DNA of 51,805 nt from Chitinophagaceae bacterium (GTDB lineage: Bacteria; Bacteroidota; Bacteroidia; Chitinophagales; Chitinophagaceae). The position numbers and the translations under genes were made by a program. The stretch lies in NCBI GenBank assembly GCA_947447825.1, contig CANFLL010000020.1, forward strand, positions 1 through 51,805. Reading direction: 5' to 3'. Below the pieces are notes generated by a model. It did not search any database. It was not told where the DNA came from and saw only the letters and a list, made by a program, of their open reading frames with translations. Shown piece after piece: positions 1 through 51,805 of the stretch (within the stretch, counting starts at the first letter, position 1; each line of letters opens with the position of its first letter).

Positions 1-129
1 CAAAATAGGTTTTGAGTATAACCTAGAACTGTAATTGGCATGATACAAGAAATAGCAGTCAAGCCCAAGAAATAATAAATAAAAAACCAATATAAAGATG
101 CCTCTAGAGTATGAATTTTCATTTTTCAT
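1..129 (-). CDS. Partial membrane protein, N-terminus only
   Basis: An open frame starts with ATG at 129 and runs off the left edge without a stop (43 codons). It reads as a short polar start, one hydrophobic helix at about residues 11-28, then a Tyr/Ser-rich stretch ending in SKPIL. A first helix followed by a basic-K-P motif is seen in YhhN/TMEM86-type lysoplasmalogenases, but 43 residues are too few to decide. Any polytopic membrane protein would fit. It is divergent from the TonB receptor gene at 483. Confidence 0.35.
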   Translation of the reverse strand, partial: MKNENSYSRGIFILVFYLLFLGLDCYFLYHANYSSRLYSKPIL

Positions 130-334
130 ACAGCAAATTTAAAGTCAATATCTAAATTTCCTAATTGCTTGAAAATGCAGTTTATGATGAAACTGAAAAA
201 ATTAATGTTCAAATTATCAGCTTCTATTGGCTCTTTATTCAATAGAATGTTTAAACAGCTTATATTAACCTGTTTTCAATAGTTATGCTTGATTTTAATA
301 GCACGAGTAAGCTTAAGTTTCCTTTTCTACATAA
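130..334. other. Intergenic, nothing recognised
   Basis: AT-rich spacer between the divergent partial gene at 1-129 and the promoter region of the receptor gene at 483. I see no ORF, hairpin or repeat that I can support. Confidence 0.5.
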
Positions 335-397
335 CAATTTGGTAACAATTTCTTAATTATTTGTAAAAGACCTCCTTTTAGCATTCTTCTACTTTCG
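335..397 (+). promoter_or_regulatory. Putative promoter module shared with the 5117 gene
   Basis: Four short words occur in order: CAATTTGGTAACA (335-347), TTAAT (353-357), TTTG (360-363) and TACTTTCG (390-397). The last is one base off the Bacteroidota -7 consensus TAnnTTTG. The same words at identical spacing lie upstream of the T9SS gene at 5117. The 26-bp gap between TTTG and TAnn is longer than usual for the housekeeping promoter. GGTAAC may therefore be the -35 of an alternative (ECF-type) sigma factor. That last step is inference. Confidence 0.45.
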
Positions 398-482
398 CCC
401 AATATTATGAAAATTGAAATTATAGCTGAACTACTAACAATAATTACAAATTATTACAACATTAAAAAACAACTGTATAGTT

Positions 483-3458
483 ATGTTTAAATTTATCTTC
501 ACCACTGCATCCTCCTTTGTTATCTTAACAAGTAGCCTTCAACAATCAATGGCTAGAAGCCCAAGATTGATTGCTACTTTTAAAAAGTCTATAACTATAA
601 ATTCAAATGTTGATGTTCGTTTGCCGATTGATACCACACCAAAACTTACTAAAAAAGGATCAATCAATAACGCTGCACGTATTGGAGGAACACCTGGGAA
701 AATTAGTGGTAAAGTGATAAATTCAAAGTCTGGCGAGCCTGTTTATGATGCCACCATCACCATTAAAAGTGGTAATGTAACAAGGGTTACTAAGTCTGAT
801 TATAATGGTATTTATACATTCAATGAATTGCCAGAGGGAACATACACCATCAGTGTTTCTCACCTTTCTTTTGGTGCTAAAACAATTGAAGATGTCAAAA
901 TAATTAAAAAAGATGTAACCACTCAAGATATTGTTTTACAAGAATCTAAAGGAAAAAACCTAGAAGAGGTGGTAGTTACCACTAAAGGTGCAGGACGAAT
1001 TAGAGAAAGTGTTGCCTCGTTGTTAATTCAGCAAAAAAATGCGGCAAGTGTAAGTGATGGTATTTCGGCAGAAGCAATTAAACGCACGCCCGATAAAACC
1101 ACATCCGACATTATGAAACGGGTGAGTGGAGCAAGTATTCAGGAAGATAAGTTTGTAATAATCAGAGGGTTGAACGATAGGTATAATGCGGCTTTCATTA
1201 ATAATGCGCCATTGCCAAGTTCAGAAAGCGATAGAAAGGCTTTCTCTTTTGATGTTTTCCCTGCCAATATGTTGGACAATTTAGTAATAGTTAAAACGGC
1301 AACACCAGATATGAATGGTGAGTTTGCAGGCGGTTTAATTTTTATAAATACAAAAGATATTCCTGCCAAAAATTTTCAAAGTATTTCTTTAGGAGTAGGC
1401 TACAACACAATGGCTACCTTTAAAGATAGAAAATATGAACAGCCAGGTGGATTGGATTGGATTGGATTGGATGATGGTAAAAGAAAATTATCTTCAAATA
1501 TTCCTACTACTAACTTGAAAAATTTGACTACTGAAGATAAAGGAACCATTGGCCAATCATTGAATAATAACTGGGCTACTAATAGTGGTAAGACACCAAT
1601 GAACTACAATTTTCAGTATGTGAAAGGTTGGAACATTCAAAGAAAACAAAAAGACTTTTTAGGCGTACTTCTTTCTGCTTCTTATAATAAGACATTCAAT
1701 ACGACTGATGGATTTAAAAAATCTTTTAATGGACTTACTCTTCTTAATAACAACTATCAATCTGTTTTCTCTGAAAAAATATTCAGTTCACAAGTGCTTG
1801 CCGGGTTTATGGGCAATATCTCTTTGAAACTTAACGAAAACAACAAGCTGAGTTTTAAGAACCTAGTAAGCGTTAATACTGATGATAGAATTATTGATAG
1901 GGTAGGGGATGCAGAAAACACTGGTGAATTTACTACAAACTCAAAGGCACAATGGTTTACCTCCAATACCATTTTGTCTTCTCAATTAGGTGGAGAACAT
2001 TTTTGGAAACAGCCTAAAATTAAAATCAATTGGACAGGTGGCTATACTTCTTCTGATAGGCAGATACCTAATTTAAGAAAAACGGGTAGCTATTATTCTA
2101 ATTCAGATCCTAGTATTGTTACACAATCTGTTTCTACAGAATCAAGTATTTCAAACCATGAATCCAGTGGTTCAATTTTTACTTCTACAACTAAGGAAAC
2201 TATTAGAAGTTTTGGTACAGATTTCTTGCGTATGTTCAAGATAGATAATTTCAATTCTATTCAAGTAAAAGCTGGTGCTTATCTTCAAGGGAGAAATAGA
2301 GATTTTAATGCTAGATATTTATCAGTGGTTCAGTTAGGGTCATGGTCAACGTTCGATAATTCGTTGCTTGCCTTGCCTGATGATAAGGTATTTGCAAAGC
2401 AGAACTTTGGCGTTCAAACTAACGGTAAATATGGTTTTGGTTTAAGTGAGGACATTAATTTAGATAACACTTATTCGGCTTCTTCTAATTTGAATGCCTA
2501 TTATTTAATGCTTGATACCCGTTTCCTAAAGTTCATTAGATTGAATGGTGGATTAAGAGTTGAAAAATTCGATCAAATGCTAACTTCTTCAACTAAAAGT
2601 GTAAACACTACAATCACAGATAATCTACCTTCTGCTAACTTAATAATTTCTTTAAATTCTAAACAAAACCTTCGTTTCTCCTATTCTCAAACCTTAAATA
2701 GACCAGAGTATAGAGAGTTGGCTCCTTTCATTTTCTATGATTATGTTACTCGTTTATCTATCAATGGTACACCTGAATTAGAACGTGTTAAAATTGATAA
2801 CTACGATTGTAGGTATGAGTTTTATCCTTCAGGAGGTCAGTTATTGTCAGTCTCTGTATTTCAGAAAAATATTCCCAATCCAATTGAGTTTGTAATTCAA
2901 GGCAATAGTGATGCTAAATATATCAATGCAGTGGGTGGCAAAATAGGTGGAATTGAATTTGAGTGCAGAGCAAATATCGGCTCAACAATTAAGGCAAGTC
3001 CTACTAGCTTTTTATCGCACACTACCTTATTTGGTAATGCTGCAATCATCGGTTCAGAAGTATCGTTTGGTAAAGATTCATTAAGCTATGGTGGAAAACG
3101 TTCTATGCAGGGACAGTCTCCTTACATCTATAATGCTGGATTAACTTATCAAGACCAAAAAGGCTATAGTGGAACATTACAAATTAATTATTCTGCACCA
3201 CGCATTTACATAGGGGGAAATAACGAAGTTGCACCCATCTTAGAAAACGGTAGACAAGTGTTGGATTTGCAATTGGCTAAAACTTTTGAGAAACAAAACA
3301 TAGAGGTGAAGCTTAACGTAAAAGATATTTTGGCTAAGGACTTTCTACGTTTTTATGACATTGATAATAATGGAAAATATGATGAGAATAAGGATAGGGT
3401 GTTTTCGCAAGCTAAGCTTGGTAGTGTTATATCTGCAAGTGTAACCTACAAGTTTTAA
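483..3458 (+). CDS. TonB-dependent receptor with carboxypeptidase-regulatory-like domain
   Basis: A 991-residue outer-membrane receptor. A short N-terminal hydrophobic stretch (about 4-20) looks like a signal peptide. An unusual ~50-residue Ser/Thr/Lys-rich linker follows, then a CarboxypepD-regulatory-like beta-sandwich (about 70-153, GKVINSKSGEPVYDATITIK), a plug domain (about 160-300, with VIIRGLNDRYNAAFIN and GEFAGGLIFINTKD) and a C-terminal beta-barrel ending in a terminal Phe (YKF). The RGLNDRYN...LPSSESDRKAF pattern marks the plug subfamily often found beside T9SS cargo genes. It is not the SusC type, and no SusD partner follows. The next gene starts 9 bp downstream, so the two are probably co-transcribed. 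Substrate unknown. Confidence 0.88.
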   Translation: MFKFIFTTASSFVILTSSLQQSMARSPRLIATFKKSITINSNVDVRLPIDTTPKLTKKGSINNAARIGGTPGKISGKVINSKSGEPVYDATITIKSGNVTRVTKSDYNGIYTFNELPEGTYTISVSHLSFGAKTIEDVKIIKKDVTTQDIVLQESKGKNLEEVVVTTKGAGRIRESVASLLIQQKNAASVSDGISAEAIKRTPDKTTSDIMKRVSGASIQEDKFVIIRGLNDRYNAAFINNAPLPSSESDRKAFSFDVFPANMLDNLVIVKTATPDMNGEFAGGLIFINTKDIPAKNFQSISLGVGYNTMATFKDRKYEQPGGLDWIGLDDGKRKLSSNIPTTNLKNLTTEDKGTIGQSLNNNWATNSGKTPMNYNFQYVKGWNIQRKQKDFLGVLLSASYNKTFNTTDGFKKSFNGLTLLNNNYQSVFSEKIFSSQVLAGFMGNISLKLNENNKLSFKNLVSVNTDDRIIDRVGDAENTGEFTTNSKAQWFTSNTILSSQLGGEHFWKQPKIKINWTGGYTSSDRQIPNLRKTGSYYSNSDPSIVTQSVSTESSISNHESSGSIFTSTTKETIRSFGTDFLRMFKIDNFNSIQVKAGAYLQGRNRDFNARYLSVVQLGSWSTFDNSLLALPDDKVFAKQNFGVQTNGKYGFGLSEDINLDNTYSASSNLNAYYLMLDTRFLKFIRLNGGLRVEKFDQMLTSSTKSVNTTITDNLPSANLIISLNSKQNLRFSYSQTLNRPEYRELAPFIFYDYVTRLSINGTPELERVKIDNYDCRYEFYPSGGQLLSVSVFQKNIPNPIEFVIQGNSDAKYINAVGGKIGGIEFECRANIGSTIKASPTSFLSHTTLFGNAAIIGSEVSFGKDSLSYGGKRSMQGQSPYIYNAGLTYQDQKGYSGTLQINYSAPRIYIGGNNEVAPILENGRQVLDLQLAKTFEKQNIEVKLNVKDILAKDFLRFYDIDNNGKYDENKDRVFSQAKLGSVISASVTYKF

Positions 3459-3467
3459 AAATTGGCT

Positions 3468-4595
3468 ATGAAGAAGTGCATTGTTATTTGTGTTTTGGTT
3501 ACCTCATTATTATTTTTTCAATCGAATGTGAAAAGGATAACGAGTTCAAATTTTCCACCAACAAACTGCACTGGTGCACCAAATGCTTATACTTGTCAGT
3601 TCTGTCATAGTACTTATTCTGCAAACATTTCTGGTGGAGGGATTAGCCTAACAGGCATTCCCTCCACTTTCAGTATTGGTCAATCCTATCCTTTTAGTAT
3701 TAACATCAAACACTTTGCTGCCGATAGAAAAAAGTTTGGTTACGATGTTACTGCATTGGATGCTTTAGGCAATCCATTCGGAACGTTCAGTACTACTAAT
3801 GCTTATTCTACCATTAATTCAGGCGAGCTAACCTCTCATCTGCCTCCTTACTTAACCTCAACTAATCAATCAAGTATTAGTGGGTTTACATGGAATGCGC
3901 CTGCCACTGCCCCCTCGGCTAATCAATTACCTATCACTTTTTATTTTTGTGGAAATGCCTGCAATGGCGATGGAACCGTGAAGGGAGATTATATTTACAA
4001 TGATTCTGTTGCCACTACTTTGGGTGCTTTGCCTGTGGCAATTAATCATTTTGTAGTCACTTGGAAATCGGACAATGAAGTGCAGTTAAATTGGTCTTTT
4101 GGTAATGAATCTTTATTGAATTATTATGTAATACAAAGGAGTGTAGACGGTGCTGATTTATTAAATATAGACTCAATTCTAGTAAATAAGGGTTCGTTAG
4201 TTAACAACAATTATTCTTACACAGACAGAAAGGTTTTGGGAAATGAGCGTATTGCCTACAGAATTAAATGCATAGCAAAAGATGGTTCAGTTAGTTATAG
4301 TTCCATTCAGGTTCTGCCATCGACTATGCAGGTTGCAAATGCTAGACTATATCCTAATCCGGTTGCTAGAAATAACCCTTTAAAGCTCTCTTTCAGCTCA
4401 AATCAAAAGCAGCTTTGCAATGTTTCAGTCATCAGCACGGCTGGCAGATTATTTTTTTCAACCAAACAAGAAGTCGTTTTGGGCAACAATACCTTATCTA
4501 TTACTACAGGTCAAAACATCCAGGTGGGTACTTACTTTTTAGTGGTATCATCAGTTAATACTATTCTGGCAAAACAAGCTTTTACGGTAAAATAG
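3468..4595 (+). CDS. T9SS-sorted choice-of-anchor V-like protein with CXXCH motif
   Basis: A 375-residue exported protein. The ATG at 3468 (MKKC) is preferred over an in-frame TTG at 3462. Residues 4-18 form a hydrophobic signal. CQFCH at residues 43-47 is a CXXCH motif, as in choice-of-anchor V (reeler-like) domains, where it may bind haem or form a structural Cys pair. The domain runs to about residue 190. A FnIII-like module follows (about 195-285, NHFVVTWKSDNEVQLNWSF), then a C-terminal T9SS type A sorting domain (LYPNP near 298; final VGTYFLVV...FTVK). It would be exported by the type IX system and retained at the surface or released. It follows the TonB receptor by 9 bp, which suggests joint function, but the role is unknown. 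Confidence 0.75.
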   Translation: MKKCIVICVLVTSLLFFQSNVKRITSSNFPPTNCTGAPNAYTCQFCHSTYSANISGGGISLTGIPSTFSIGQSYPFSINIKHFAADRKKFGYDVTALDALGNPFGTFSTTNAYSTINSGELTSHLPPYLTSTNQSSISGFTWNAPATAPSANQLPITFYFCGNACNGDGTVKGDYIYNDSVATTLGALPVAINHFVVTWKSDNEVQLNWSFGNESLLNYYVIQRSVDGADLLNIDSILVNKGSLVNNNYSYTDRKVLGNERIAYRIKCIAKDGSVSYSSIQVLPSTMQVANARLYPNPVARNNPLKLSFSSNQKQLCNVSVISTAGRLFFSTKQEVVLGNNTLSITTGQNIQVGTYFLVVSSVNTILAKQAFTVK

Positions 4596-4743
4596 AGTAC
4601 GCTCTCCACCGTCATTCCGCCGTGTTATATCAATCTAATCAAAGTTCAATTCAATACTTATCCCACACTTAATTCACATTGGGGTAGTTAAAACAAGTTC
4701 AATAATGCAGAATTGGATGTTCTACTCAGTATCTATAGATTTT

Positions 4744-4891
4744 ACCCAGAACCACTAGAGGTTTAACCCGAAATCCTCAGATTTCACCCTAAACCTTCTA
4801 GGGTTCAACCCAAAATTTGAAGATTTTACACAGAACCTTTAGAGGTTTAACCCAGAATCTGAAGATTACATCCCGAACCTCTAGAAGTTCC
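4744..4891. repeat. Array A: seven ~21-bp palindromic units
   Basis: Units begin with ACCC-like tetramers at 4744, 4766, 4786, 4808, 4828, 4850 and 4871 (steps of 20-22 bp). After the leader, most units hold a short inverted repeat. The arms alternate between AACC...GGTT and AATC...GATT, so both arms change together. Reading frames across it contain stops, so it is not coding. It lies between the T9SS/TonB pair and the 1603-aa protein gene. Confidence 0.75.
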
Positions 4892-4920
4892 TATAAATCA
4901 TACGATTAGTCGAAAGTCTT

Positions 4921-5018
4921 ATTAACCATTAACCATTAACCATTAACCACTAACCACTAACTACTAATCACTAATCACTAATCACTAATCACTAATCACT
5001 AATCACTAACCACTAATC
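4921..5018. repeat. Heptamer tandem repeat (14 x 7 bp)
   Basis: Fourteen contiguous 7-bp units: four ATTAACC, then ACTAACC, ACTAACT, six ACTAATC, ACTAACC and ACTAATC. It ends 16 bp before the conserved promoter module of the 5117 gene. Near-perfect short tandem repeats are prone to copy-number change by slippage, so unit number may differ between strains. Effect on expression is not shown. Confidence 0.85.
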
Positions 5019-5033
5019 ATTAGCTTTTCATCA

Positions 5034-5096
5034 CAATTTGGTAACATCAAATTAATCGTTTGATAACCTACCCCGTTGGGTCCATTTATAGTTTTG
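5034..5096 (+). promoter_or_regulatory. Putative promoter module of the 1603-aa protein
   Basis: CAATTTGGTAACA (5034-5046), TTAAT (5052-5056), TTTG (5059-5062) and TAGTTTTG (5089-5096, an exact TAnnTTTG). Every spacing is the same as in the module at 335-397. The -7 element ends 20 bp before the ATG. Identical spacing of four words suggests both genes respond to the same sigma factor or regulator. Confidence 0.5.
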
Positions 5097-5116
5097 CGAC
5101 TTAACTAAATTGTTAA

Positions 5117-8100
5117 ATGATGAAGAAAAATTTTCTCGGCTTCGTGCTTTTGCTAGCAGCAATTAGCGGCAATGCACAGGTGCAGTTCCTTAAATCGGTT
5201 AATTACCGTGGAGCATTTGCACCATCTCCCACAGAAATGTGGACAAAAGGTTGGGCCAATTGGGACCCTCAAAACACAGTGTATGGTACTGCAACTAGAA
5301 CAGTTAAAGGTGCCATCACAAAAGACACTCGTTGGAGTAAAGACACCGTTTACCTTTTGCAAGGTTTGGTGTATGTAATGAACAATGCAACATTGACCAT
5401 TGATGCAGGTACTGTTATCCGTGGTGATTTTAATGTTGCTAACACTTCTTTGGTTATTACCAAAGGTTCTAAAGTATATGCAGTTGGTACAGCTAGTGCG
5501 CCAATTGTATTCACTTCAAACAAGCCTGCTGGTAGCCGTAATCCAGGTGATTGGGGTGGTGTTATTTTGTTAGGTAAAGCACCTATTAATGTTAGTGGTG
5601 GTTCTAATAACATTGAAGGTATTACTGCTACTGATACTACCGCTTATGGTGGTACAGATCCTAACGATAACTCAGGTACTTTAAAGTATGTACGTTGCGA
5701 GTTTGGTGGTTACATTTTCCAACCTAACAAAGAAATCAATGGTTTCACTTTTGGTGGTGTTGGTCGTGGTACAACTATCGATTATGTACAATCTTCTTAT
5801 GCAAATGATGATGCTTTCGAGTGGTTTGGTGGTACAGTAAACTGTTCTCACCTAATCTCTTACAGAGGTATTGATGATGAATTTGATACTGATAACGGCT
5901 TTAGCGGAACAGTTCAGTTTTGTTTAGGTGTTCGTGACCCAAATCTTGGTGATGCTACTTGGAACGTTTCTGGTGGTTCTACCTCAGAAGGTTTCGAATC
6001 TGATAACGATGCTACTGGTTCAACTAACACACCAAAAACTAGTGCAATTTTCAGTAACATTACTTTCATCGGGCCATTGCGTGGTGATGCTTCTTCTACT
6101 AACCAAGCTGCTATCTATCCAGCTTTCAGAAGAAACGCACGTATCCGTCGTAATTCTGAATTAAAGGTTGTTAACTGTGTTATGATGGATTACCCTCGTG
6201 GGTTATTTGTTGATAACAACGGTACTGCTCCAACTTCTGCCAATGCATTGGCTGGTACTATGATTTTTGCTAACAACATCTTAGCTGGTAACGTTGCTGG
6301 TCAAGTTATCGAGCCAAACAATACTTCAGTTTTCCCAACAATTTATTCTTGGTTTGCTTCAAATCATAATGATTCATTGGTTTCTACATCAGGTTTATTA
6401 ACAAGACCTTATGACTGGACAAATCCTGATTTCCGTCCAGCTACTGGTTCTATTGCACTTTCTGGTGCAGATTTTACCAATTCATTGATTGCTCCTTATG
6501 TAATTGTTGAAGCTACTAACAAAAATGTTATTAAAAAAGTAGATTACCGTGGTGCTTTTGCTCCAGCTCCTACAGCAATGTGGACTGCCGGTTGGGCTAA
6601 TTGGGATCCAAACAATACAGTTTATCCTGCTACAACAGTTACCGTTAAAGGTGCTATTACATCAAACACTACTTGGACTAAAAACAACACTTACCTAATT
6701 CAAGGTTTAGTTTATGTAATGAATGGTGCTACTTTAACCATCGAAGCGGGTACTGTTATCCGTGGTGATTATACTGTTGCAAACACATCTTTAGTTATTA
6801 CAAAAGGTTCAAAATTAAATGCAGTTGGTACTGTTAATGCACCAATTGTATTTACTTCTAACAAACCTGTAGGTAACCGTGCTCCAGGCGATTGGGGTGG
6901 TTTGATTTTATTGGGTCAAGCTCCAATTAACGTTGCTGCTGGTTCAAACAACATTGAAGGTATCGTAGCTACTGATACTACTTCTTATGGTGGTACTGAC
7001 CCTGAGGATAACTCTGGTATCATTAAATATGTACGTGTTGAATTTGGTGGTTATATCTTCCAACCAAACAAAGAAATCAACGGCGTAACTTTTGGTGGTG
7101 TTGGTCGTGGTACTACTGTAGATTATGTTCAATCTTCTTTTGCTAATGATGATGCTTTCGAATGGTTTGGTGGTAATGTAAACTGTTCTCACCTTATCTC
7201 TTATAGAGGTGTTGATGATGAATTTGATACTGATAATGGTTTCTCTGGTACTTGTCAATTTTTGTTGGGTGTTCGTGATCCACAACTTGGTGATGCTACT
7301 TGGAACGTTTCTGGTGGTTCTACCTCAGAAGGTTTCGAGTCTGATAATGATGCTACTGGTTCTGCAAATAGCCCATTAACTAGTGCAATATTTACAAACG
7401 TAACTTTTGTTGGTCCATTACGTGGTGATGCTTCTGCAACTAACCAAGCTGCTATCTATCCTGCTTTCAGAAGAAATGCTCGTATCCGTCGTAATTCAAG
7501 ATTAAGAGTACTTAACTGCGTTATGATGGATTACCCACGTGGTTTATTCGTTGATAACAATGGTACAGTTCCTACTTCTGCTGCTGCACTTTCTGGTTCT
7601 ATGCGTTTTAGCAATAACCTTTTAGCTGGTAATGTTAAGGGTCAAGTAATTGAGCCTAATAACACTTCTGTATTCCCTACTATCTATTCTTGGTTTGCTG
7701 ATAACCATAATGATTCATTAGTTTCTACTACTGGTATCTTGGTTAATCCTTACAACTTCACAAGCCCAGATTACCGCCCAGCTACTAGCTCTCCTGCATT
7801 AGTTAACTACAACTTTACAGATACCATCTTTAATGGTGTTTTGAGTGCTAATACTTACGATTTAACTGTTCCATCTGGAGATGCTTCTACAGTTTCTAGT
7901 GATCTTACTTACAATAACGTAACCTTGAGTGGTGGTACTTTAACTATCAATTCTGGTGTTACTTTAACTATTACAGGTAACCTTGCGCTTAATAGTGGTA
8001 CAATCATCAACAACGGTGGTACAATTGTTTATGGATCTGCTTTAACTGTAAACGCTGGTAACAGTGTTAGCTTTAATGGTGTATTCGGAAACGATATCAT

Positions 8101-9928
8101 CAACAACGGAACAATCAACTTAACCGACAATTCAACCTTTAGCGGTAGCATCACAAACAATGGTATCATTACTGGTGCTGGTTCTTATTTAGCTGCTAAG
8201 AAATTGACTTTAACTGGTACTGGTGCAAACTTAGCTGGTAATGGTTCAATTGGTGTTTTAGAAATCAATACTACTGGTACTATTTCTAACACTGGTTCTG
8301 ATTCATTGAAAGTAGTTAACAAATTAATCTTGACTAAAGGTACTTTGGCATCTAACGGTAAATTAACTATCAAATCTTCTTCATTAGATAGCACAGCTGT
8401 TGTTGATGTGGTTACTAATGGTAGTGTTTCTGGTAATGTAGTTGCTGAGCGTTTTATTCCTGCTGGTTTCCGTGCTTATCGCGATTTAACTCCAGGTGTA
8501 AACACTAATGGCGGTACAATTTTCAGCAACTGGCAAGAAGGTGGTAACAAGACTTCTGGTTATGGTGTATTCATTACAGGTGTTAAGGGTACAGCAGGTA
8601 GTTTTGATGCTACTTCTGGTTTAGACTTCACTGGTGGTGGTGGAGCTTCTGCTTATTCATATAGAAATGGTATTTGGTCGGCTTACAGCAGTGCAAACAG
8701 CCAATACACTAAGTCTGGTGCTTTAGCTAATCTTGATTATCACTACGGATACCGTGTATTAGTTAGAGGCGACAGAGGTTTCAATATTGCTGCTACTGGT
8801 TTGTCTCTTTACTTCATGGTAAACAAAACTACTTTGAGAGCTAGTGGTACGTTAGTAACTGGTGATGTAGTGTACAATTCTACTTATTTGAATACTGCTT
8901 TGAATGGTTTCAGCATGATTGGTAACCCTTATTTGGCTCCACTAGATTGGGATGCTGTTGCTAATGACGCTTCTTATGCTTCTTCTAAGTTAACATCTTC
9001 TTACTATTTCATTACTCGTAATGATTCTACTAATACAGATGGACCTAAAGGTGCTTTGAGTTTCTACGCTTCTTATGATCCTAATTTTGGATCAAGTGTT
9101 GAAGGTATTCAAGCTAGATACATTATGCCAGGAAGTGCATTCTTCGTTCAGAATGATGGTAGTGCTGCTACTGGTTCATTCACAATTAAGGAAGCACACA
9201 AAGCTGCTAATAACTCAAGAAAACAATATGGTTTATTCAGCGCAACTGCTTCAAACAACTTATATGTTTCTTTATATAAGAACACCGAAGTAGGATTTGT
9301 AAAAGCTGATGGTATCAAATTGGTAGTTAATAAATCATTGGCTGCTAATCGTGGTGTTAACAAATTTGCTAATGCTTCTGATAACCTTTCTATTGTTGAT
9401 GGTAACAATTCGTTTGCAATTGCTGGTTACAAAAACCTAACTGCTACTGATACAATCAATCTTTCTCTAAGTCAACTTACAGTAGGAACTTCATACAAAT
9501 TGAACCTAAACGCTGCTGGTTTCAATGTTGAAGGTTTAACTGCTTATTTGTTAGATAAAAACTCAAACACTACTACAGAATTAAAATCAGAAGGAACAAA
9601 CGTAACATTTACTGCTTCTAATGCAACTCGTTATGCCATTGTTTTCTCTGCTGCTAAAGCTGCAACTACAACTATTGCTACTTCTATCAGTGCTTTCCCT
9701 AATCCATTAGTGGGTAACACTTTGCACCTTTCTACTAGCAACCTTGCTGCTGGAAAATATAGTGTAGCAGTTTACAATGTATTGGGACAAAAAGTATTTA
9801 CTTCTCAAATCAATGCTGCTTCTAGCATCCAAAATTTGAAAGTAGGTTCTTTGACTGCTGGTAATTACACTGTTGCTGTTAGCAATAACAGTAAAGTAGT
9901 TTACAGTACTGTTTTACAAGTTAAATAA
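5117..9928 (+). CDS. Giant T9SS-sorted surface protein with internal tandem duplication
   Basis: A 1603-residue protein with a signal peptide (residues 1-20, ending GNAQ). Residues ~23-456 and ~470-903 are two copies of one module at an exact 447-residue period (for example YRGAF at 30 and 477). Each contains predicted beta-helix-like stretches (GTVIRGD, NNIEGI, APIVFTSNKP). A Gly/Asn/Thr-rich repeat region (about 915-1070) follows, then a region typical of T9SS cargo (AERFIPAG near 1109, GNPYLAP near 1268) and a C-terminal type A sorting domain (FPNPLVGN near 1527, ending LQVK). Codons are strongly biased to GGT, GCT, ACT and TCT, suggesting high expression. Probably an abundant surface or matrix protein. 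No enzymatic motif was found. Confidence 0.8.
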   Translation: MMKKNFLGFVLLLAAISGNAQVQFLKSVNYRGAFAPSPTEMWTKGWANWDPQNTVYGTATRTVKGAITKDTRWSKDTVYLLQGLVYVMNNATLTIDAGTVIRGDFNVANTSLVITKGSKVYAVGTASAPIVFTSNKPAGSRNPGDWGGVILLGKAPINVSGGSNNIEGITATDTTAYGGTDPNDNSGTLKYVRCEFGGYIFQPNKEINGFTFGGVGRGTTIDYVQSSYANDDAFEWFGGTVNCSHLISYRGIDDEFDTDNGFSGTVQFCLGVRDPNLGDATWNVSGGSTSEGFESDNDATGSTNTPKTSAIFSNITFIGPLRGDASSTNQAAIYPAFRRNARIRRNSELKVVNCVMMDYPRGLFVDNNGTAPTSANALAGTMIFANNILAGNVAGQVIEPNNTSVFPTIYSWFASNHNDSLVSTSGLLTRPYDWTNPDFRPATGSIALSGADFTNSLIAPYVIVEATNKNVIKKVDYRGAFAPAPTAMWTAGWANWDPNNTVYPATTVTVKGAITSNTTWTKNNTYLIQGLVYVMNGATLTIEAGTVIRGDYTVANTSLVITKGSKLNAVGTVNAPIVFTSNKPVGNRAPGDWGGLILLGQAPINVAAGSNNIEGIVATDTTSYGGTDPEDNSGIIKYVRVEFGGYIFQPNKEINGVTFGGVGRGTTVDYVQSSFANDDAFEWFGGNVNCSHLISYRGVDDEFDTDNGFSGTCQFLLGVRDPQLGDATWNVSGGSTSEGFESDNDATGSANSPLTSAIFTNVTFVGPLRGDASATNQAAIYPAFRRNARIRRNSRLRVLNCVMMDYPRGLFVDNNGTVPTSAAALSGSMRFSNNLLAGNVKGQVIEPNNTSVFPTIYSWFADNHNDSLVSTTGILVNPYNFTSPDYRPATSSPALVNYNFTDTIFNGVLSANTYDLTVPSGDASTVSSDLTYNNVTLSGGTLTINSGVTLTITGNLALNSGTIINNGGTIVYGSALTVNAGNSVSFNGVFGNDIINNGTINLTDNSTFSGSITNNGIITGAGSYLAAKKLTLTGTGANLAGNGSIGVLEINTTGTISNTGSDSLKVVNKLILTKGTLASNGKLTIKSSSLDSTAVVDVVTNGSVSGNVVAERFIPAGFRAYRDLTPGVNTNGGTIFSNWQEGGNKTSGYGVFITGVKGTAGSFDATSGLDFTGGGGASAYSYRNGIWSAYSSANSQYTKSGALANLDYHYGYRVLVRGDRGFNIAATGLSLYFMVNKTTLRASGTLVTGDVVYNSTYLNTALNGFSMIGNPYLAPLDWDAVANDASYASSKLTSSYYFITRNDSTNTDGPKGALSFYASYDPNFGSSVEGIQARYIMPGSAFFVQNDGSAATGSFTIKEAHKAANNSRKQYGLFSATASNNLYVSLYKNTEVGFVKADGIKLVVNKSLAANRGVNKFANASDNLSIVDGNNSFAIAGYKNLTATDTINLSLSQLTVGTSYKLNLNAAGFNVEGLTAYLLDKNSNTTTELKSEGTNVTFTASNATRYAIVFSAAKAATTTIATSISAFPNPLVGNTLHLSTSNLAAGKYSVAVYNVLGQKVFTSQINAASSIQNLKVGSLTAGNYTVAVSNNSKVVYSTVLQVK
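5183..6484 (+). repeat. Intragenic duplication, copy 1
   Basis: First copy of the ~434-residue module in the 1603-aa protein. It aligns with copy 2 (6524-7825) at a constant offset of 1341 bp, at least from the YRGAF motif to the central GDATWNVSGG motif. The DNA contains long identical stretches, for example starting at 5945 and 7286. Confidence 0.85.
6524..7825 (+). repeat. Intragenic duplication, copy 2
   Basis: Second copy of the module, offset by 1341 bp (447 codons) from copy 1. Both protein and DNA remain very similar. This implies a fairly recent tandem duplication or ongoing gene conversion, and makes the locus open to deletion by recombination. Confidence 0.85.
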
Positions 9929-9939
9929 TTAATAATTAG

Positions 9940-9973
9940 CCAACAGCAGCAATCAAGTTGCTGTTGGTTCTTT
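9940..9973 (+). terminator. Rho-independent terminator after the 1603-aa gene
   Basis: CCAACAGCA pairs with TGCTGTTGG (9-bp stem, arms at 9940-9948 and 9959-9967), followed by TTCTTTTTT. It begins 12 bp after the stop codon. Confidence 0.75.
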
Positions 9974-10001
9974 TTTACTTAAATTTTAAATTAAATAAAA
10001 G

Positions 10002-10238
10002 ATGAAAAAAACAATTTTAAAATTAACTAAAGTAGCAGCAGCTACTATGTTGATGGTTGCAACTGCAACAATTGCTAATGCTCAAGGTGGTGTAGTTAAT
10101 GGAGGTACTGATTTAGGTGATTCAACTCCTGCTGAAGTTCCATTAGATCCAAACATGACTATCATGTTTGTTGCAACTGCTATCTTGTTTATTACTTACA
10201 AGTTTAAGAAAGGTGAACTTAACATGTTTGCTAAATAA
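10002..10238 (+). CDS. Small exported protein with PID-CTERM-like tail
   Basis: A 78-residue protein. The signal peptide covers residues 1-27 (ends IANAQ). A short Gly-rich mature part (GGVVNGGTDLGDSTP) leads to Pro-Leu-Asp at 47-49, then a hydrophobic helix (about 52-66) and a basic cluster (YKFKK, 66-70). Motif, helix, then basic residues is the arrangement of PID-CTERM/PEP-CTERM-type sorting signals, which exosortase-like enzymes process. The tail after the basic cluster (GELNMFAK) is longer than usual and the motif is PLD rather than PID. It sits between T9SS cargo genes, and its mature start resembles that of the 11566 protein (AQGG..NG.G). Simple membrane anchoring is the alternative. 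Confidence 0.6.
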   Translation: MKKTILKLTKVAAATMLMVATATIANAQGGVVNGGTDLGDSTPAEVPLDPNMTIMFVATAILFITYKFKKGELNMFAK

Positions 10239-10281
10239 AGCACACGTTAGCTTTTAATCACAATAACAAAAGTTTAGTTAT

Positions 10282-10322
10282 GCGTACAAAAAATTCAATT
10301 GAATTTTTTGTACGCTTTTTTG
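10282..10322 (+). terminator. Perfect 17-bp-arm palindrome terminator
   Basis: GCGTACAAAAAATTCAA (10282-10298) is followed directly by its exact reverse complement (10299-10315) and a T-run. It closes the 78-aa gene. It also overlaps the first codons of the longest possible reading of the next ORF, which argues for the later start at 10361. Confidence 0.85.
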
Positions 10323-10360
10323 GTAAATACGAATTGAATTATCTCTTAAATAAATACAAT

Positions 10361-11497
10361 ATGAAATTATTAATTACAAAATTTAAAATGCCCCTATTAA
10401 TGGGTGTATCTATGTTGGTTATTGGTCAAACAGCCGTTAATGCAAAAAACAGTATTATTGGGAAACCAGAGCTTGAATTGCACAAAGAGGTAAAGGTTTT
10501 AACCCAAAAATTATTAAGCCCACAAGGAACTGCCTACAGCTTATATGTTAATTTGATGAAGAACACCGTTTCTGGTTTCGGTCAGGCTAATAATGTTAAG
10601 TTTCTACTTAATTCATCATTGAAAGCAAATGGTGCTGGTACTAATCAGTTGCTAAACACCTCAGATAATATTTATTTTGTTGAAAAAACTAAGTCTTTAT
10701 CTGTTGATGGATATAATACCATTACCGCTGCCGACACCATTACAATTGCAGTAACTGACTTATCTGTAGGTACTAATTATCAGTTACAACTTATTGCAAC
10801 TGCCTTTAAAGTGCCAGGTGTAACTACTATGATTGTTGATAGATATGCTAACACAATTACTGAATTAACAGGCGATACTACAACTCTTGCTTTTACGCCA
10901 ACAGCAGATGTGAATACTTATGGTAAACGTTTTGCCCTTGCTTTCAAAGTGTCGACTTTACCTATTAGGTTAATTTCTGGTTCTGCCGAAAGACTGAACA
11001 ATGGACAAGTAAAAGTTAATTGGAATACACTTGGTGAAGTTGAATTGGCATCTTACACACTCGAAAGCTCTACTAACGCTGTAAATTATACGGCTGTTTC
11101 TACTGTTGATGCTAAAAATGCAGTTTCGGCTAACTATTCTATCACAGATAGTAAAGCAACAAATGCAACCAAGTACTACAGAATTAAAGCAACTGATGTT
11201 GATGGTTCTGCCACTTACAGTAAAGTTTTTGTTGTTACTGGTATTAGTGCTGCAATTAGTGTTTATCCTAACCCAGTAGTGGGCAACACTTTGCACATTT
11301 CAACCAATAATCTTACAGAAGGTAAATATGCGGTTGCTTTGTACAGTTTGCTTGGTAAAAAGGTTTTTGCTACTACAATTGATGGAAAATCTAACGCTTA
11401 CAACTTAAATATTGGTAAGCAAACGGCTGGTCAATACAGTTTAGTTATCAGTTCAGAAGCAAAAATTATTTCTACTACAACCTTACAAGTTAAATAA
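10361..11497 (+). CDS. T9SS-sorted protein related to the C-terminus of the 1603-aa protein
   Basis: A 378-residue exported protein. The frame is open from 10280, but its first 27 codons lie within a terminator hairpin, so ATG 10361 (MKLLITKFK) is chosen. A signal peptide follows (to about residue 28, VNAK). Residues ~45-190 resemble the 1603-aa protein just before its sorting domain (LYVNLMKNT, NVKFLLNSSLKANG, SDNIYFVE, TDLSVGTNYQLQL). A FnIII-like module comes next (about 200-295, VKVNWNTLGEVELASYTLE), then a T9SS type A domain (VYPNPVVGNTLHIS to LQVK). It appears to be a paralogue of the big protein's C-terminal third with an inserted module. Function unknown. Confidence 0.7.
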   Translation: MKLLITKFKMPLLMGVSMLVIGQTAVNAKNSIIGKPELELHKEVKVLTQKLLSPQGTAYSLYVNLMKNTVSGFGQANNVKFLLNSSLKANGAGTNQLLNTSDNIYFVEKTKSLSVDGYNTITAADTITIAVTDLSVGTNYQLQLIATAFKVPGVTTMIVDRYANTITELTGDTTTLAFTPTADVNTYGKRFALAFKVSTLPIRLISGSAERLNNGQVKVNWNTLGEVELASYTLESSTNAVNYTAVSTVDAKNAVSANYSITDSKATNATKYYRIKATDVDGSATYSKVFVVTGISAAISVYPNPVVGNTLHISTNNLTEGKYAVALYSLLGKKVFATTIDGKSNAYNLNIGKQTAGQYSLVISSEAKIISTTTLQVK

Positions 11498-11508
11498 TAT
11501 CCTTTTTT

Positions 11509-11543
11509 ATGATTAACAGCAATGGCATGTTGCTGTTAATCAT
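11509..11543 (+). terminator. Intercistronic hairpin
   Basis: ATGATTAACAGCAA (11509-11522) pairs with TTGCTGTTAATCAT (11530-11543), a perfect 14-bp stem with a 7-nt loop. No strong T-tract follows (CTTCAAC), so it may be an attenuator or RNA-stability element rather than a full terminator. Its AACAGCAA/TTGCTGTT core resembles the stem of the hairpin at 9940. Confidence 0.55.
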
Positions 11544-11565
11544 TCTTCAACTTAAAAATTAATAT

Positions 11566-12213
11566 ATGAAAAATAGAATGTTATCTCTTTCAAGAATTGT
11601 TGTTGTTATTGTGGTTTTATTATCATCAACCACACTTTTAAATGCTCAAGGTGGCCCTTTAAATGGCGCAGGTGGTGACGGCGATACAACAGTGCCAGTT
11701 AAAAAAATTGATTTATCAGTTACAAGAAATAATGGTCGTGTAAACATCAGTTGGAGTACTATTGGGGAGTCTCAACTTTCTTCTTTTACCATTGAGAAAT
11801 CTCTAAACGCTAGCACGTTTGTTCCTGTTAGCACAGTATCTGCAAAAAATACTTCATCAGCATTTTATGCATATTCTGATGAAGCTACTGCCACAACTTA
11901 CTACAGAATAAAAGCTACTGATAAAGTAGGTAGTGTTTCTTATAGTTCAATTGTAGTGTTGAGTGCTAAAGCTGGCAAGGTGTTAAGTGTGTATCCTAAT
12001 CCTGCGGTTAATTCAATTACACTTACCCACACACCTGCTTCTGTTGGTGCAAGTGTTAGTGTACTTAATATTTTAGGCAAAACTGTTGCAAATAAATCTA
12101 TTTTATTTGGGGCTACTCAAACCTCTTTCAACGTTAGCAGTTTCTCAAAAGGTACTTATATAGTATCTATTTTTAATAATGGACAAACAGAAACCACTCA
12201 ATTTGTGAAGTAG
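11566..12213 (+). CDS. Small T9SS-sorted FnIII-like protein
   Basis: A 215-residue exported protein. The signal peptide (1-27) ends in LNAQ, followed by a Gly-rich start (GGPLNGAGGDGDTTVP) like that of the 78-aa protein at 10002. A FnIII-like module occupies about 41-130 (NNGRVNISWSTIGESQLSSFTIEKS, YYRIKATDKVGS) and a T9SS type A sorting domain the C-terminus (VYPNPAVNS to TTQFVK). No catalytic domain is present. The FnIII-plus-sorting-domain pair also ends the proteins at 3468, 10361 and 31410. It is the last gene of the 5117-12213 cluster. Role unknown, perhaps structural. Confidence 0.72.
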   Translation: MKNRMLSLSRIVVVIVVLLSSTTLLNAQGGPLNGAGGDGDTTVPVKKIDLSVTRNNGRVNISWSTIGESQLSSFTIEKSLNASTFVPVSTVSAKNTSSAFYAYSDEATATTYYRIKATDKVGSVSYSSIVVLSAKAGKVLSVYPNPAVNSITLTHTPASVGASVSVLNILGKTVANKSILFGATQTSFNVSSFSKGTYIVSIFNNGQTETTQFVK

Positions 12214-12245
12214 AATTTTTAAAACTAAAACAACACACAATACAG

Positions 12246-12275
12246 GAGGCTAGCAGAAATGCTGGTCTCTTTTTG
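12246..12275 (+). terminator. Rho-independent terminator closing the T9SS cluster
   Basis: GAGGCTAGC (12246-12254) pairs with GCTGGTCTC (12261-12269), including two G-U pairs, around the loop AGAAAT. A T-run follows. It is 33 bp after the stop of the 11566 gene. Confidence 0.7.
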
Positions 12276-12450
12276 TTTTACCTAGTTTAATATACTTATT
12301 TCGCAGGGGATATTTTTTCATAAGGAACAAGTTTTACTTCACCAATATCTCAAGGATTGTAGGCTATTGTTTCCATAACTACCATTATGAGCTTTAAGGT
12401 TAGTCACCTTTATTTCTCCCTTATATACTTCGATGCTGTTTTGTTAACTA

Positions 12451-12597
12451 TTATTTTATTATACCCTCCACCACGGCGTTCTTAAGTTCAAGCTTTTTTT
12501 TATGTTGTTCAATGTAAAAATCTGCGTAACCCCTTGCAAATATCTTTCTGGAATCTGCGGTTATTTTTTCTCTTAACTTAATTCTACTTTGACACAT
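12451..12597 (-). CDS. Possible 48-aa ORF or gene remnant
   Basis: ATG at 12597 opens a 48-codon frame with protein-like composition: it starts MCQSRIKLREKI, contains FARGYADFYIEQH and ends VVEGIIK. Downstream on the same strand (12300-12450) other frames also read like protein (for example IEVYKGEIKVTNL and EVKLVPYEK) but are broken by stops. The stretch may be a decayed gene whose first 48 codons remain open. Family not recognised, and chance is not excluded. Confidence 0.25.
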   Translation of the reverse strand: MCQSRIKLREKITADSRKIFARGYADFYIEQHKKKLELKNAVVEGIIK

Positions 12598-12886
12598 TAG
12601 ATTTCATAATGTTCGTGTGTAATATTTTGAGGTTAAGCATTCGTTTTTTTATTAAAATCTATAGGACAACAGGCAAACCTTTGTTTTGTTAGAATGAAAT
12701 ATTGAGGTTGGTTACACTTGCTAAAATTGCTTTGACTGAAAGGAATGAGTAATTTCCTTGATTTCAAATGAAGGAAGTTTCACTCATTTCGAAAATCAAA
12801 TTCTGCTGAGTATAATCTATAAAACCCTTTACTGTCAATGCATACATCATTTAATTTAGCAATTTTAGCATCAAAAAACGTCATTT
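12598..12886. other. Intergenic, nothing recognised
   Basis: AT-rich stretch between the tentative 48-aa ORF and the palindrome array. No supported ORF, hairpin or promoter. A plus-strand frame opening at 12838 runs into the array and is treated as a by-product of its 21-bp period. Confidence 0.45.
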
Positions 12887-13067
12887 ACTCACCTGAGTCA
12901 GCCCACGACTCACCTGAGTCGAGGGCTGACTCAGGTGAGTCGTCGACTCACTCAAGTGAATCTTTGTCTGACTCAAGTGAGTCGTCGACAGACTCAGGTG
13001 AATCTTTTTCTGACTCAGGTGAGTCATGGACTGACTCAGGTGAATTTAAGTGTGATTCAGTTGAATA
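12887..13067. repeat. Array B: nine 21-bp palindromic units (GACTCAGGTGAGTC)
   Basis: Palindromic cores of the form GACTCA-RG-TGAGTC or close variants start at 12887, 12907, 12928, 12949, 12970, 12991, 13012, 13033 and 13054. All steps are 21 bp except the first (20). The last core is degenerate (GATTCAGTTGAAT). One frame is open across it and would encode 7-residue D-S-G-E-S-x-x repeats, as expected for a repeat length divisible by three. It lies between convergent genes (11566 plus, 13271 minus). Confidence 0.85.
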
Positions 13068-13270
13068 AACGGAAGAAAGAGGGCAAAAGAAAGTGCTTCA
13101 GAAAAAATGGTATGGCAAATAATCTTTTTGATGATACCTTCAGGAAAAAAGGATAAGGCAGAATGTTTTTTAGCATAGAGGATTTGAAGATTATAGATGC
13201 TTTATAAAACGAATTAGAGTCTCAACTTTAAATTAAAAACTAAAAATTTAATGTTCACAACGTAGAATTT

Positions 13271-14365
13271 CTAAAAAGCTTCACCTAAAATAAAATACAG
13301 GCCACTATTATTGTCTTGTCCAAAGCCATAATCAAGGCGTAAATTCAGCTTTTCGCTTTTGCTAATGGCAAATCGTAGGCCTGCCCCATAAGCATATCGT
13401 AGATCACCAATTGTAAAGTCGGTAAATGTGTTGCCAACATTGCCTGTGCTGCCAAAAACAGCTAACCCCCATCGATTATAAACTGGTAGCCTATACTCTC
13501 CTTGAAACACCAAAAGGTTTTTGTCACGGTACCGTCCACTGTAATAGCCTCTCATACTATTACTCCCACCAAGGCCAGAAAGGCTACGAATAGGTATGTC
13601 GCTGCCTATATTGCCCGTAAAATATCCTTGCAAAGCCAGTACTTGTTGTTTGTAGATAGTGAAATATTTTCTATAATCCAGAACCAAATTACTGTAATTG
13701 TAATCCGAGCCTGTGGTTTTGCCGAAATAAGAATAATGTAGTTGAGCAAAAGTTCCCTTATTTGGTGAGAAAGCTTCTTTACGATCATCGAACGAAAAGC
13801 TTAGTCCTACTCCAGACACAAAATAGGGGGTTCTCCCTGCCACATTTTCCTGATCGAAGAGTCCTTTAGGCTCATAATTTACTTTAAAAACCTTTTGCAT
13901 TTCATACGTTAATCCAATGAAACAATGATTAGCCAAATGTTTCATTAAATGGAGATACGTATAATATTGGCTAAACGTGTAGGACTCCTGTGCCGAATCG
14001 GGCGTGCCAGCACCGATCCCCCAAAATTTATCTGGATAATTGCTATATGAAAGTTGTTCATTGAGGATATAATGCTCTTTTTTGAAATATTGTGTGCCAT
14101 TAATGCCCGCAATGAATTGTTTTTTTAATGAATAAAGGGCTATTCCTTGCATGTTTGACGTGCGGGTAGTTGTGTCAGATTTATAAAGATGAAAGGTGGC
14201 AGAAGTGGCAACGCCAAACGACCAATTAGTTTCTATTGAACGAGTAATTACCGGAAAAACAAGCAGTTGTTTAAGGTGCAAAGTATCCTTTATGGGGCTT
14301 TGAGCAACGCAATTGCCTGCAAACAATACAAATATGAAAGCTGAAATCCAAAGTCTTAAATTCAT
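13271..14365 (-). CDS. BamA/TamA-family outer membrane barrel protein
   Basis: A 364-residue protein with a signal peptide (1-21, ends CVAQ) and a C-terminal barrel of the bacterial surface antigen (D15) family. The signature is MRGYY at 271-275, matching the conserved (V/I)RG(F/Y) loop motif of Omp85 barrels, and the chain ends in the terminal Phe expected for a barrel insertion signal. No POTRA repeats precede the barrel, so it is shorter than BamA or TamA. Such stand-alone barrels are frequent in Bacteroidota, and their cargo is mostly unknown. It is monocistronic with a 242-bp spacer upstream. Confidence 0.78.
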   Translation of the reverse strand: MNLRLWISAFIFVLFAGNCVAQSPIKDTLHLKQLLVFPVITRSIETNWSFGVATSATFHLYKSDTTTRTSNMQGIALYSLKKQFIAGINGTQYFKKEHYILNEQLSYSNYPDKFWGIGAGTPDSAQESYTFSQYYTYLHLMKHLANHCFIGLTYEMQKVFKVNYEPKGLFDQENVAGRTPYFVSGVGLSFSFDDRKEAFSPNKGTFAQLHYSYFGKTTGSDYNYSNLVLDYRKYFTIYKQQVLALQGYFTGNIGSDIPIRSLSGLGGSNSMRGYYSGRYRDKNLLVFQGEYRLPVYNRWGLAVFGSTGNVGNTFTDFTIGDLRYAYGAGLRFAISKSEKLNLRLDYGFGQDNNSGLYFILGEAF

Positions 14366-14607
14366 GATATAAAATAGGTAGGTGGCAAAAGTATTGTTTG
14401 AACTTAAACTAACAATTAAAATTTATTTTAAGTTTTTAATGTATTGTTATAATGTAGGGGGGGTAAAGTTGTAAAAAATTTTAATAGAGGAAAGGAAAAG
14501 AATATTGTTTTAAGGAATCTAGTCAAAATACATTGAGTAGTTTTTAATTCAATACATGGTCTTTTTATTTATTACTTTCAACTTCCTCAGATTGTTATTG
14601 AAGGTTA

Positions 14608-15678
14608 CTAATTATTTATTTTATTTTTAAAATAGATATAGATGGGCTTTTCTATAATCAGATAACCCAAAATAGATATAACCCATAATAGGATAAAATT
14701 TCTGTCGCCAAGATATTGATAGTTGTACACTTTTCGGTTTACATAACCTATGTGAACTAGATAAAAAATGTAGGAAGCATTGCCTAATAATATCATCGTT
14801 TTGGAAGAAAGGAACTTCCTGAAAGTAGTATTCTCTGTTATAAGTCCATAAATTAGTGAGCATACAAATACAGGAAGTGCAAGATTGCGCAAAATGAGTC
14901 CCAAAACATGTTGTGTGCCTTGGTCGAAAGTATCTACCTCAAAAAGACTAATGCAATAATTAGTGGTCAGAATGAATAGTATGCTTAATAGTGTGGTGTT
15001 TTTAGAAGGGAAAAGTTTTGAAATGTCTTTCCCTTTTAGAAATAGATGTGCCAAGAACATACCACTAAAGAATTCGAAAAAGCGACCAAAGAAGCTGCAA
15101 TCAAATATGAAAAGCCAATTGTAGAACCATCTTTCGGGATTGCCATTAGCATAATTCCATCCATAGCCTACAAGCAATGAAATACACAAAAGGGATAAAA
15201 GAAAGCCAAGTGACAGATAGTAATTTCTCTTTAAATAATGATAGATGAAGGGTGCTAATAGATAAAAAGTTAGTTCAACCGTGAGCGACCATGATTGAGG
15301 TAGGCTTTCTAGATTGTATTTGTCGGAAAACCCTTTGAGCAATGTGAAGTTGTAAATTGAAACATTGGTGGGAGGGAAACCATTGTTGACATAGCTAATG
15401 GTTAGGATGATTAGGTAAATAGGAAATATGCGCAGGAATCGTACTGACAAATATTTAAGGTACTGCTTTACTGAACTACAAGGCTTATCTTGATAAGTGT
15501 ACGCAATTAGAAAACCGCTTAGCACAAAGAATAGTGAGACGCCAATATGGAATTCATTTAGATTTTGAATGATAAAATTAGGTAGCCAACCTCGCCAATA
15601 TTTTCTGTTATGGTATAAGAAAACCATTATAGCTGCCACTGCCCGTAAACCTGTTAATGCCTTGAAATGTTCCTTCAC
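14608..15678 (-). CDS. Acyltransferase 3 family membrane protein
   Basis: A 356-residue integral membrane protein of the acyltransferase 3 (OafA/YrhL-like) family, with about ten hydrophobic segments. The conserved start FKALTGLRAVAA...FLYH places Arg12 and His23 where family members have their essential Arg/His, and GVSLFFVLSGFLIAYTY is the typical second-helix signature. Translation most likely begins at GTG (15678): the codon three upstream is a stop and the next ATG lies inside the domain. The family transfers acetyl or other acyl groups to surface glycans or lipids. The substrate cannot be told from the neighbours, which are unrelated envelope genes. Confidence 0.85.
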   Translation of the reverse strand: MKEHFKALTGLRAVAAIMVFLYHNRKYWRGWLPNFIIQNLNEFHIGVSLFFVLSGFLIAYTYQDKPCSSVKQYLKYLSVRFLRIFPIYLIILTISYVNNGFPPTNVSIYNFTLLKGFSDKYNLESLPQSWSLTVELTFYLLAPFIYHYLKRNYYLSLGFLLSLLCISLLVGYGWNYANGNPERWFYNWLFIFDCSFFGRFFEFFSGMFLAHLFLKGKDISKLFPSKNTTLLSILFILTTNYCISLFEVDTFDQGTQHVLGLILRNLALPVFVCSLIYGLITENTTFRKFLSSKTMILLGNASYIFYLVHIGYVNRKVYNYQYLGDRNFILLWVISILGYLIIEKPIYIYFKNKINN

Positions 15679-15810
15679 TAATCTTTACTATTATGTTTTA
15701 TTTAAAGGCAATGAATATGTGCAAGCATCGTGAAAGTAATTGCCATTCATGTTCACCCCGCATAACAAAGTAGCAATAGTAATCAATAAGGCTAAGTTAT
15801 AGTAAGGCGG

Positions 15811-16503
15811 TTAGAAATTATAGCAGAGTCTGATGCCACCAGTAATGCTAGGAACAATACTGGTGCCGCCGGCAGCATCCACATAATTTCGAATGCTCAG
15901 AACAGAAAAATCAATGGTTTGCACCAATGAATCTCTGTCTTTGTTGAATTCTTTGTTTTCTGTATTTACCACTCTTATTCTTATGCCTATGCCTGCAAAC
16001 ATATCTATCACAAAGTTTTTATAAATTGAATGTTGAAAACCGCCTAGAAGGTTAATGCCAAATACTTTTTTGTGAACTGCAAATGCATCTTGCAGGGTAA
16101 TAGAGCTATCTTTTTTGTAGTAATAATTTATTTTGGTGTTATGATTGTCGTTGATGTAGAATAAGTTTCCTGCAAGATATAAGCCAGCTACTGGTTCTTT
16201 AAAAATGCCGATCTTAGTTTTGTTGAAATAATAACGCACTTCACTCTTTAGTTTAAATCCTTTCGAATCAATAAAAGAAGTGTCGGTTAATTCATTAACA
16301 CATTTTCTATATTTAATTCCTACTTCATTGTACCAAAAAAAATGATTAGATAACTTAACCTCCATTCCTCCCTGAATTGTGGGCATACTTATATCGTCCA
16401 TTAACGCAAGAGGGGCAAATTTTATGGAAACTTTTCCTGTTTGAGCATTGCTAAAGAATGCTAAAGCATAAAGGAGAACTGTTATTAAAAGTTTTTTTTT
16501 CAT
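15811..16503 (-). CDS. Exported protein, probable outer-membrane beta-barrel, unknown
   Basis: A 230-residue protein not recognised as a named family. ATG at 16503 (MKKKLL) is preferred; an in-frame ATG two codons upstream (16509) is also possible. The signal peptide ends near SNAQ (residue ~20). The rest alternates short amphipathic strands (VEVKLSNHFFWYNEVG, SEVRYYFN, GLYLAGNLFYIND, GGIRLCYNF) with a terminal Phe. That is the look of a small barrel in which DUF3575-like or generic outer-membrane domains are common. Monocistronic. Confidence 0.6.
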   Translation of the reverse strand: MKKKLLITVLLYALAFFSNAQTGKVSIKFAPLALMDDISMPTIQGGMEVKLSNHFFWYNEVGIKYRKCVNELTDTSFIDSKGFKLKSEVRYYFNKTKIGIFKEPVAGLYLAGNLFYINDNHNTKINYYYKKDSSITLQDAFAVHKKVFGINLLGGFQHSIYKNFVIDMFAGIGIRIRVVNTENKEFNKDRDSLVQTIDFSVLSIRNYVDAAGGTSIVPSITGGIRLCYNF

Positions 16504-16634
16504 AACCATAATGGCACAACTTATTTTCAGGGAGGTAAAATTAACAGATTTGCGAAATTATCTAATGGATGCTTTATAACAAATAAAGCTGTAGTGTTAT
16601 GCCGTTTATAGTTTGGTTTGTAATTAATAGGCAT

Positions 16635-16669
16635 AAAAAAAGGAGGCGATTCCTTAAATCGTCTCCTTT
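16635..16669 (-). terminator. Terminator of mdh
   Basis: Read on the minus strand, AAAGGAG-A-CGATT pairs with AATCG-C-CTCCTTT around a 5-nt loop, and a run of T follows. It starts 23 bp after the mdh stop codon. Confidence 0.85.
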
Positions 16670-16692
16670 CTAATAAGCGAGTAATTTGAGTA

Positions 16693-17622
16693 TTACAATG
16701 TTTTCAATACATCGTTCATGCTTCTCACAGCAGCAGCACTCTTATCGAAAGCAGCTTGTTCTGTTTCATTTAGCTTGTAATCGATAATTTTTTCAACGCC
16801 GTTTTTACCAATAATGACTGGAACACCCAAGCAAATATCGCTTTGTCCATATTCACCATCAAGTGCAACGCAACAAGAGAATAGTTTCTTTTCGTCACGA
16901 ACAATTGCCTCAACCAAAGCGGCTCCTGCAGCACCTGGTGCATACCAAGCAGAAGTGCCAATTAATTTAGTTAATGTTGCACCACCAACCATAGTGTCTG
17001 CAACAATCTTTTGTTGTTGTTCTTCAGTTAAGAAATCGGTAACTGGAGCACTGTTCCAAGTTGCGTAACGAATTAAAGGAATCATAGTAGTGTCTCCGTG
17101 ACCACCAACAACAATTGCATTTAAATCTGAAGGATTAGCACCTAAAGTAGCACTCAAATAGCATTTAAAACGAGCACTATCCAAGATGCCTCCCATGCCA
17201 ATTATTTTGTTTTTTGGCAAGCCAGTGCTTTGTAAAGCAAGGTAGGTCATGGTGTCCATAGGGTTTGAGATAACCACGATGATAGCTTCAGGAGAATATT
17301 TCAAAATGTTTTCTGCAACACTTTTTACAATACCTGCATTAACTCCAATCAACTCTTCACGAGTCATACCTGGTTTACGAGGTAATCCAGAAGTAATAAC
17401 TACTACATCGCTGCCAGCAGTTTTTGAATAATCGTTTGTGGAACCTGTTATTTTGGTGTCGAAACCTAAAAGGGCAGCTGTTTGGGTCATATCCAACGCT
17501 TTGCCTTCAGCAAAACCCTCACGGATATCAAGCAATACTAATTCTGTCGCTAACTCTTTGCGGGCAATATTATCGGCGCATGTTGCACCTACTGCACCCG
17601 CGCCTACTACTGTAACTTTCAT
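16693..17622 (-). CDS. mdh: Malate dehydrogenase
   Basis: A 309-residue NAD-dependent malate dehydrogenase of the lactate-dehydrogenase-like type: (S)-malate + NAD+ gives oxaloacetate + NADH, cytoplasmic, TCA cycle. Visible motifs are the Rossmann loop GAGAVGA (7-13), Asp32 at the end of beta-2 (LLDI, NAD preference), the substrate loop GLPRKPGMTREE with Arg82 (malate-type selector) and Arg88, the proton relay Asp148 with Arg151 (ILDSARF), and catalytic His175 in GGHGDTTMIP. Length is normal. It has its own promoter and terminator, so it is a single-gene housekeeping unit among envelope genes. Confidence 0.96.
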   Translation of the reverse strand: MKVTVVGAGAVGATCADNIARKELATELVLLDIREGFAEGKALDMTQTAALLGFDTKITGSTNDYSKTAGSDVVVITSGLPRKPGMTREELIGVNAGIVKSVAENILKYSPEAIIVVISNPMDTMTYLALQSTGLPKNKIIGMGGILDSARFKCYLSATLGANPSDLNAIVVGGHGDTTMIPLIRYATWNSAPVTDFLTEEQQQKIVADTMVGGATLTKLIGTSAWYAPGAAGAALVEAIVRDEKKLFSCCVALDGEYGQSDICLGVPVIIGKNGVEKIIDYKLNETEQAAFDKSAAAVRSMNDVLKTL

Positions 17623-17661
17623 AACGCAATGTTTTTTAATTAAAACTTAATTTTTTCGCCG

Positions 17662-17669
17662 CAAAGTTA
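17662..17669 (-). promoter_or_regulatory. -7 element of the mdh promoter
   Basis: On the minus strand TAACTTTG matches TAnnTTTG exactly, 39 bp before the mdh ATG. A TTG lies 16 bp upstream of it, inside the end of the preceding gene. Confidence 0.5.
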
Positions 17670-17677
17670 ACAGTCAT

Positions 17678-18292
17678 TTACTTGGCAACCACCTTTTTTT
17701 TCTTTTTTTTGTCTAATAAATTCTCAATAGGTTTTGTGTTTATCAGCTTAATTAACTCCTGCATGTTTGCTCCCATGTCGTAAGCTTTCACAAAATTCCT
17801 CTGGTTATCATAAACTGCCATAAAAGGAGTAAACTTTATGTCATAATAAACTGGAAGAAAATATTTAGTATCTCTTCCTATTACAAAGTTCTGTAGTGAA
17901 TTTGTGTTGTATTTTGTTTCGAAACCTTTGATAGAATCTAATGGATGGTAGCTAGCCATAACAAAGAAAGCATTTTTCAAGCTATCTATATTTTTCATTA
18001 ATTCTTTCATTTCGTGATGACAATGACTACATTCTGGACTGAAATAGATAATCACAACGGGTCTATTAGAAGGAAGGTTGTCTTTGGAAAACCAGCTACT
18101 GTCCAACTTGCCTGAAGTGTTATTTTTAGCTACGTTAATAAGGAACTTAAAATCTGGTATTATCTTGTCTTTTACATATTTTGGAATCGTATCTTTTACA
18201 ACTGCTGGTTTAATGTCGGCAGGTTTTTTATTTTGACAAAAGCTAAAGAAATTAATGCTCAATAATAATGAGGCGAACAGTATTTTTTTCAT
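17678..18292 (-). CDS. Thioredoxin-like exported protein (redoxin/TlpA-like)
   Basis: A 204-residue protein with an N-terminal signal (1-19, ends SFC-Q). A thioredoxin fold occupies about 65-185, with the redox motif Cys88-Ser-His-Cys91 in YFSPECSHCHHEM and a cis-Pro candidate in IKFTPFMAVYD. The C-terminus is very Lys-rich (DKKKKKKVVAK). Proteins of this kind act in the periplasm as thiol reductants or in cytochrome maturation, and the CSHC dipeptide suggests a reductant. It reads in the same direction as mdh, 55 bp upstream of it, but mdh has its own -7 element. Partner unknown. Confidence 0.75.
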   Translation of the reverse strand: MKKILFASLLLSINFFSFCQNKKPADIKPAVVKDTIPKYVKDKIIPDFKFLINVAKNNTSGKLDSSWFSKDNLPSNRPVVIIYFSPECSHCHHEMKELMKNIDSLKNAFFVMASYHPLDSIKGFETKYNTNSLQNFVIGRDTKYFLPVYYDIKFTPFMAVYDNQRNFVKAYDMGANMQELIKLINTKPIENLLDKKKKKKVVAK

Positions 18293-18374
18293 GCGTTAAA
18301 ATTAAAAGATTGTTCGGTTATAGACTTGAAGTTTTAGAAAAATGTTTATAATAAACTTTCGAATTAGCCAAAAT

Positions 18375-18419
18375 AAAACTGTCCCAAATATCGTTGTTAA
18401 CGTTACTTGGGACAGTTTT
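18375..18419 (-). terminator. Strong terminator after the 18507 regulator gene
   Basis: AAAACTGTCCCAA (18375-18387) is the perfect reverse complement of TTGGGACAGTTTT (18407-18419), with a 19-nt loop that holds a CGTTAACG palindrome. On the minus strand TTTTATTTT follows. A second AT-rich 10-bp inverted repeat lies at 18454-18480. Confidence 0.8.
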
Positions 18420-18506
18420 GTGTACTTAAAAATAGTTGTATTTATTTATGTCATTTACATTTAAAGCAAATAAATGTAAACCAATTTAAACTTAATATCA
18501 AACGTG

Positions 18507-19262
18507 TTATATCGTTTTAGAAGGAGTATGCCCAAACTGATCTTTATAGCACTTTGAAAAATAGGATAATGAATTGAAGCCAAGTGAAGTGGCAATTTCT
18601 TTCATAGGTAAATCTCTATTGCTAAGTATTAAAACACGAGCTTTTTCAAGTTTGCGTTTAAGAATATAATTCGCAGCTGTAATACCTAATTTGCTTTTCA
18701 AAATTCTATTTAGTGTACTATGGCTAATGTTTAGTTCTTCTGATATCTCAACAATATTTATTTCCTTAGCCTCATTTAAACTTCTATCGGAAATTTTATT
18801 TAGCTGTTCAATGACGCGAGAAGAACGAGATCCTGATATTTCAAAAGGAATTTCTCTTTCTATAACTGCCCTTTCTCTACTTTTCTCACTGATGAAAAGT
18901 AAGTTCTTAATTTTAAACACTAGGTTCTTTAATTGAAATGGTTTAACTAAGTAATCATTTGCCCCTAGTCGTAAACCGTCTTCAATTATATCGTTTGATG
19001 ACATTGAAGAGATTAGAATTACTGGTATATGGGCTAAGTCTTCATTACGTTTTAATGTTTGTAGAAAGTCTAGTCCATAATCGTTGCCAGACAGCATAAT
19101 GTCTAGCAAGATAATATCTGGTTTGAAGGTCTTGCAAATTTCAATTCCTTTACTAGATTCAATTATGTTCTCTACTTCAAATTCGGGGGTTAGGAGTCTA
19201 TTAATGATCTCTACAAATCCTGTTGAATCTTCAACTAATAGTACCTTCTTTTTGTCGTCCAT
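18507..19262 (-). CDS. Response regulator, receiver plus AraC-type DNA-binding domain
   Basis: A 251-residue transcriptional regulator. ATG 19262 (MDDKKKVLLVEDS) is preferred over a TTG eight codons upstream. The receiver domain (about 5-125) has the acidic pair Glu11-Asp12, phospho-acceptor Asp54 (IILLDIM), a Ser/Thr site (LISS) and Lys in LVKPF. The C-terminal AraC/XylS HTH (about 160-251) has two helix-turn-helix parts (VEISEELNISHSTLNRILKS and MKEIATSLGFNSLSYFSKCYK). It pairs with the receiver gene at 19428 and the kinase at 20240. A paralogue lies at 27438. It is not the hybrid HTCS type common at glycan loci, since kinase and regulator are separate proteins. Confidence 0.9.
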   Translation of the reverse strand: MDDKKKVLLVEDSTGFVEIINRLLTPEFEVENIIESSKGIEICKTFKPDIILLDIMLSGNDYGLDFLQTLKRNEDLAHIPVILISSMSSNDIIEDGLRLGANDYLVKPFQLKNLVFKIKNLLFISEKSRERAVIEREIPFEISGSRSSRVIEQLNKISDRSLNEAKEINIVEISEELNISHSTLNRILKSKLGITAANYILKRKLEKARVLILSNRDLPMKEIATSLGFNSLSYFSKCYKDQFGHTPSKTI

Positions 19263-19427
19263 TTTATTTAGTATAAATTTTGTCAAATGCTATAAAAGCA
19301 ATGGGGTTATTTAAAAATACGCATTTAAGAGCAATCATTTAAGAGTAAAATTATAGAAATTAATTTATCATCATAACAAGAATGTCTTTTTATTTGAAAG
19401 AATAACATCTTTTTACGATTAATTAGT

Positions 19428-20039
19428 TTAAAGAGGGGCATTTTCTCTATATAATTTACCAATTACCGTTTTCATTTTCATTAACTGTATTTTATTTCCA
19501 TCATCTAAAATTGAATGATTTAGCATTTGTAATAATTCAGTCAACACACTTAATTGAGCCTTCATAGACAAAGACTTTGGCGAGCACTCAAGTACGTTTT
19601 CAGCTTTTGACTGAACTTTTTTTAGATGTGTTTCAATTAAAACTTCAACCTCTGCATCTATTATTGTCTTTTTGTTTAATTGTACATTTATTGTATTCAT
19701 CAAATCAATTCTGCTTATCGACTTTGATAAATACCCTTCTGCTCCAAGTGCCATTCCCATTCTTAACTCTTCTTGCGTTGAAAGTGATGTTAAAAACAAA
19801 AAGGGAATATTATTAGCTTCAGGTAAAGCCCTGAACGTTTTGTAAAACTGATAACCATTCATAACTGGCATACATACATCGCAAATCACTAAATGTGGCA
19901 TTGTAGTAGAAACTATTTTCAATGCCTCATGACCATTGTGGGTATGAATTACATCGAAATTGGCGTACTCAATCATCCTCTTAACTACAGAGGCATAATT
20001 GGGTTCATCTTCAACAAGCAAGATTTTATGTTTGAACAT
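19428..20039 (-). CDS. Receiver-domain protein with helical C-terminal extension
   Basis: A 203-residue response-regulator-like protein. The receiver (about 4-122) has Glu10-Asp11, Asp54 (LVICDVCMP), Thr in FLFLTS and Lys in YLSKS. The ~80-residue tail (LIETHLKKVQSKAE... to GKLYRENAPL) is helical, has no DNA-binding motif and no obvious phospho-His at the place where its paralogue at 26789 has AHVIREP. It may bind a partner or be a degenerate dimerisation hairpin. It is divergent from the kinase at 20240 and followed by the AraC-type regulator. Confidence 0.8.
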   Translation of the reverse strand: MFKHKILLVEDEPNYASVVKRMIEYANFDVIHTHNGHEALKIVSTTMPHLVICDVCMPVMNGYQFYKTFRALPEANNIPFLFLTSLSTQEELRMGMALGAEGYLSKSISRIDLMNTINVQLNKKTIIDAEVEVLIETHLKKVQSKAENVLECSPKSLSMKAQLSVLTELLQMLNHSILDDGNKIQLMKMKTVIGKLYRENAPL

Positions 20040-20137
20040 ATTGACGAAAATATAAAAATCAATATATATAAATAATCATTGACGTGTATTTGTAATAGAT
20101 TGCTGAAAGAATATAATCTGTTGTGTTCGGAGTATAT

Positions 20138-20145
20138 TAGCTTTG
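20138..20145 (+). promoter_or_regulatory. -7 element upstream of the first PAS kinase
   Basis: TAGCTTTG matches TAnnTTTG exactly, 94 bp before ATG 20240, in the divergent spacer (20040-20239). No good TTTG is present at the expected distance, so the call is tentative. Confidence 0.35.
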
Positions 20146-20239
20146 TTGAACATCGTTGATTTCTTATTTTAAGATTGAAAAATTTGGCTTTTAAGCATAT
20201 TTCAATTAGACATTTTATTTATTGCCGTTAACTAGTTAC

Positions 20240-22141
20240 ATGAAGAATTCGGAAGATATAATTAAGTTTTATGAGCAGAAGCTGACTTTATTAGAGGAGG
20301 AAAGGGAAGTGTCTGATATGTATGAAAATGTGTTGCGCTTTTCGCATAGATCTGTTGCTGTGATGGGGATTGATCACAAAATTATTTGGATTAATGAAAC
20401 TGCTGAACGGATGTTTGGCTATAAAAGAGAAGAAATTAAAAACAAAACAATTTCGAAAGTACTGTTTGGAGAAGAAACGGATACTAGCAAAGTTCCTAAG
20501 GCCTTAAAAGATGCTTTACTTGGTCAGGTTAGTGTTTATGAACACATAGTTTATAAAAAAAGTGGGGTTAAACTTTGGGTGCGTGTTCACATGCATCCGC
20601 TATATAATAGAAAGAATGAGATTGATAAAATCTGCTTATATGGCACTGATATCACACAAGAAAAAGCTTTTCAAAAGAGAATTGAAGAAAGTGAGAATCG
20701 ATTTGAAAACTTATTAAAACATACTTCTGATATAATTTACACTATTGATAATACGGGAAACATAGTTAGTATCAATGCTGCTTGGACTCGGCTTACTAAA
20801 TATGAACAAGAAGAAACAATTAACCAACATAATAGCCTGTTTTTGCACCCCAATGATGCAATAAAATTAAATGAAGAAAGGGAAAATATTTTGCGTGGAA
20901 ATAGTTATTCATTCAATATTGATTTAAGGGTTTATGCAAAAAATAATGATATTGTATGGCTCAATACTACTTGCTACCCTTATTATTCTAACACCAAAGA
21001 AATTATTGGCTTTAATGGTATTGCAAAAGATATTACCGAACAAAAGAGAAACCAGTGTTATTATGAACTATTATCTAAAAATGTTAGTGACCTGATTTGT
21101 TTATTGAACAAAGATTCAATTTATCAATTCATATCTCCTTCAATAAAAGAAATAGCAGGATATGAACCACAAGAATTGATTGGTAGATACTCTTTTACTT
21201 TATACCACCCAGACGATATAATTAAAGCGATTCAGTACAGAGAAAATGTTTTGCAACAAAAAACTTCTCAGCAAGACAGTATTACACTAAGGTTTAGAAA
21301 GAAGGATGGCAACTATACTTGGTTGGAAATTACGGCTAAATACTTTTTTGATGACTTCTCGGATGAGTATCGAACGATTTTATCTGCCAAAGTAGCTGAT
21401 ATTAGGAAAATTGAAGAAGAAAAACTAAATGCTAAACTTGAGGAAGAGAGAAGGCTTAATAGAATTAAATCTGGTTTTGTCGATTTTGTTTCACATGAAT
21501 TTAAAACACCACTTTCTATCATCAAGGGTTTGTGCGAATTGATGAATATGGGGTTGGATGACGAAATATTAGATAAAGAGCAATTGCAAAAAGATATTGC
21601 AGGGATAGATTTTGAAACAAGAGGCCTAATAGATTTAATTGAAGATGTTCTTATAATTGAGAAAATGGAAAATGGGAAATTGCCTCTTCATACTAAAAGG
21701 ATTCATATTGAAAAAATAATAGCGGATGTTAATGACAGACTTTCTTTTAAAATAGACCACACTAGGAAAGCGAAAATTGAAGTTATTGGCGACCCTATTG
21801 CCATTGAGGGCGATCCAAAATATTTGGAAGTGGTATATAAGAATCTTCTTTCAAATGCATTTAAATACTCTCCTGGCAGTCCAGCTCCCATAATTTCAAT
21901 TCAGTTTACTGAAAAAAAAGTATCTATAGTTGTTAAAGATTTTGGCATTGGGATTCCTGAAAATAGTATGCACAATCTGTTCACCACTTTCTTTCGGGCT
22001 GATAATGTTGGCGATATCGAAGGAACAGGTTTGGGACTAAGTATTGCTAAAAAGTTTGTTGAATTGCACAATGGAAGCATCTTCTGTAAAAGCCAATTGG
22101 ATATAGGAACTGAGATGGTTGTTACGCTGCCAACGATATAA
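20240..22141 (+). CDS. Soluble PAS-domain sensor histidine kinase
   Basis: A 633-residue cytoplasmic kinase. ATG 20240 (MKNSEDIIKF) is preferred over a TTG six codons upstream. After a short coiled coil come three PAS domains (about 30-140, 150-270, 280-395; for example IIWINETAERMFGY and GNIVSINAAWTRLT). The HisKA domain has phospho-acceptor His419 in FVSHEFKTPLS. The HATPase domain has an N box (NLLSNAFKYS, near 533), G1 (DFGIGIP) and G2 (GTGLGLSIAKK). There are no membrane segments, so it senses an intracellular cue or redox/ligand state via PAS. It shares domain order and many motifs with the kinase at 28437. Expected to phosphorylate the receivers at 19428 and/or 18507. Confidence 0.9.
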   Translation: MKNSEDIIKFYEQKLTLLEEEREVSDMYENVLRFSHRSVAVMGIDHKIIWINETAERMFGYKREEIKNKTISKVLFGEETDTSKVPKALKDALLGQVSVYEHIVYKKSGVKLWVRVHMHPLYNRKNEIDKICLYGTDITQEKAFQKRIEESENRFENLLKHTSDIIYTIDNTGNIVSINAAWTRLTKYEQEETINQHNSLFLHPNDAIKLNEERENILRGNSYSFNIDLRVYAKNNDIVWLNTTCYPYYSNTKEIIGFNGIAKDITEQKRNQCYYELLSKNVSDLICLLNKDSIYQFISPSIKEIAGYEPQELIGRYSFTLYHPDDIIKAIQYRENVLQQKTSQQDSITLRFRKKDGNYTWLEITAKYFFDDFSDEYRTILSAKVADIRKIEEEKLNAKLEEERRLNRIKSGFVDFVSHEFKTPLSIIKGLCELMNMGLDDEILDKEQLQKDIAGIDFETRGLIDLIEDVLIIEKMENGKLPLHTKRIHIEKIIADVNDRLSFKIDHTRKAKIEVIGDPIAIEGDPKYLEVVYKNLLSNAFKYSPGSPAPIISIQFTEKKVSIVVKDFGIGIPENSMHNLFTTFFRADNVGDIEGTGLGLSIAKKFVELHNGSIFCKSQLDIGTEMVVTLPTI

Positions 22142-22519
22142 AGCGAAAATTTTAATTAGAGTTTTCTAAAACATTTAGAGATATAGAGATGCAAGATGAT
22201 ACGGAGATATTAGTGAATGATAATTGTGATTTGACCTTTTTTTACATTCAGAAATAATCCAGCTCACAGAAATTCCTTGCATAATGTCTATTTTTTTGGA
22301 AGGAAGTTTGGCAATTGAATATCTGAAAATGAACAGCATTTCCAAGAAGTGTTTTTTAGTTTTCTAGACATAATGTGCCTACTATTAATAGATGAGAGTT
22401 TTTAATTGCTCTATCCGGAATTCAAAATCATCGAAATATTTTTATAGCAATGGTTACCTCCTCGCTGGACGATGCTGATAAAACCTGACAAGAAATGGAA
22501 TGATTTCTGAATAAAATGT
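22142..22519. other. Intergenic between convergent genes, nothing recognised
   Basis: Spacer after the kinase. I see no ORF, palindrome array or promoter that I can support. Confidence 0.5.
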
Positions 22520-22542
22520 GCTGCTACTTCGGGAGTAGCAGC
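22520..22542 (-). terminator. Hairpin between convergent genes
   Basis: GCTGCTACT (22520-22528) and AGTAGCAGC (22534-22542) form a perfect 9-bp stem with a 5-nt loop. On the minus strand ACATTTTATT follows. It lies 38 bp beyond the stop of the 22580 gene and may end transcription from both sides. Confidence 0.6.
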
Positions 22543-22579
22543 TATCATTTTACACTCTTCTTTATTTTTTACTAAACGC

Positions 22580-23206
22580 CTAATTGCACTGCACCAACAT
22601 TTTCTCCGCTTCTTCTTGTCCCCAATTTGGATGGAAAGGTGTTGCAGGTTTATACGTTTTAAACAAATCTACCGACTTCTGGAACAATGGTTTTGCCAAT
22701 GCTTTTCCACCACCATAAGCTTCGGGGGTATTGAAGGTTGTCATGCCTTGCAAGTAATAAATACGAGGATTGGCTGCATCCGCTTTTGTGGCACTAGCCA
22801 AGGCATCTTTTGCTTGTGCACCATACGTTTGCCAACGACTCATAGGGTCAACCATCATTTGCAAAATAGCCACTTGTTGAACCATACAATAAAGGTCTGC
22901 ATTGTTTTCTATGGCTTGTGCCTTGCTAATATAGTCTTTGCACTTATCGGCCACTTTGTCTTTGTCAAGGCTTTTGTCAACCCAAGCACTTCTGTATAAA
23001 GACAAGGCTGCATAGTAATAAGGTAACCATTGTGTTTTTTCAGCATCTCCTACTCTTTCAAAAAAGGAAGATACTTCCGTAAGGTCAGCAGCCGTCTTTG
23101 CTTCCTTCATTTGTCCTAAACCTTTAATCATTGCACCCTCAAACTTAGATTGTGCATTTACCAACGTTGCCACTAATAGGCTAACGATAACTAGTACTTT
23201 TTTCAT
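22580..23206 (-). CDS. Exported TPR-like helical protein, unknown
   Basis: A 208-residue protein with a signal peptide (1-18, ends LVNAQ) and an all-helical mature part containing pairs of helices with small/aromatic spacing like tetratricopeptide repeats (YYYAALSLYRSAW, ADLYCMVQQVAILQMM, AANPRIYYLQGMTTFNTPEAYGGGK). Similar small periplasmic proteins are common in Bacteroidota, with no known function. It is encoded 233 bp downstream of, and in the same direction as, the TonB receptor at 23440-25680. A shared role is possible but not shown. Confidence 0.62.
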   Translation of the reverse strand: MKKVLVIVSLLVATLVNAQSKFEGAMIKGLGQMKEAKTAADLTEVSSFFERVGDAEKTQWLPYYYAALSLYRSAWVDKSLDKDKVADKCKDYISKAQAIENNADLYCMVQQVAILQMMVDPMSRWQTYGAQAKDALASATKADAANPRIYYLQGMTTFNTPEAYGGGKALAKPLFQKSVDLFKTYKPATPFHPNWGQEEAEKMLVQCN

Positions 23207-23439
23207 TGTTGTTTGTTTTATTGATTACCCCTATCCCCTAAAGGGAGAAAAGGAGAGTTAAAAAATAAGTGTATTAAAAAAATTTACACATTGGTAGATA
23301 GTAACATAGAAAAAATGTATTAAACGTTTCACTTTAAGATCACATAGTGGGTATGATAATTAATCTACAATTTCTATGTTTTCTTTTCTAAACTAATTCA
23401 AAAAACTATGTGACTGGTGTGCCTATGTTGTAAAGTAAC

Positions 23440-25680
23440 CTACAAATTATTATTAATAGCATCTTGCCTTCTATCCACACCCCAACTAATAAATGCCCCT
23501 ATAAAAAAGAACCTTGGCGCAGTAGGATTAATCTCTTGTTTGTAAGTGCCATTGTGGTTGTAATTATAGCCATAAACAAGGTTGCTATTAAACACATTGG
23601 TTACACTACCCACAAAAACCACAAACGATTTTTTAATCTTGGTAAGATAATTTACGCTGCATCCAAATGTATTATAATCAGATGTTGTACCCTCATCACC
23701 GATAACATATTTTTTTCCTGCGGGCTGAAAGTAATAATAGGGTCTGCCTGTGGCATAACTATAGGTAAAGTTAAATCCGGTATTTAGCTTCGTAAAAAAG
23801 CGTTTTACCACCAATGAAGCCGTGTGCTTTGCTGCAAAAGTGGGTGCTAGCTGAGTAGGATATTTATCGAACTGCCTTTTTGTATCCAAGTATGAATAGC
23901 TAACCCAATAATCTAATCCCTGAATGGTTTTCTTATCCCTCCAAAACAATTCTATCCCTTGCGCACAACCACTTCCATTATTATTGAACTGATAAGTGGG
24001 GGGCGTTTCAATTAGGTTTTCATATTTTTTGTAAAAGGCTTCTAATCTAAAAGTTTGCAAAGCAGTGGTGCGCATATAGTTTAGCAAATAATGCGATGCC
24101 TTCACGTAATCTAAATTTTTGTTGCCATAATAGAAATAAGTATTTTCTGGCTTCTGATAAAACTGCCCATACACAGCACTCATCTGCGAATGTTCCCCTG
24201 TTTTGTAGGCAAGAGAAATTCTAGGTGCAATATTAAATTGTCCAATCTGCGATGAATATTCCGACCGAACACCAATTTTAGCAGCCAAATCATTAGTGAG
24301 GTAAATGTCTGCTTCACTAAAAAGAGCCGCAAAGTTGTCCTTTAAGGAATGGTTGGTATCGTTCACCACATTTTTCACCGTTCCATACCAATATTCTCCA
24401 CCAAAGCGGATGGCACTAATGCCAGATAGTTTCTTCTCGAAAACTGCTTTCAGTTGTGCCAAATCTTGATGACTCGTTATGGCCGCATTGGTACTGTCTA
24501 GGTAGTTTAGGTTTGTGTGAACACGTTGATTTAATTGGTTTTGTATTTGGAGGTTTATCTTGTCTGTATTAATGCTAACACTACTTCCCAAATTCATACG
24601 CCAACCTTTCCCCAAATATTCTCTCCAGCTAAGGTTATTGTACCAGTTGTAATTGATGACTCCATAAGCATTGTTCAACAAAAACGAATCGATATTGGGG
24701 CGACGGATGCCTATGTTACTAGCCCCAAAGGTGGTGTAATACTTAATTATTCCTCCCTTTGTTTTAACTCTAAAGTTTGCATCAGCAGCATGAAACTCTG
24801 GCAAATGAAAGTAGTTGGGTTTCTGCGGAACGATGGCAAAATAGGCAGCCAAATTGGTATATCCATAGTTAATGCCCCATGATGATTTTTTGTTTTTAGC
24901 CAATTCTTGCAAGCCAGTGCCCACAAAAACCGAGGAGATGGAAGCTGATGCCTGCGAAGTTTCTGGCAGATCAATTGTTTCCAGAATTACCGCACTACTC
25001 AATGCCTGTCCGTATTGTGCAGAGTAGCCACCTGTACTAAAAACGGTCCCCTTAAAAATGAAAGGCGAAAACCGTCCACGGCTGGCAATGTCTGGCACAC
25101 TTGCATTGTAGGGATTAGCCACCATGGTACCATCAATAAATTGCTTTGTTTCGTAGCCCGTTCCGCCTCTAACAAACAACCCTTCTTGTTCGCCTACTTG
25201 TTGTGCGCCAGGCAATGTTTTCAACGCATTTGTAATATCTGCATTTGCCCCACCAACGGTTACCACATCGAGTGAATTAAGAACAGTGGCCGCTCGCTTT
25301 TTATCACCAGCTTCAAAGCTGCCGGCAGTAACCGTTACAGCGGTAAGCTCATTAATTTCTTCTCTCAACGAAAAGTTTATTACAACAGGTTCTCCTGTTA
25401 AAATGATGGGTTGCTGAACGGTTTTAAAACCAATGCTTTTAGCTATAATGGTTTGTGTTCCTTTGTCGTAACATTTAAAAGAAAACTTACCAGTAGAATC
25501 ACTTACACCTCCATCATAACTATCTTTTATAGAGATGGTTACGCCCTTCATTTTTCTACCATGATTATCTTTTATTATGCCCGAAACTTTTGTTTGGGCA
25601 GATAGAATTATGGTAATAAATAGGGTTATAATTGCTAAAAAACATCTTGGCAGACTATTATTACTTTTTTCACATTCCAT
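23440..25680 (-). CDS. TonB-dependent receptor
   Basis: A 746-residue outer-membrane receptor. A signal-like hydrophobic stretch (about 13-28, ends SAQ) is followed by a carboxypeptidase-regulatory-like domain (about 31-110, VSGIIKDNHGRKMKGVTISI), a plug (about 112-240, with LKTLPGAQQVGEQEGLFVRGG and AQYGQALSSAVI) and a barrel. It is shorter than SusC proteins and has no SusD neighbour. The family imports siderophores, vitamins, metals or sugars; the substrate cannot be told here. A TAnnTTTG promoter lies just upstream. Confidence 0.88.
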   Translation of the reverse strand: MECEKSNNSLPRCFLAIITLFITIILSAQTKVSGIIKDNHGRKMKGVTISIKDSYDGGVSDSTGKFSFKCYDKGTQTIIAKSIGFKTVQQPIILTGEPVVINFSLREEINELTAVTVTAGSFEAGDKKRAATVLNSLDVVTVGGANADITNALKTLPGAQQVGEQEGLFVRGGTGYETKQFIDGTMVANPYNASVPDIASRGRFSPFIFKGTVFSTGGYSAQYGQALSSAVILETIDLPETSQASASISSVFVGTGLQELAKNKKSSWGINYGYTNLAAYFAIVPQKPNYFHLPEFHAADANFRVKTKGGIIKYYTTFGASNIGIRRPNIDSFLLNNAYGVINYNWYNNLSWREYLGKGWRMNLGSSVSINTDKINLQIQNQLNQRVHTNLNYLDSTNAAITSHQDLAQLKAVFEKKLSGISAIRFGGEYWYGTVKNVVNDTNHSLKDNFAALFSEADIYLTNDLAAKIGVRSEYSSQIGQFNIAPRISLAYKTGEHSQMSAVYGQFYQKPENTYFYYGNKNLDYVKASHYLLNYMRTTALQTFRLEAFYKKYENLIETPPTYQFNNNGSGCAQGIELFWRDKKTIQGLDYWVSYSYLDTKRQFDKYPTQLAPTFAAKHTASLVVKRFFTKLNTGFNFTYSYATGRPYYYFQPAGKKYVIGDEGTTSDYNTFGCSVNYLTKIKKSFVVFVGSVTNVFNSNLVYGYNYNHNGTYKQEINPTAPRFFFIGAFISWGVDRRQDAINNNL

Positions 25681-25705
25681 ACTATTTTTTTGTGCTATTT
25701 TGATT

Positions 25706-25736
25706 CAAAAATATTATTAAGTGCCAATTATTTAAA
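25706..25736 (-). promoter_or_regulatory. Promoter of the TonB receptor gene
   Basis: On the minus strand TATTTTTG (25706-25713) is an exact TAnnTTTG. TTTA (25733-25736) is one base off the -33 TTTG, and the spacing is exactly 19 bp. The -7 element lies 25 bp upstream of the start codon. Confidence 0.5.
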
Positions 25737-26058
25737 AGTAAAATTAGGGTAGTTGCCTTATAATGGCGGTAAATGCAAGGAAATGGGAGGTTAATAGCAT
25801 CATGCAACAATTTACTACAACGAAGATATTTTTATAGCTATCCTGTCTAACAAGTACAAATAGCTACCCAATTTAAAAAAACTTGTCTTTTTATTCATCA
25901 TTAAATGAATACATTAATTGGTTTTTAAACAAATAAATAGTCCCTTAATTTCTTCATTATTCACATCCATATCTCACAACACAAACAGCCAATCGTATTA
26001 TTTGCTAGCCAAAAAAAATAACTACCTGAGCTTACTTTTATACTCGATGGCGGTTTCA
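25737..26058. other. Intergenic, nothing recognised
   Basis: AT-rich part of the divergent spacer between the TonB receptor promoter and array C. No ORF, hairpin or repeat that I can support. Confidence 0.45.
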
Positions 26059-26316
26059 AAAAAACCACAGGCTCGCTACGTAATCCGATAGTGTGTTCCT
26101 ACAACTGTTTTTACTCCATTTCTGATTGAATAGGGGGTTCAGACAACACCATTTGCCCACCATCAAATCTGATACCCACCATCTACAACTGCATTTGCCT
26201 AGTATCCAATCCGATACCGCTCCTGGCAAACCCACAGGCTCGGTATCCAATCTGATACCGAGTAAATACAGTTGTAGGAACACGCTATCGGATTACGTAG
26301 CGATCCTGTGGGTTTT
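26059..26316. repeat. Array C: 50-bp inverted repeat enclosing ~42-bp units
   Basis: The outer arms, about 26064-26114 and 26260-26314, are near-perfect reverse complements over about 50 bp with few mismatches. Both contain CGCTACGTAATCCGATAG-like and GTTCCTACAACTGT-like words. Between them, core words such as GTATCCAATCYGATACC recur. Unit starts near 26075, 26117, 26160, 26202, 26243 and 26284 give a step of 41-42 bp, twice the 21-bp step of the other arrays. The word CCACAGGCTCG occurs at both ~26065 and ~26232. The outer shape resembles a MITE, but no transposase or clear target duplication is visible. Confidence 0.75.
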
Positions 26317-26584
26317 GAGGAACACCATGGTGAATTTGATGGTAACTAAATCTATTAAAAATCAATTACTTAGTGCTAATTAAGTTTAAAAATAATCTTC
26401 CCTTCAATTATTTAGAAGTAGAATCCTGTTCTTCGTTGCTGTAATTTTGCAGGAATCTGATTGGAAATGAATACTTTTTTAGTGTAAGAGATCCATATTA
26501 ATAAAATGAACAGAAAAAATCATCACTTCCTTACATAATTATTCATCATTAATTGACAACACAGATTGCAATGTCATTACTTAC
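26317..26584. other. Intergenic, nothing recognised
   Basis: AT-rich spacer between array C and the promoter of the second signalling cassette. No supported feature. Confidence 0.45.
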
Positions 26585-26615
26585 TTTGCAAAAAAGTTAC
26601 CAATTAATAACTTTA
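26585..26615 (+). promoter_or_regulatory. Promoter of the second signalling cassette
   Basis: TTTG (26585-26588), a 19-bp spacer, then TAACTTTA (26608-26615), one base off TAnnTTTG. The spacing is canonical for the Bacteroidota housekeeping sigma factor. It leaves a leader of about 165 nt to ATG 26789. Confidence 0.55.
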
Positions 26616-26788
26616 GTTTTCAGACATCATTTTAATGACTAAATATTGGCAATTGGTTTTTCTCTTACTGCATGATATTTATAATTACGGGAACGCTTGT
26701 TTCATTAAATCATATTGAAATTGTATCAATCTTATATAAATTACAAGCGGAATCATTTTTTTTTATTATTACTTATTTACTTAGCCGC

Positions 26789-27430
26789 ATGAACAAGTCT
26801 AAAGTGCTTTTGGTAGAAGATACAAGGACTTATGCAGAAGTTGTAAGGCGATTTTTGGAACGTGAAAATTTCGAAGTAATCTACGCCCCCAATGGTAGTG
26901 TTGCCCTTGAAATGGTGATGGAAAATATGCCTGATGTTGTGCTTTGCGATGTTCAGATGCCTTTGTGTGATGGATTTGAATTTTGCAAATCATTTAGGCA
27001 AATACCCAAAGCAAGTGGCGTTCCTTTCATCTTTCTGACCAATCAAACAGAGTCTGTTGATATGAGAAAAGGCATGGGCCTTGGTGCCGATGATTATATT
27101 AAAAAGAGTGCAACGAAAAATGAAATTATTGAAGCCATTAAAATTCGATTGCAAAAAAGAAAAGCAATTGAAGAAGAGGTGAACCTAATTATATCTAATT
27201 TTTCTGGACAATTGGAGAAAAGAGATACCACACTAGGTGTTATTGCCCAAAATCAGGCACATGTAATTAGGGAACCACTTGCCATACTGTTGCAGATTAT
27301 TGGGATGATTGATATGGATGATATGGGGGAGGAAAACAAACGACTTGTGGCAATGCTTGCACCTGTGGCCGCACAAATGGATAAGATTATAAGAGAAAAT
27401 GTATATTCAATAAATCACATAAAAGAATAG
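26789..27430 (+). CDS. Receiver protein with kinase-like dimerisation hairpin (REC-DHp)
   Basis: 213 residues from ATG 26789 (MNKSKVLLVEDT). The frame is open to 26672, but the extra 39 residues are hydrophobic and absent from the paralogue at 19428. The receiver (about 4-122) has Glu10-Asp11, Asp54 (VVLCDVQMP), Thr in FIFLTN and Lys in YIKKS. The tail (about 140-213) resembles the helical DHp hairpin of Bacteroidota PAS kinases (family pattern roughly QSHxVRxPLxR). Here it reads NQAHVIREPLAILLQII with His158 where the phospho-His would be, and ends in MDKIIREN. No ATPase domain follows. It could work as a phosphotransfer protein. First gene of the second cassette, 7 bp before the AraC-type regulator. 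Confidence 0.75.
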   Translation: MNKSKVLLVEDTRTYAEVVRRFLERENFEVIYAPNGSVALEMVMENMPDVVLCDVQMPLCDGFEFCKSFRQIPKASGVPFIFLTNQTESVDMRKGMGLGADDYIKKSATKNEIIEAIKIRLQKRKAIEEEVNLIISNFSGQLEKRDTTLGVIAQNQAHVIREPLAILLQIIGMIDMDDMGEENKRLVAMLAPVAAQMDKIIRENVYSINHIKE

Positions 27431-27437
27431 TAATAAC

Positions 27438-28217
27438 ATGGGAAATGTAACTACAATGCCTCAAAAAGAACGCGTTTTTGTAATTGAAGATAACCATAAA
27501 TATGTGGAGTTGATTACAAGAGCCCTGATTAGTGATTACAATGTGTCATGCACCGATTCTGCCGAAAAAGGCTTGGAAGTGTGCAAAGCATTTTTGCCAA
27601 ACATTATTCTATTAGATATTAACCTGACAGGTAATCAGAGTGGGATTGATCTGCTTAAAAGCATTAAAGGGGATGAAACACTTGCGCATTTGCCTGTTTT
27701 AATTATGTCGGGTATTTCTTCCTCCCAAATAATTTCGGACAGTTTAGAATATGGAGCTAATGACTACTTAGTTAAGCCTTTTGATATTAAGCACTTGACA
27801 TACAAAATGAAAAACCTGTTGGCTATATCTGAATATGCTAAACGAAAAAAAGTTGATGTAACCACTATTAGTGATGCGCAACAAATTAAGCCAAAACATA
27901 ACTTGATTAAGCAAATTGAGGATTTAGATGATGAAGCTATATTGAAAAGTAAAATGTCTAACCTTGTCGATTTATCAAAAAGATTAGGTATTAGTCAGAG
28001 TACCATTAATAGAGCAATTCAAAAGAATTTAGGGATGTCGCCCAATAACTTTTTAGTGAAACGAAGACTAGAAAAAGCAAAACTTTTGGTAATTAGTAGC
28101 CAGTGGAAACAAGTAGGTGAAATTGCCCACGAAATGGGTTTTGCAACGAGTTCCTATTTTTGTAATTGCTTTAAAAAACATTTTGGATGCTCACCTTCTG
28201 AAATGAGGGCTAGATAA
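27438..28217 (+). CDS. Response regulator, receiver plus AraC-type DNA-binding domain
   Basis: 259 residues. The receiver (about 11-130) has Glu17-Asp18, phospho-acceptor Asp60 (IILLDIN), Ser/Gly switch region (LIMSG) and Lys in LVKPF. The AraC HTH (about 165-258) has helices VDLSKRLGISQSTINRAIQK and VGEIAHEMGFATSSYFCNCF. It is a paralogue of the 18507 regulator with the same architecture. It is preceded by the REC-DHp gene (7-bp gap) and followed by the PAS kinase at 28437. Being the closest DNA-binding regulator to the beta-glucan locus, it is a candidate activator of that locus. That link is inference. Confidence 0.9.
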   Translation: MGNVTTMPQKERVFVIEDNHKYVELITRALISDYNVSCTDSAEKGLEVCKAFLPNIILLDINLTGNQSGIDLLKSIKGDETLAHLPVLIMSGISSSQIISDSLEYGANDYLVKPFDIKHLTYKMKNLLAISEYAKRKKVDVTTISDAQQIKPKHNLIKQIEDLDDEAILKSKMSNLVDLSKRLGISQSTINRAIQKNLGMSPNNFLVKRRLEKAKLLVISSQWKQVGEIAHEMGFATSSYFCNCFKKHFGCSPSEMRAR

Positions 28218-28436
28218 TTTTTTACTTTTTTATTGCCATTGATTTGTTGTTTGCACCTAGATGTTGCTTCTTATTTTCCGACTTGAAATAAACATCTCAT
28301 AACGTTTAGCTTTCTAAAAGATGATCCATTACTGAAAACTTAATGTAACTTGGTATTGATGTGCTGGTGAAAGATGATGCTTAAGTGTTTTATTTTTAAT
28401 TTAGTGAACAGTGTTTCTAAACTAAAAAAATGACTA

Positions 28437-30347
28437 ATGAACTACGAAAAGGCTTACAATGAATTGCTTGACAAATATAATTGCCTACAAACTGAGCTAG
28501 TTAGGATTGATGAAGAGCGAGATATTTATGAACAAATATTGAGAAGCACAAAACGAACTGTTGCATTAATTAATTTGAATAGAGAGATAATTTGGATTAA
28601 CAAAACTGCTGTTAACAGATTTGGATATAGCCTAGAAGAAGTTAAGGGCAAACGAATAGCGGACTTAATTTATGGCCCGGATACTGATTTTAGTATGGTT
28701 CCTGCGGCATTTGAAAATGCGCTGAAAGGAATTTCAACTCATTTTGAACATTTGTTATATACTAAGTCGGGCGATAAATTTTGGAGCAAGACAGAAATTC
28801 GTCCATATTGTAATTCCCATGGTGAAATTGATAAACTGATCATTTATGGAATGGACATTAGTCATGAAAAGGCACTGCAAGAAGAGATTAAAGAGGCTGA
28901 AATTAGGTATAAAGAAATTCAGGATAACAGTCCAGATGTGATATATACAATTGATTTATCGGGCAATTTGTTAAGCGTAAACAATACTTGGACAACACTA
29001 TTAGGTTATTCCAAAACTAAATCTATCGGTAAAAAAATAAATGAATTTTTTTATTACGAAGATGTTCACAAGATAATTCAGGAAAGGCAAAGATTAAGCA
29101 CAGGAGATTCAACGTCATTTAACGTTGATGTAAGATTTAAAACAAAAGATGGGAATTTATTGTGGGTAAACACAACAGGGATTCCTATTTATTCTGAAAA
29201 AAAAGAGGTAATTGGTTTTTCGGCAGTATCAAGAGACATAAGTAGAGAGAAAAGAGAAAAGCAATTAAAGCTTTTATTAACTGCTCAGGTGAGTGATTTG
29301 CTTTGCCTACATGATGCAGAAACAAGGTACACGTTTGTTTCACCATCTATTAAAGAAATTGCGGGATACGAACCAGCGGAACTGATAGGGAAGCCATCCT
29401 TTATGTTCTATCACCCAGAAGACCTACCTAAAGTAATTGAATATAGAAATAGAAATAATCTTGGAAAATTGTATCCGGGAGAGAGTGTTACCTTGAGGTA
29501 TTTAAAAAAAGATGGTAGTTACACTTGGTTAGAGCTAACTGGAAAAACAATTTATGATGAAAAGCGCAACATAACAGGGGCTGTAACCTGTTGCAAAGTT
29601 GCTAACTTAAAAAAAGAAGAAGAAAACAGAATTCAGGCCGCTCTAGAAGAAGAAAAAAAGCTTAATGAACTAAAATCTAGCTTTCTACGATTTGTAGCGC
29701 ATGAGTTTAAGGCACCAATTTCTGTAATTAGGGCTTTGGTAGAGCTAATGCAAATGAGCATTGAGGACAAGGATGTGAATTTGGATCAAATGGAACAAGA
29801 TCTTAATGGGATTGAAGTTGAAGTAAAAAGCTTGATTACTTTAATGGAAGATGTGTTAGTGCTAGAAGAACTAGAGAGTGGCACTATTAAACTAAAGATG
29901 GGCACTTATTCTTTAATAGACATGTTGAAGAACGTTAATGAACGGCTGCCTTTTGATTGGCGACAAAAGGCTACAATTGAAGTAGAAGGTAAAGAAATGG
30001 GAATTAAGGGGGATAAGAAATATTTGGAGCTGATACTTAAAAATCTACTTTCAAACGCTTTCAAATATTCAGAAGGTAAACCTTACCCAGTTGTAAAGGT
30101 TGTTTTTAGTAAGAAAGAAGTAAAAGTAACTGTAAAAGATTTTGGAATAGGTATTCCGGTCGAGTATCAGGAAAAGTTGTTTACTAACTTTTATAGGGCA
30201 GGAAATGTAGGTGGTGTTGATGGAACTGGTTTAGGATTAAGCATCGTTAAAAAGTTTGTAGAACTTCATCATGGAAGCATATCATACACCACCGAGGTAA
30301 ATGTAGGTACAGAAATGATTGTAGTATTACCAGTAAGGGGTAGGTAA
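28437..30347 (+). CDS. Soluble PAS-domain sensor histidine kinase
   Basis: 636 residues, no membrane segments. An N-terminal coiled coil is followed by three PAS domains (about 30-140, 150-270, 280-395; IIWINKTAVNRFGY, GNLLSVNNTWTTLLGY, SPSIKEIAGYEPAELIG). HisKA has His422 in FVAHEFKAPIS. HATPase has N box NLLSNAFKYS (near 535), G1 DFGIGIP, F box LFTNFYR and G2 GTGLGLSIVKK. It is a close paralogue of the kinase at 20240 and shares the third PAS motif SPSIKEIAGYEP. It lies downstream of the two receiver genes and upstream of a CheY-like gene, so a multi-component phosphorelay is likely. Confidence 0.92.
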   Translation: MNYEKAYNELLDKYNCLQTELVRIDEERDIYEQILRSTKRTVALINLNREIIWINKTAVNRFGYSLEEVKGKRIADLIYGPDTDFSMVPAAFENALKGISTHFEHLLYTKSGDKFWSKTEIRPYCNSHGEIDKLIIYGMDISHEKALQEEIKEAEIRYKEIQDNSPDVIYTIDLSGNLLSVNNTWTTLLGYSKTKSIGKKINEFFYYEDVHKIIQERQRLSTGDSTSFNVDVRFKTKDGNLLWVNTTGIPIYSEKKEVIGFSAVSRDISREKREKQLKLLLTAQVSDLLCLHDAETRYTFVSPSIKEIAGYEPAELIGKPSFMFYHPEDLPKVIEYRNRNNLGKLYPGESVTLRYLKKDGSYTWLELTGKTIYDEKRNITGAVTCCKVANLKKEEENRIQAALEEEKKLNELKSSFLRFVAHEFKAPISVIRALVELMQMSIEDKDVNLDQMEQDLNGIEVEVKSLITLMEDVLVLEELESGTIKLKMGTYSLIDMLKNVNERLPFDWRQKATIEVEGKEMGIKGDKKYLELILKNLLSNAFKYSEGKPYPVVKVVFSKKEVKVTVKDFGIGIPVEYQEKLFTNFYRAGNVGGVDGTGLGLSIVKKFVELHHGSISYTTEVNVGTEMIVVLPVRGR

Positions 30348-30498
30348 TAATAGGGGGTAATTGGAGCTTGATGTTCAAATCAGTACAACTAAAAAGAGAA
30401 CGCAGCTTGTTTAATATATCAGTGAGAAACGCAGAAGTTTGTTCTTGATGAGGAAATGATTAGTTAATTATAATAATAAAAAACATTAAATAAAATTG

Positions 30499-30900
30499 AT
30501 GGAATTAGAAGTAATAATAGTTGATGATAATGACATGACACGTCTTTTGCACCGGGAAATTGTATCGATAGCTGGATTGGGTGTAAAAGTGCCAGCATTT
30601 GCAAACGGAAAAGATGGTTTGTTTTATTTATATCAACGACCTAATCCAAAAAGTCCAGTATTAGTTTTGTTAGACATTAACATGCCAATTATGAACGGAT
30701 GGGACTTTTTAGATGGGTTACCCAAAATGGAAGGAAATGAATTTGTTTTGGTGACAGTAGTGTCTTCTTCCGTAGACGGTGAAGACAGGATTAAAGCATT
30801 TACTTATCCAAATGTTATTGAATATTTAGAGAAGCCAATAAAGCCATCAATGTTGACTGATTTAAAGAAGCTTGTAGATCAAAAATTAGTGACAATGTAA
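30499..30900 (+). CDS. CheY-like single-domain response regulator
   Basis: 133 residues, a receiver domain only. ATG 30499 (MELEVIIVDDND) is preferred over an adjacent upstream TTG. Key residues are Asp9-Asp10, phospho-acceptor Asp59 (VLLDINMPIMNGWDF), Ser/Thr (VVSSS) and Lys-Pro in EKPIKPS. There is no output domain, so it would act by protein contact or as a phosphate sink or shuttle. It is 151 bp after the kinase. No counterpart is seen in the first cassette. Confidence 0.88.
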   Translation: MELEVIIVDDNDMTRLLHREIVSIAGLGVKVPAFANGKDGLFYLYQRPNPKSPVLVLLDINMPIMNGWDFLDGLPKMEGNEFVLVTVVSSSVDGEDRIKAFTYPNVIEYLEKPIKPSMLTDLKKLVDQKLVTM

Positions 30901-31409
30901 TTTTTGTGTAATGCTTGATAAAATGGGTTAATCATTTTTGTGGCACTGAGTATGAATTGATAATTGAATAAAAGCTTTATAGTCCTTTTTTGTTTTTTAT
31001 CATTTTATGCTTTTTGCTGTGAAGAGTCTGGTTAAAATATATTGATCAATTTTAAGTTCAGTGGAGTGTCTTCTCAGCTTATTACTTGTTGCTTATTGCT
31101 TTCAACTTCTTACTAGATTTCAGTGATGTTTCTTTTTGTTTTGTAGCTGAAATTTATTCTTGATGTAGTGCGTCTAGTCATTATTGAAGTACGAATGATG
31201 TAGTGCTTGTAGGTATTAAAAAAGGCAACTTTACGCTCGATGTAGTATTGAAGTGTGTGGTTTGTAGTGGAGCAATTTGTATCCTATTACTTTTACAATT
31301 CACAGTTTCTTGTTTCCCATATTTAAAAACGACTGACGATTATTTGCCTCTAGCTGTTTTAATCATGGTAACCATGAACCATTAATTATTAATTTAAAAA
31401 CAGAAAAAA
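30901..31409. promoter_or_regulatory. Leader region of the T9SS glucan-binding gene with repeated words
   Basis: A 509-bp spacer. It carries TGATGTAGTGC twice (31161-31171, 31196-31206), TATTGAAGT twice (31182-31190, 31246-31254) and a third GATGTAGT (31240-31247). The 13-mer GTAGTATTGAAGT (31242-31254) recurs upstream of susC at 34054. A small hydrophobic GTG-start frame at 31203-31385 overlaps these words and is not called. No clear TAnnTTTG was found. Confidence 0.45.
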
Positions 31410-33242
31410 ATGAAAAAAAGTTACGCTCTCTTTGCCATCTTATCCTTGTTTATTTGCAAGGTGTATGCACAACCCGCCACACCCGCAGCTCTCCCAACAG
31501 CCAATAAGGCAAATGTTATTTCATTATGGGGTAATTCTTACACTAATGTTACAGGTACTAATTGGTTTCCGGGTTGGGGGCAAAGCACGCAAGTTGCTTA
31601 CTCAAACATTGGCGGCGACACTACAATTAATTATTCAAGTCTTAACTATGAAGGCGTTTCTTTTGCAAGTCCTATAAACATATCCAATATGGATTCTATC
31701 CATTTTGATATATGGACTTCTAATTGTACATCTTTAGATATCAGACTTATCAATTCTGCTTCTGTTTCTGGAACCGGCAATCCTATTCAACCAAACGTTA
31801 CTGTGGCACTCAAAACGAATTCATGGAACAGTGTTTCTATTGCAGTGTCTCAATTCACCGGTCTTAAATTAGGATTGCTAGATCAAATGTCCTTTACAGG
31901 ATTAACGCCAGCTGCTGGTGGAAACATTTATCTTCAAAACATTTACTTCTCTTCACACGTCAATTTGCCAACTATTTCTGGATTCTCTATTCCTTCAAGT
32001 TTGTTAGTTGGTGCAGCACCTTTTACCATTACTCCGCCTACTAGTAACAGCAATGGGGTCTTCACATATTCTAGTAGTGATACCACAGTTGCTACAATTA
32101 GTGGTAATACAGTAACTATTGTTGGTGCAGGAACAACCGTTATAACTGCAAACCAAGCAGCGGCGGGTAGCTACTCTAGTGGCTCTGCATCTGCTACATT
32201 AGTTGTTTCTTTTGCACCTCCTACCGTTGCAGCTACAGCACCAAGCAAGGATGCTGCAAATGTTATTTCATTGTGGGGTAATCATTATACCAATGTTTCT
32301 GGTGTTAATTTCAGACCAGATTGGGGTCAAGCAACACAGCTTTCTATTTTAAATGTAGGAGGCGACACTACCTTAGAATATACTGCTTTAAGTTATGAAG
32401 GCGTTCAGTTTGCTAGTGCTTTAAATGTGTCTAAGGCTGGTTCATTCCATCTTGATATATGGTCTCCTAATGCTACATCTATTGCAGTAAATCTTATTAA
32501 TTCTACATTGGTAACTGGCGGTGCAGCAGTGCAAGTAGCAGACACAATTTCATTAACAAAGTCTGGTTGGAATAGTGTAGAAATTCCTTTGAGTGCATTT
32601 AATGTTGTTGATTTAACTAAAGTAGATCAGTTAATGTTCACAGGAGTTACACCTGCTTTGGGTGGAGTTATTTATTTACAAAATGTTTATTTCTGGTCTA
32701 CAAGTGTTTTGCCTGTTAAACTTGATGGATTGACTGCAAGCTTAAATGGTAATAGTGCGCTTGTTTCTTGGAATTCTGCACTTGAATCTAGTTTACAAGG
32801 ATACAACGTTCAGCATAGTATTGATGGCGTAAATTGGACATCGGTTAATTATGTTGCAGCTAAAGGCAGTAACGCTTCTTACAGTTTTATTGACAATGCT
32901 CCAGTAAGTGGTGTAAACTTCTATCGTTTAAGCATTGTAGATGCAGTAGGTAAGCTAACTTATTCCACAACAGTTTCTGTTAATTATGTTAAAGCAATCG
33001 CAGTTTCATTCTACCCAAATCCAGTTCAGCGTGTTTTGAATGTAAAGATTGCATCAATTAAAAATTCATCTGCTAGCCTATCCCTAGTAAGTGCAGCTGG
33101 GCAAGTTGTTAAAACGATACAATTAAATAAAGGATCAAATAATTTTTCTGTTGATGTAGCAGGCCTTGCAAAAGGAACTTATCTGCTAGTATTAAAAGAC
33201 GGAACTATTACTAGCACTTCAAAGGTTGCAATAGTAAAATAA
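31410..33242 (+). CDS. T9SS-sorted protein with two beta-glucan-binding-like modules
   Basis: 610 residues. A signal peptide (1-20, ends VYAQ) is followed by module 1 (about 33-180, starting ANVISLWGNSYTNV and ending IYLQNIYF), a Big_2-like Ig domain (about 186-265, YSSSDTTVATISGNTVTIVG), module 2 (about 281-435, ANVISLWGNHYTNV), a FnIII-like module (about 437-530) and a T9SS type A sorting domain (FYPNPVQRVLNV to VAIVK). Modules of this VISLWG/YTNV...GWGQ type accompany T9SS-exported laminarinases in Bacteroidota, so a carbohydrate-binding role is likely. No catalytic domain is present. It precedes the SusCD locus on the same strand and shares upstream words with susC. It probably captures beta-glucan at the cell surface. 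Confidence 0.75.
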   Translation: MKKSYALFAILSLFICKVYAQPATPAALPTANKANVISLWGNSYTNVTGTNWFPGWGQSTQVAYSNIGGDTTINYSSLNYEGVSFASPINISNMDSIHFDIWTSNCTSLDIRLINSASVSGTGNPIQPNVTVALKTNSWNSVSIAVSQFTGLKLGLLDQMSFTGLTPAAGGNIYLQNIYFSSHVNLPTISGFSIPSSLLVGAAPFTITPPTSNSNGVFTYSSSDTTVATISGNTVTIVGAGTTVITANQAAAGSYSSGSASATLVVSFAPPTVAATAPSKDAANVISLWGNHYTNVSGVNFRPDWGQATQLSILNVGGDTTLEYTALSYEGVQFASALNVSKAGSFHLDIWSPNATSIAVNLINSTLVTGGAAVQVADTISLTKSGWNSVEIPLSAFNVVDLTKVDQLMFTGVTPALGGVIYLQNVYFWSTSVLPVKLDGLTASLNGNSALVSWNSALESSLQGYNVQHSIDGVNWTSVNYVAAKGSNASYSFIDNAPVSGVNFYRLSIVDAVGKLTYSTTVSVNYVKAIAVSFYPNPVQRVLNVKIASIKNSSASLSLVSAAGQVVKTIQLNKGSNNFSVDVAGLAKGTYLLVLKDGTITSTSKVAIVK

Positions 33243-33275
33243 GGAACTACACCCCCCCCTACGCTTAAATGCAAA

Positions 33276-33307
33276 AGAGGTTGCCAATTCGGCAGCCTCT
33301 TTTTTTG
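33276..33307 (+). terminator. Terminator after the glucan-binding T9SS gene
   Basis: AGAGGTTGCC (33276-33285) pairs with GGCAGCCTCT (33291-33300), one G-U pair, then a run of T. An 8-C tract sits just before it at 33252-33259. Confidence 0.85.
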
Positions 33308-33412
33308 TGTATATGTTTAGGTAAAGACCACGACTTTTAATTTTTGTACCATAAGCTCTAGACTAATAAGCCCTTGCTTTACGTTAGGTAACCCCGTGCT
33401 TTAGGTAGGCAT

Positions 33413-33693
33413 ACGTAAAATTTTACCCCAGTAACCTAAAGTTTTACGTCTGCCTACCTAAAATTTTACGTCCCCATACGTAAAATTTTACCCTAAGAAC
33501 CCAAAGTTTTACGTCTGCCTACCTAAAGCACGGGGTGGTCTGACGTAAAGCACGGATTGTTTAACGTAAACCACGGGGCTACCTAACGTAAAACTCGGGT
33601 AGTCTGACGTAAAGCAAGAGGATACCTAACGTAAAGCATGGGTAACTTAACGTAAAGAACGGGGTTGCCTAACGTAAAGTAAGGTTACTACTC
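33413..33693. repeat. Array D: thirteen ~21.5-bp units built on ACGTAAA
   Basis: Unit starts (ACGTAAA or ACCTAAA/ACCCAAA variants) lie at 33413, 33434, 33456, 33478, 33499, 33521, 33543, 33564, 33586, 33607, 33629, 33650 and 33672: steps of 21 or 22 only. The first five units are palindromic around AAATTTT/AAAGTTTT (CGTAAAATTTTACC-like). Later units replace the second arm with GCACGGGG-like sequence. Further partial units extend left to about 33375. It is not coding (TAA in the core). It lies between the T9SS glucan-binding gene and susC. Confidence 0.85.
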
Positions 33694-34006
33694 AGGTATT
33701 ATTTAGCCACAGGTATCACTAAGCATTTCACAAAGAACATAAGTATTGGTACAATCGGCTGTTAATAGATAATAAAAGCCGATAATAAACCTTTGTTTCC
33801 TTTTTTTCTTCGGAACTTAGTCAAAAATCAGTAACGAAAGTTCTCATTGAGTAATTTTTTAGAATTGATTTTTTCAAATTATACATTCCCCAATCTGGGA
33901 TTATGCAAACATTCTTAATAATTTGTATAACCTAAATGAAATTATTAGAACTAGGTTTTGAATTGCACTATGCTCAACAAAGCAGATTTAACCCATAGAA
34001 GGTGCT

Positions 34007-34108
34007 GATGTAGTAAAAACAATGCTTTATAGCATAAAAAAATGCTTTTTGTAGTAGTATTGAAGTAGGTTTAAATGACCTTTAGTACTTGCCGTAACAA
34101 TACTTTTG
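34007..34108 (+). promoter_or_regulatory. susC upstream region: shared words and promoter -7 element
   Basis: GATGTAGT (34007-34014) and GTAGTATTGAAGT (34054-34066) match words upstream of the 31410 gene. TACTTTTG (34101-34108) is an exact TAnnTTTG, 49 bp before the susC-like ATG. No convincing -33 TTTG is present, which would fit an activator-dependent promoter with the shared words as operator. Confidence 0.45.
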
Positions 34109-34157
34109 TGCTTTAAGTATTTCGATTAGTCTTCTCTATTTTTAAAACGATTGTATT

Positions 34158-37100
34158 ATGAAATTAAAAATCAGGTTGTTATTTATTGGTATTTTTTTAG
34201 GAGCACTATTTCTGAATGTTGGCGCACAAACTAACATTGTGGTAACAGGTAGTGTAAAGAATAAAATTACAGGAGAAGCTTTGGTAGGAGCAACGATAGT
34301 AAATGATAGAACCCACAAATCCACACTTACAAACGACATTGGCAAATTCTCTATCTCAGTTGAAAAAGGTGCAACACTTACTATCACTTATATTGGGATG
34401 CTGCCAGTAAAATACAAAGTAAATGTTGCAACAGATGTCAACATCACCATGGAAGAAGACCTCAAAAAGAATGAAGAGGTAATTGTTGTTGGTTATGGCA
34501 CGCAAAAGGTTACTAAAGTTTCTGGGGCTATCTCCACCATCAAAAGTGTCGACATTGAAAAACTAAAACCCGTAAGAGCGGAAGATGCTTTGCAAGGAAG
34601 AGCAGCTGGTGTTGAAGTTATTTCCGCTGGTTCGCCTGGAGCTAAACCTACTGTTTTCATTAGGGGAATTCCATCATATAAAGGTAGTGATCCACTTGTT
34701 GTAGTTGATGGAGCAATTGAAACTTTAGATGACCTTAACTCCATTAATTCTGCAGATATTGAATCAATTAATGTTTTGAAAGATGCAGCTACAACGGCTA
34801 TATATGGGGTTAAAGGTGGTAATGGTGTAATATTGGTAACTACAAAAGGTGGAAGAAAAAACACAAAAACTGAATTTAATTACAGTAGTAATTACGGAAT
34901 TCAGGAAGTTTCTAGGAAATTGCCTGTTTTGAATGCAACTGAATATGCAGCTATTGTAAATGAAGGAAATTTAGTAGATGGCAACAGTGTTGCTTTTACT
35001 GCTTTAACTAAATTGGGTGTTGGAACAAATTGGCAAGATCAAATTTTTAAGAACGCACCTTTGCAATCTCATTCCATTACAGCTAGAGGTGGAAGCGAAG
35101 GAGTCACTTATTTCGTTTCAGGAGCCTACACTGGTCAGGATGGTATTGTTGGAGGTGGAGATAAATCATACTTTAACCGCTATAATGCAACGTCAAACCT
35201 TACATTCGATTTGACTCCCCAATTGAAGTTATTTAGCAACACTAGTTTTGTGAACATCAGAGGAGCTTCGATTCCAGAAAATGCAATTAATAGTGTAATT
35301 TCTAATGCAATTAATTTTGATCCAACCTTACCTATCTACAATAATGTTCCTGGTACTGTTGGTAAGTATAGTGTGAGTAATAATATTGTTTCAGAAATTG
35401 TAAACCCACTCACACAATTAGACAATACTTTTAATAAATCTAATACTAACAAATTATATGGAAAAATTGAGCTTCAGTATAGTGTTCTGAAAAATCTAAA
35501 AATAACATCTAGATACGGATTTACCAATGTAGATATTACCAATAAATCTTTTAGCCCTTTGATTTATTATGGTAGCAACCATACAAGTTCTACTTTGAAA
35601 GCAGACGGAACATCTAATGGTACGGGGCACAATGCTGTTTCGCATGACAAGGATAATTATTATAACTACACTTTTGAAACTTTTGGTAACTATAATTTCA
35701 AGTTAGCAAATGACCATCAGTTTGATGTGTTAGTTGGCCTTTCAATGGCCAAAAATACAGGGAATGTAGTTTCTGCTTCCCGTCAAGATGTTCCTTATAA
35801 TTCTTGGGATTGGGCAGACTTTTCCTCTGCTACTGGTAATTCTGCAACTGGTGCTGCACCTGGTGGAGAATATCGTTTTGAGAAACGTAATGTTTCTTAT
35901 TTCAGCCGTTTAAATTATGATTATAAAGAAAAATATTTAGCCTCTTTTTCTCTAAGAAGGGATGGGTCTTATGAATTTGGAACTGATAATAAGTTTGGTA
36001 ATTTCTATGCTACTTCTTTGGGTTGGGTAGTTTCATCTGAAAACTTTTACAAATTAAAGGTTATTGACTATTTAAAAATAAGGGGTAGCTATGGCGTTAC
36101 TGGGAATGACAATATCGATCATCCTCAATACTTACAAATTTATACAGGTATATATGAGTATGGTGCAGGCAACAATACTGGTTATGTTTTTAATGGCTCT
36201 CCAGTAAATGGAAGTACGTTATCAACTTTTGCTAATAATGGGTTAAAATGGGAACAACAAAAGCAACTTAATATTGGGTTTGATGCACGGTTCTTTAAAA
36301 ACAAACTTTCAATAACTGCTGATTACTTTGAACGTCATATTAGTGGTTTGTTGTTTACTCCTCAACTGTCCTTATATCTGGGTACATCTGCAGCACCTTA
36401 TGCTAATGTAGGAACTACTCAAACCAAAGGATTGGATTTGAGCATAAACTATACACAACCAATTAATAAGGACATGAAAGTGTCTAGTACAGCAACATTT
36501 ACAACTTCCAATAACCTCGTGACAGAAACTAGTAATGGTTTTATACCTGGTGGGAAGTATGGAATATCCTCAGTTTATTATGTTACTAGATTTGAAAAAG
36601 GTCGTCCCCCTGGTTATTTTTATGGTTATAAAACAAAGGGTCTTTTCCAAAGTCAAGATGAAATAAGCAAAAGCCCTACTCAGTCCAATGCACAACCAGG
36701 AGACATTAAATATTTAGACGTAACTGGAAATGGTAAAATTGATGACTCAGATAAAACGATGATAGGAAATCCTTTTCCCAAGTTTACAATAGGATGGAAT
36801 GTTTCTTTAGAATACAAATCATTTGATTTTAATGTTTATTTCTATGCTTCCTATGGCAATGATATTTACAGGGCTTACGAAAGGAATCTTGCTTTTACTA
36901 ATAAGTTTAGGGGCATATTATCCAGATGGACAGGCTCTGGTTCTACAAATGATGCTAAAAGTCCTAGGGTAACTTTTGCTGACCCTAACATAAATACTAG
37001 GGCTTCTGATAGGTATATTGAAGATGGTTCATTTGTCAAAATAAAGGATATACAATTGGGATACACTATACCTACTTCTTTGTATAGAAAAAAAGTATTT

Positions 37101-37262
37101 AATAAGATTCGGTTATATGCTCAAGTCAAGAATGCCCTTACATTGACTAAATATTCTGGTTTAGATCCAGAAATTGCAGGGGGAATTTTTGAGTCAGGTG
37201 TTGATAGAGGAGAATATCCTCAGGCAAGAATCTACTCAATGGGCATAGATTGTAAATTTTAA
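34158..37262 (+). CDS. SusC-type TonB-dependent glycan importer
   Basis: 1034 residues. Signal peptide (1-23, ends VGAQ), carboxypeptidase-regulatory-like domain (about 26-105, VTGSVKNKITGEALVGATIV), SusC-type TonB plug (about 110-225, EEVIVVGYGTQKVTKVSGAIS, ALQGRAAGVEVIS, INVLKDAATTAIYG, VILVTTKGG) and a large barrel ending in YSMGIDCKF. It works with the SusD lipoprotein encoded 18 bp downstream to move oligosaccharides across the outer membrane using TonB energy. The downstream GH16, GH17 and phosphorylase genes indicate a beta-1,3-glucan substrate. First gene of the operon. Confidence 0.95.
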   Translation: MKLKIRLLFIGIFLGALFLNVGAQTNIVVTGSVKNKITGEALVGATIVNDRTHKSTLTNDIGKFSISVEKGATLTITYIGMLPVKYKVNVATDVNITMEEDLKKNEEVIVVGYGTQKVTKVSGAISTIKSVDIEKLKPVRAEDALQGRAAGVEVISAGSPGAKPTVFIRGIPSYKGSDPLVVVDGAIETLDDLNSINSADIESINVLKDAATTAIYGVKGGNGVILVTTKGGRKNTKTEFNYSSNYGIQEVSRKLPVLNATEYAAIVNEGNLVDGNSVAFTALTKLGVGTNWQDQIFKNAPLQSHSITARGGSEGVTYFVSGAYTGQDGIVGGGDKSYFNRYNATSNLTFDLTPQLKLFSNTSFVNIRGASIPENAINSVISNAINFDPTLPIYNNVPGTVGKYSVSNNIVSEIVNPLTQLDNTFNKSNTNKLYGKIELQYSVLKNLKITSRYGFTNVDITNKSFSPLIYYGSNHTSSTLKADGTSNGTGHNAVSHDKDNYYNYTFETFGNYNFKLANDHQFDVLVGLSMAKNTGNVVSASRQDVPYNSWDWADFSSATGNSATGAAPGGEYRFEKRNVSYFSRLNYDYKEKYLASFSLRRDGSYEFGTDNKFGNFYATSLGWVVSSENFYKLKVIDYLKIRGSYGVTGNDNIDHPQYLQIYTGIYEYGAGNNTGYVFNGSPVNGSTLSTFANNGLKWEQQKQLNIGFDARFFKNKLSITADYFERHISGLLFTPQLSLYLGTSAAPYANVGTTQTKGLDLSINYTQPINKDMKVSSTATFTTSNNLVTETSNGFIPGGKYGISSVYYVTRFEKGRPPGYFYGYKTKGLFQSQDEISKSPTQSNAQPGDIKYLDVTGNGKIDDSDKTMIGNPFPKFTIGWNVSLEYKSFDFNVYFYASYGNDIYRAYERNLAFTNKFRGILSRWTGSGSTNDAKSPRVTFADPNINTRASDRYIEDGSFVKIKDIQLGYTIPTSLYRKKVFNKIRLYAQVKNALTLTKYSGLDPEIAGGIFESGVDRGEYPQARIYSMGIDCKF

Positions 37263-37280
37263 CTAATAAATCTGTCGAAA

Positions 37281-38780
37281 ATGAAAAAAATAAAAATAGT
37301 TGGGATTGCAGTTGTCTTTTTATCAGCAGTCTCTTGTAACAAATTTGTAGATTATAAAGCTCAAGAAGATTATGTAGTGACTACGGATGATTATTTTAAA
37401 ACAGCAAGTGATTACCAATCTTTATTAGTTGGGTGTTACACACCATTACAATGGATGTGGTATGCTCCGATTATTGGTGATATTGCTTCCGATAATGCGA
37501 TGTGTGGTGGTGAGAGTGCCACCAATGAAGTTGGATTGCAACAAATACATAATTTTCAAGTAGTTCCCAACAATAGTAGTTTGACAGAATTATGGACTGA
37601 CTGTTACGAAGGAATTAATCGGGTTAATTATTTATATCAAAATCGAGGTCTACTCGAGTTTACAGGCAAAGAGGAACTTTACGGGGAAGCTTATTTTTTA
37701 AGGAGTTACTACTATTTTGAATTGGTAAGGTTATTTGGTGGTGTTCCCCTTTTTATTGACCATAAACTAACAGTAAGCGACTCAAAGCAAATGAAACGTT
37801 CTACGAAAGCTGAAGTATACAAACAAATTGAAGCAGATTTAAATAATGCAATTACTACATTACCCAAGGTTCAGACAGATAAGGGGCGTGCTACATTATT
37901 TTCTGCTGAAGCATTATTGGGTAAAGTTTATTTGTATGAAAATAAGTTTGATTCTGCTGCGGCTGTGTTTGAGAGGGTAATTAATAGTGGTTTATTTACG
38001 TTGACACCAAACCTTGCTGATGTTTTCCTTCAAGCAGGTGAAAACGGTTCAGAATCATTATTTGAAGTTCAATATACAAATTTGGATAATCAGCATGATT
38101 GGGGTACAAACAATGTATTAAGAAGCCAAGGAAATATGATGGTGGAGTTTTGTGGAATTCGCAAAATTTCAGGAACAGGAATTCCTTATGCTGGTGGTGG
38201 TTATAGTTTTGATTTGCCTACTAAGGAATTGGAAAGTCAATTTAGCGAAACTGATACTAGGAAGAATGCTGCTATTTTGGATGTTGCAGCTTATGCTGCT
38301 TCAAATCCAAGTTTAGGTATAACTTATGGTGATGCACCATATCAAAATACGGGTCTATATAATCAAAAATATCAACCAAGAATAGGTGAAACCTCTAGTG
38401 CTGGGGTATCAGTTTTAAACTATTTAAATAATTATAGAGTAATAAGGTATGCTGATGTATTACTAATGGCAGCAGAAGCAAATAACAGGGCAACAATACC
38501 CAACGATGTTAAGGCACAAGGTTATCTTAAGTTAGTTCGCCATCGTGCCTATGGAGATGATTCCCATGCTCCTACTGTTACTGGTTCTGCCTTAACTCAT
38601 GCAATTTGGGAAGAGCGAAGGTTGGAATTAGCCATGGAAGGGGATCGTTTTTTTGATTTAGTTAGAACAGGTCAAGCCGCTTCAAAGATTAAGGGGTTTG
38701 TTGTAGGACGTAATGAATTATTCCCAATTCCTCAACAAGAAATAGATTTATCTGGCTTAGCTCAAAATCCTGGTTATTAA
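37281..38780 (+). CDS. SusD-type glycan-binding lipoprotein
   Basis: 499 residues. Lipoprotein signal with Cys19 (LSAVSCNKF). SusD/RagB fold: an N-terminal SusD-like part (DDYFKTASDYQSLLVGCY, LWTDCYEGINRVNYL), TPR-like helices (YFLRSYYYFELVRLFGGVPLF) and a C-terminal part (IWEERRLELAMEGDRFFDLVRTG, NELFPIPQQEIDL, LAQNPGY). It caps the SusC barrel and binds the oligosaccharide. It is co-transcribed with the SusC-type gene (18 bp) and the binding lipoprotein that follows (23 bp). Confidence 0.95.
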   Translation: MKKIKIVGIAVVFLSAVSCNKFVDYKAQEDYVVTTDDYFKTASDYQSLLVGCYTPLQWMWYAPIIGDIASDNAMCGGESATNEVGLQQIHNFQVVPNNSSLTELWTDCYEGINRVNYLYQNRGLLEFTGKEELYGEAYFLRSYYYFELVRLFGGVPLFIDHKLTVSDSKQMKRSTKAEVYKQIEADLNNAITTLPKVQTDKGRATLFSAEALLGKVYLYENKFDSAAAVFERVINSGLFTLTPNLADVFLQAGENGSESLFEVQYTNLDNQHDWGTNNVLRSQGNMMVEFCGIRKISGTGIPYAGGGYSFDLPTKELESQFSETDTRKNAAILDVAAYAASNPSLGITYGDAPYQNTGLYNQKYQPRIGETSSAGVSVLNYLNNYRVIRYADVLLMAAEANNRATIPNDVKAQGYLKLVRHRAYGDDSHAPTVTGSALTHAIWEERRLELAMEGDRFFDLVRTGQAASKIKGFVVGRNELFPIPQQEIDLSGLAQNPGY

Positions 38781-38803
38781 TTCAATTAAAAAAATTACTT
38801 GTC

Positions 38804-40375
38804 ATGTATAATATAAAAAAAATTCTTCTCCTTACATTCTTGATGTCATCTCTAATAGGTTGCCAGAAGGATTATAATGATACATCGTTTCTTACATCAG
38901 TAGGAACTCCTACAAAGGTTTCTGCACTTACCACTATTACTCAAGATAATAGTGGGTTGGTTACCTTAACTCCAAATGGTGAAAACGTCTCTTATTTTGA
39001 GATTTATTTTGGGGATGCCACTACTGCTCCTTCTAAAGTATTTGCAGGGTCTAGTGTTCAGCATATTTATACTGAAGGCGTTTTTACTATCAAAGTGATT
39101 GCTCATAGCATTGGAGGAACTACTAATACTTCTACTCAGCAGTTGACCGTTGCATTTAGATCTCCAGAAAATTTGTTAGTGTCTACGCCAACTGACGCAT
39201 CAAACAATTTTAAAATTAACTTGTCTGCAACGGCTTCTTACGAAACTTACTTCAAGGTCTATTTTGGAGATTCTGCAAATGAAGCACCTCAGTCTTTCCT
39301 AGAAGGCGATACTATTTCTCATGTGTATCCTAAAATTGGAGCGTACACCATAAAAGTTATTGCTTTTAGTGGTTCCTCAGACTCCATTTTAGTCACTAAG
39401 GTTGTTTCTATTGTTGATCCGCTCAACTTGCCAATTACGTTTGAGTCTTCTACACTTAATTACATGTTTACTGATTTTAATGGTGGAGCTACAACTGTAA
39501 TTAATAATCCTCAAACTAATGGCATCAATACAAGCGCTAGGGTTGCTAAAATGATTAAAAATGCTGACCAAACATGGGGTGGTAGCTGGATTGGATTGAG
39601 TAGTCCAATCGACTTTTCTCAGAATAAGATTTTCCGTATGAAGGTATTCTCTCCACGAATTGGAGCTAAGGTGCTTTTAAAAGTAGAAAATGCTTCTAAT
39701 AGCAATTTGTCCTATGAAGTTACTGCAACAACTACCGTTGCAAATGCTTGGGAAGACCTAGTGTTCGATTATAGTGCAGTAAGTGCCACTACATCCTATA
39801 GTCATATTGTTATCATTTTTGATAATGGCACAATGGGTGATGGTTCCGCAAACTTTACTTTCTTACTTGATGATATAAGATTAACTAATTCACTACCGGC
39901 AACCACTGTAACTCTTCCATTAGATTTTGAGTCTACTTCACTCAACTACAAGTTCACTGACTTTAATGGTGGAGGGGTAACTATAATCAGTAACCCACAA
40001 GCATTAGGAATAAACACAAGTATGCGAGTAGCTAAGATGGTTAAAAGTGCTGACAAGGTTTATGGAGGTAGTTATATTTCCCTAACAAACCCAATTGATT
40101 TTAGCAGTAAGAAAACTTTTTCCATGAAAGTTTATTCTCCACGAGTTGGAGCTAAAGTGCTTTTAAAAGTTGAAAACCTTACTAATGCCAATTTGGGTTA
40201 CGAGAAAGAATCTGTTACAACAAAAGCAAATACTTGGGAAACATTATCTTTCGATTACAGTGCTGTCCCTACTACAAACGCTTATCAAAAAGTAGTATTG
40301 ATTTTTGATAATGGCACAATGGGAGATGGCTCAGCAAATTTCACTTTCTATTTTGATGACATTACATTAAACTAA
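38804..40375 (+). CDS. Surface glycan-binding lipoprotein with twin binding modules
   Basis: 523 residues, lipoprotein Cys20 followed by QKDYND, which looks like a Bacteroidota surface-export signal. Two PKD-like domains (about 30-118 and 120-205; YFEIYFGDATTAP, YFKVYFGDSANEAP) precede two tandem copies of a ~150-residue module (about 209-363 and 372-523), each starting LP.{2}FES..LNY.FTDFNGG and ending FDNGTMGDGSANFTF...DDI. The module resembles binding domains attached to laminarinases. No catalytic residues are evident. In SusE/SGBP position after SusD, it most likely binds beta-glucan at the surface. Confidence 0.8.
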   Translation: MYNIKKILLLTFLMSSLIGCQKDYNDTSFLTSVGTPTKVSALTTITQDNSGLVTLTPNGENVSYFEIYFGDATTAPSKVFAGSSVQHIYTEGVFTIKVIAHSIGGTTNTSTQQLTVAFRSPENLLVSTPTDASNNFKINLSATASYETYFKVYFGDSANEAPQSFLEGDTISHVYPKIGAYTIKVIAFSGSSDSILVTKVVSIVDPLNLPITFESSTLNYMFTDFNGGATTVINNPQTNGINTSARVAKMIKNADQTWGGSWIGLSSPIDFSQNKIFRMKVFSPRIGAKVLLKVENASNSNLSYEVTATTTVANAWEDLVFDYSAVSATTSYSHIVIIFDNGTMGDGSANFTFLLDDIRLTNSLPATTVTLPLDFESTSLNYKFTDFNGGGVTIISNPQALGINTSMRVAKMVKSADKVYGGSYISLTNPIDFSSKKTFSMKVYSPRVGAKVLLKVENLTNANLGYEKESVTTKANTWETLSFDYSAVPTTNAYQKVVLIFDNGTMGDGSANFTFYFDDITLN

Positions 40376-40387
40376 AAAATATACAGT

Positions 40388-41299
40388 ATGAAATATTATA
40401 TAAAGACAATAGGTACTATCCTTTTTGCATTAGGTTTGGGCATCACAGCTTGCAAAAAGGCCGAATATTCACTTGGTAGTATTACTGCGCCTACTAATTT
40501 GGTATTAACAGATACTATTCAAGGACAGAATACTGCTAATCTAGGTGGTGATGGTTCTGGAAATATCTCAATAAATGTTTCTGGCAATAATGCCCTTTCT
40601 TACAAAGTAGATTTTGGTGATTCAACCACGAATGCTGTCAAAACTTTTTTAGGCGGTAGTTTAAGTTATAAATACAGCAAGCCGGGCGAATATGATTACA
40701 CTCTCAATGTAACTGCAATTGGTACTGGTGGAGCTGTTTCCATATTGAGTAAGAAAATACATATTGTTGTCGTATTTCAATTGGATTCTGTAATCGCAGT
40801 TTCATTAAATGGGAATATATCAAAAGTTTGGATAACAGACAGAAATGCCACAGGGCATGTAGGGGTGGGGCCAGTAACTACTTTTACCCCGGACTATTAT
40901 TCAGCAACGCCAAATACTAGGTCTGATTGTTTGTATGATGATGAAATTACTTTTCGAAAAGATGGGTCTAACATTTATTTGACCCTTGATAACAAAGGAC
41001 AAAGCTTCATGATAAATGCTGCTACTGCATTTTATGGAATGGGGACTAATTCAGGTGATAATTGTTATACAATTGATCCAGGAGGTAAGAAGCTACTCAT
41101 ATTTAGTGCTGCAACTTCTGGCTCTACTGCTGATATTTCTACCCGTATTCAATTTAATGTAAGTGGTAATGGATTAGTAAATTTAGGTACTGGTGCTAAC
41201 GGTTATGAAATACTCACCTTAACTGATTCCACAATGCAACTTCGTAATATAGGAGCTGATGGATTGGCTTGGTATCAAAAACTAAAAGTAAAAAACTAA
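40388..41299 (+). CDS. PKD-containing lipoprotein, probable glycan binding
   Basis: 303 residues. Lipoprotein Cys22 (GITACKKAEY). A PKD-like domain (about 35-130, SYKVDFGDSTTNAVKTFLGG) is followed by an unassigned beta-rich domain (about 140-303, with KVWITDRNATGHVGVGP and GLAWYQKLKVKN) that may bind sugar. It lies 12 bp after the twin-module lipoprotein and 13 bp before the GH16 gene, within the operon. In SusF/SGBP position. No catalytic motif was seen. Confidence 0.65.
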   Translation: MKYYIKTIGTILFALGLGITACKKAEYSLGSITAPTNLVLTDTIQGQNTANLGGDGSGNISINVSGNNALSYKVDFGDSTTNAVKTFLGGSLSYKYSKPGEYDYTLNVTAIGTGGAVSILSKKIHIVVVFQLDSVIAVSLNGNISKVWITDRNATGHVGVGPVTTFTPDYYSATPNTRSDCLYDDEITFRKDGSNIYLTLDNKGQSFMINAATAFYGMGTNSGDNCYTIDPGGKKLLIFSAATSGSTADISTRIQFNVSGNGLVNLGTGANGYEILTLTDSTMQLRNIGADGLAWYQKLKVKN

Positions 41300-41312
41300 A
41301 TAGAAAGGAAAT

Positions 41313-42362
41313 ATGAAAAAGTTATACAATAAATTAATGATATCATTATTGTCATGTCTTCTTATTTTAGAAGGATGTACAAAATCAAATTCTAATACTA
41401 CTCTAAATGTTGCTCCTTCTAATTTGCAGGTTTATGCAACTGCTAGTGTTGATGGAACTGGCGTAGTAAGTTTTTCTGCTACTGCTGATAATGCAGTTTC
41501 TTATAAGTACAATTTTGGTAACGGAGATTCTTTAATCGTAGTGTCTGGATATACCAACTACCAGTATAGTCTTTCTGGAACAAACAATTACACAGTAACA
41601 GTTACTGCAATTGGATATAATGGTTTAACGATTAGGAAATCAGTATTAGTAGGTGTTTATGTAAAGACAGGCTCTGGGAATCTAGTGTGGTCTGATGAAT
41701 TTAATACGGATGGTACACCCGACCAAACTAAATGGAGTTTTGATATTGGTGCAGGTGGATGGGGTAACAGTGAATTAGAATTCTATACCAGCAGATCAAC
41801 TAATGCGATAGTATCTAATGGCACTTTGAAGATTGTGGCTCGTAAGGAAAGTTATAACGGAAGTGATTACACTTCTGCTCGAATTATTTCTAAAAATAAG
41901 TTTGCTTTCACTTATGGTCGTGTTGAAGTAAAAGCAAAGCTGCCATCTTCCGCTGGTACTTGGCCTGCAATCTGGATGTTGGGAAGCAATAATGACGTTG
42001 CAACTTGGCCTAGTTGTGGCGAAATAGATATTATGGAACAAAAGGGTAGTGAGCTAAACAAAATTTATGGAACAATTCATTATCCAGGACATTTTGGAGG
42101 TGGTGGAGTAGGAAGTACAACCACCATTTCTGGTGCTAGTACTGACTTTCACATTTATGCTTTAGATTGGTCTCCTACAACAATCAAAATGTATGTAGAT
42201 AATCAACTATTTTTTTCATTTGCTAACTCCACTTCTGTACCTTTTAATCATGATTTCTTTTGCATTCTAAACTTAGCAATGGGTGGAACATTTGGAGGAA
42301 CAGTTTCATCAGCCTTTACAAGCGATGTAATGGAAGTTGACTACATTAGGGTCTATAAATAA
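41313..42362 (+). CDS. GH16 endo-beta-1,3-glucanase (laminarinase-like) lipoprotein
   Basis: 349 residues. Lipoprotein Cys22 (LILEGCTKS), a PKD-like domain (about 33-118), then a GH16 jelly-roll (about 124-349). The catalytic signature GEIDIME gives nucleophile Glu237, Asp239 and acid/base Glu242, the E-x-D-x-x-E form typical of laminarinases. Other family marks are WSDEFN, GGWGNSELEFYT, GRVEVKAKLP and WPAIWML. It would cut internal beta-1,3 bonds (or mixed-linkage glucan) at the cell surface to feed the SusCD pair. It shares the PKD domain with the two upstream lipoproteins. A 195-bp gap follows, which may contain a second promoter. Confidence 0.92.
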   Translation: MKKLYNKLMISLLSCLLILEGCTKSNSNTTLNVAPSNLQVYATASVDGTGVVSFSATADNAVSYKYNFGNGDSLIVVSGYTNYQYSLSGTNNYTVTVTAIGYNGLTIRKSVLVGVYVKTGSGNLVWSDEFNTDGTPDQTKWSFDIGAGGWGNSELEFYTSRSTNAIVSNGTLKIVARKESYNGSDYTSARIISKNKFAFTYGRVEVKAKLPSSAGTWPAIWMLGSNNDVATWPSCGEIDIMEQKGSELNKIYGTIHYPGHFGGGGVGSTTTISGASTDFHIYALDWSPTTIKMYVDNQLFFSFANSTSVPFNHDFFCILNLAMGGTFGGTVSSAFTSDVMEVDYIRVYK

Positions 42363-42557
42363 AAAATTGATTTCTCCTTAGTTCGTTTGTGTCTAGGAAT
42401 ATTCACTAAATAGTGTTAGAAGAAATTAATTAAAGATTCTAATGAATCAAAGGGAATAGCGTCTGCTTTGTTTATAATTCTTTGGGTTAAGTAATTGATT
42501 TTTTATTAAAACATTCAATTCATACAGATGAGTATGTGTTGATTCTAAGTTTTTAAC

Positions 42558-43820
42558 ATGAGAAAGTATCATACTATTCTTGTTTTCTTTCTTATAGTTT
42601 CATCTAATGCTTTATCTCAAGAAGGTAAGGTAATAGTTAAAAAAGCTACAAATGGATTCCTGATTCAAGTTGGTAGTAAACCATTTTTTGTTAATGGGAT
42701 GAATTGGGATTATTATCCAATTGGGACTAACTTTAAATATAGCTTATGGCAGCAACCCGATAAGACAATTAAAGAAGCACTTAACTATGAGATGCCTTTA
42801 CTAAGAAAAATGGGGGTAAATACTATTCGGCAATATACTGGCATACCGCCAGAATGGATTAAGTACATATTTCAGAATTATGGAATTTACACTGTACTCA
42901 ACCATCCATTTGGTAGATATGGATTAACACTCAATGGAAAATGGGAATCTAATACTGATTATTCAAATGATTTAGTAAGGGAAACGTTGGTGAAAGAAGT
43001 AGAAGAAATGGTTTTTCTATATAAAAGTACACCAGGTCTCTTGATGTTTCTTTTGGGTAATGAGAATAATTACGGTCTTTTCTGGCAAGGAGCAGAAACA
43101 GAGAATATCCCATTAGAAAATCGTAAGTCAACCACTGCTGCAATAAATCTTTACAAGTTGTTTAATGAGGCTGCCATTTCAATGAAAGCAATTGATACCA
43201 ATCATCCAATTGCTATTTGTAATGGTGATTTGATGTTTTTAGATATTATAGCAATGGAATGCAAGGAGGTGGACGTGTTAGGGGTGAATATTTACAGAGG
43301 GCTTTCTTTCGGAGATTCCTTTGAGAAAATCAAAAGTTCTTTAAATAAGCCAGTTATGTTTACTGAGTTTGGTGCAGATGCTTTTAATGAAATAACTAAG
43401 GTGGAAGATCAACACAATCAAGCAACCTGTTTAGTCGCAAATTGGAAAGAAATTTATGCAAATGCTGCTGGTGGGGGCAAAGCTGAAAATTGTATTGGTG
43501 GATTTACTTTTCAATTTAGTGATGGTTGGTGGAAAAGTGGTCAAACTAAAAACCTGTCTACACACGATTCAACAGCTTCTTGGTCTAATGGTGGTTATAA
43601 ATACGATTATCAAAAGGGTCTATTTAATATGAATGAGGAGTGGTTTGGCGTTTGTGCCAAAGGGGATTCCAATACAAATGGGGTTTATAGTTTATATCCC
43701 AGAGCATCCTATTATGAACTAAAAAAACTAAACAAAAAATATACACATTCAATTCTTAAAAACGTTCAATATAATCAGACAAAGAATGTTATGAGACAAA
43801 AATGGTTGATTAATAAATAA
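42558..43820 (+). CDS. Clan GH-A glycoside hydrolase (GH2-type TIM barrel), family unsure
   Basis: 420 residues. Signal peptide (1-20, ends ALSQ), then a (beta/alpha)8 barrel of clan GH-A: FFVNGMNWDYYP at the start, acid/base Glu169 in FLLGNENNYG, nucleophile Glu270 in MFTEFGAD. It lacks the N-terminal sandwich domains of classical GH2. Reported beta-glucan GH families of similar build include GH2-like TIM barrels, GH158 and GH72-like transglycosylases; I cannot choose among them. Expected in the periplasm, acting on imported beta-glucan oligosaccharides. It is 47 bp upstream of the phosphorylase gene. Confidence 0.7.
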   Translation: MRKYHTILVFFLIVSSNALSQEGKVIVKKATNGFLIQVGSKPFFVNGMNWDYYPIGTNFKYSLWQQPDKTIKEALNYEMPLLRKMGVNTIRQYTGIPPEWIKYIFQNYGIYTVLNHPFGRYGLTLNGKWESNTDYSNDLVRETLVKEVEEMVFLYKSTPGLLMFLLGNENNYGLFWQGAETENIPLENRKSTTAAINLYKLFNEAAISMKAIDTNHPIAICNGDLMFLDIIAMECKEVDVLGVNIYRGLSFGDSFEKIKSSLNKPVMFTEFGADAFNEITKVEDQHNQATCLVANWKEIYANAAGGGKAENCIGGFTFQFSDGWWKSGQTKNLSTHDSTASWSNGGYKYDYQKGLFNMNEEWFGVCAKGDSNTNGVYSLYPRASYYELKKLNKKYTHSILKNVQYNQTKNVMRQKWLINK

Positions 43821-43867
43821 TTGTTGTTCCTCAAAATTAACAAAAAGAGTTTTAAAAAATATTACTA

Positions 43868-46800
43868 ATGAAAGAAGTTGCAATAGGTTTTGATTCAATT
43901 GAAATGGAAGGAGAAACCTTTTTTAAAATTTCGAATGTTAATGAAATGTCTCCATTTTTTATGAGCATTGTTAGCGATTCGAATCATTGGTTATTCATTT
44001 CAAGTAATGGTGGGTTATCTGCTGGAAGAAAAGATGCAGAACATGCGTTGTTTCCCTATTATACCGATGATAAGATAATTAATTCTGTTGAAAATACCGG
44101 TAGCAAAACTATCCTTTGGATAAATAAAAACAACAAATCATATTTGTGGGAACCATTTTCTGAAAGAAGTACTGGAAAATTTAACATTACACGAAACCTC
44201 TATAAAAATCAGTTTGGTAACAAAATAATCTTCGAAGAAGTTAATAACGATCTAGAAATTGCGTTTCAGTACCATTGGTGTTCTTCCGATTTTTATGGAT
44301 TTGTACGAGTAAGTAAACTTAGTAATTTTTCCGATTCAGACGTGAATGTGAAATTGTTAGATGGCTTGCAGAATCTGCTTCCTTATGGTGTAGGTAGTGA
44401 TTTGCAAAATAACTTCAGTAATTTGGCAGATGCTTATAAACGTACTGAATTAATACCCGAAACAGGAGTGGCTATAATTGCTTTGAGTGCAATAATTGTA
44501 GATAAGGCCGAGCCAAGCGAAGCATTGAAAGCAAATGTTGCATGGTCTGCCGGAATGGAGAATGTTACTTATTTGCTTTCCTCAAAACAGCTAAATAGTT
44601 TCAGGCTAAATGGCATTGTTCAACAAGAAGAAGATGTCAAAGGGCATCCTTGTGCTTATTTTATTAATAGCGAAATAACACTTAGTGCTAATGGAAACAA
44701 ACAATGGATGATTGTATTAGATGTTAATCAAAATGCTAGTGCCATTTTACAACTTTTTGAGAACATAAAGAATGAAGCTAATTTGCCAAAAAAAGTAACA
44801 GATAATGTACAACTAGGAACCGAGAATCTAATAAAATTAGTTGCAGCAGCAGATGGATTGCATTACACAGCCGATCATTTAAAAGACACCCGACATTTTA
44901 ATAATGTTTTATTCAATATTATGAGGGGTGGAATTTTTGACAATAATTACCAAATTGAGGTAAAGGAATTTGCTAATTATCTACAAAAAGCCAATAAACA
45001 AGTTTTTGAAGCTTTTCAATCTTCAATTGAACAATTACCTCCAGTTTTCTCTATTCAGACGTTGAAAAAACTTGCTATTAAATTTAACGACAGTAATTTT
45101 AACAGATTAGTTTCAGAATATTTACCACTTAAATTTAGTCGAAGACATGGAGACCCAAGCCGGCCTTGGAATAAATTTTCTATCAATACAAAAAGTGAAA
45201 TAGATGGATCTAAAATTTTAGATTATCAAGGCAACTGGAGAGACATATTTCAAAATTGGGAAGCATTGGTGCATTCTTATCCTGACTTTATAGAGGGAAT
45301 GATTGCCAAATTTTTAAATGCTTCAACCTTCGATGGGTACAATCCTTATAGAGTTACTAAAAGTGGATTTGATTGGGAAACAATTGAACCAGATAATCCA
45401 TGGTCCTACATTGGATATTGGGGCGACCATCAAATAATATATCTACTTAAGTTTTTTGAATTTCTTGAGAAACATAATCCTCAACATATTCATCAACTAC
45501 TAGGCAATAATGATTTTGTTTATGCCAATGTTCCTTATGAGATAAAGTCGTATGAGGATATATTTCGAAATCCAAAAGACACGATTGAGTTTAATCACAA
45601 AAGTGATCATTCCATACGTGAGAGAATGAAAGTAGTTGGTGCTGATGGGGCTTTGCTTACTAATAATGATGGCGAAATATTTCATGTTTGTTTTTGCGAA
45701 AAGGTTTTTGCAACAGTGCTTTCCAAGCTCTCCAACTTTGTGCCAGAAGGAGGAATTTGGATGAATACACAAAGACCAGAATGGAACGATGCAAATAATG
45801 CATTAGTGGGCAACGGTCTTTCGATGGTGACCCTTTACTATCTAAGAAGGTTTTTAAAATTCTTCCAACATGTTTTTGAATACACAGATGCGCAAGAAAT
45901 TTCCTTTTCAGAAGAGCTTTACATATTCTTTGAGGAAGTAGTTACAACTTTTGAAAATTACAAATACACACTATCAGGTAAAATAAGTGATACTGATAGG
46001 AAAAAAATAACCGACGTATTAGGTTTAGCAGGTAGCAATTACAGAAGTAAGATTTATGGTGATGGTTTTAGTGGGAGAAAGAAAATAGTATCACCAAAAC
46101 AATTGTTAAATTGTATAGAACTAGCAAATGAGTTTTTGGAACATTCAACTAGAATGAATAAAAGGAATGATGAATTATATCATACATACAATTTAATTTC
46201 TTATGACGATAACACAATTCAAGTGGCACCATTAAGTGTAATGCTTGAAGGGCAAGTGGCTGTATTAAGTTCAGGGTATCTAACAGGTGAACAGAGTTTG
46301 AAACTTTTGGATGCACTTAAAAACAGTGCTTTATATAGGCATGATCAAAACAGTTATATACTTTACCCAAATAAAGAATTGCCTAAATTTTTACATAAGA
46401 ATTCAATTCCAAAACAGTCAGCGGAAAGCTCCTTTTTACTAAAGAAATTGATAGAGGAAGGTAATAAATCTATTGTTGAGATAGATATTCTTGGTGGTGT
46501 GCATTTTAATGGCAATTTTAGAAATGCCAATGATCTGGAAGAAGCATTACAACAACTAGATAAAAAATATAGTACTCTGGTTCAAAAGGAAAGAATATTG
46601 ATACTTCAAATATTTGAAGAAGTTTTCTGTCACAAAGAGTTTACTGGTAGATCAGGAACATTTTTTGGTTATGAAGGCTTAGGTTCCATCTACTGGCACA
46701 TGGTTTCAAAATTAGTTTTAGCGGTTCTAGAGAACTGTAACAGGGCTATTAAAGAACAGAATTCTAAACAAATAATCGATGCTTTAAGCAAACATTTCCA

Positions 46801-47293
46801 TGAAATTAATGAAGGGATTGGTGTACATAAATCACCTATAGTTTACGGAGCCTTTCCAACTGACCCTTATTCTCACACGCCAATCGGTAAGGGTGCTCAA
46901 CAACCAGGAATGACTGGTCAGGTGAAAGAGGACATACTTACAAGAATGGCCGAATTGGGCATGCAAACAAAAGATGGTCAACTGTTGTTCAAACCTTATT
47001 TGCTTCACAAAAAAGAGTTCTTGCAACACAGTACAGCGTGTCAATTTGTTTTAGTTAATGGCAACTTAAAAACATATCATCTTGAAAAAAATAGTTTAGC
47101 CTTTGCAGTTTGTCAAGTACCTGTTATTTATACGATTTCAAAAGTAAATAAAATAGAAGTAGTGTTCGTAAATGGCACTTCCGAAGTGTTTGAAACATTG
47201 CAATTAAGTAAAGAAACAAGCACTCAGATTTTCGAAAGAACGAATACGGTTATTGAAATTAAAGTTTCCATATCAGAAGATAATTTGCGATAA
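43868..47293 (+). CDS. Beta-1,3-glucan phosphorylase (GH149/GH161-like)
   Basis: 1141 residues, no signal peptide, so cytoplasmic. The size and the motif TQRPEWNDANNALVGNG place it in the GH94/GH149/GH161 inverting phosphorylase group. Asp641 in WND is the expected catalytic acid. The length, well above GH94 cellobiose phosphorylases (about 800), matches GH149/GH161 beta-1,3-glucan phosphorylases (roughly 1100-1200). The reaction would be (beta-1,3-glucan)n + phosphate to (n-1) + glucose-1-phosphate, saving one ATP per glucose. It sits among GH17, GH30 and a permease, which supports an intracellular oligosaccharide role. Its TAA overlaps the next ATG. GH149 versus GH161 cannot be settled by eye. 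Confidence 0.8.
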   Translation: MKEVAIGFDSIEMEGETFFKISNVNEMSPFFMSIVSDSNHWLFISSNGGLSAGRKDAEHALFPYYTDDKIINSVENTGSKTILWINKNNKSYLWEPFSERSTGKFNITRNLYKNQFGNKIIFEEVNNDLEIAFQYHWCSSDFYGFVRVSKLSNFSDSDVNVKLLDGLQNLLPYGVGSDLQNNFSNLADAYKRTELIPETGVAIIALSAIIVDKAEPSEALKANVAWSAGMENVTYLLSSKQLNSFRLNGIVQQEEDVKGHPCAYFINSEITLSANGNKQWMIVLDVNQNASAILQLFENIKNEANLPKKVTDNVQLGTENLIKLVAAADGLHYTADHLKDTRHFNNVLFNIMRGGIFDNNYQIEVKEFANYLQKANKQVFEAFQSSIEQLPPVFSIQTLKKLAIKFNDSNFNRLVSEYLPLKFSRRHGDPSRPWNKFSINTKSEIDGSKILDYQGNWRDIFQNWEALVHSYPDFIEGMIAKFLNASTFDGYNPYRVTKSGFDWETIEPDNPWSYIGYWGDHQIIYLLKFFEFLEKHNPQHIHQLLGNNDFVYANVPYEIKSYEDIFRNPKDTIEFNHKSDHSIRERMKVVGADGALLTNNDGEIFHVCFCEKVFATVLSKLSNFVPEGGIWMNTQRPEWNDANNALVGNGLSMVTLYYLRRFLKFFQHVFEYTDAQEISFSEELYIFFEEVVTTFENYKYTLSGKISDTDRKKITDVLGLAGSNYRSKIYGDGFSGRKKIVSPKQLLNCIELANEFLEHSTRMNKRNDELYHTYNLISYDDNTIQVAPLSVMLEGQVAVLSSGYLTGEQSLKLLDALKNSALYRHDQNSYILYPNKELPKFLHKNSIPKQSAESSFLLKKLIEEGNKSIVEIDILGGVHFNGNFRNANDLEEALQQLDKKYSTLVQKERILILQIFEEVFCHKEFTGRSGTFFGYEGLGSIYWHMVSKLVLAVLENCNRAIKEQNSKQIIDALSKHFHEINEGIGVHKSPIVYGAFPTDPYSHTPIGKGAQQPGMTGQVKEDILTRMAELGMQTKDGQLLFKPYLLHKKEFLQHSTACQFVLVNGNLKTYHLEKNSLAFAVCQVPVIYTISKVNKIEVVFVNGTSEVFETLQLSKETSTQIFERTNTVIEIKVSISEDNLR

Positions 47294-48540
47294 TGAATAA
47301 ACTGTTCTTCATAACAATATATTTGGTTGCTGCGTGTAATCCATTCAAAAAAGTGAGCTTGCATTCCAATATGACGGCTGCAAAACTTTTGGGTAACCCA
47401 AATTATCAAGCTATTTGTTATGGTGGATATAGATCGCAAACAAGAGATACAGAACCCTCAGTTGCTGAGATAAAGGAAGATTTAAAGATTTTGGCAGCAA
47501 TAAACATTAAATTCCTACGAACATATAATGTACATCATAAGGAAGCTTCTAATTTATTACAAGCTATTGCAGAATTGAAAAAAGAAGATTCAAAATTTGA
47601 AATGTATGTAATGCTTGGGGCTTGGATTGATTGTAAAAATGCGTGGACGGATAAAACCCATGTACGTAATGAAGATAGTGAACGCAATTCGGTAGAGATA
47701 ACTGAGGCGGCAAGATTAGCTAATGAATATCCAGATATAGTAAAAATCATCTCAGTAGGAAATGAGGCAATGGTTAAGTGGGCTTGGGCTTACTATGTTG
47801 ATCCGAATATCATTTTGAAATGGGTAAGTCTTCTGCAGGATTTGAAAAAGCAACATTACTTACCTAAAAATCTTTGGATTACGTCTTCAGACAATTTTGC
47901 TTCTTGGGGTGGTGGCGACAAAGAGTATCATGTTGAAGATTTAAATAAACTGATTAAGGCTGTCGATTACATTTCAATGCATACCTATCCTATGCACGAT
48001 ACCCATTATAATCCTGCATTTTGGGGAATAAAAGAAATCGAACAACAACTTACAGAAAAAGAAAAAATTAATTCTGCAATGAAAAGAACAGTTGATTATG
48101 CTAAAATGCAATATCAAGGTGTTTTGAGCTATATGAAATCAATTGGCGCAAATAAACCAGTTCATTTAGGTGAAACAGGGTGGGCAACACAATCAAACGA
48201 ACAATATGGAAATAATGGGTCTAAAGCAAGTGACGAATATAAATCGGCAAAATATTATGAGTTGATACGTAACTGGACAAATACCACCGGGATTACTTGT
48301 TTTTACTTCGAAGCCTTTGATGAAAGCTGGAAAAATAGCAATAATCCAATGGGGTCAGAAAACCATTTTGGATTAATTGATAGGCAATCTCAGGCCAAAT
48401 ACGCTTTGTGGGGTGCTGTAGATAAAGGTGTATTGAATGGATTAAAGCGAAACGGGAAATCCATTGTGAAATCCTTCAATGGCGATGAAAAAAAAATGTG
48501 GTTTGATGTTAAAGTACCTTCTAATATTTTAAAGAATTAA
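47293..48540 (+). CDS. GH17 beta-1,3-glucanase/glucosyltransferase-like lipoprotein
   Basis: 415 residues. Lipoprotein-like start with Cys15 (YLVAACNP). A TIM barrel of family GH17: acid/base Glu158 in SVGNEAM and nucleophile Glu294 in LGETGWATQS (compare the family ETGWP). FEAFDESWK near the end is also typical of microbial GH17. It would hydrolyse or rearrange beta-1,3-gluco-oligosaccharides in the periplasm. Its ATG overlaps the stop of the phosphorylase gene by one base (TAATG), implying translational coupling. GH30 follows after 2 bp. Confidence 0.85.
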   Translation: MNKLFFITIYLVAACNPFKKVSLHSNMTAAKLLGNPNYQAICYGGYRSQTRDTEPSVAEIKEDLKILAAINIKFLRTYNVHHKEASNLLQAIAELKKEDSKFEMYVMLGAWIDCKNAWTDKTHVRNEDSERNSVEITEAARLANEYPDIVKIISVGNEAMVKWAWAYYVDPNIILKWVSLLQDLKKQHYLPKNLWITSSDNFASWGGGDKEYHVEDLNKLIKAVDYISMHTYPMHDTHYNPAFWGIKEIEQQLTEKEKINSAMKRTVDYAKMQYQGVLSYMKSIGANKPVHLGETGWATQSNEQYGNNGSKASDEYKSAKYYELIRNWTNTTGITCFYFEAFDESWKNSNNPMGSENHFGLIDRQSQAKYALWGAVDKGVLNGLKRNGKSIVKSFNGDEKKMWFDVKVPSNILKN

Positions 48541-48542
48541 AA

Positions 48543-50060
48543 ATGATGAAAATATTTAGCAGGTTATTTTATAGGTACTCATTTATATTATTTGTTTGTA
48601 TGATGGCATTTTTGTCATTTAGCAATCAGGCTATAGGTCAAATAAATGTGGAAGTTTATGAAACTTCTGCTCATGGCAATTCATTGAAAAAGGTCACACA
48701 ATTTCTTGATAGTAAAACACCCATTGAAATTGAAATTGATTCATCTAGAAAATTTCAGATAATAACAGGTTTTGGAGGTGCGTTCACAGAGTCCTCAGCT
48801 TATTTAATGACTAAGTTGAGTGCAAACAACAGGGAAAAAATACTAAAAGCCTATTTCTCTGAGGAAGGTGCAAATTATTCTCTTACTAGAACCCATATCA
48901 ATTCGTGCGACTTTTCTTTGAGCAATTATGCCTATGCAAATATTTCTGGGGATAATATACTAGAACATTTTAGTATTGACCACGACAAAAATTATTTGAT
49001 TCCGATGATAACAGAGGCTCTAAAGGTTTCTAAAAATGGGTTCAAAATTATTTCCTCCCCTTGGACGGCACCTCCTTGGATGAAAGATAATAATGATTGG
49101 CGTGGAGGAAAACTTTTGCCAGCTTTTAGGGAAACTTGGGCGCTCTATTTTTCAAAATATATTAAAGCTTATAAAAAAGAAGGGATTAATGTTTGGGGTA
49201 TTACCGTAGAAAATGAACCATTAGGAAGCGGTAACAATTGGGAGAGCATGATTTATACCCCTCAAGAAATGACAGACTTTGTTCATGATTATTTAGGTCC
49301 TCATCTTGAAAAAGAGGGATTGTCGAGTATTAAAATTTTGGGTTACGACCAAAACCGTGGGGAAGATCTCGATAAGTGGGCGAAAACAATGTTTGTAGAT
49401 AGCCTAAAATCAAAATATTTTGGAGGTACGGCAGTTCATTGGTATAACAGCACCTATGATTATTTTCCTCAATCTCTACAATACACACACCAAGTTTCTA
49501 AAGGCAAATATTTGATAAATACCGAGGCCTGTATTGATTCTCAAAAGCCTGAATGGAATAACGATAAATGGTTTTGGAGTAAACATGCCAGAGACTGGGG
49601 TTGGATATGGGCAACTGAAAGCCAAAAATATCTACATCCTGAATATGTGCCTGTTTTTCGATATGCCAGAGATATTATTGGTTGTTTGAATAACTATGTG
49701 GATGGCTGGATTGATTGGAATATGGTTTTAGATAAAAATGGGGGGCCAAATTGGGCTAAGAATTGGTGTGCGGCTCCAGTGCTTGTTGATGTTGAAAATG
49801 ATGAAGTTTATTTTACTCCTTTGTATTACACAATGTCTCATTTCAGCAAGTTCATTCGGCCTGGCGCAGTTAAAATAGGTTGCAACATCCATAATCAGGA
49901 ACTAATGGCAACGGCAGTGAAAAATCCTGATGGCACAATTGCGCTTGTTGTATTTAACCCAACAAATGAGGTGAAATCTCTGAAGATTAAGTTTAAAAGG
50001 AAAATAAAAAACATTTCTATTGAAGCTAGTGCATTACAAACCGTTATCATAAAATATTAA
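48543..50060 (+). CDS. GH30 beta-glucosidase / beta-1,6-glucanase
   Basis: 505 residues. Signal peptide (about 1-32, ends AIGQ), GH30 barrel with family marks GFGGAFTES, SPWTAPPWMK and WNMVLDKNGGPNW. Acid/base is Glu225 in TVENEP and nucleophile Glu328 in INTEAC. A small C-terminal beta-sandwich finishes the chain. Subfamilies 1 and 3 of GH30 include beta-glucosidases and beta-1,6-glucanases; both would suit removal of beta-1,6 branches from laminarin-like glucan. Periplasmic. It lies 2 bp after the GH17 gene and 25 bp before the permease gene. Confidence 0.9.
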   Translation: MMKIFSRLFYRYSFILFVCMMAFLSFSNQAIGQINVEVYETSAHGNSLKKVTQFLDSKTPIEIEIDSSRKFQIITGFGGAFTESSAYLMTKLSANNREKILKAYFSEEGANYSLTRTHINSCDFSLSNYAYANISGDNILEHFSIDHDKNYLIPMITEALKVSKNGFKIISSPWTAPPWMKDNNDWRGGKLLPAFRETWALYFSKYIKAYKKEGINVWGITVENEPLGSGNNWESMIYTPQEMTDFVHDYLGPHLEKEGLSSIKILGYDQNRGEDLDKWAKTMFVDSLKSKYFGGTAVHWYNSTYDYFPQSLQYTHQVSKGKYLINTEACIDSQKPEWNNDKWFWSKHARDWGWIWATESQKYLHPEYVPVFRYARDIIGCLNNYVDGWIDWNMVLDKNGGPNWAKNWCAAPVLVDVENDEVYFTPLYYTMSHFSKFIRPGAVKIGCNIHNQELMATAVKNPDGTIALVVFNPTNEVKSLKIKFKRKIKNISIEASALQTVIIKY

Positions 50061-50085
50061 TTATCTACTGTTTAAATTTTAATAA

Positions 50086-51528
50086 ATGTCAAATAATACA
50101 CTCAATTCAAAAGGAGAGATTCCTATAGGTCAAAAAATTGCATTTGGTTTAGGTATGTTTGCAAACCAGATGTTTCCTGCTGCCTTAGGTATTTTTATGG
50201 TGGTTTTAGTGCAAGACCTGAAATTTCCTGCTTGGATGTGGGGTATTTTATTTTTCCTGCCGAGAATTTTTGATGCATTTATTGATCCTATCATGGGGTT
50301 CATCTCTGACAATACTAGATCAAAATGGGGGAGGAGAAGACATTATGTTTTTATAGGAGCAATTGTTATGGGAATTTCATTTATTGTAATGTGGCAATTG
50401 TATAGAGAAAACGGCGTTCAGTTTAATTTCATTTACTTTCTGCTATGGTCGTTCATCTTTTATTTGGGTCTATCCATTTTCAGTGTTCCCTACGTTGCAA
50501 TGGGTTATGAAATGAGTGATGATTTTCATGAACGCACCAGTATTATGGCTATTTCTCAATGGATTGGTCAATGGGCATGGGTTATTGCGCCATGGTTTTG
50601 GGTTATTATGTATGATCCTAAATGGTTTCCAAATGCAGATACTGCAACAAGAACTCTGGCAGTTTGGGTGGGTATTAGTTGTATGATTTTAGCTATGATG
50701 CCTGCTATCTTTATCACTAGTAAATCCACTAAAGATGAAGTTAGTTTTTCTCCATTAACTTTTAAAACCATTGGAGGTAGCTTGAAAGAAATTTTCAATA
50801 GCTTCAAAGAAGCATTTAGGAATAAACCTTTCACTAAGCTTTGTATAGCTACTTTTTTAATTTTTAACGCTTTCAATACAGTTGCGGGCTTCACTTTTTT
50901 TATTGTTGTATATTATCTTTTCGATGGTAATACGAGTGCTGCTGGCATTTGGCCCACCCTTTTTGGTTGTGTAGGGGCTTTGTCAACCACGTTTGTTGTT
51001 ATTCCAATTGTTGCTCGGTTATCTAAAATAATGGGAAAAAAGAATGCCTTTTTAGCCTCTCAGGGGTTCTCCATTTTTGGGTATATATTGTTTTGGTTTT
51101 TGTTTATTCCAGGTAAGCCATATATGTTCTTGTTTGCTTTGCCTTTCTTTTCTTTTGGTATAGGTAGTTTGTTTACCTTAATGATGTCTATGACTGCTGA
51201 TGTTTGTGATATGGATGAATTATCCTCAAACAAACGGCGAGAAGGCATTTTTGGTGCAATCTATTGGTGGATGGTAAAGTTTGGTTTTGCAATAGCTGGT
51301 TTATTAACTGGTGTAATCATGTCCCTAGTTGGATTTAACCCAAATCTGCCAGTTCAAACAGAAGGAGCAGTAACCGGGTTAAGGCTATTCTTTTCAGGGG
51401 TACCTATTTTAGGTACGTTAATAGCAATGTGGGTAATGAGGAATTATGATTTGACAGAAGAAAAAGCCAGAGAGATTAAAAAGCAATTAGATGAAAGAAA
51501 AGAAATTTTTTCTACTATAAAACAATAA
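50086..51528 (+). CDS. GPH/MFS-family sugar permease
   Basis: 480 residues with about 12 hydrophobic segments. It is of the glycoside-pentoside-hexuronide:cation symporter type: the loop motif DPIMGFISDNTRSKWGRRR (about 66-84) between helices 2 and 3 is the family signature, with a related DVCDMDELSSNKRREG loop in the second half. An inner-membrane cation-coupled carrier for mono- or oligosaccharides. As the last gene after GH30, it probably brings short beta-glucans into the cytoplasm for the phosphorylase. Confidence 0.88.
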   Translation: MSNNTLNSKGEIPIGQKIAFGLGMFANQMFPAALGIFMVVLVQDLKFPAWMWGILFFLPRIFDAFIDPIMGFISDNTRSKWGRRRHYVFIGAIVMGISFIVMWQLYRENGVQFNFIYFLLWSFIFYLGLSIFSVPYVAMGYEMSDDFHERTSIMAISQWIGQWAWVIAPWFWVIMYDPKWFPNADTATRTLAVWVGISCMILAMMPAIFITSKSTKDEVSFSPLTFKTIGGSLKEIFNSFKEAFRNKPFTKLCIATFLIFNAFNTVAGFTFFIVVYYLFDGNTSAAGIWPTLFGCVGALSTTFVVIPIVARLSKIMGKKNAFLASQGFSIFGYILFWFLFIPGKPYMFLFALPFFSFGIGSLFTLMMSMTADVCDMDELSSNKRREGIFGAIYWWMVKFGFAIAGLLTGVIMSLVGFNPNLPVQTEGAVTGLRLFFSGVPILGTLIAMWVMRNYDLTEEKAREIKKQLDERKEIFSTIKQ

Positions 51529-51805
51529 AAAATGACCTTACTATAATTTCCTTTTACTGATTTAAGCGTGTTGAGCAAATTAATAGGGGGTATGGTTGAA
51601 TCTGAATCTGCTGTTTCTGTAACAGACATTTCAATTTATAGGTCAATGTCGTTAAGCTAAGAGATTTCATCACATTATTTTATAGTTCATTGATTTAGGT
51701 TTTTTCTGTTTATGTTTTCTGGGAAAGGTTCTGTTAGGTCTGATTGCCTCAGTTGTTTTTTTGAGGATATTATCCACTGTTTGCAAGAACTTTCTTATTT
51801 TTTTC
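51529..51805. other. Right edge, nothing recognised
   Basis: AT-rich sequence after the permease gene, with no supported ORF, hairpin terminator or promoter before the window ends. Confidence 0.5.

What the first reader, a model, noticed from the sequence alone, without database searches (positions are those of the whole stretch)
4744..33693. Four unrelated intergenic arrays share one architecture: self-complementary units at a ~21-bp step
Arrays at 4744-4891, 12887-13067, 26059-26316 and 33413-33693 have no common sequence. Each is built of partly palindromic units repeated at 20-22 bp, or 41-42 bp in the third. All lie between genes, each array has its own motif, and the units vary while keeping arms complementary. 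Unrelated sequences with the same period point to a common generating process or binding geometry (about two helical turns) rather than descent from one repeat. There are no unique spacers, so it is not CRISPR, and no ORF is conserved across arrays. Inference: a template-independent amplification mechanism, phased protein-binding platforms, or a structured-RNA/DNA element not tied to sequence.
Basis: partly seen in the sequence, partly recalled or inferred. Interest (0 to 1): 0.75.

Follow-up and report, generated by a model that had tools for sequence, protein, structure and literature searches.

The report
Two-turn palindrome arrays between genes
A group of related bacteria carries many short repeat arrays between its genes, mostly with one spacing of 21 bases whatever the repeated letters are, and in the best-studied array the symmetric core of each repeat is protected from mutation as a protein landing site would be.

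Summary
The arrays are real and part of something larger. In 852 kb of this genome TRF finds 61 arrays with a 21-type period (3 in true genes and 2 heptamer-based included), 28 in 389 kb of a sister species, none in 312 kb from 11 genomes of other genera. Noncoding self-identity peaks at lags 21, 42 and 63; lags 19, 20 and 23 give zero. The window arrays share no sequence, but each has relatives elsewhere in the genome. Array 2 is the inside of a MITE-like element listed at 40 places (a lower bound). Its length is 5 mod 21 in 27 of 27 copies; among 14 copies its dyad core TCAnnTGA changed in 5 of 756 positions, its linker in 139 of 1008, its flanks at 12-16% per site. Its arms do not covary and it has no codon signal. 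This fits dimer-binding sites two helical turns apart better than hairpins or coding repeats. Dyad excess with conserved paired columns also appears across arrays, strongly in a minority. No binding protein was found. Nearest known case: MITE-borne minisatellites of Porphyromonas gingivalis. Eight open-access literature searches showed no genus-wide fixed period.

The parts
4737..4889 (.). Array 1: 42-bp period made of two alternating 14-bp dyads (AACCTCTAGAGGTT type and AAATCTGAAGATTT type) at a 21-bp step; one other array of the family was found in this genome (C9:18634-18789; the search scored 40 of 134 candidates)
12578..13097 (+). MITE-like element copy with left terminal repeat; the last ~160 bp and right terminal repeat seen in other copies were not found here by BLAST
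12887..13059 (+). Array 2: eight 21-bp units plus 5 bp, core ACTCAnnTGARTC; centres CC, CC, then GG or AG
13098..13170 (+). About 1.7 degenerate copies of the 42-bp unit that forms a 235-bp array at the orthologous site of sister species G004 (C19:28664-28898)
   Evidence: compared by eye
26053..26323 (.). Array 3: foldback with 80-nt arms and three 41/42-bp repeats; part of a dispersed element (about 25948-26322), one more copy listed in this genome and two in G004
33363..33684 (.). Array 4: motif ACGTAAA in both orientations at 21/22-bp steps, inverted left part, palindromic middle; related arrays at four other loci in this genome plus one weak 32-bp match

Best explanation
The arrays are intergenic minisatellites, some carried inside non-autonomous mobile elements, whose units act as dyad-symmetric binding sites for dimeric DNA-binding proteins. 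Sites are set two helical turns apart (21 bp, with 42 and 63 as multiples; 20.5-22 tolerated), so that all dimers sit on one face of the DNA and can bind cooperatively. Each family has its own core sequence, hence presumably its own protein or a variant of one protein family; the geometry, not the letters, is shared. Shown: the fixed period in this genus, the dyad excess, and the protected core and fixed register of array 2. Inferred: that a protein binds, that it is dimeric, that binding is cooperative, and what binding achieves (silencing or insulating the element, or helping it move).
For: Period. Families. Array 2: length 5 mod 21 in 27 of 27 copies with both anchors. Aligned to copy L157 the arrays show 554 substitutions in 4414 sites and six internal indels, all of 21 bp (end gaps not counted); left flanks that passed a divergence filter show 968 in 7145 and 26 indels, none of 21 bp, so about 15 non-21 indels would be expected in the arrays. 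In 14 nine-unit copies the core TCA..TGA has 5 changes in 756, the linker 139 in 1008; changes seen in one copy only are 0.093 per core site, 0.861 per linker site, 0.61 and 0.72 per flank site, 0.52 in left-flank TCA/TGA trinucleotides. Copies lacking a terminal repeat are no less constrained (3 of 282 against 8 of 1008). The arm pair beside the core is C-G in 111, C-A in 80, T-G in 17, T-A in 6 of 215 units: no compensation. Across arrays: paired columns are less variable than the rest, mean difference -0.072 against -0.012 +/- 0.013 with columns permuted, 0 of 300 as low; true of 13 of 13 strongly palindromic arrays and 29 of 38 in all. In the 852-kb sample 17 of 18 matches to the full motif lie in copies of the element.
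Against: No binding protein is known and no binding was measured. The core constraint is demonstrated for one family. About two thirds of the 38 arrays tested are not strongly palindromic, and 65 of 85 fail the test. The strict register does not generalise in TRF statistics: 32 of 50 and 9 of 16 period-21 rows have no indels, rows of other periods 34 of 63 and 20 of 30. Mirror symmetry of column variability is mixed (median rank 0.12 in the 13 best arrays). No solo sites were seen, so no regulon-like use. The right-end test allows five errors and called the window copy intact where BLAST did not, so its split is rough.
Confidence: 0.5

Rival explanations
1. Period-locked amplification without function: a replication or recombination process of this genus duplicates DNA in steps of two helical turns, and the arrays are neutral by-products spread partly by mobile elements.
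For: The same period in unrelated sequences; arrays in gaps of every gene orientation, convergent 8 of 56, divergent 22 of 93, tandem 40 of 229; different or no arrays beside orthologous genes in relatives.
Against: Does not predict that the dyad core is protected after dispersal while the linker is not, nor the link of dyad pairing and column conservation across arrays.
Confidence: 0.25
2. Hairpin, cruciform or RNA structure is what is selected: units pair within and between each other, as stem-loops of a transcript or an extruded DNA element.
Against: Only 6 of 52 arrays covary; in array 2 the outer arm pair is broken in 98 of 215 units without compensation; no Rfam match in the window.
Confidence: 0.13
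3. Protein-coding heptad repeats: 21 bp is seven codons, and array 2 has an open frame (M..DSGES..DSVE).
For: The frame runs through in 20 of 27 copies; some true genes of the genome have 21-bp repeats.
Against: Variability by codon position is flat (0.241, 0.192, 0.219) and the dN/dS-like ratio in that frame is 1.12; 7 of 27 copies stop early.
Confidence: 0.04
4. Intrinsically curved DNA: A-tracts phased with the helix.
For: The 21-bp period itself.
Against: A-tract signal at 10.5 bp is no stronger than with columns permuted (mean z 0.02, 63 arrays).
Confidence: 0.02

Closest known systems
BrickBuilt and MITE464/PgRS of Porphyromonas gingivalis (PMC4596501; abstract, section 7 part 1 and section 8 read)
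   Same: Bacteroidota; MITE with terminal inverted repeats carrying a tandem minisatellite (23 nt; 41 nt in PgRS), 19 intergenic copies of BrickBuilt in one strain, long predicted stem-loops, no transposase remnant.
   Different: Two families in one species with periods 23 and 41, not one period shared by many families; other terminal repeats; the parts read report no core conservation or helical phasing. Most arrays here have no detectable terminal repeats.
REP/BIME elements moved by RAYT transposases (PMC3733652, passages read)
   Same: Small intergenic palindromes, some in tandem; Y1 transposase matches occur in this genome.
   Different: The REPs of that paper fall into two tagged super-families; here many unrelated cores at one spacing. 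Y1 matches are found in 12 of 13 genomes of the genus and 20 of 26 outside it.
Plasmid iterons and transposon-end arrays such as the TnsB sites of Tn7 (recalled, no call)
   Same: Tandem protein sites about two turns apart, bound on one face.
   Different: No replication gene among the 13 window proteins scanned; units here are often dyads and the arrays are dispersed over the chromosome.
Cyanobacterial STRR heptamers (recalled)
   Same: Intergenic short tandem repeats with a 7-bp step; this genome also has 7-bp arrays.
   Different: 21-bp units with dyad cores in many families.

Membership tests
MITE (element around array 2) | Terminal inverted repeats | tested here: met
   Perfect 22-bp inverted ends in copy L157; both ends placed by BLAST in 19 of 33 loci examined, one of them (L212) without a recognisable left repeat; terminal word 47 hits against 3 for the reversed control
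MITE (element around array 2) | Short, no transposase gene, many copies | tested here: met
   584-731 bp in those 19 loci; 40 places listed, 40 of 56 candidates scored; the only frame within the element seen in four copies is that of the array, without codon signal
MITE (element around array 2) | Target-site duplication | tested here: inconclusive
   Same 4 bp outside both ends in 13 of 19 by eye; only five (TTAG three times, GTAA, CTAA) are informative, since TTAA may belong to the inverted repeat; L162 fits the repeat instead
MITE (element around array 2) | Autonomous parent with the same ends | tested here: inconclusive
   None seen: three DDE_Tnp_1 hits in the genome, none on a contig with a terminal-word hit; other transposase families were not searched for this purpose
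BrickBuilt/PgRS | Same terminal repeat (GAGACC..) | tested here: not met
   Ends differ (against Table 2 of PMC4596501)
REP/BIME | GTAG or CGTC tag on the palindrome | not tested
   No tag search was run
REP/BIME | Associated RAYT (Y1 transposase) | tested here: inconclusive
   Y1 matches in 32 of 39 genomes, inside and outside the genus; RAYTs not separated from other Y1 proteins
CRISPR | Identical repeats with unique spacers | tested here: not met
   Units adjoin and linkers recur from unit to unit; cas genes were not searched
Iteron array | Rep initiator gene beside the array | tested here: inconclusive
   None among 13 window proteins scanned; not all genes were scanned
Dimer-binding site array | A protein that binds the core | not testable with these tools
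   No binding data

The most novel reading that the evidence does not exclude
One bacterial genus maintains hundreds of chromosomal platforms, in dozens of unrelated sequence families, that share only a geometry: dyad sites every two helical turns, each family kept by its own dimeric DNA-binding protein, with mobile elements as carriers.
Probability: 0.25. Interest if true: 0.85.

Novelty: new variant of a known kind. Interest (0 to 1): 0.62.

Why it matters
Tandem repeats between bacterial genes are usually put down to slippage, with no preferred length (general knowledge). Here a genus keeps one length across unrelated sequences, and in one dispersed family the symmetric core is protected while its surroundings drift. 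That makes it possible to ask directly whether helical geometry can be selected, or built in by a mechanism, independently of sequence, and gives a ready bait to find the protein.

Tried and rejected
Coding: spoken against for array 2 by flat codon-position variability and a dN/dS-like ratio of 1.12. Of 16 arrays that lie in ORFs, I judged four to be in true genes (L112:12395, L118:17911, L024:15556, L064:6874) and 12 to be read-through of stop-free repeats, by eye. Curved DNA: no signal. Rfam RNAs and tRNAs in the window: none. Terminators or promoters: no clear orientation preference. RAYT link: Y1 matches in 32 of 39 genomes, inside and outside the genus. Every array inside a MITE: not supported; flanking inverted repeats at or above the 95% null quantile in 9 of 86, some of them array flanks or other dispersed repeats. 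Shared flanks among arrays: few pairs. Autonomous parent of the element: not found. Solo copies of the core: one hit, in coding DNA. Literature: eight searches listed no report of a genus-wide 21-bp period; the library holds open-access papers only.

Rows dropped and limits: four arrays with a 7- or 14-bp period and the four true coding repeats were left out of most tests (the 61 and 28 still include them). Arrays with fewer than five units, or fewer than six units or little variation, were left out. In one search one array had no fold energy, so the printed mean is nan and I use only the count. In one search the axis was chosen on the observed data; chooses it from column frequencies. The 91 entries include one array twice, heptamer arrays and the coding repeats. 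Searches scored only 40 candidates per genome, so copy counts are lower bounds. Part of the G008 sample (about 2.9 kb) is self-identical at every lag and unusable.

Full report
What was checked. The window is contig 20 of a 4.65-Mb, 187-contig genome. The 13 proteins scanned include TonB receptors, a SusC-like protein, T9SS-sorted proteins and sensor kinases, so the phylum is Bacteroidota. The records found for one protein (Omp85-like, 13271-14365) are Hydrotalea flava (63% identity), a MAG titled only Bacteroidota (63%) and a MAG titled Chitinophagaceae (51%); the family is probably Chitinophagaceae (inference). Twelve same-genus genomes are held, the closest by that protein being G004 at 80%.

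The four arrays are real. Tandem Repeats Finder and the repeat finder place them at 4737-4889, 12887-13059, 26053-26323 and 33363-33684. They show no mutual similarity. No ORF of 100 aa or more covers arrays 1, 2 and 4; array 3 is crossed by an 85-codon TTG frame. The window has no Rfam match. Array 3 is more a foldback with three 41/42-bp repeats than a plain array, and the right half of array 4 is not palindromic.

The period is a property of the genome. In 146 kb of noncoding DNA from 852 kb of this genome, windows of high self-identity number 0 at lags 19, 20 and 23, 2386 at 21, 55 at 22, 130 at 41, 3286 at 42, 213 at 43 and 1542 at 63; one-, three- and five-turn lags (10-11, 31-32, 52-53) give zero apart from 36 at lag 32. 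First-order resamplings give 1,0,0,0,0. The sister species G004 shows the same pattern. Heptamer lags (14, 28, 35, 49, 56) are a second, weaker set. TRF finds 61 arrays of the 21 type in 852 kb of G000 and 28 in 389 kb of G004, 7.2 per 100 kb in both (these include four in true genes and four heptamer-based). If the sample is fair that means some 330 per genome (extrapolation). Eleven other same-genus genomes were sampled thinly, 17-80 kb each: eight had at least one such array; G005, G008 and G009 had none. Eleven genomes of other genera, 312 kb, had none where about 22 would be expected at the same rate; three titled records, 51 kb, whose genus was not checked, had none either.

Families. 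Among 91 entries, 39 fall into 14 sequence-linked groups and 52 stand alone in this sample (one array is entered twice, and heptamer and coding repeats are included). Array 1 has one relative found, array 3 one in this genome and two in G004, array 4 four other loci and a weak match. Array 2 has 40 listed places in this genome, a lower bound, and none in G004, G003 or G002. So arrays do descend from one another within families, while families are unrelated and the geometry is common.

Array 2 lies in a mobile element. Copies share a left part, the array and a right part, bounded by inverted repeats, 22 bp and perfect in copy L157. Of 33 loci examined, 19 had both ends placed, with lengths of 584-731 bp; 13 of the 19 have the same four bases outside both ends, five of them informative (TTAG, GTAA, CTAA), which suggests a 4-bp duplication of the form NTAR (read by eye). 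That would fit IS5-like elements (recalled). The window copy lacks the right part by BLAST. The same site in G004 carries a different, 42-bp array, of which the window keeps about 1.7 worn copies next to the truncated element (by eye).

What is constrained in array 2. All 27 copies with both array anchors have a length of 5 mod 21, with 3 to 10 units. Aligned with copy L157, the arrays show 554 substitutions in 4414 sites and six internal indels, each of 21 bp, end gaps not counted; the left flanks show 968 in 7145 and 26 indels, none of 21 bp. In the 14 copies with nine units, positions TCA..TGA changed in 5 of 756 cases, the two centre bases in 18%, the linker in 139 of 1008. Changes seen in a single copy, probably the more recent ones, number 0.093 per core site, 0.861 per linker site, 0.61 and 0.72 per left and right flank site; flank TCA/TGA trinucleotides are not protected to that degree (0.52 left, 0.71 right). 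Copies with a missing end are as constrained as the others, though numbers are small and the split is rough (3 of 282 against 8 of 1008). The arm pair next to the core is C-G in 111 units, C-A in 80, T-G in 17, T-A in 6 and A-G in 1 of 215: pairing is not kept. The open frame through the array runs on in 20 of 27 copies but has no codon signature. A fixed dyad core, free linker and fixed spacing are what a row of sites for a dimeric protein should look like.

Interpretation. I put the binding-platform reading at 0.5. The main rival is a period-locked duplication process with no function, which explains the shared period equally well but not the protected core. A mixture is possible: mechanism sets the period, selection keeps some cores. 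What the platform does is unknown; no binding protein, transposase partner or solo sites were found.

Known relatives. MITEs with minisatellites are known in this phylum: BrickBuilt (23-nt units, 19 copies) and PgRS (41-nt units) in Porphyromonas gingivalis (PMC4596501; abstract, section 7 part 1 and section 8 read). Array 2 is the same kind of thing with other ends and other units. The fixed period over unrelated families and the protected dyad core go beyond what I read there; eight literature searches listed no such report, within an open-access library only.

Noticed in passing
window 4923-5016: Heptamer array (TAACCAC/TAATCAC) beside array 1; 49 further heptamer-type matches listed in the genome, 40 of 134 candidates scored. 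AATCACT resembles the heptad bound by the plasmid omega repressor (recalled, probably coincidence).
   Followed up: no
window 23278-23435: Intergenic stretch of about 155 bp that matches dozens of listed places, mostly at 69-88%, in the six same-genus genomes searched: a dispersed repeat or conserved RNA of another class.
   Followed up: no
L028:11190-11338: Another dispersed repeat, 15 or more places listed in G004; inverted copies of a similar-looking repeat flank the array at L106:7440-7875 (likeness judged by eye).
   Followed up: no
L023:11006-11517: A second array (11117-11289) inside a 38-bp terminal inverted repeat, so perhaps a second MITE-like carrier.
   Followed up: no
L108:3068-3404: Array that changes motif half way (TTTTACTGTACAGTAAAA to a CTAAAAGTT type) without leaving the 21-bp register.
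   Followed up: partly
L112:11938-12507 and L118:17470-18081: Two similar genes with a 21-bp heptad repeat, AQMARTD type.
   Followed up: no
L028 8258-8527 region: In the relatives where both neighbours were found, the genes on the two sides of this array match different contigs; may reflect rearrangement or assembly breaks.
   Followed up: partly
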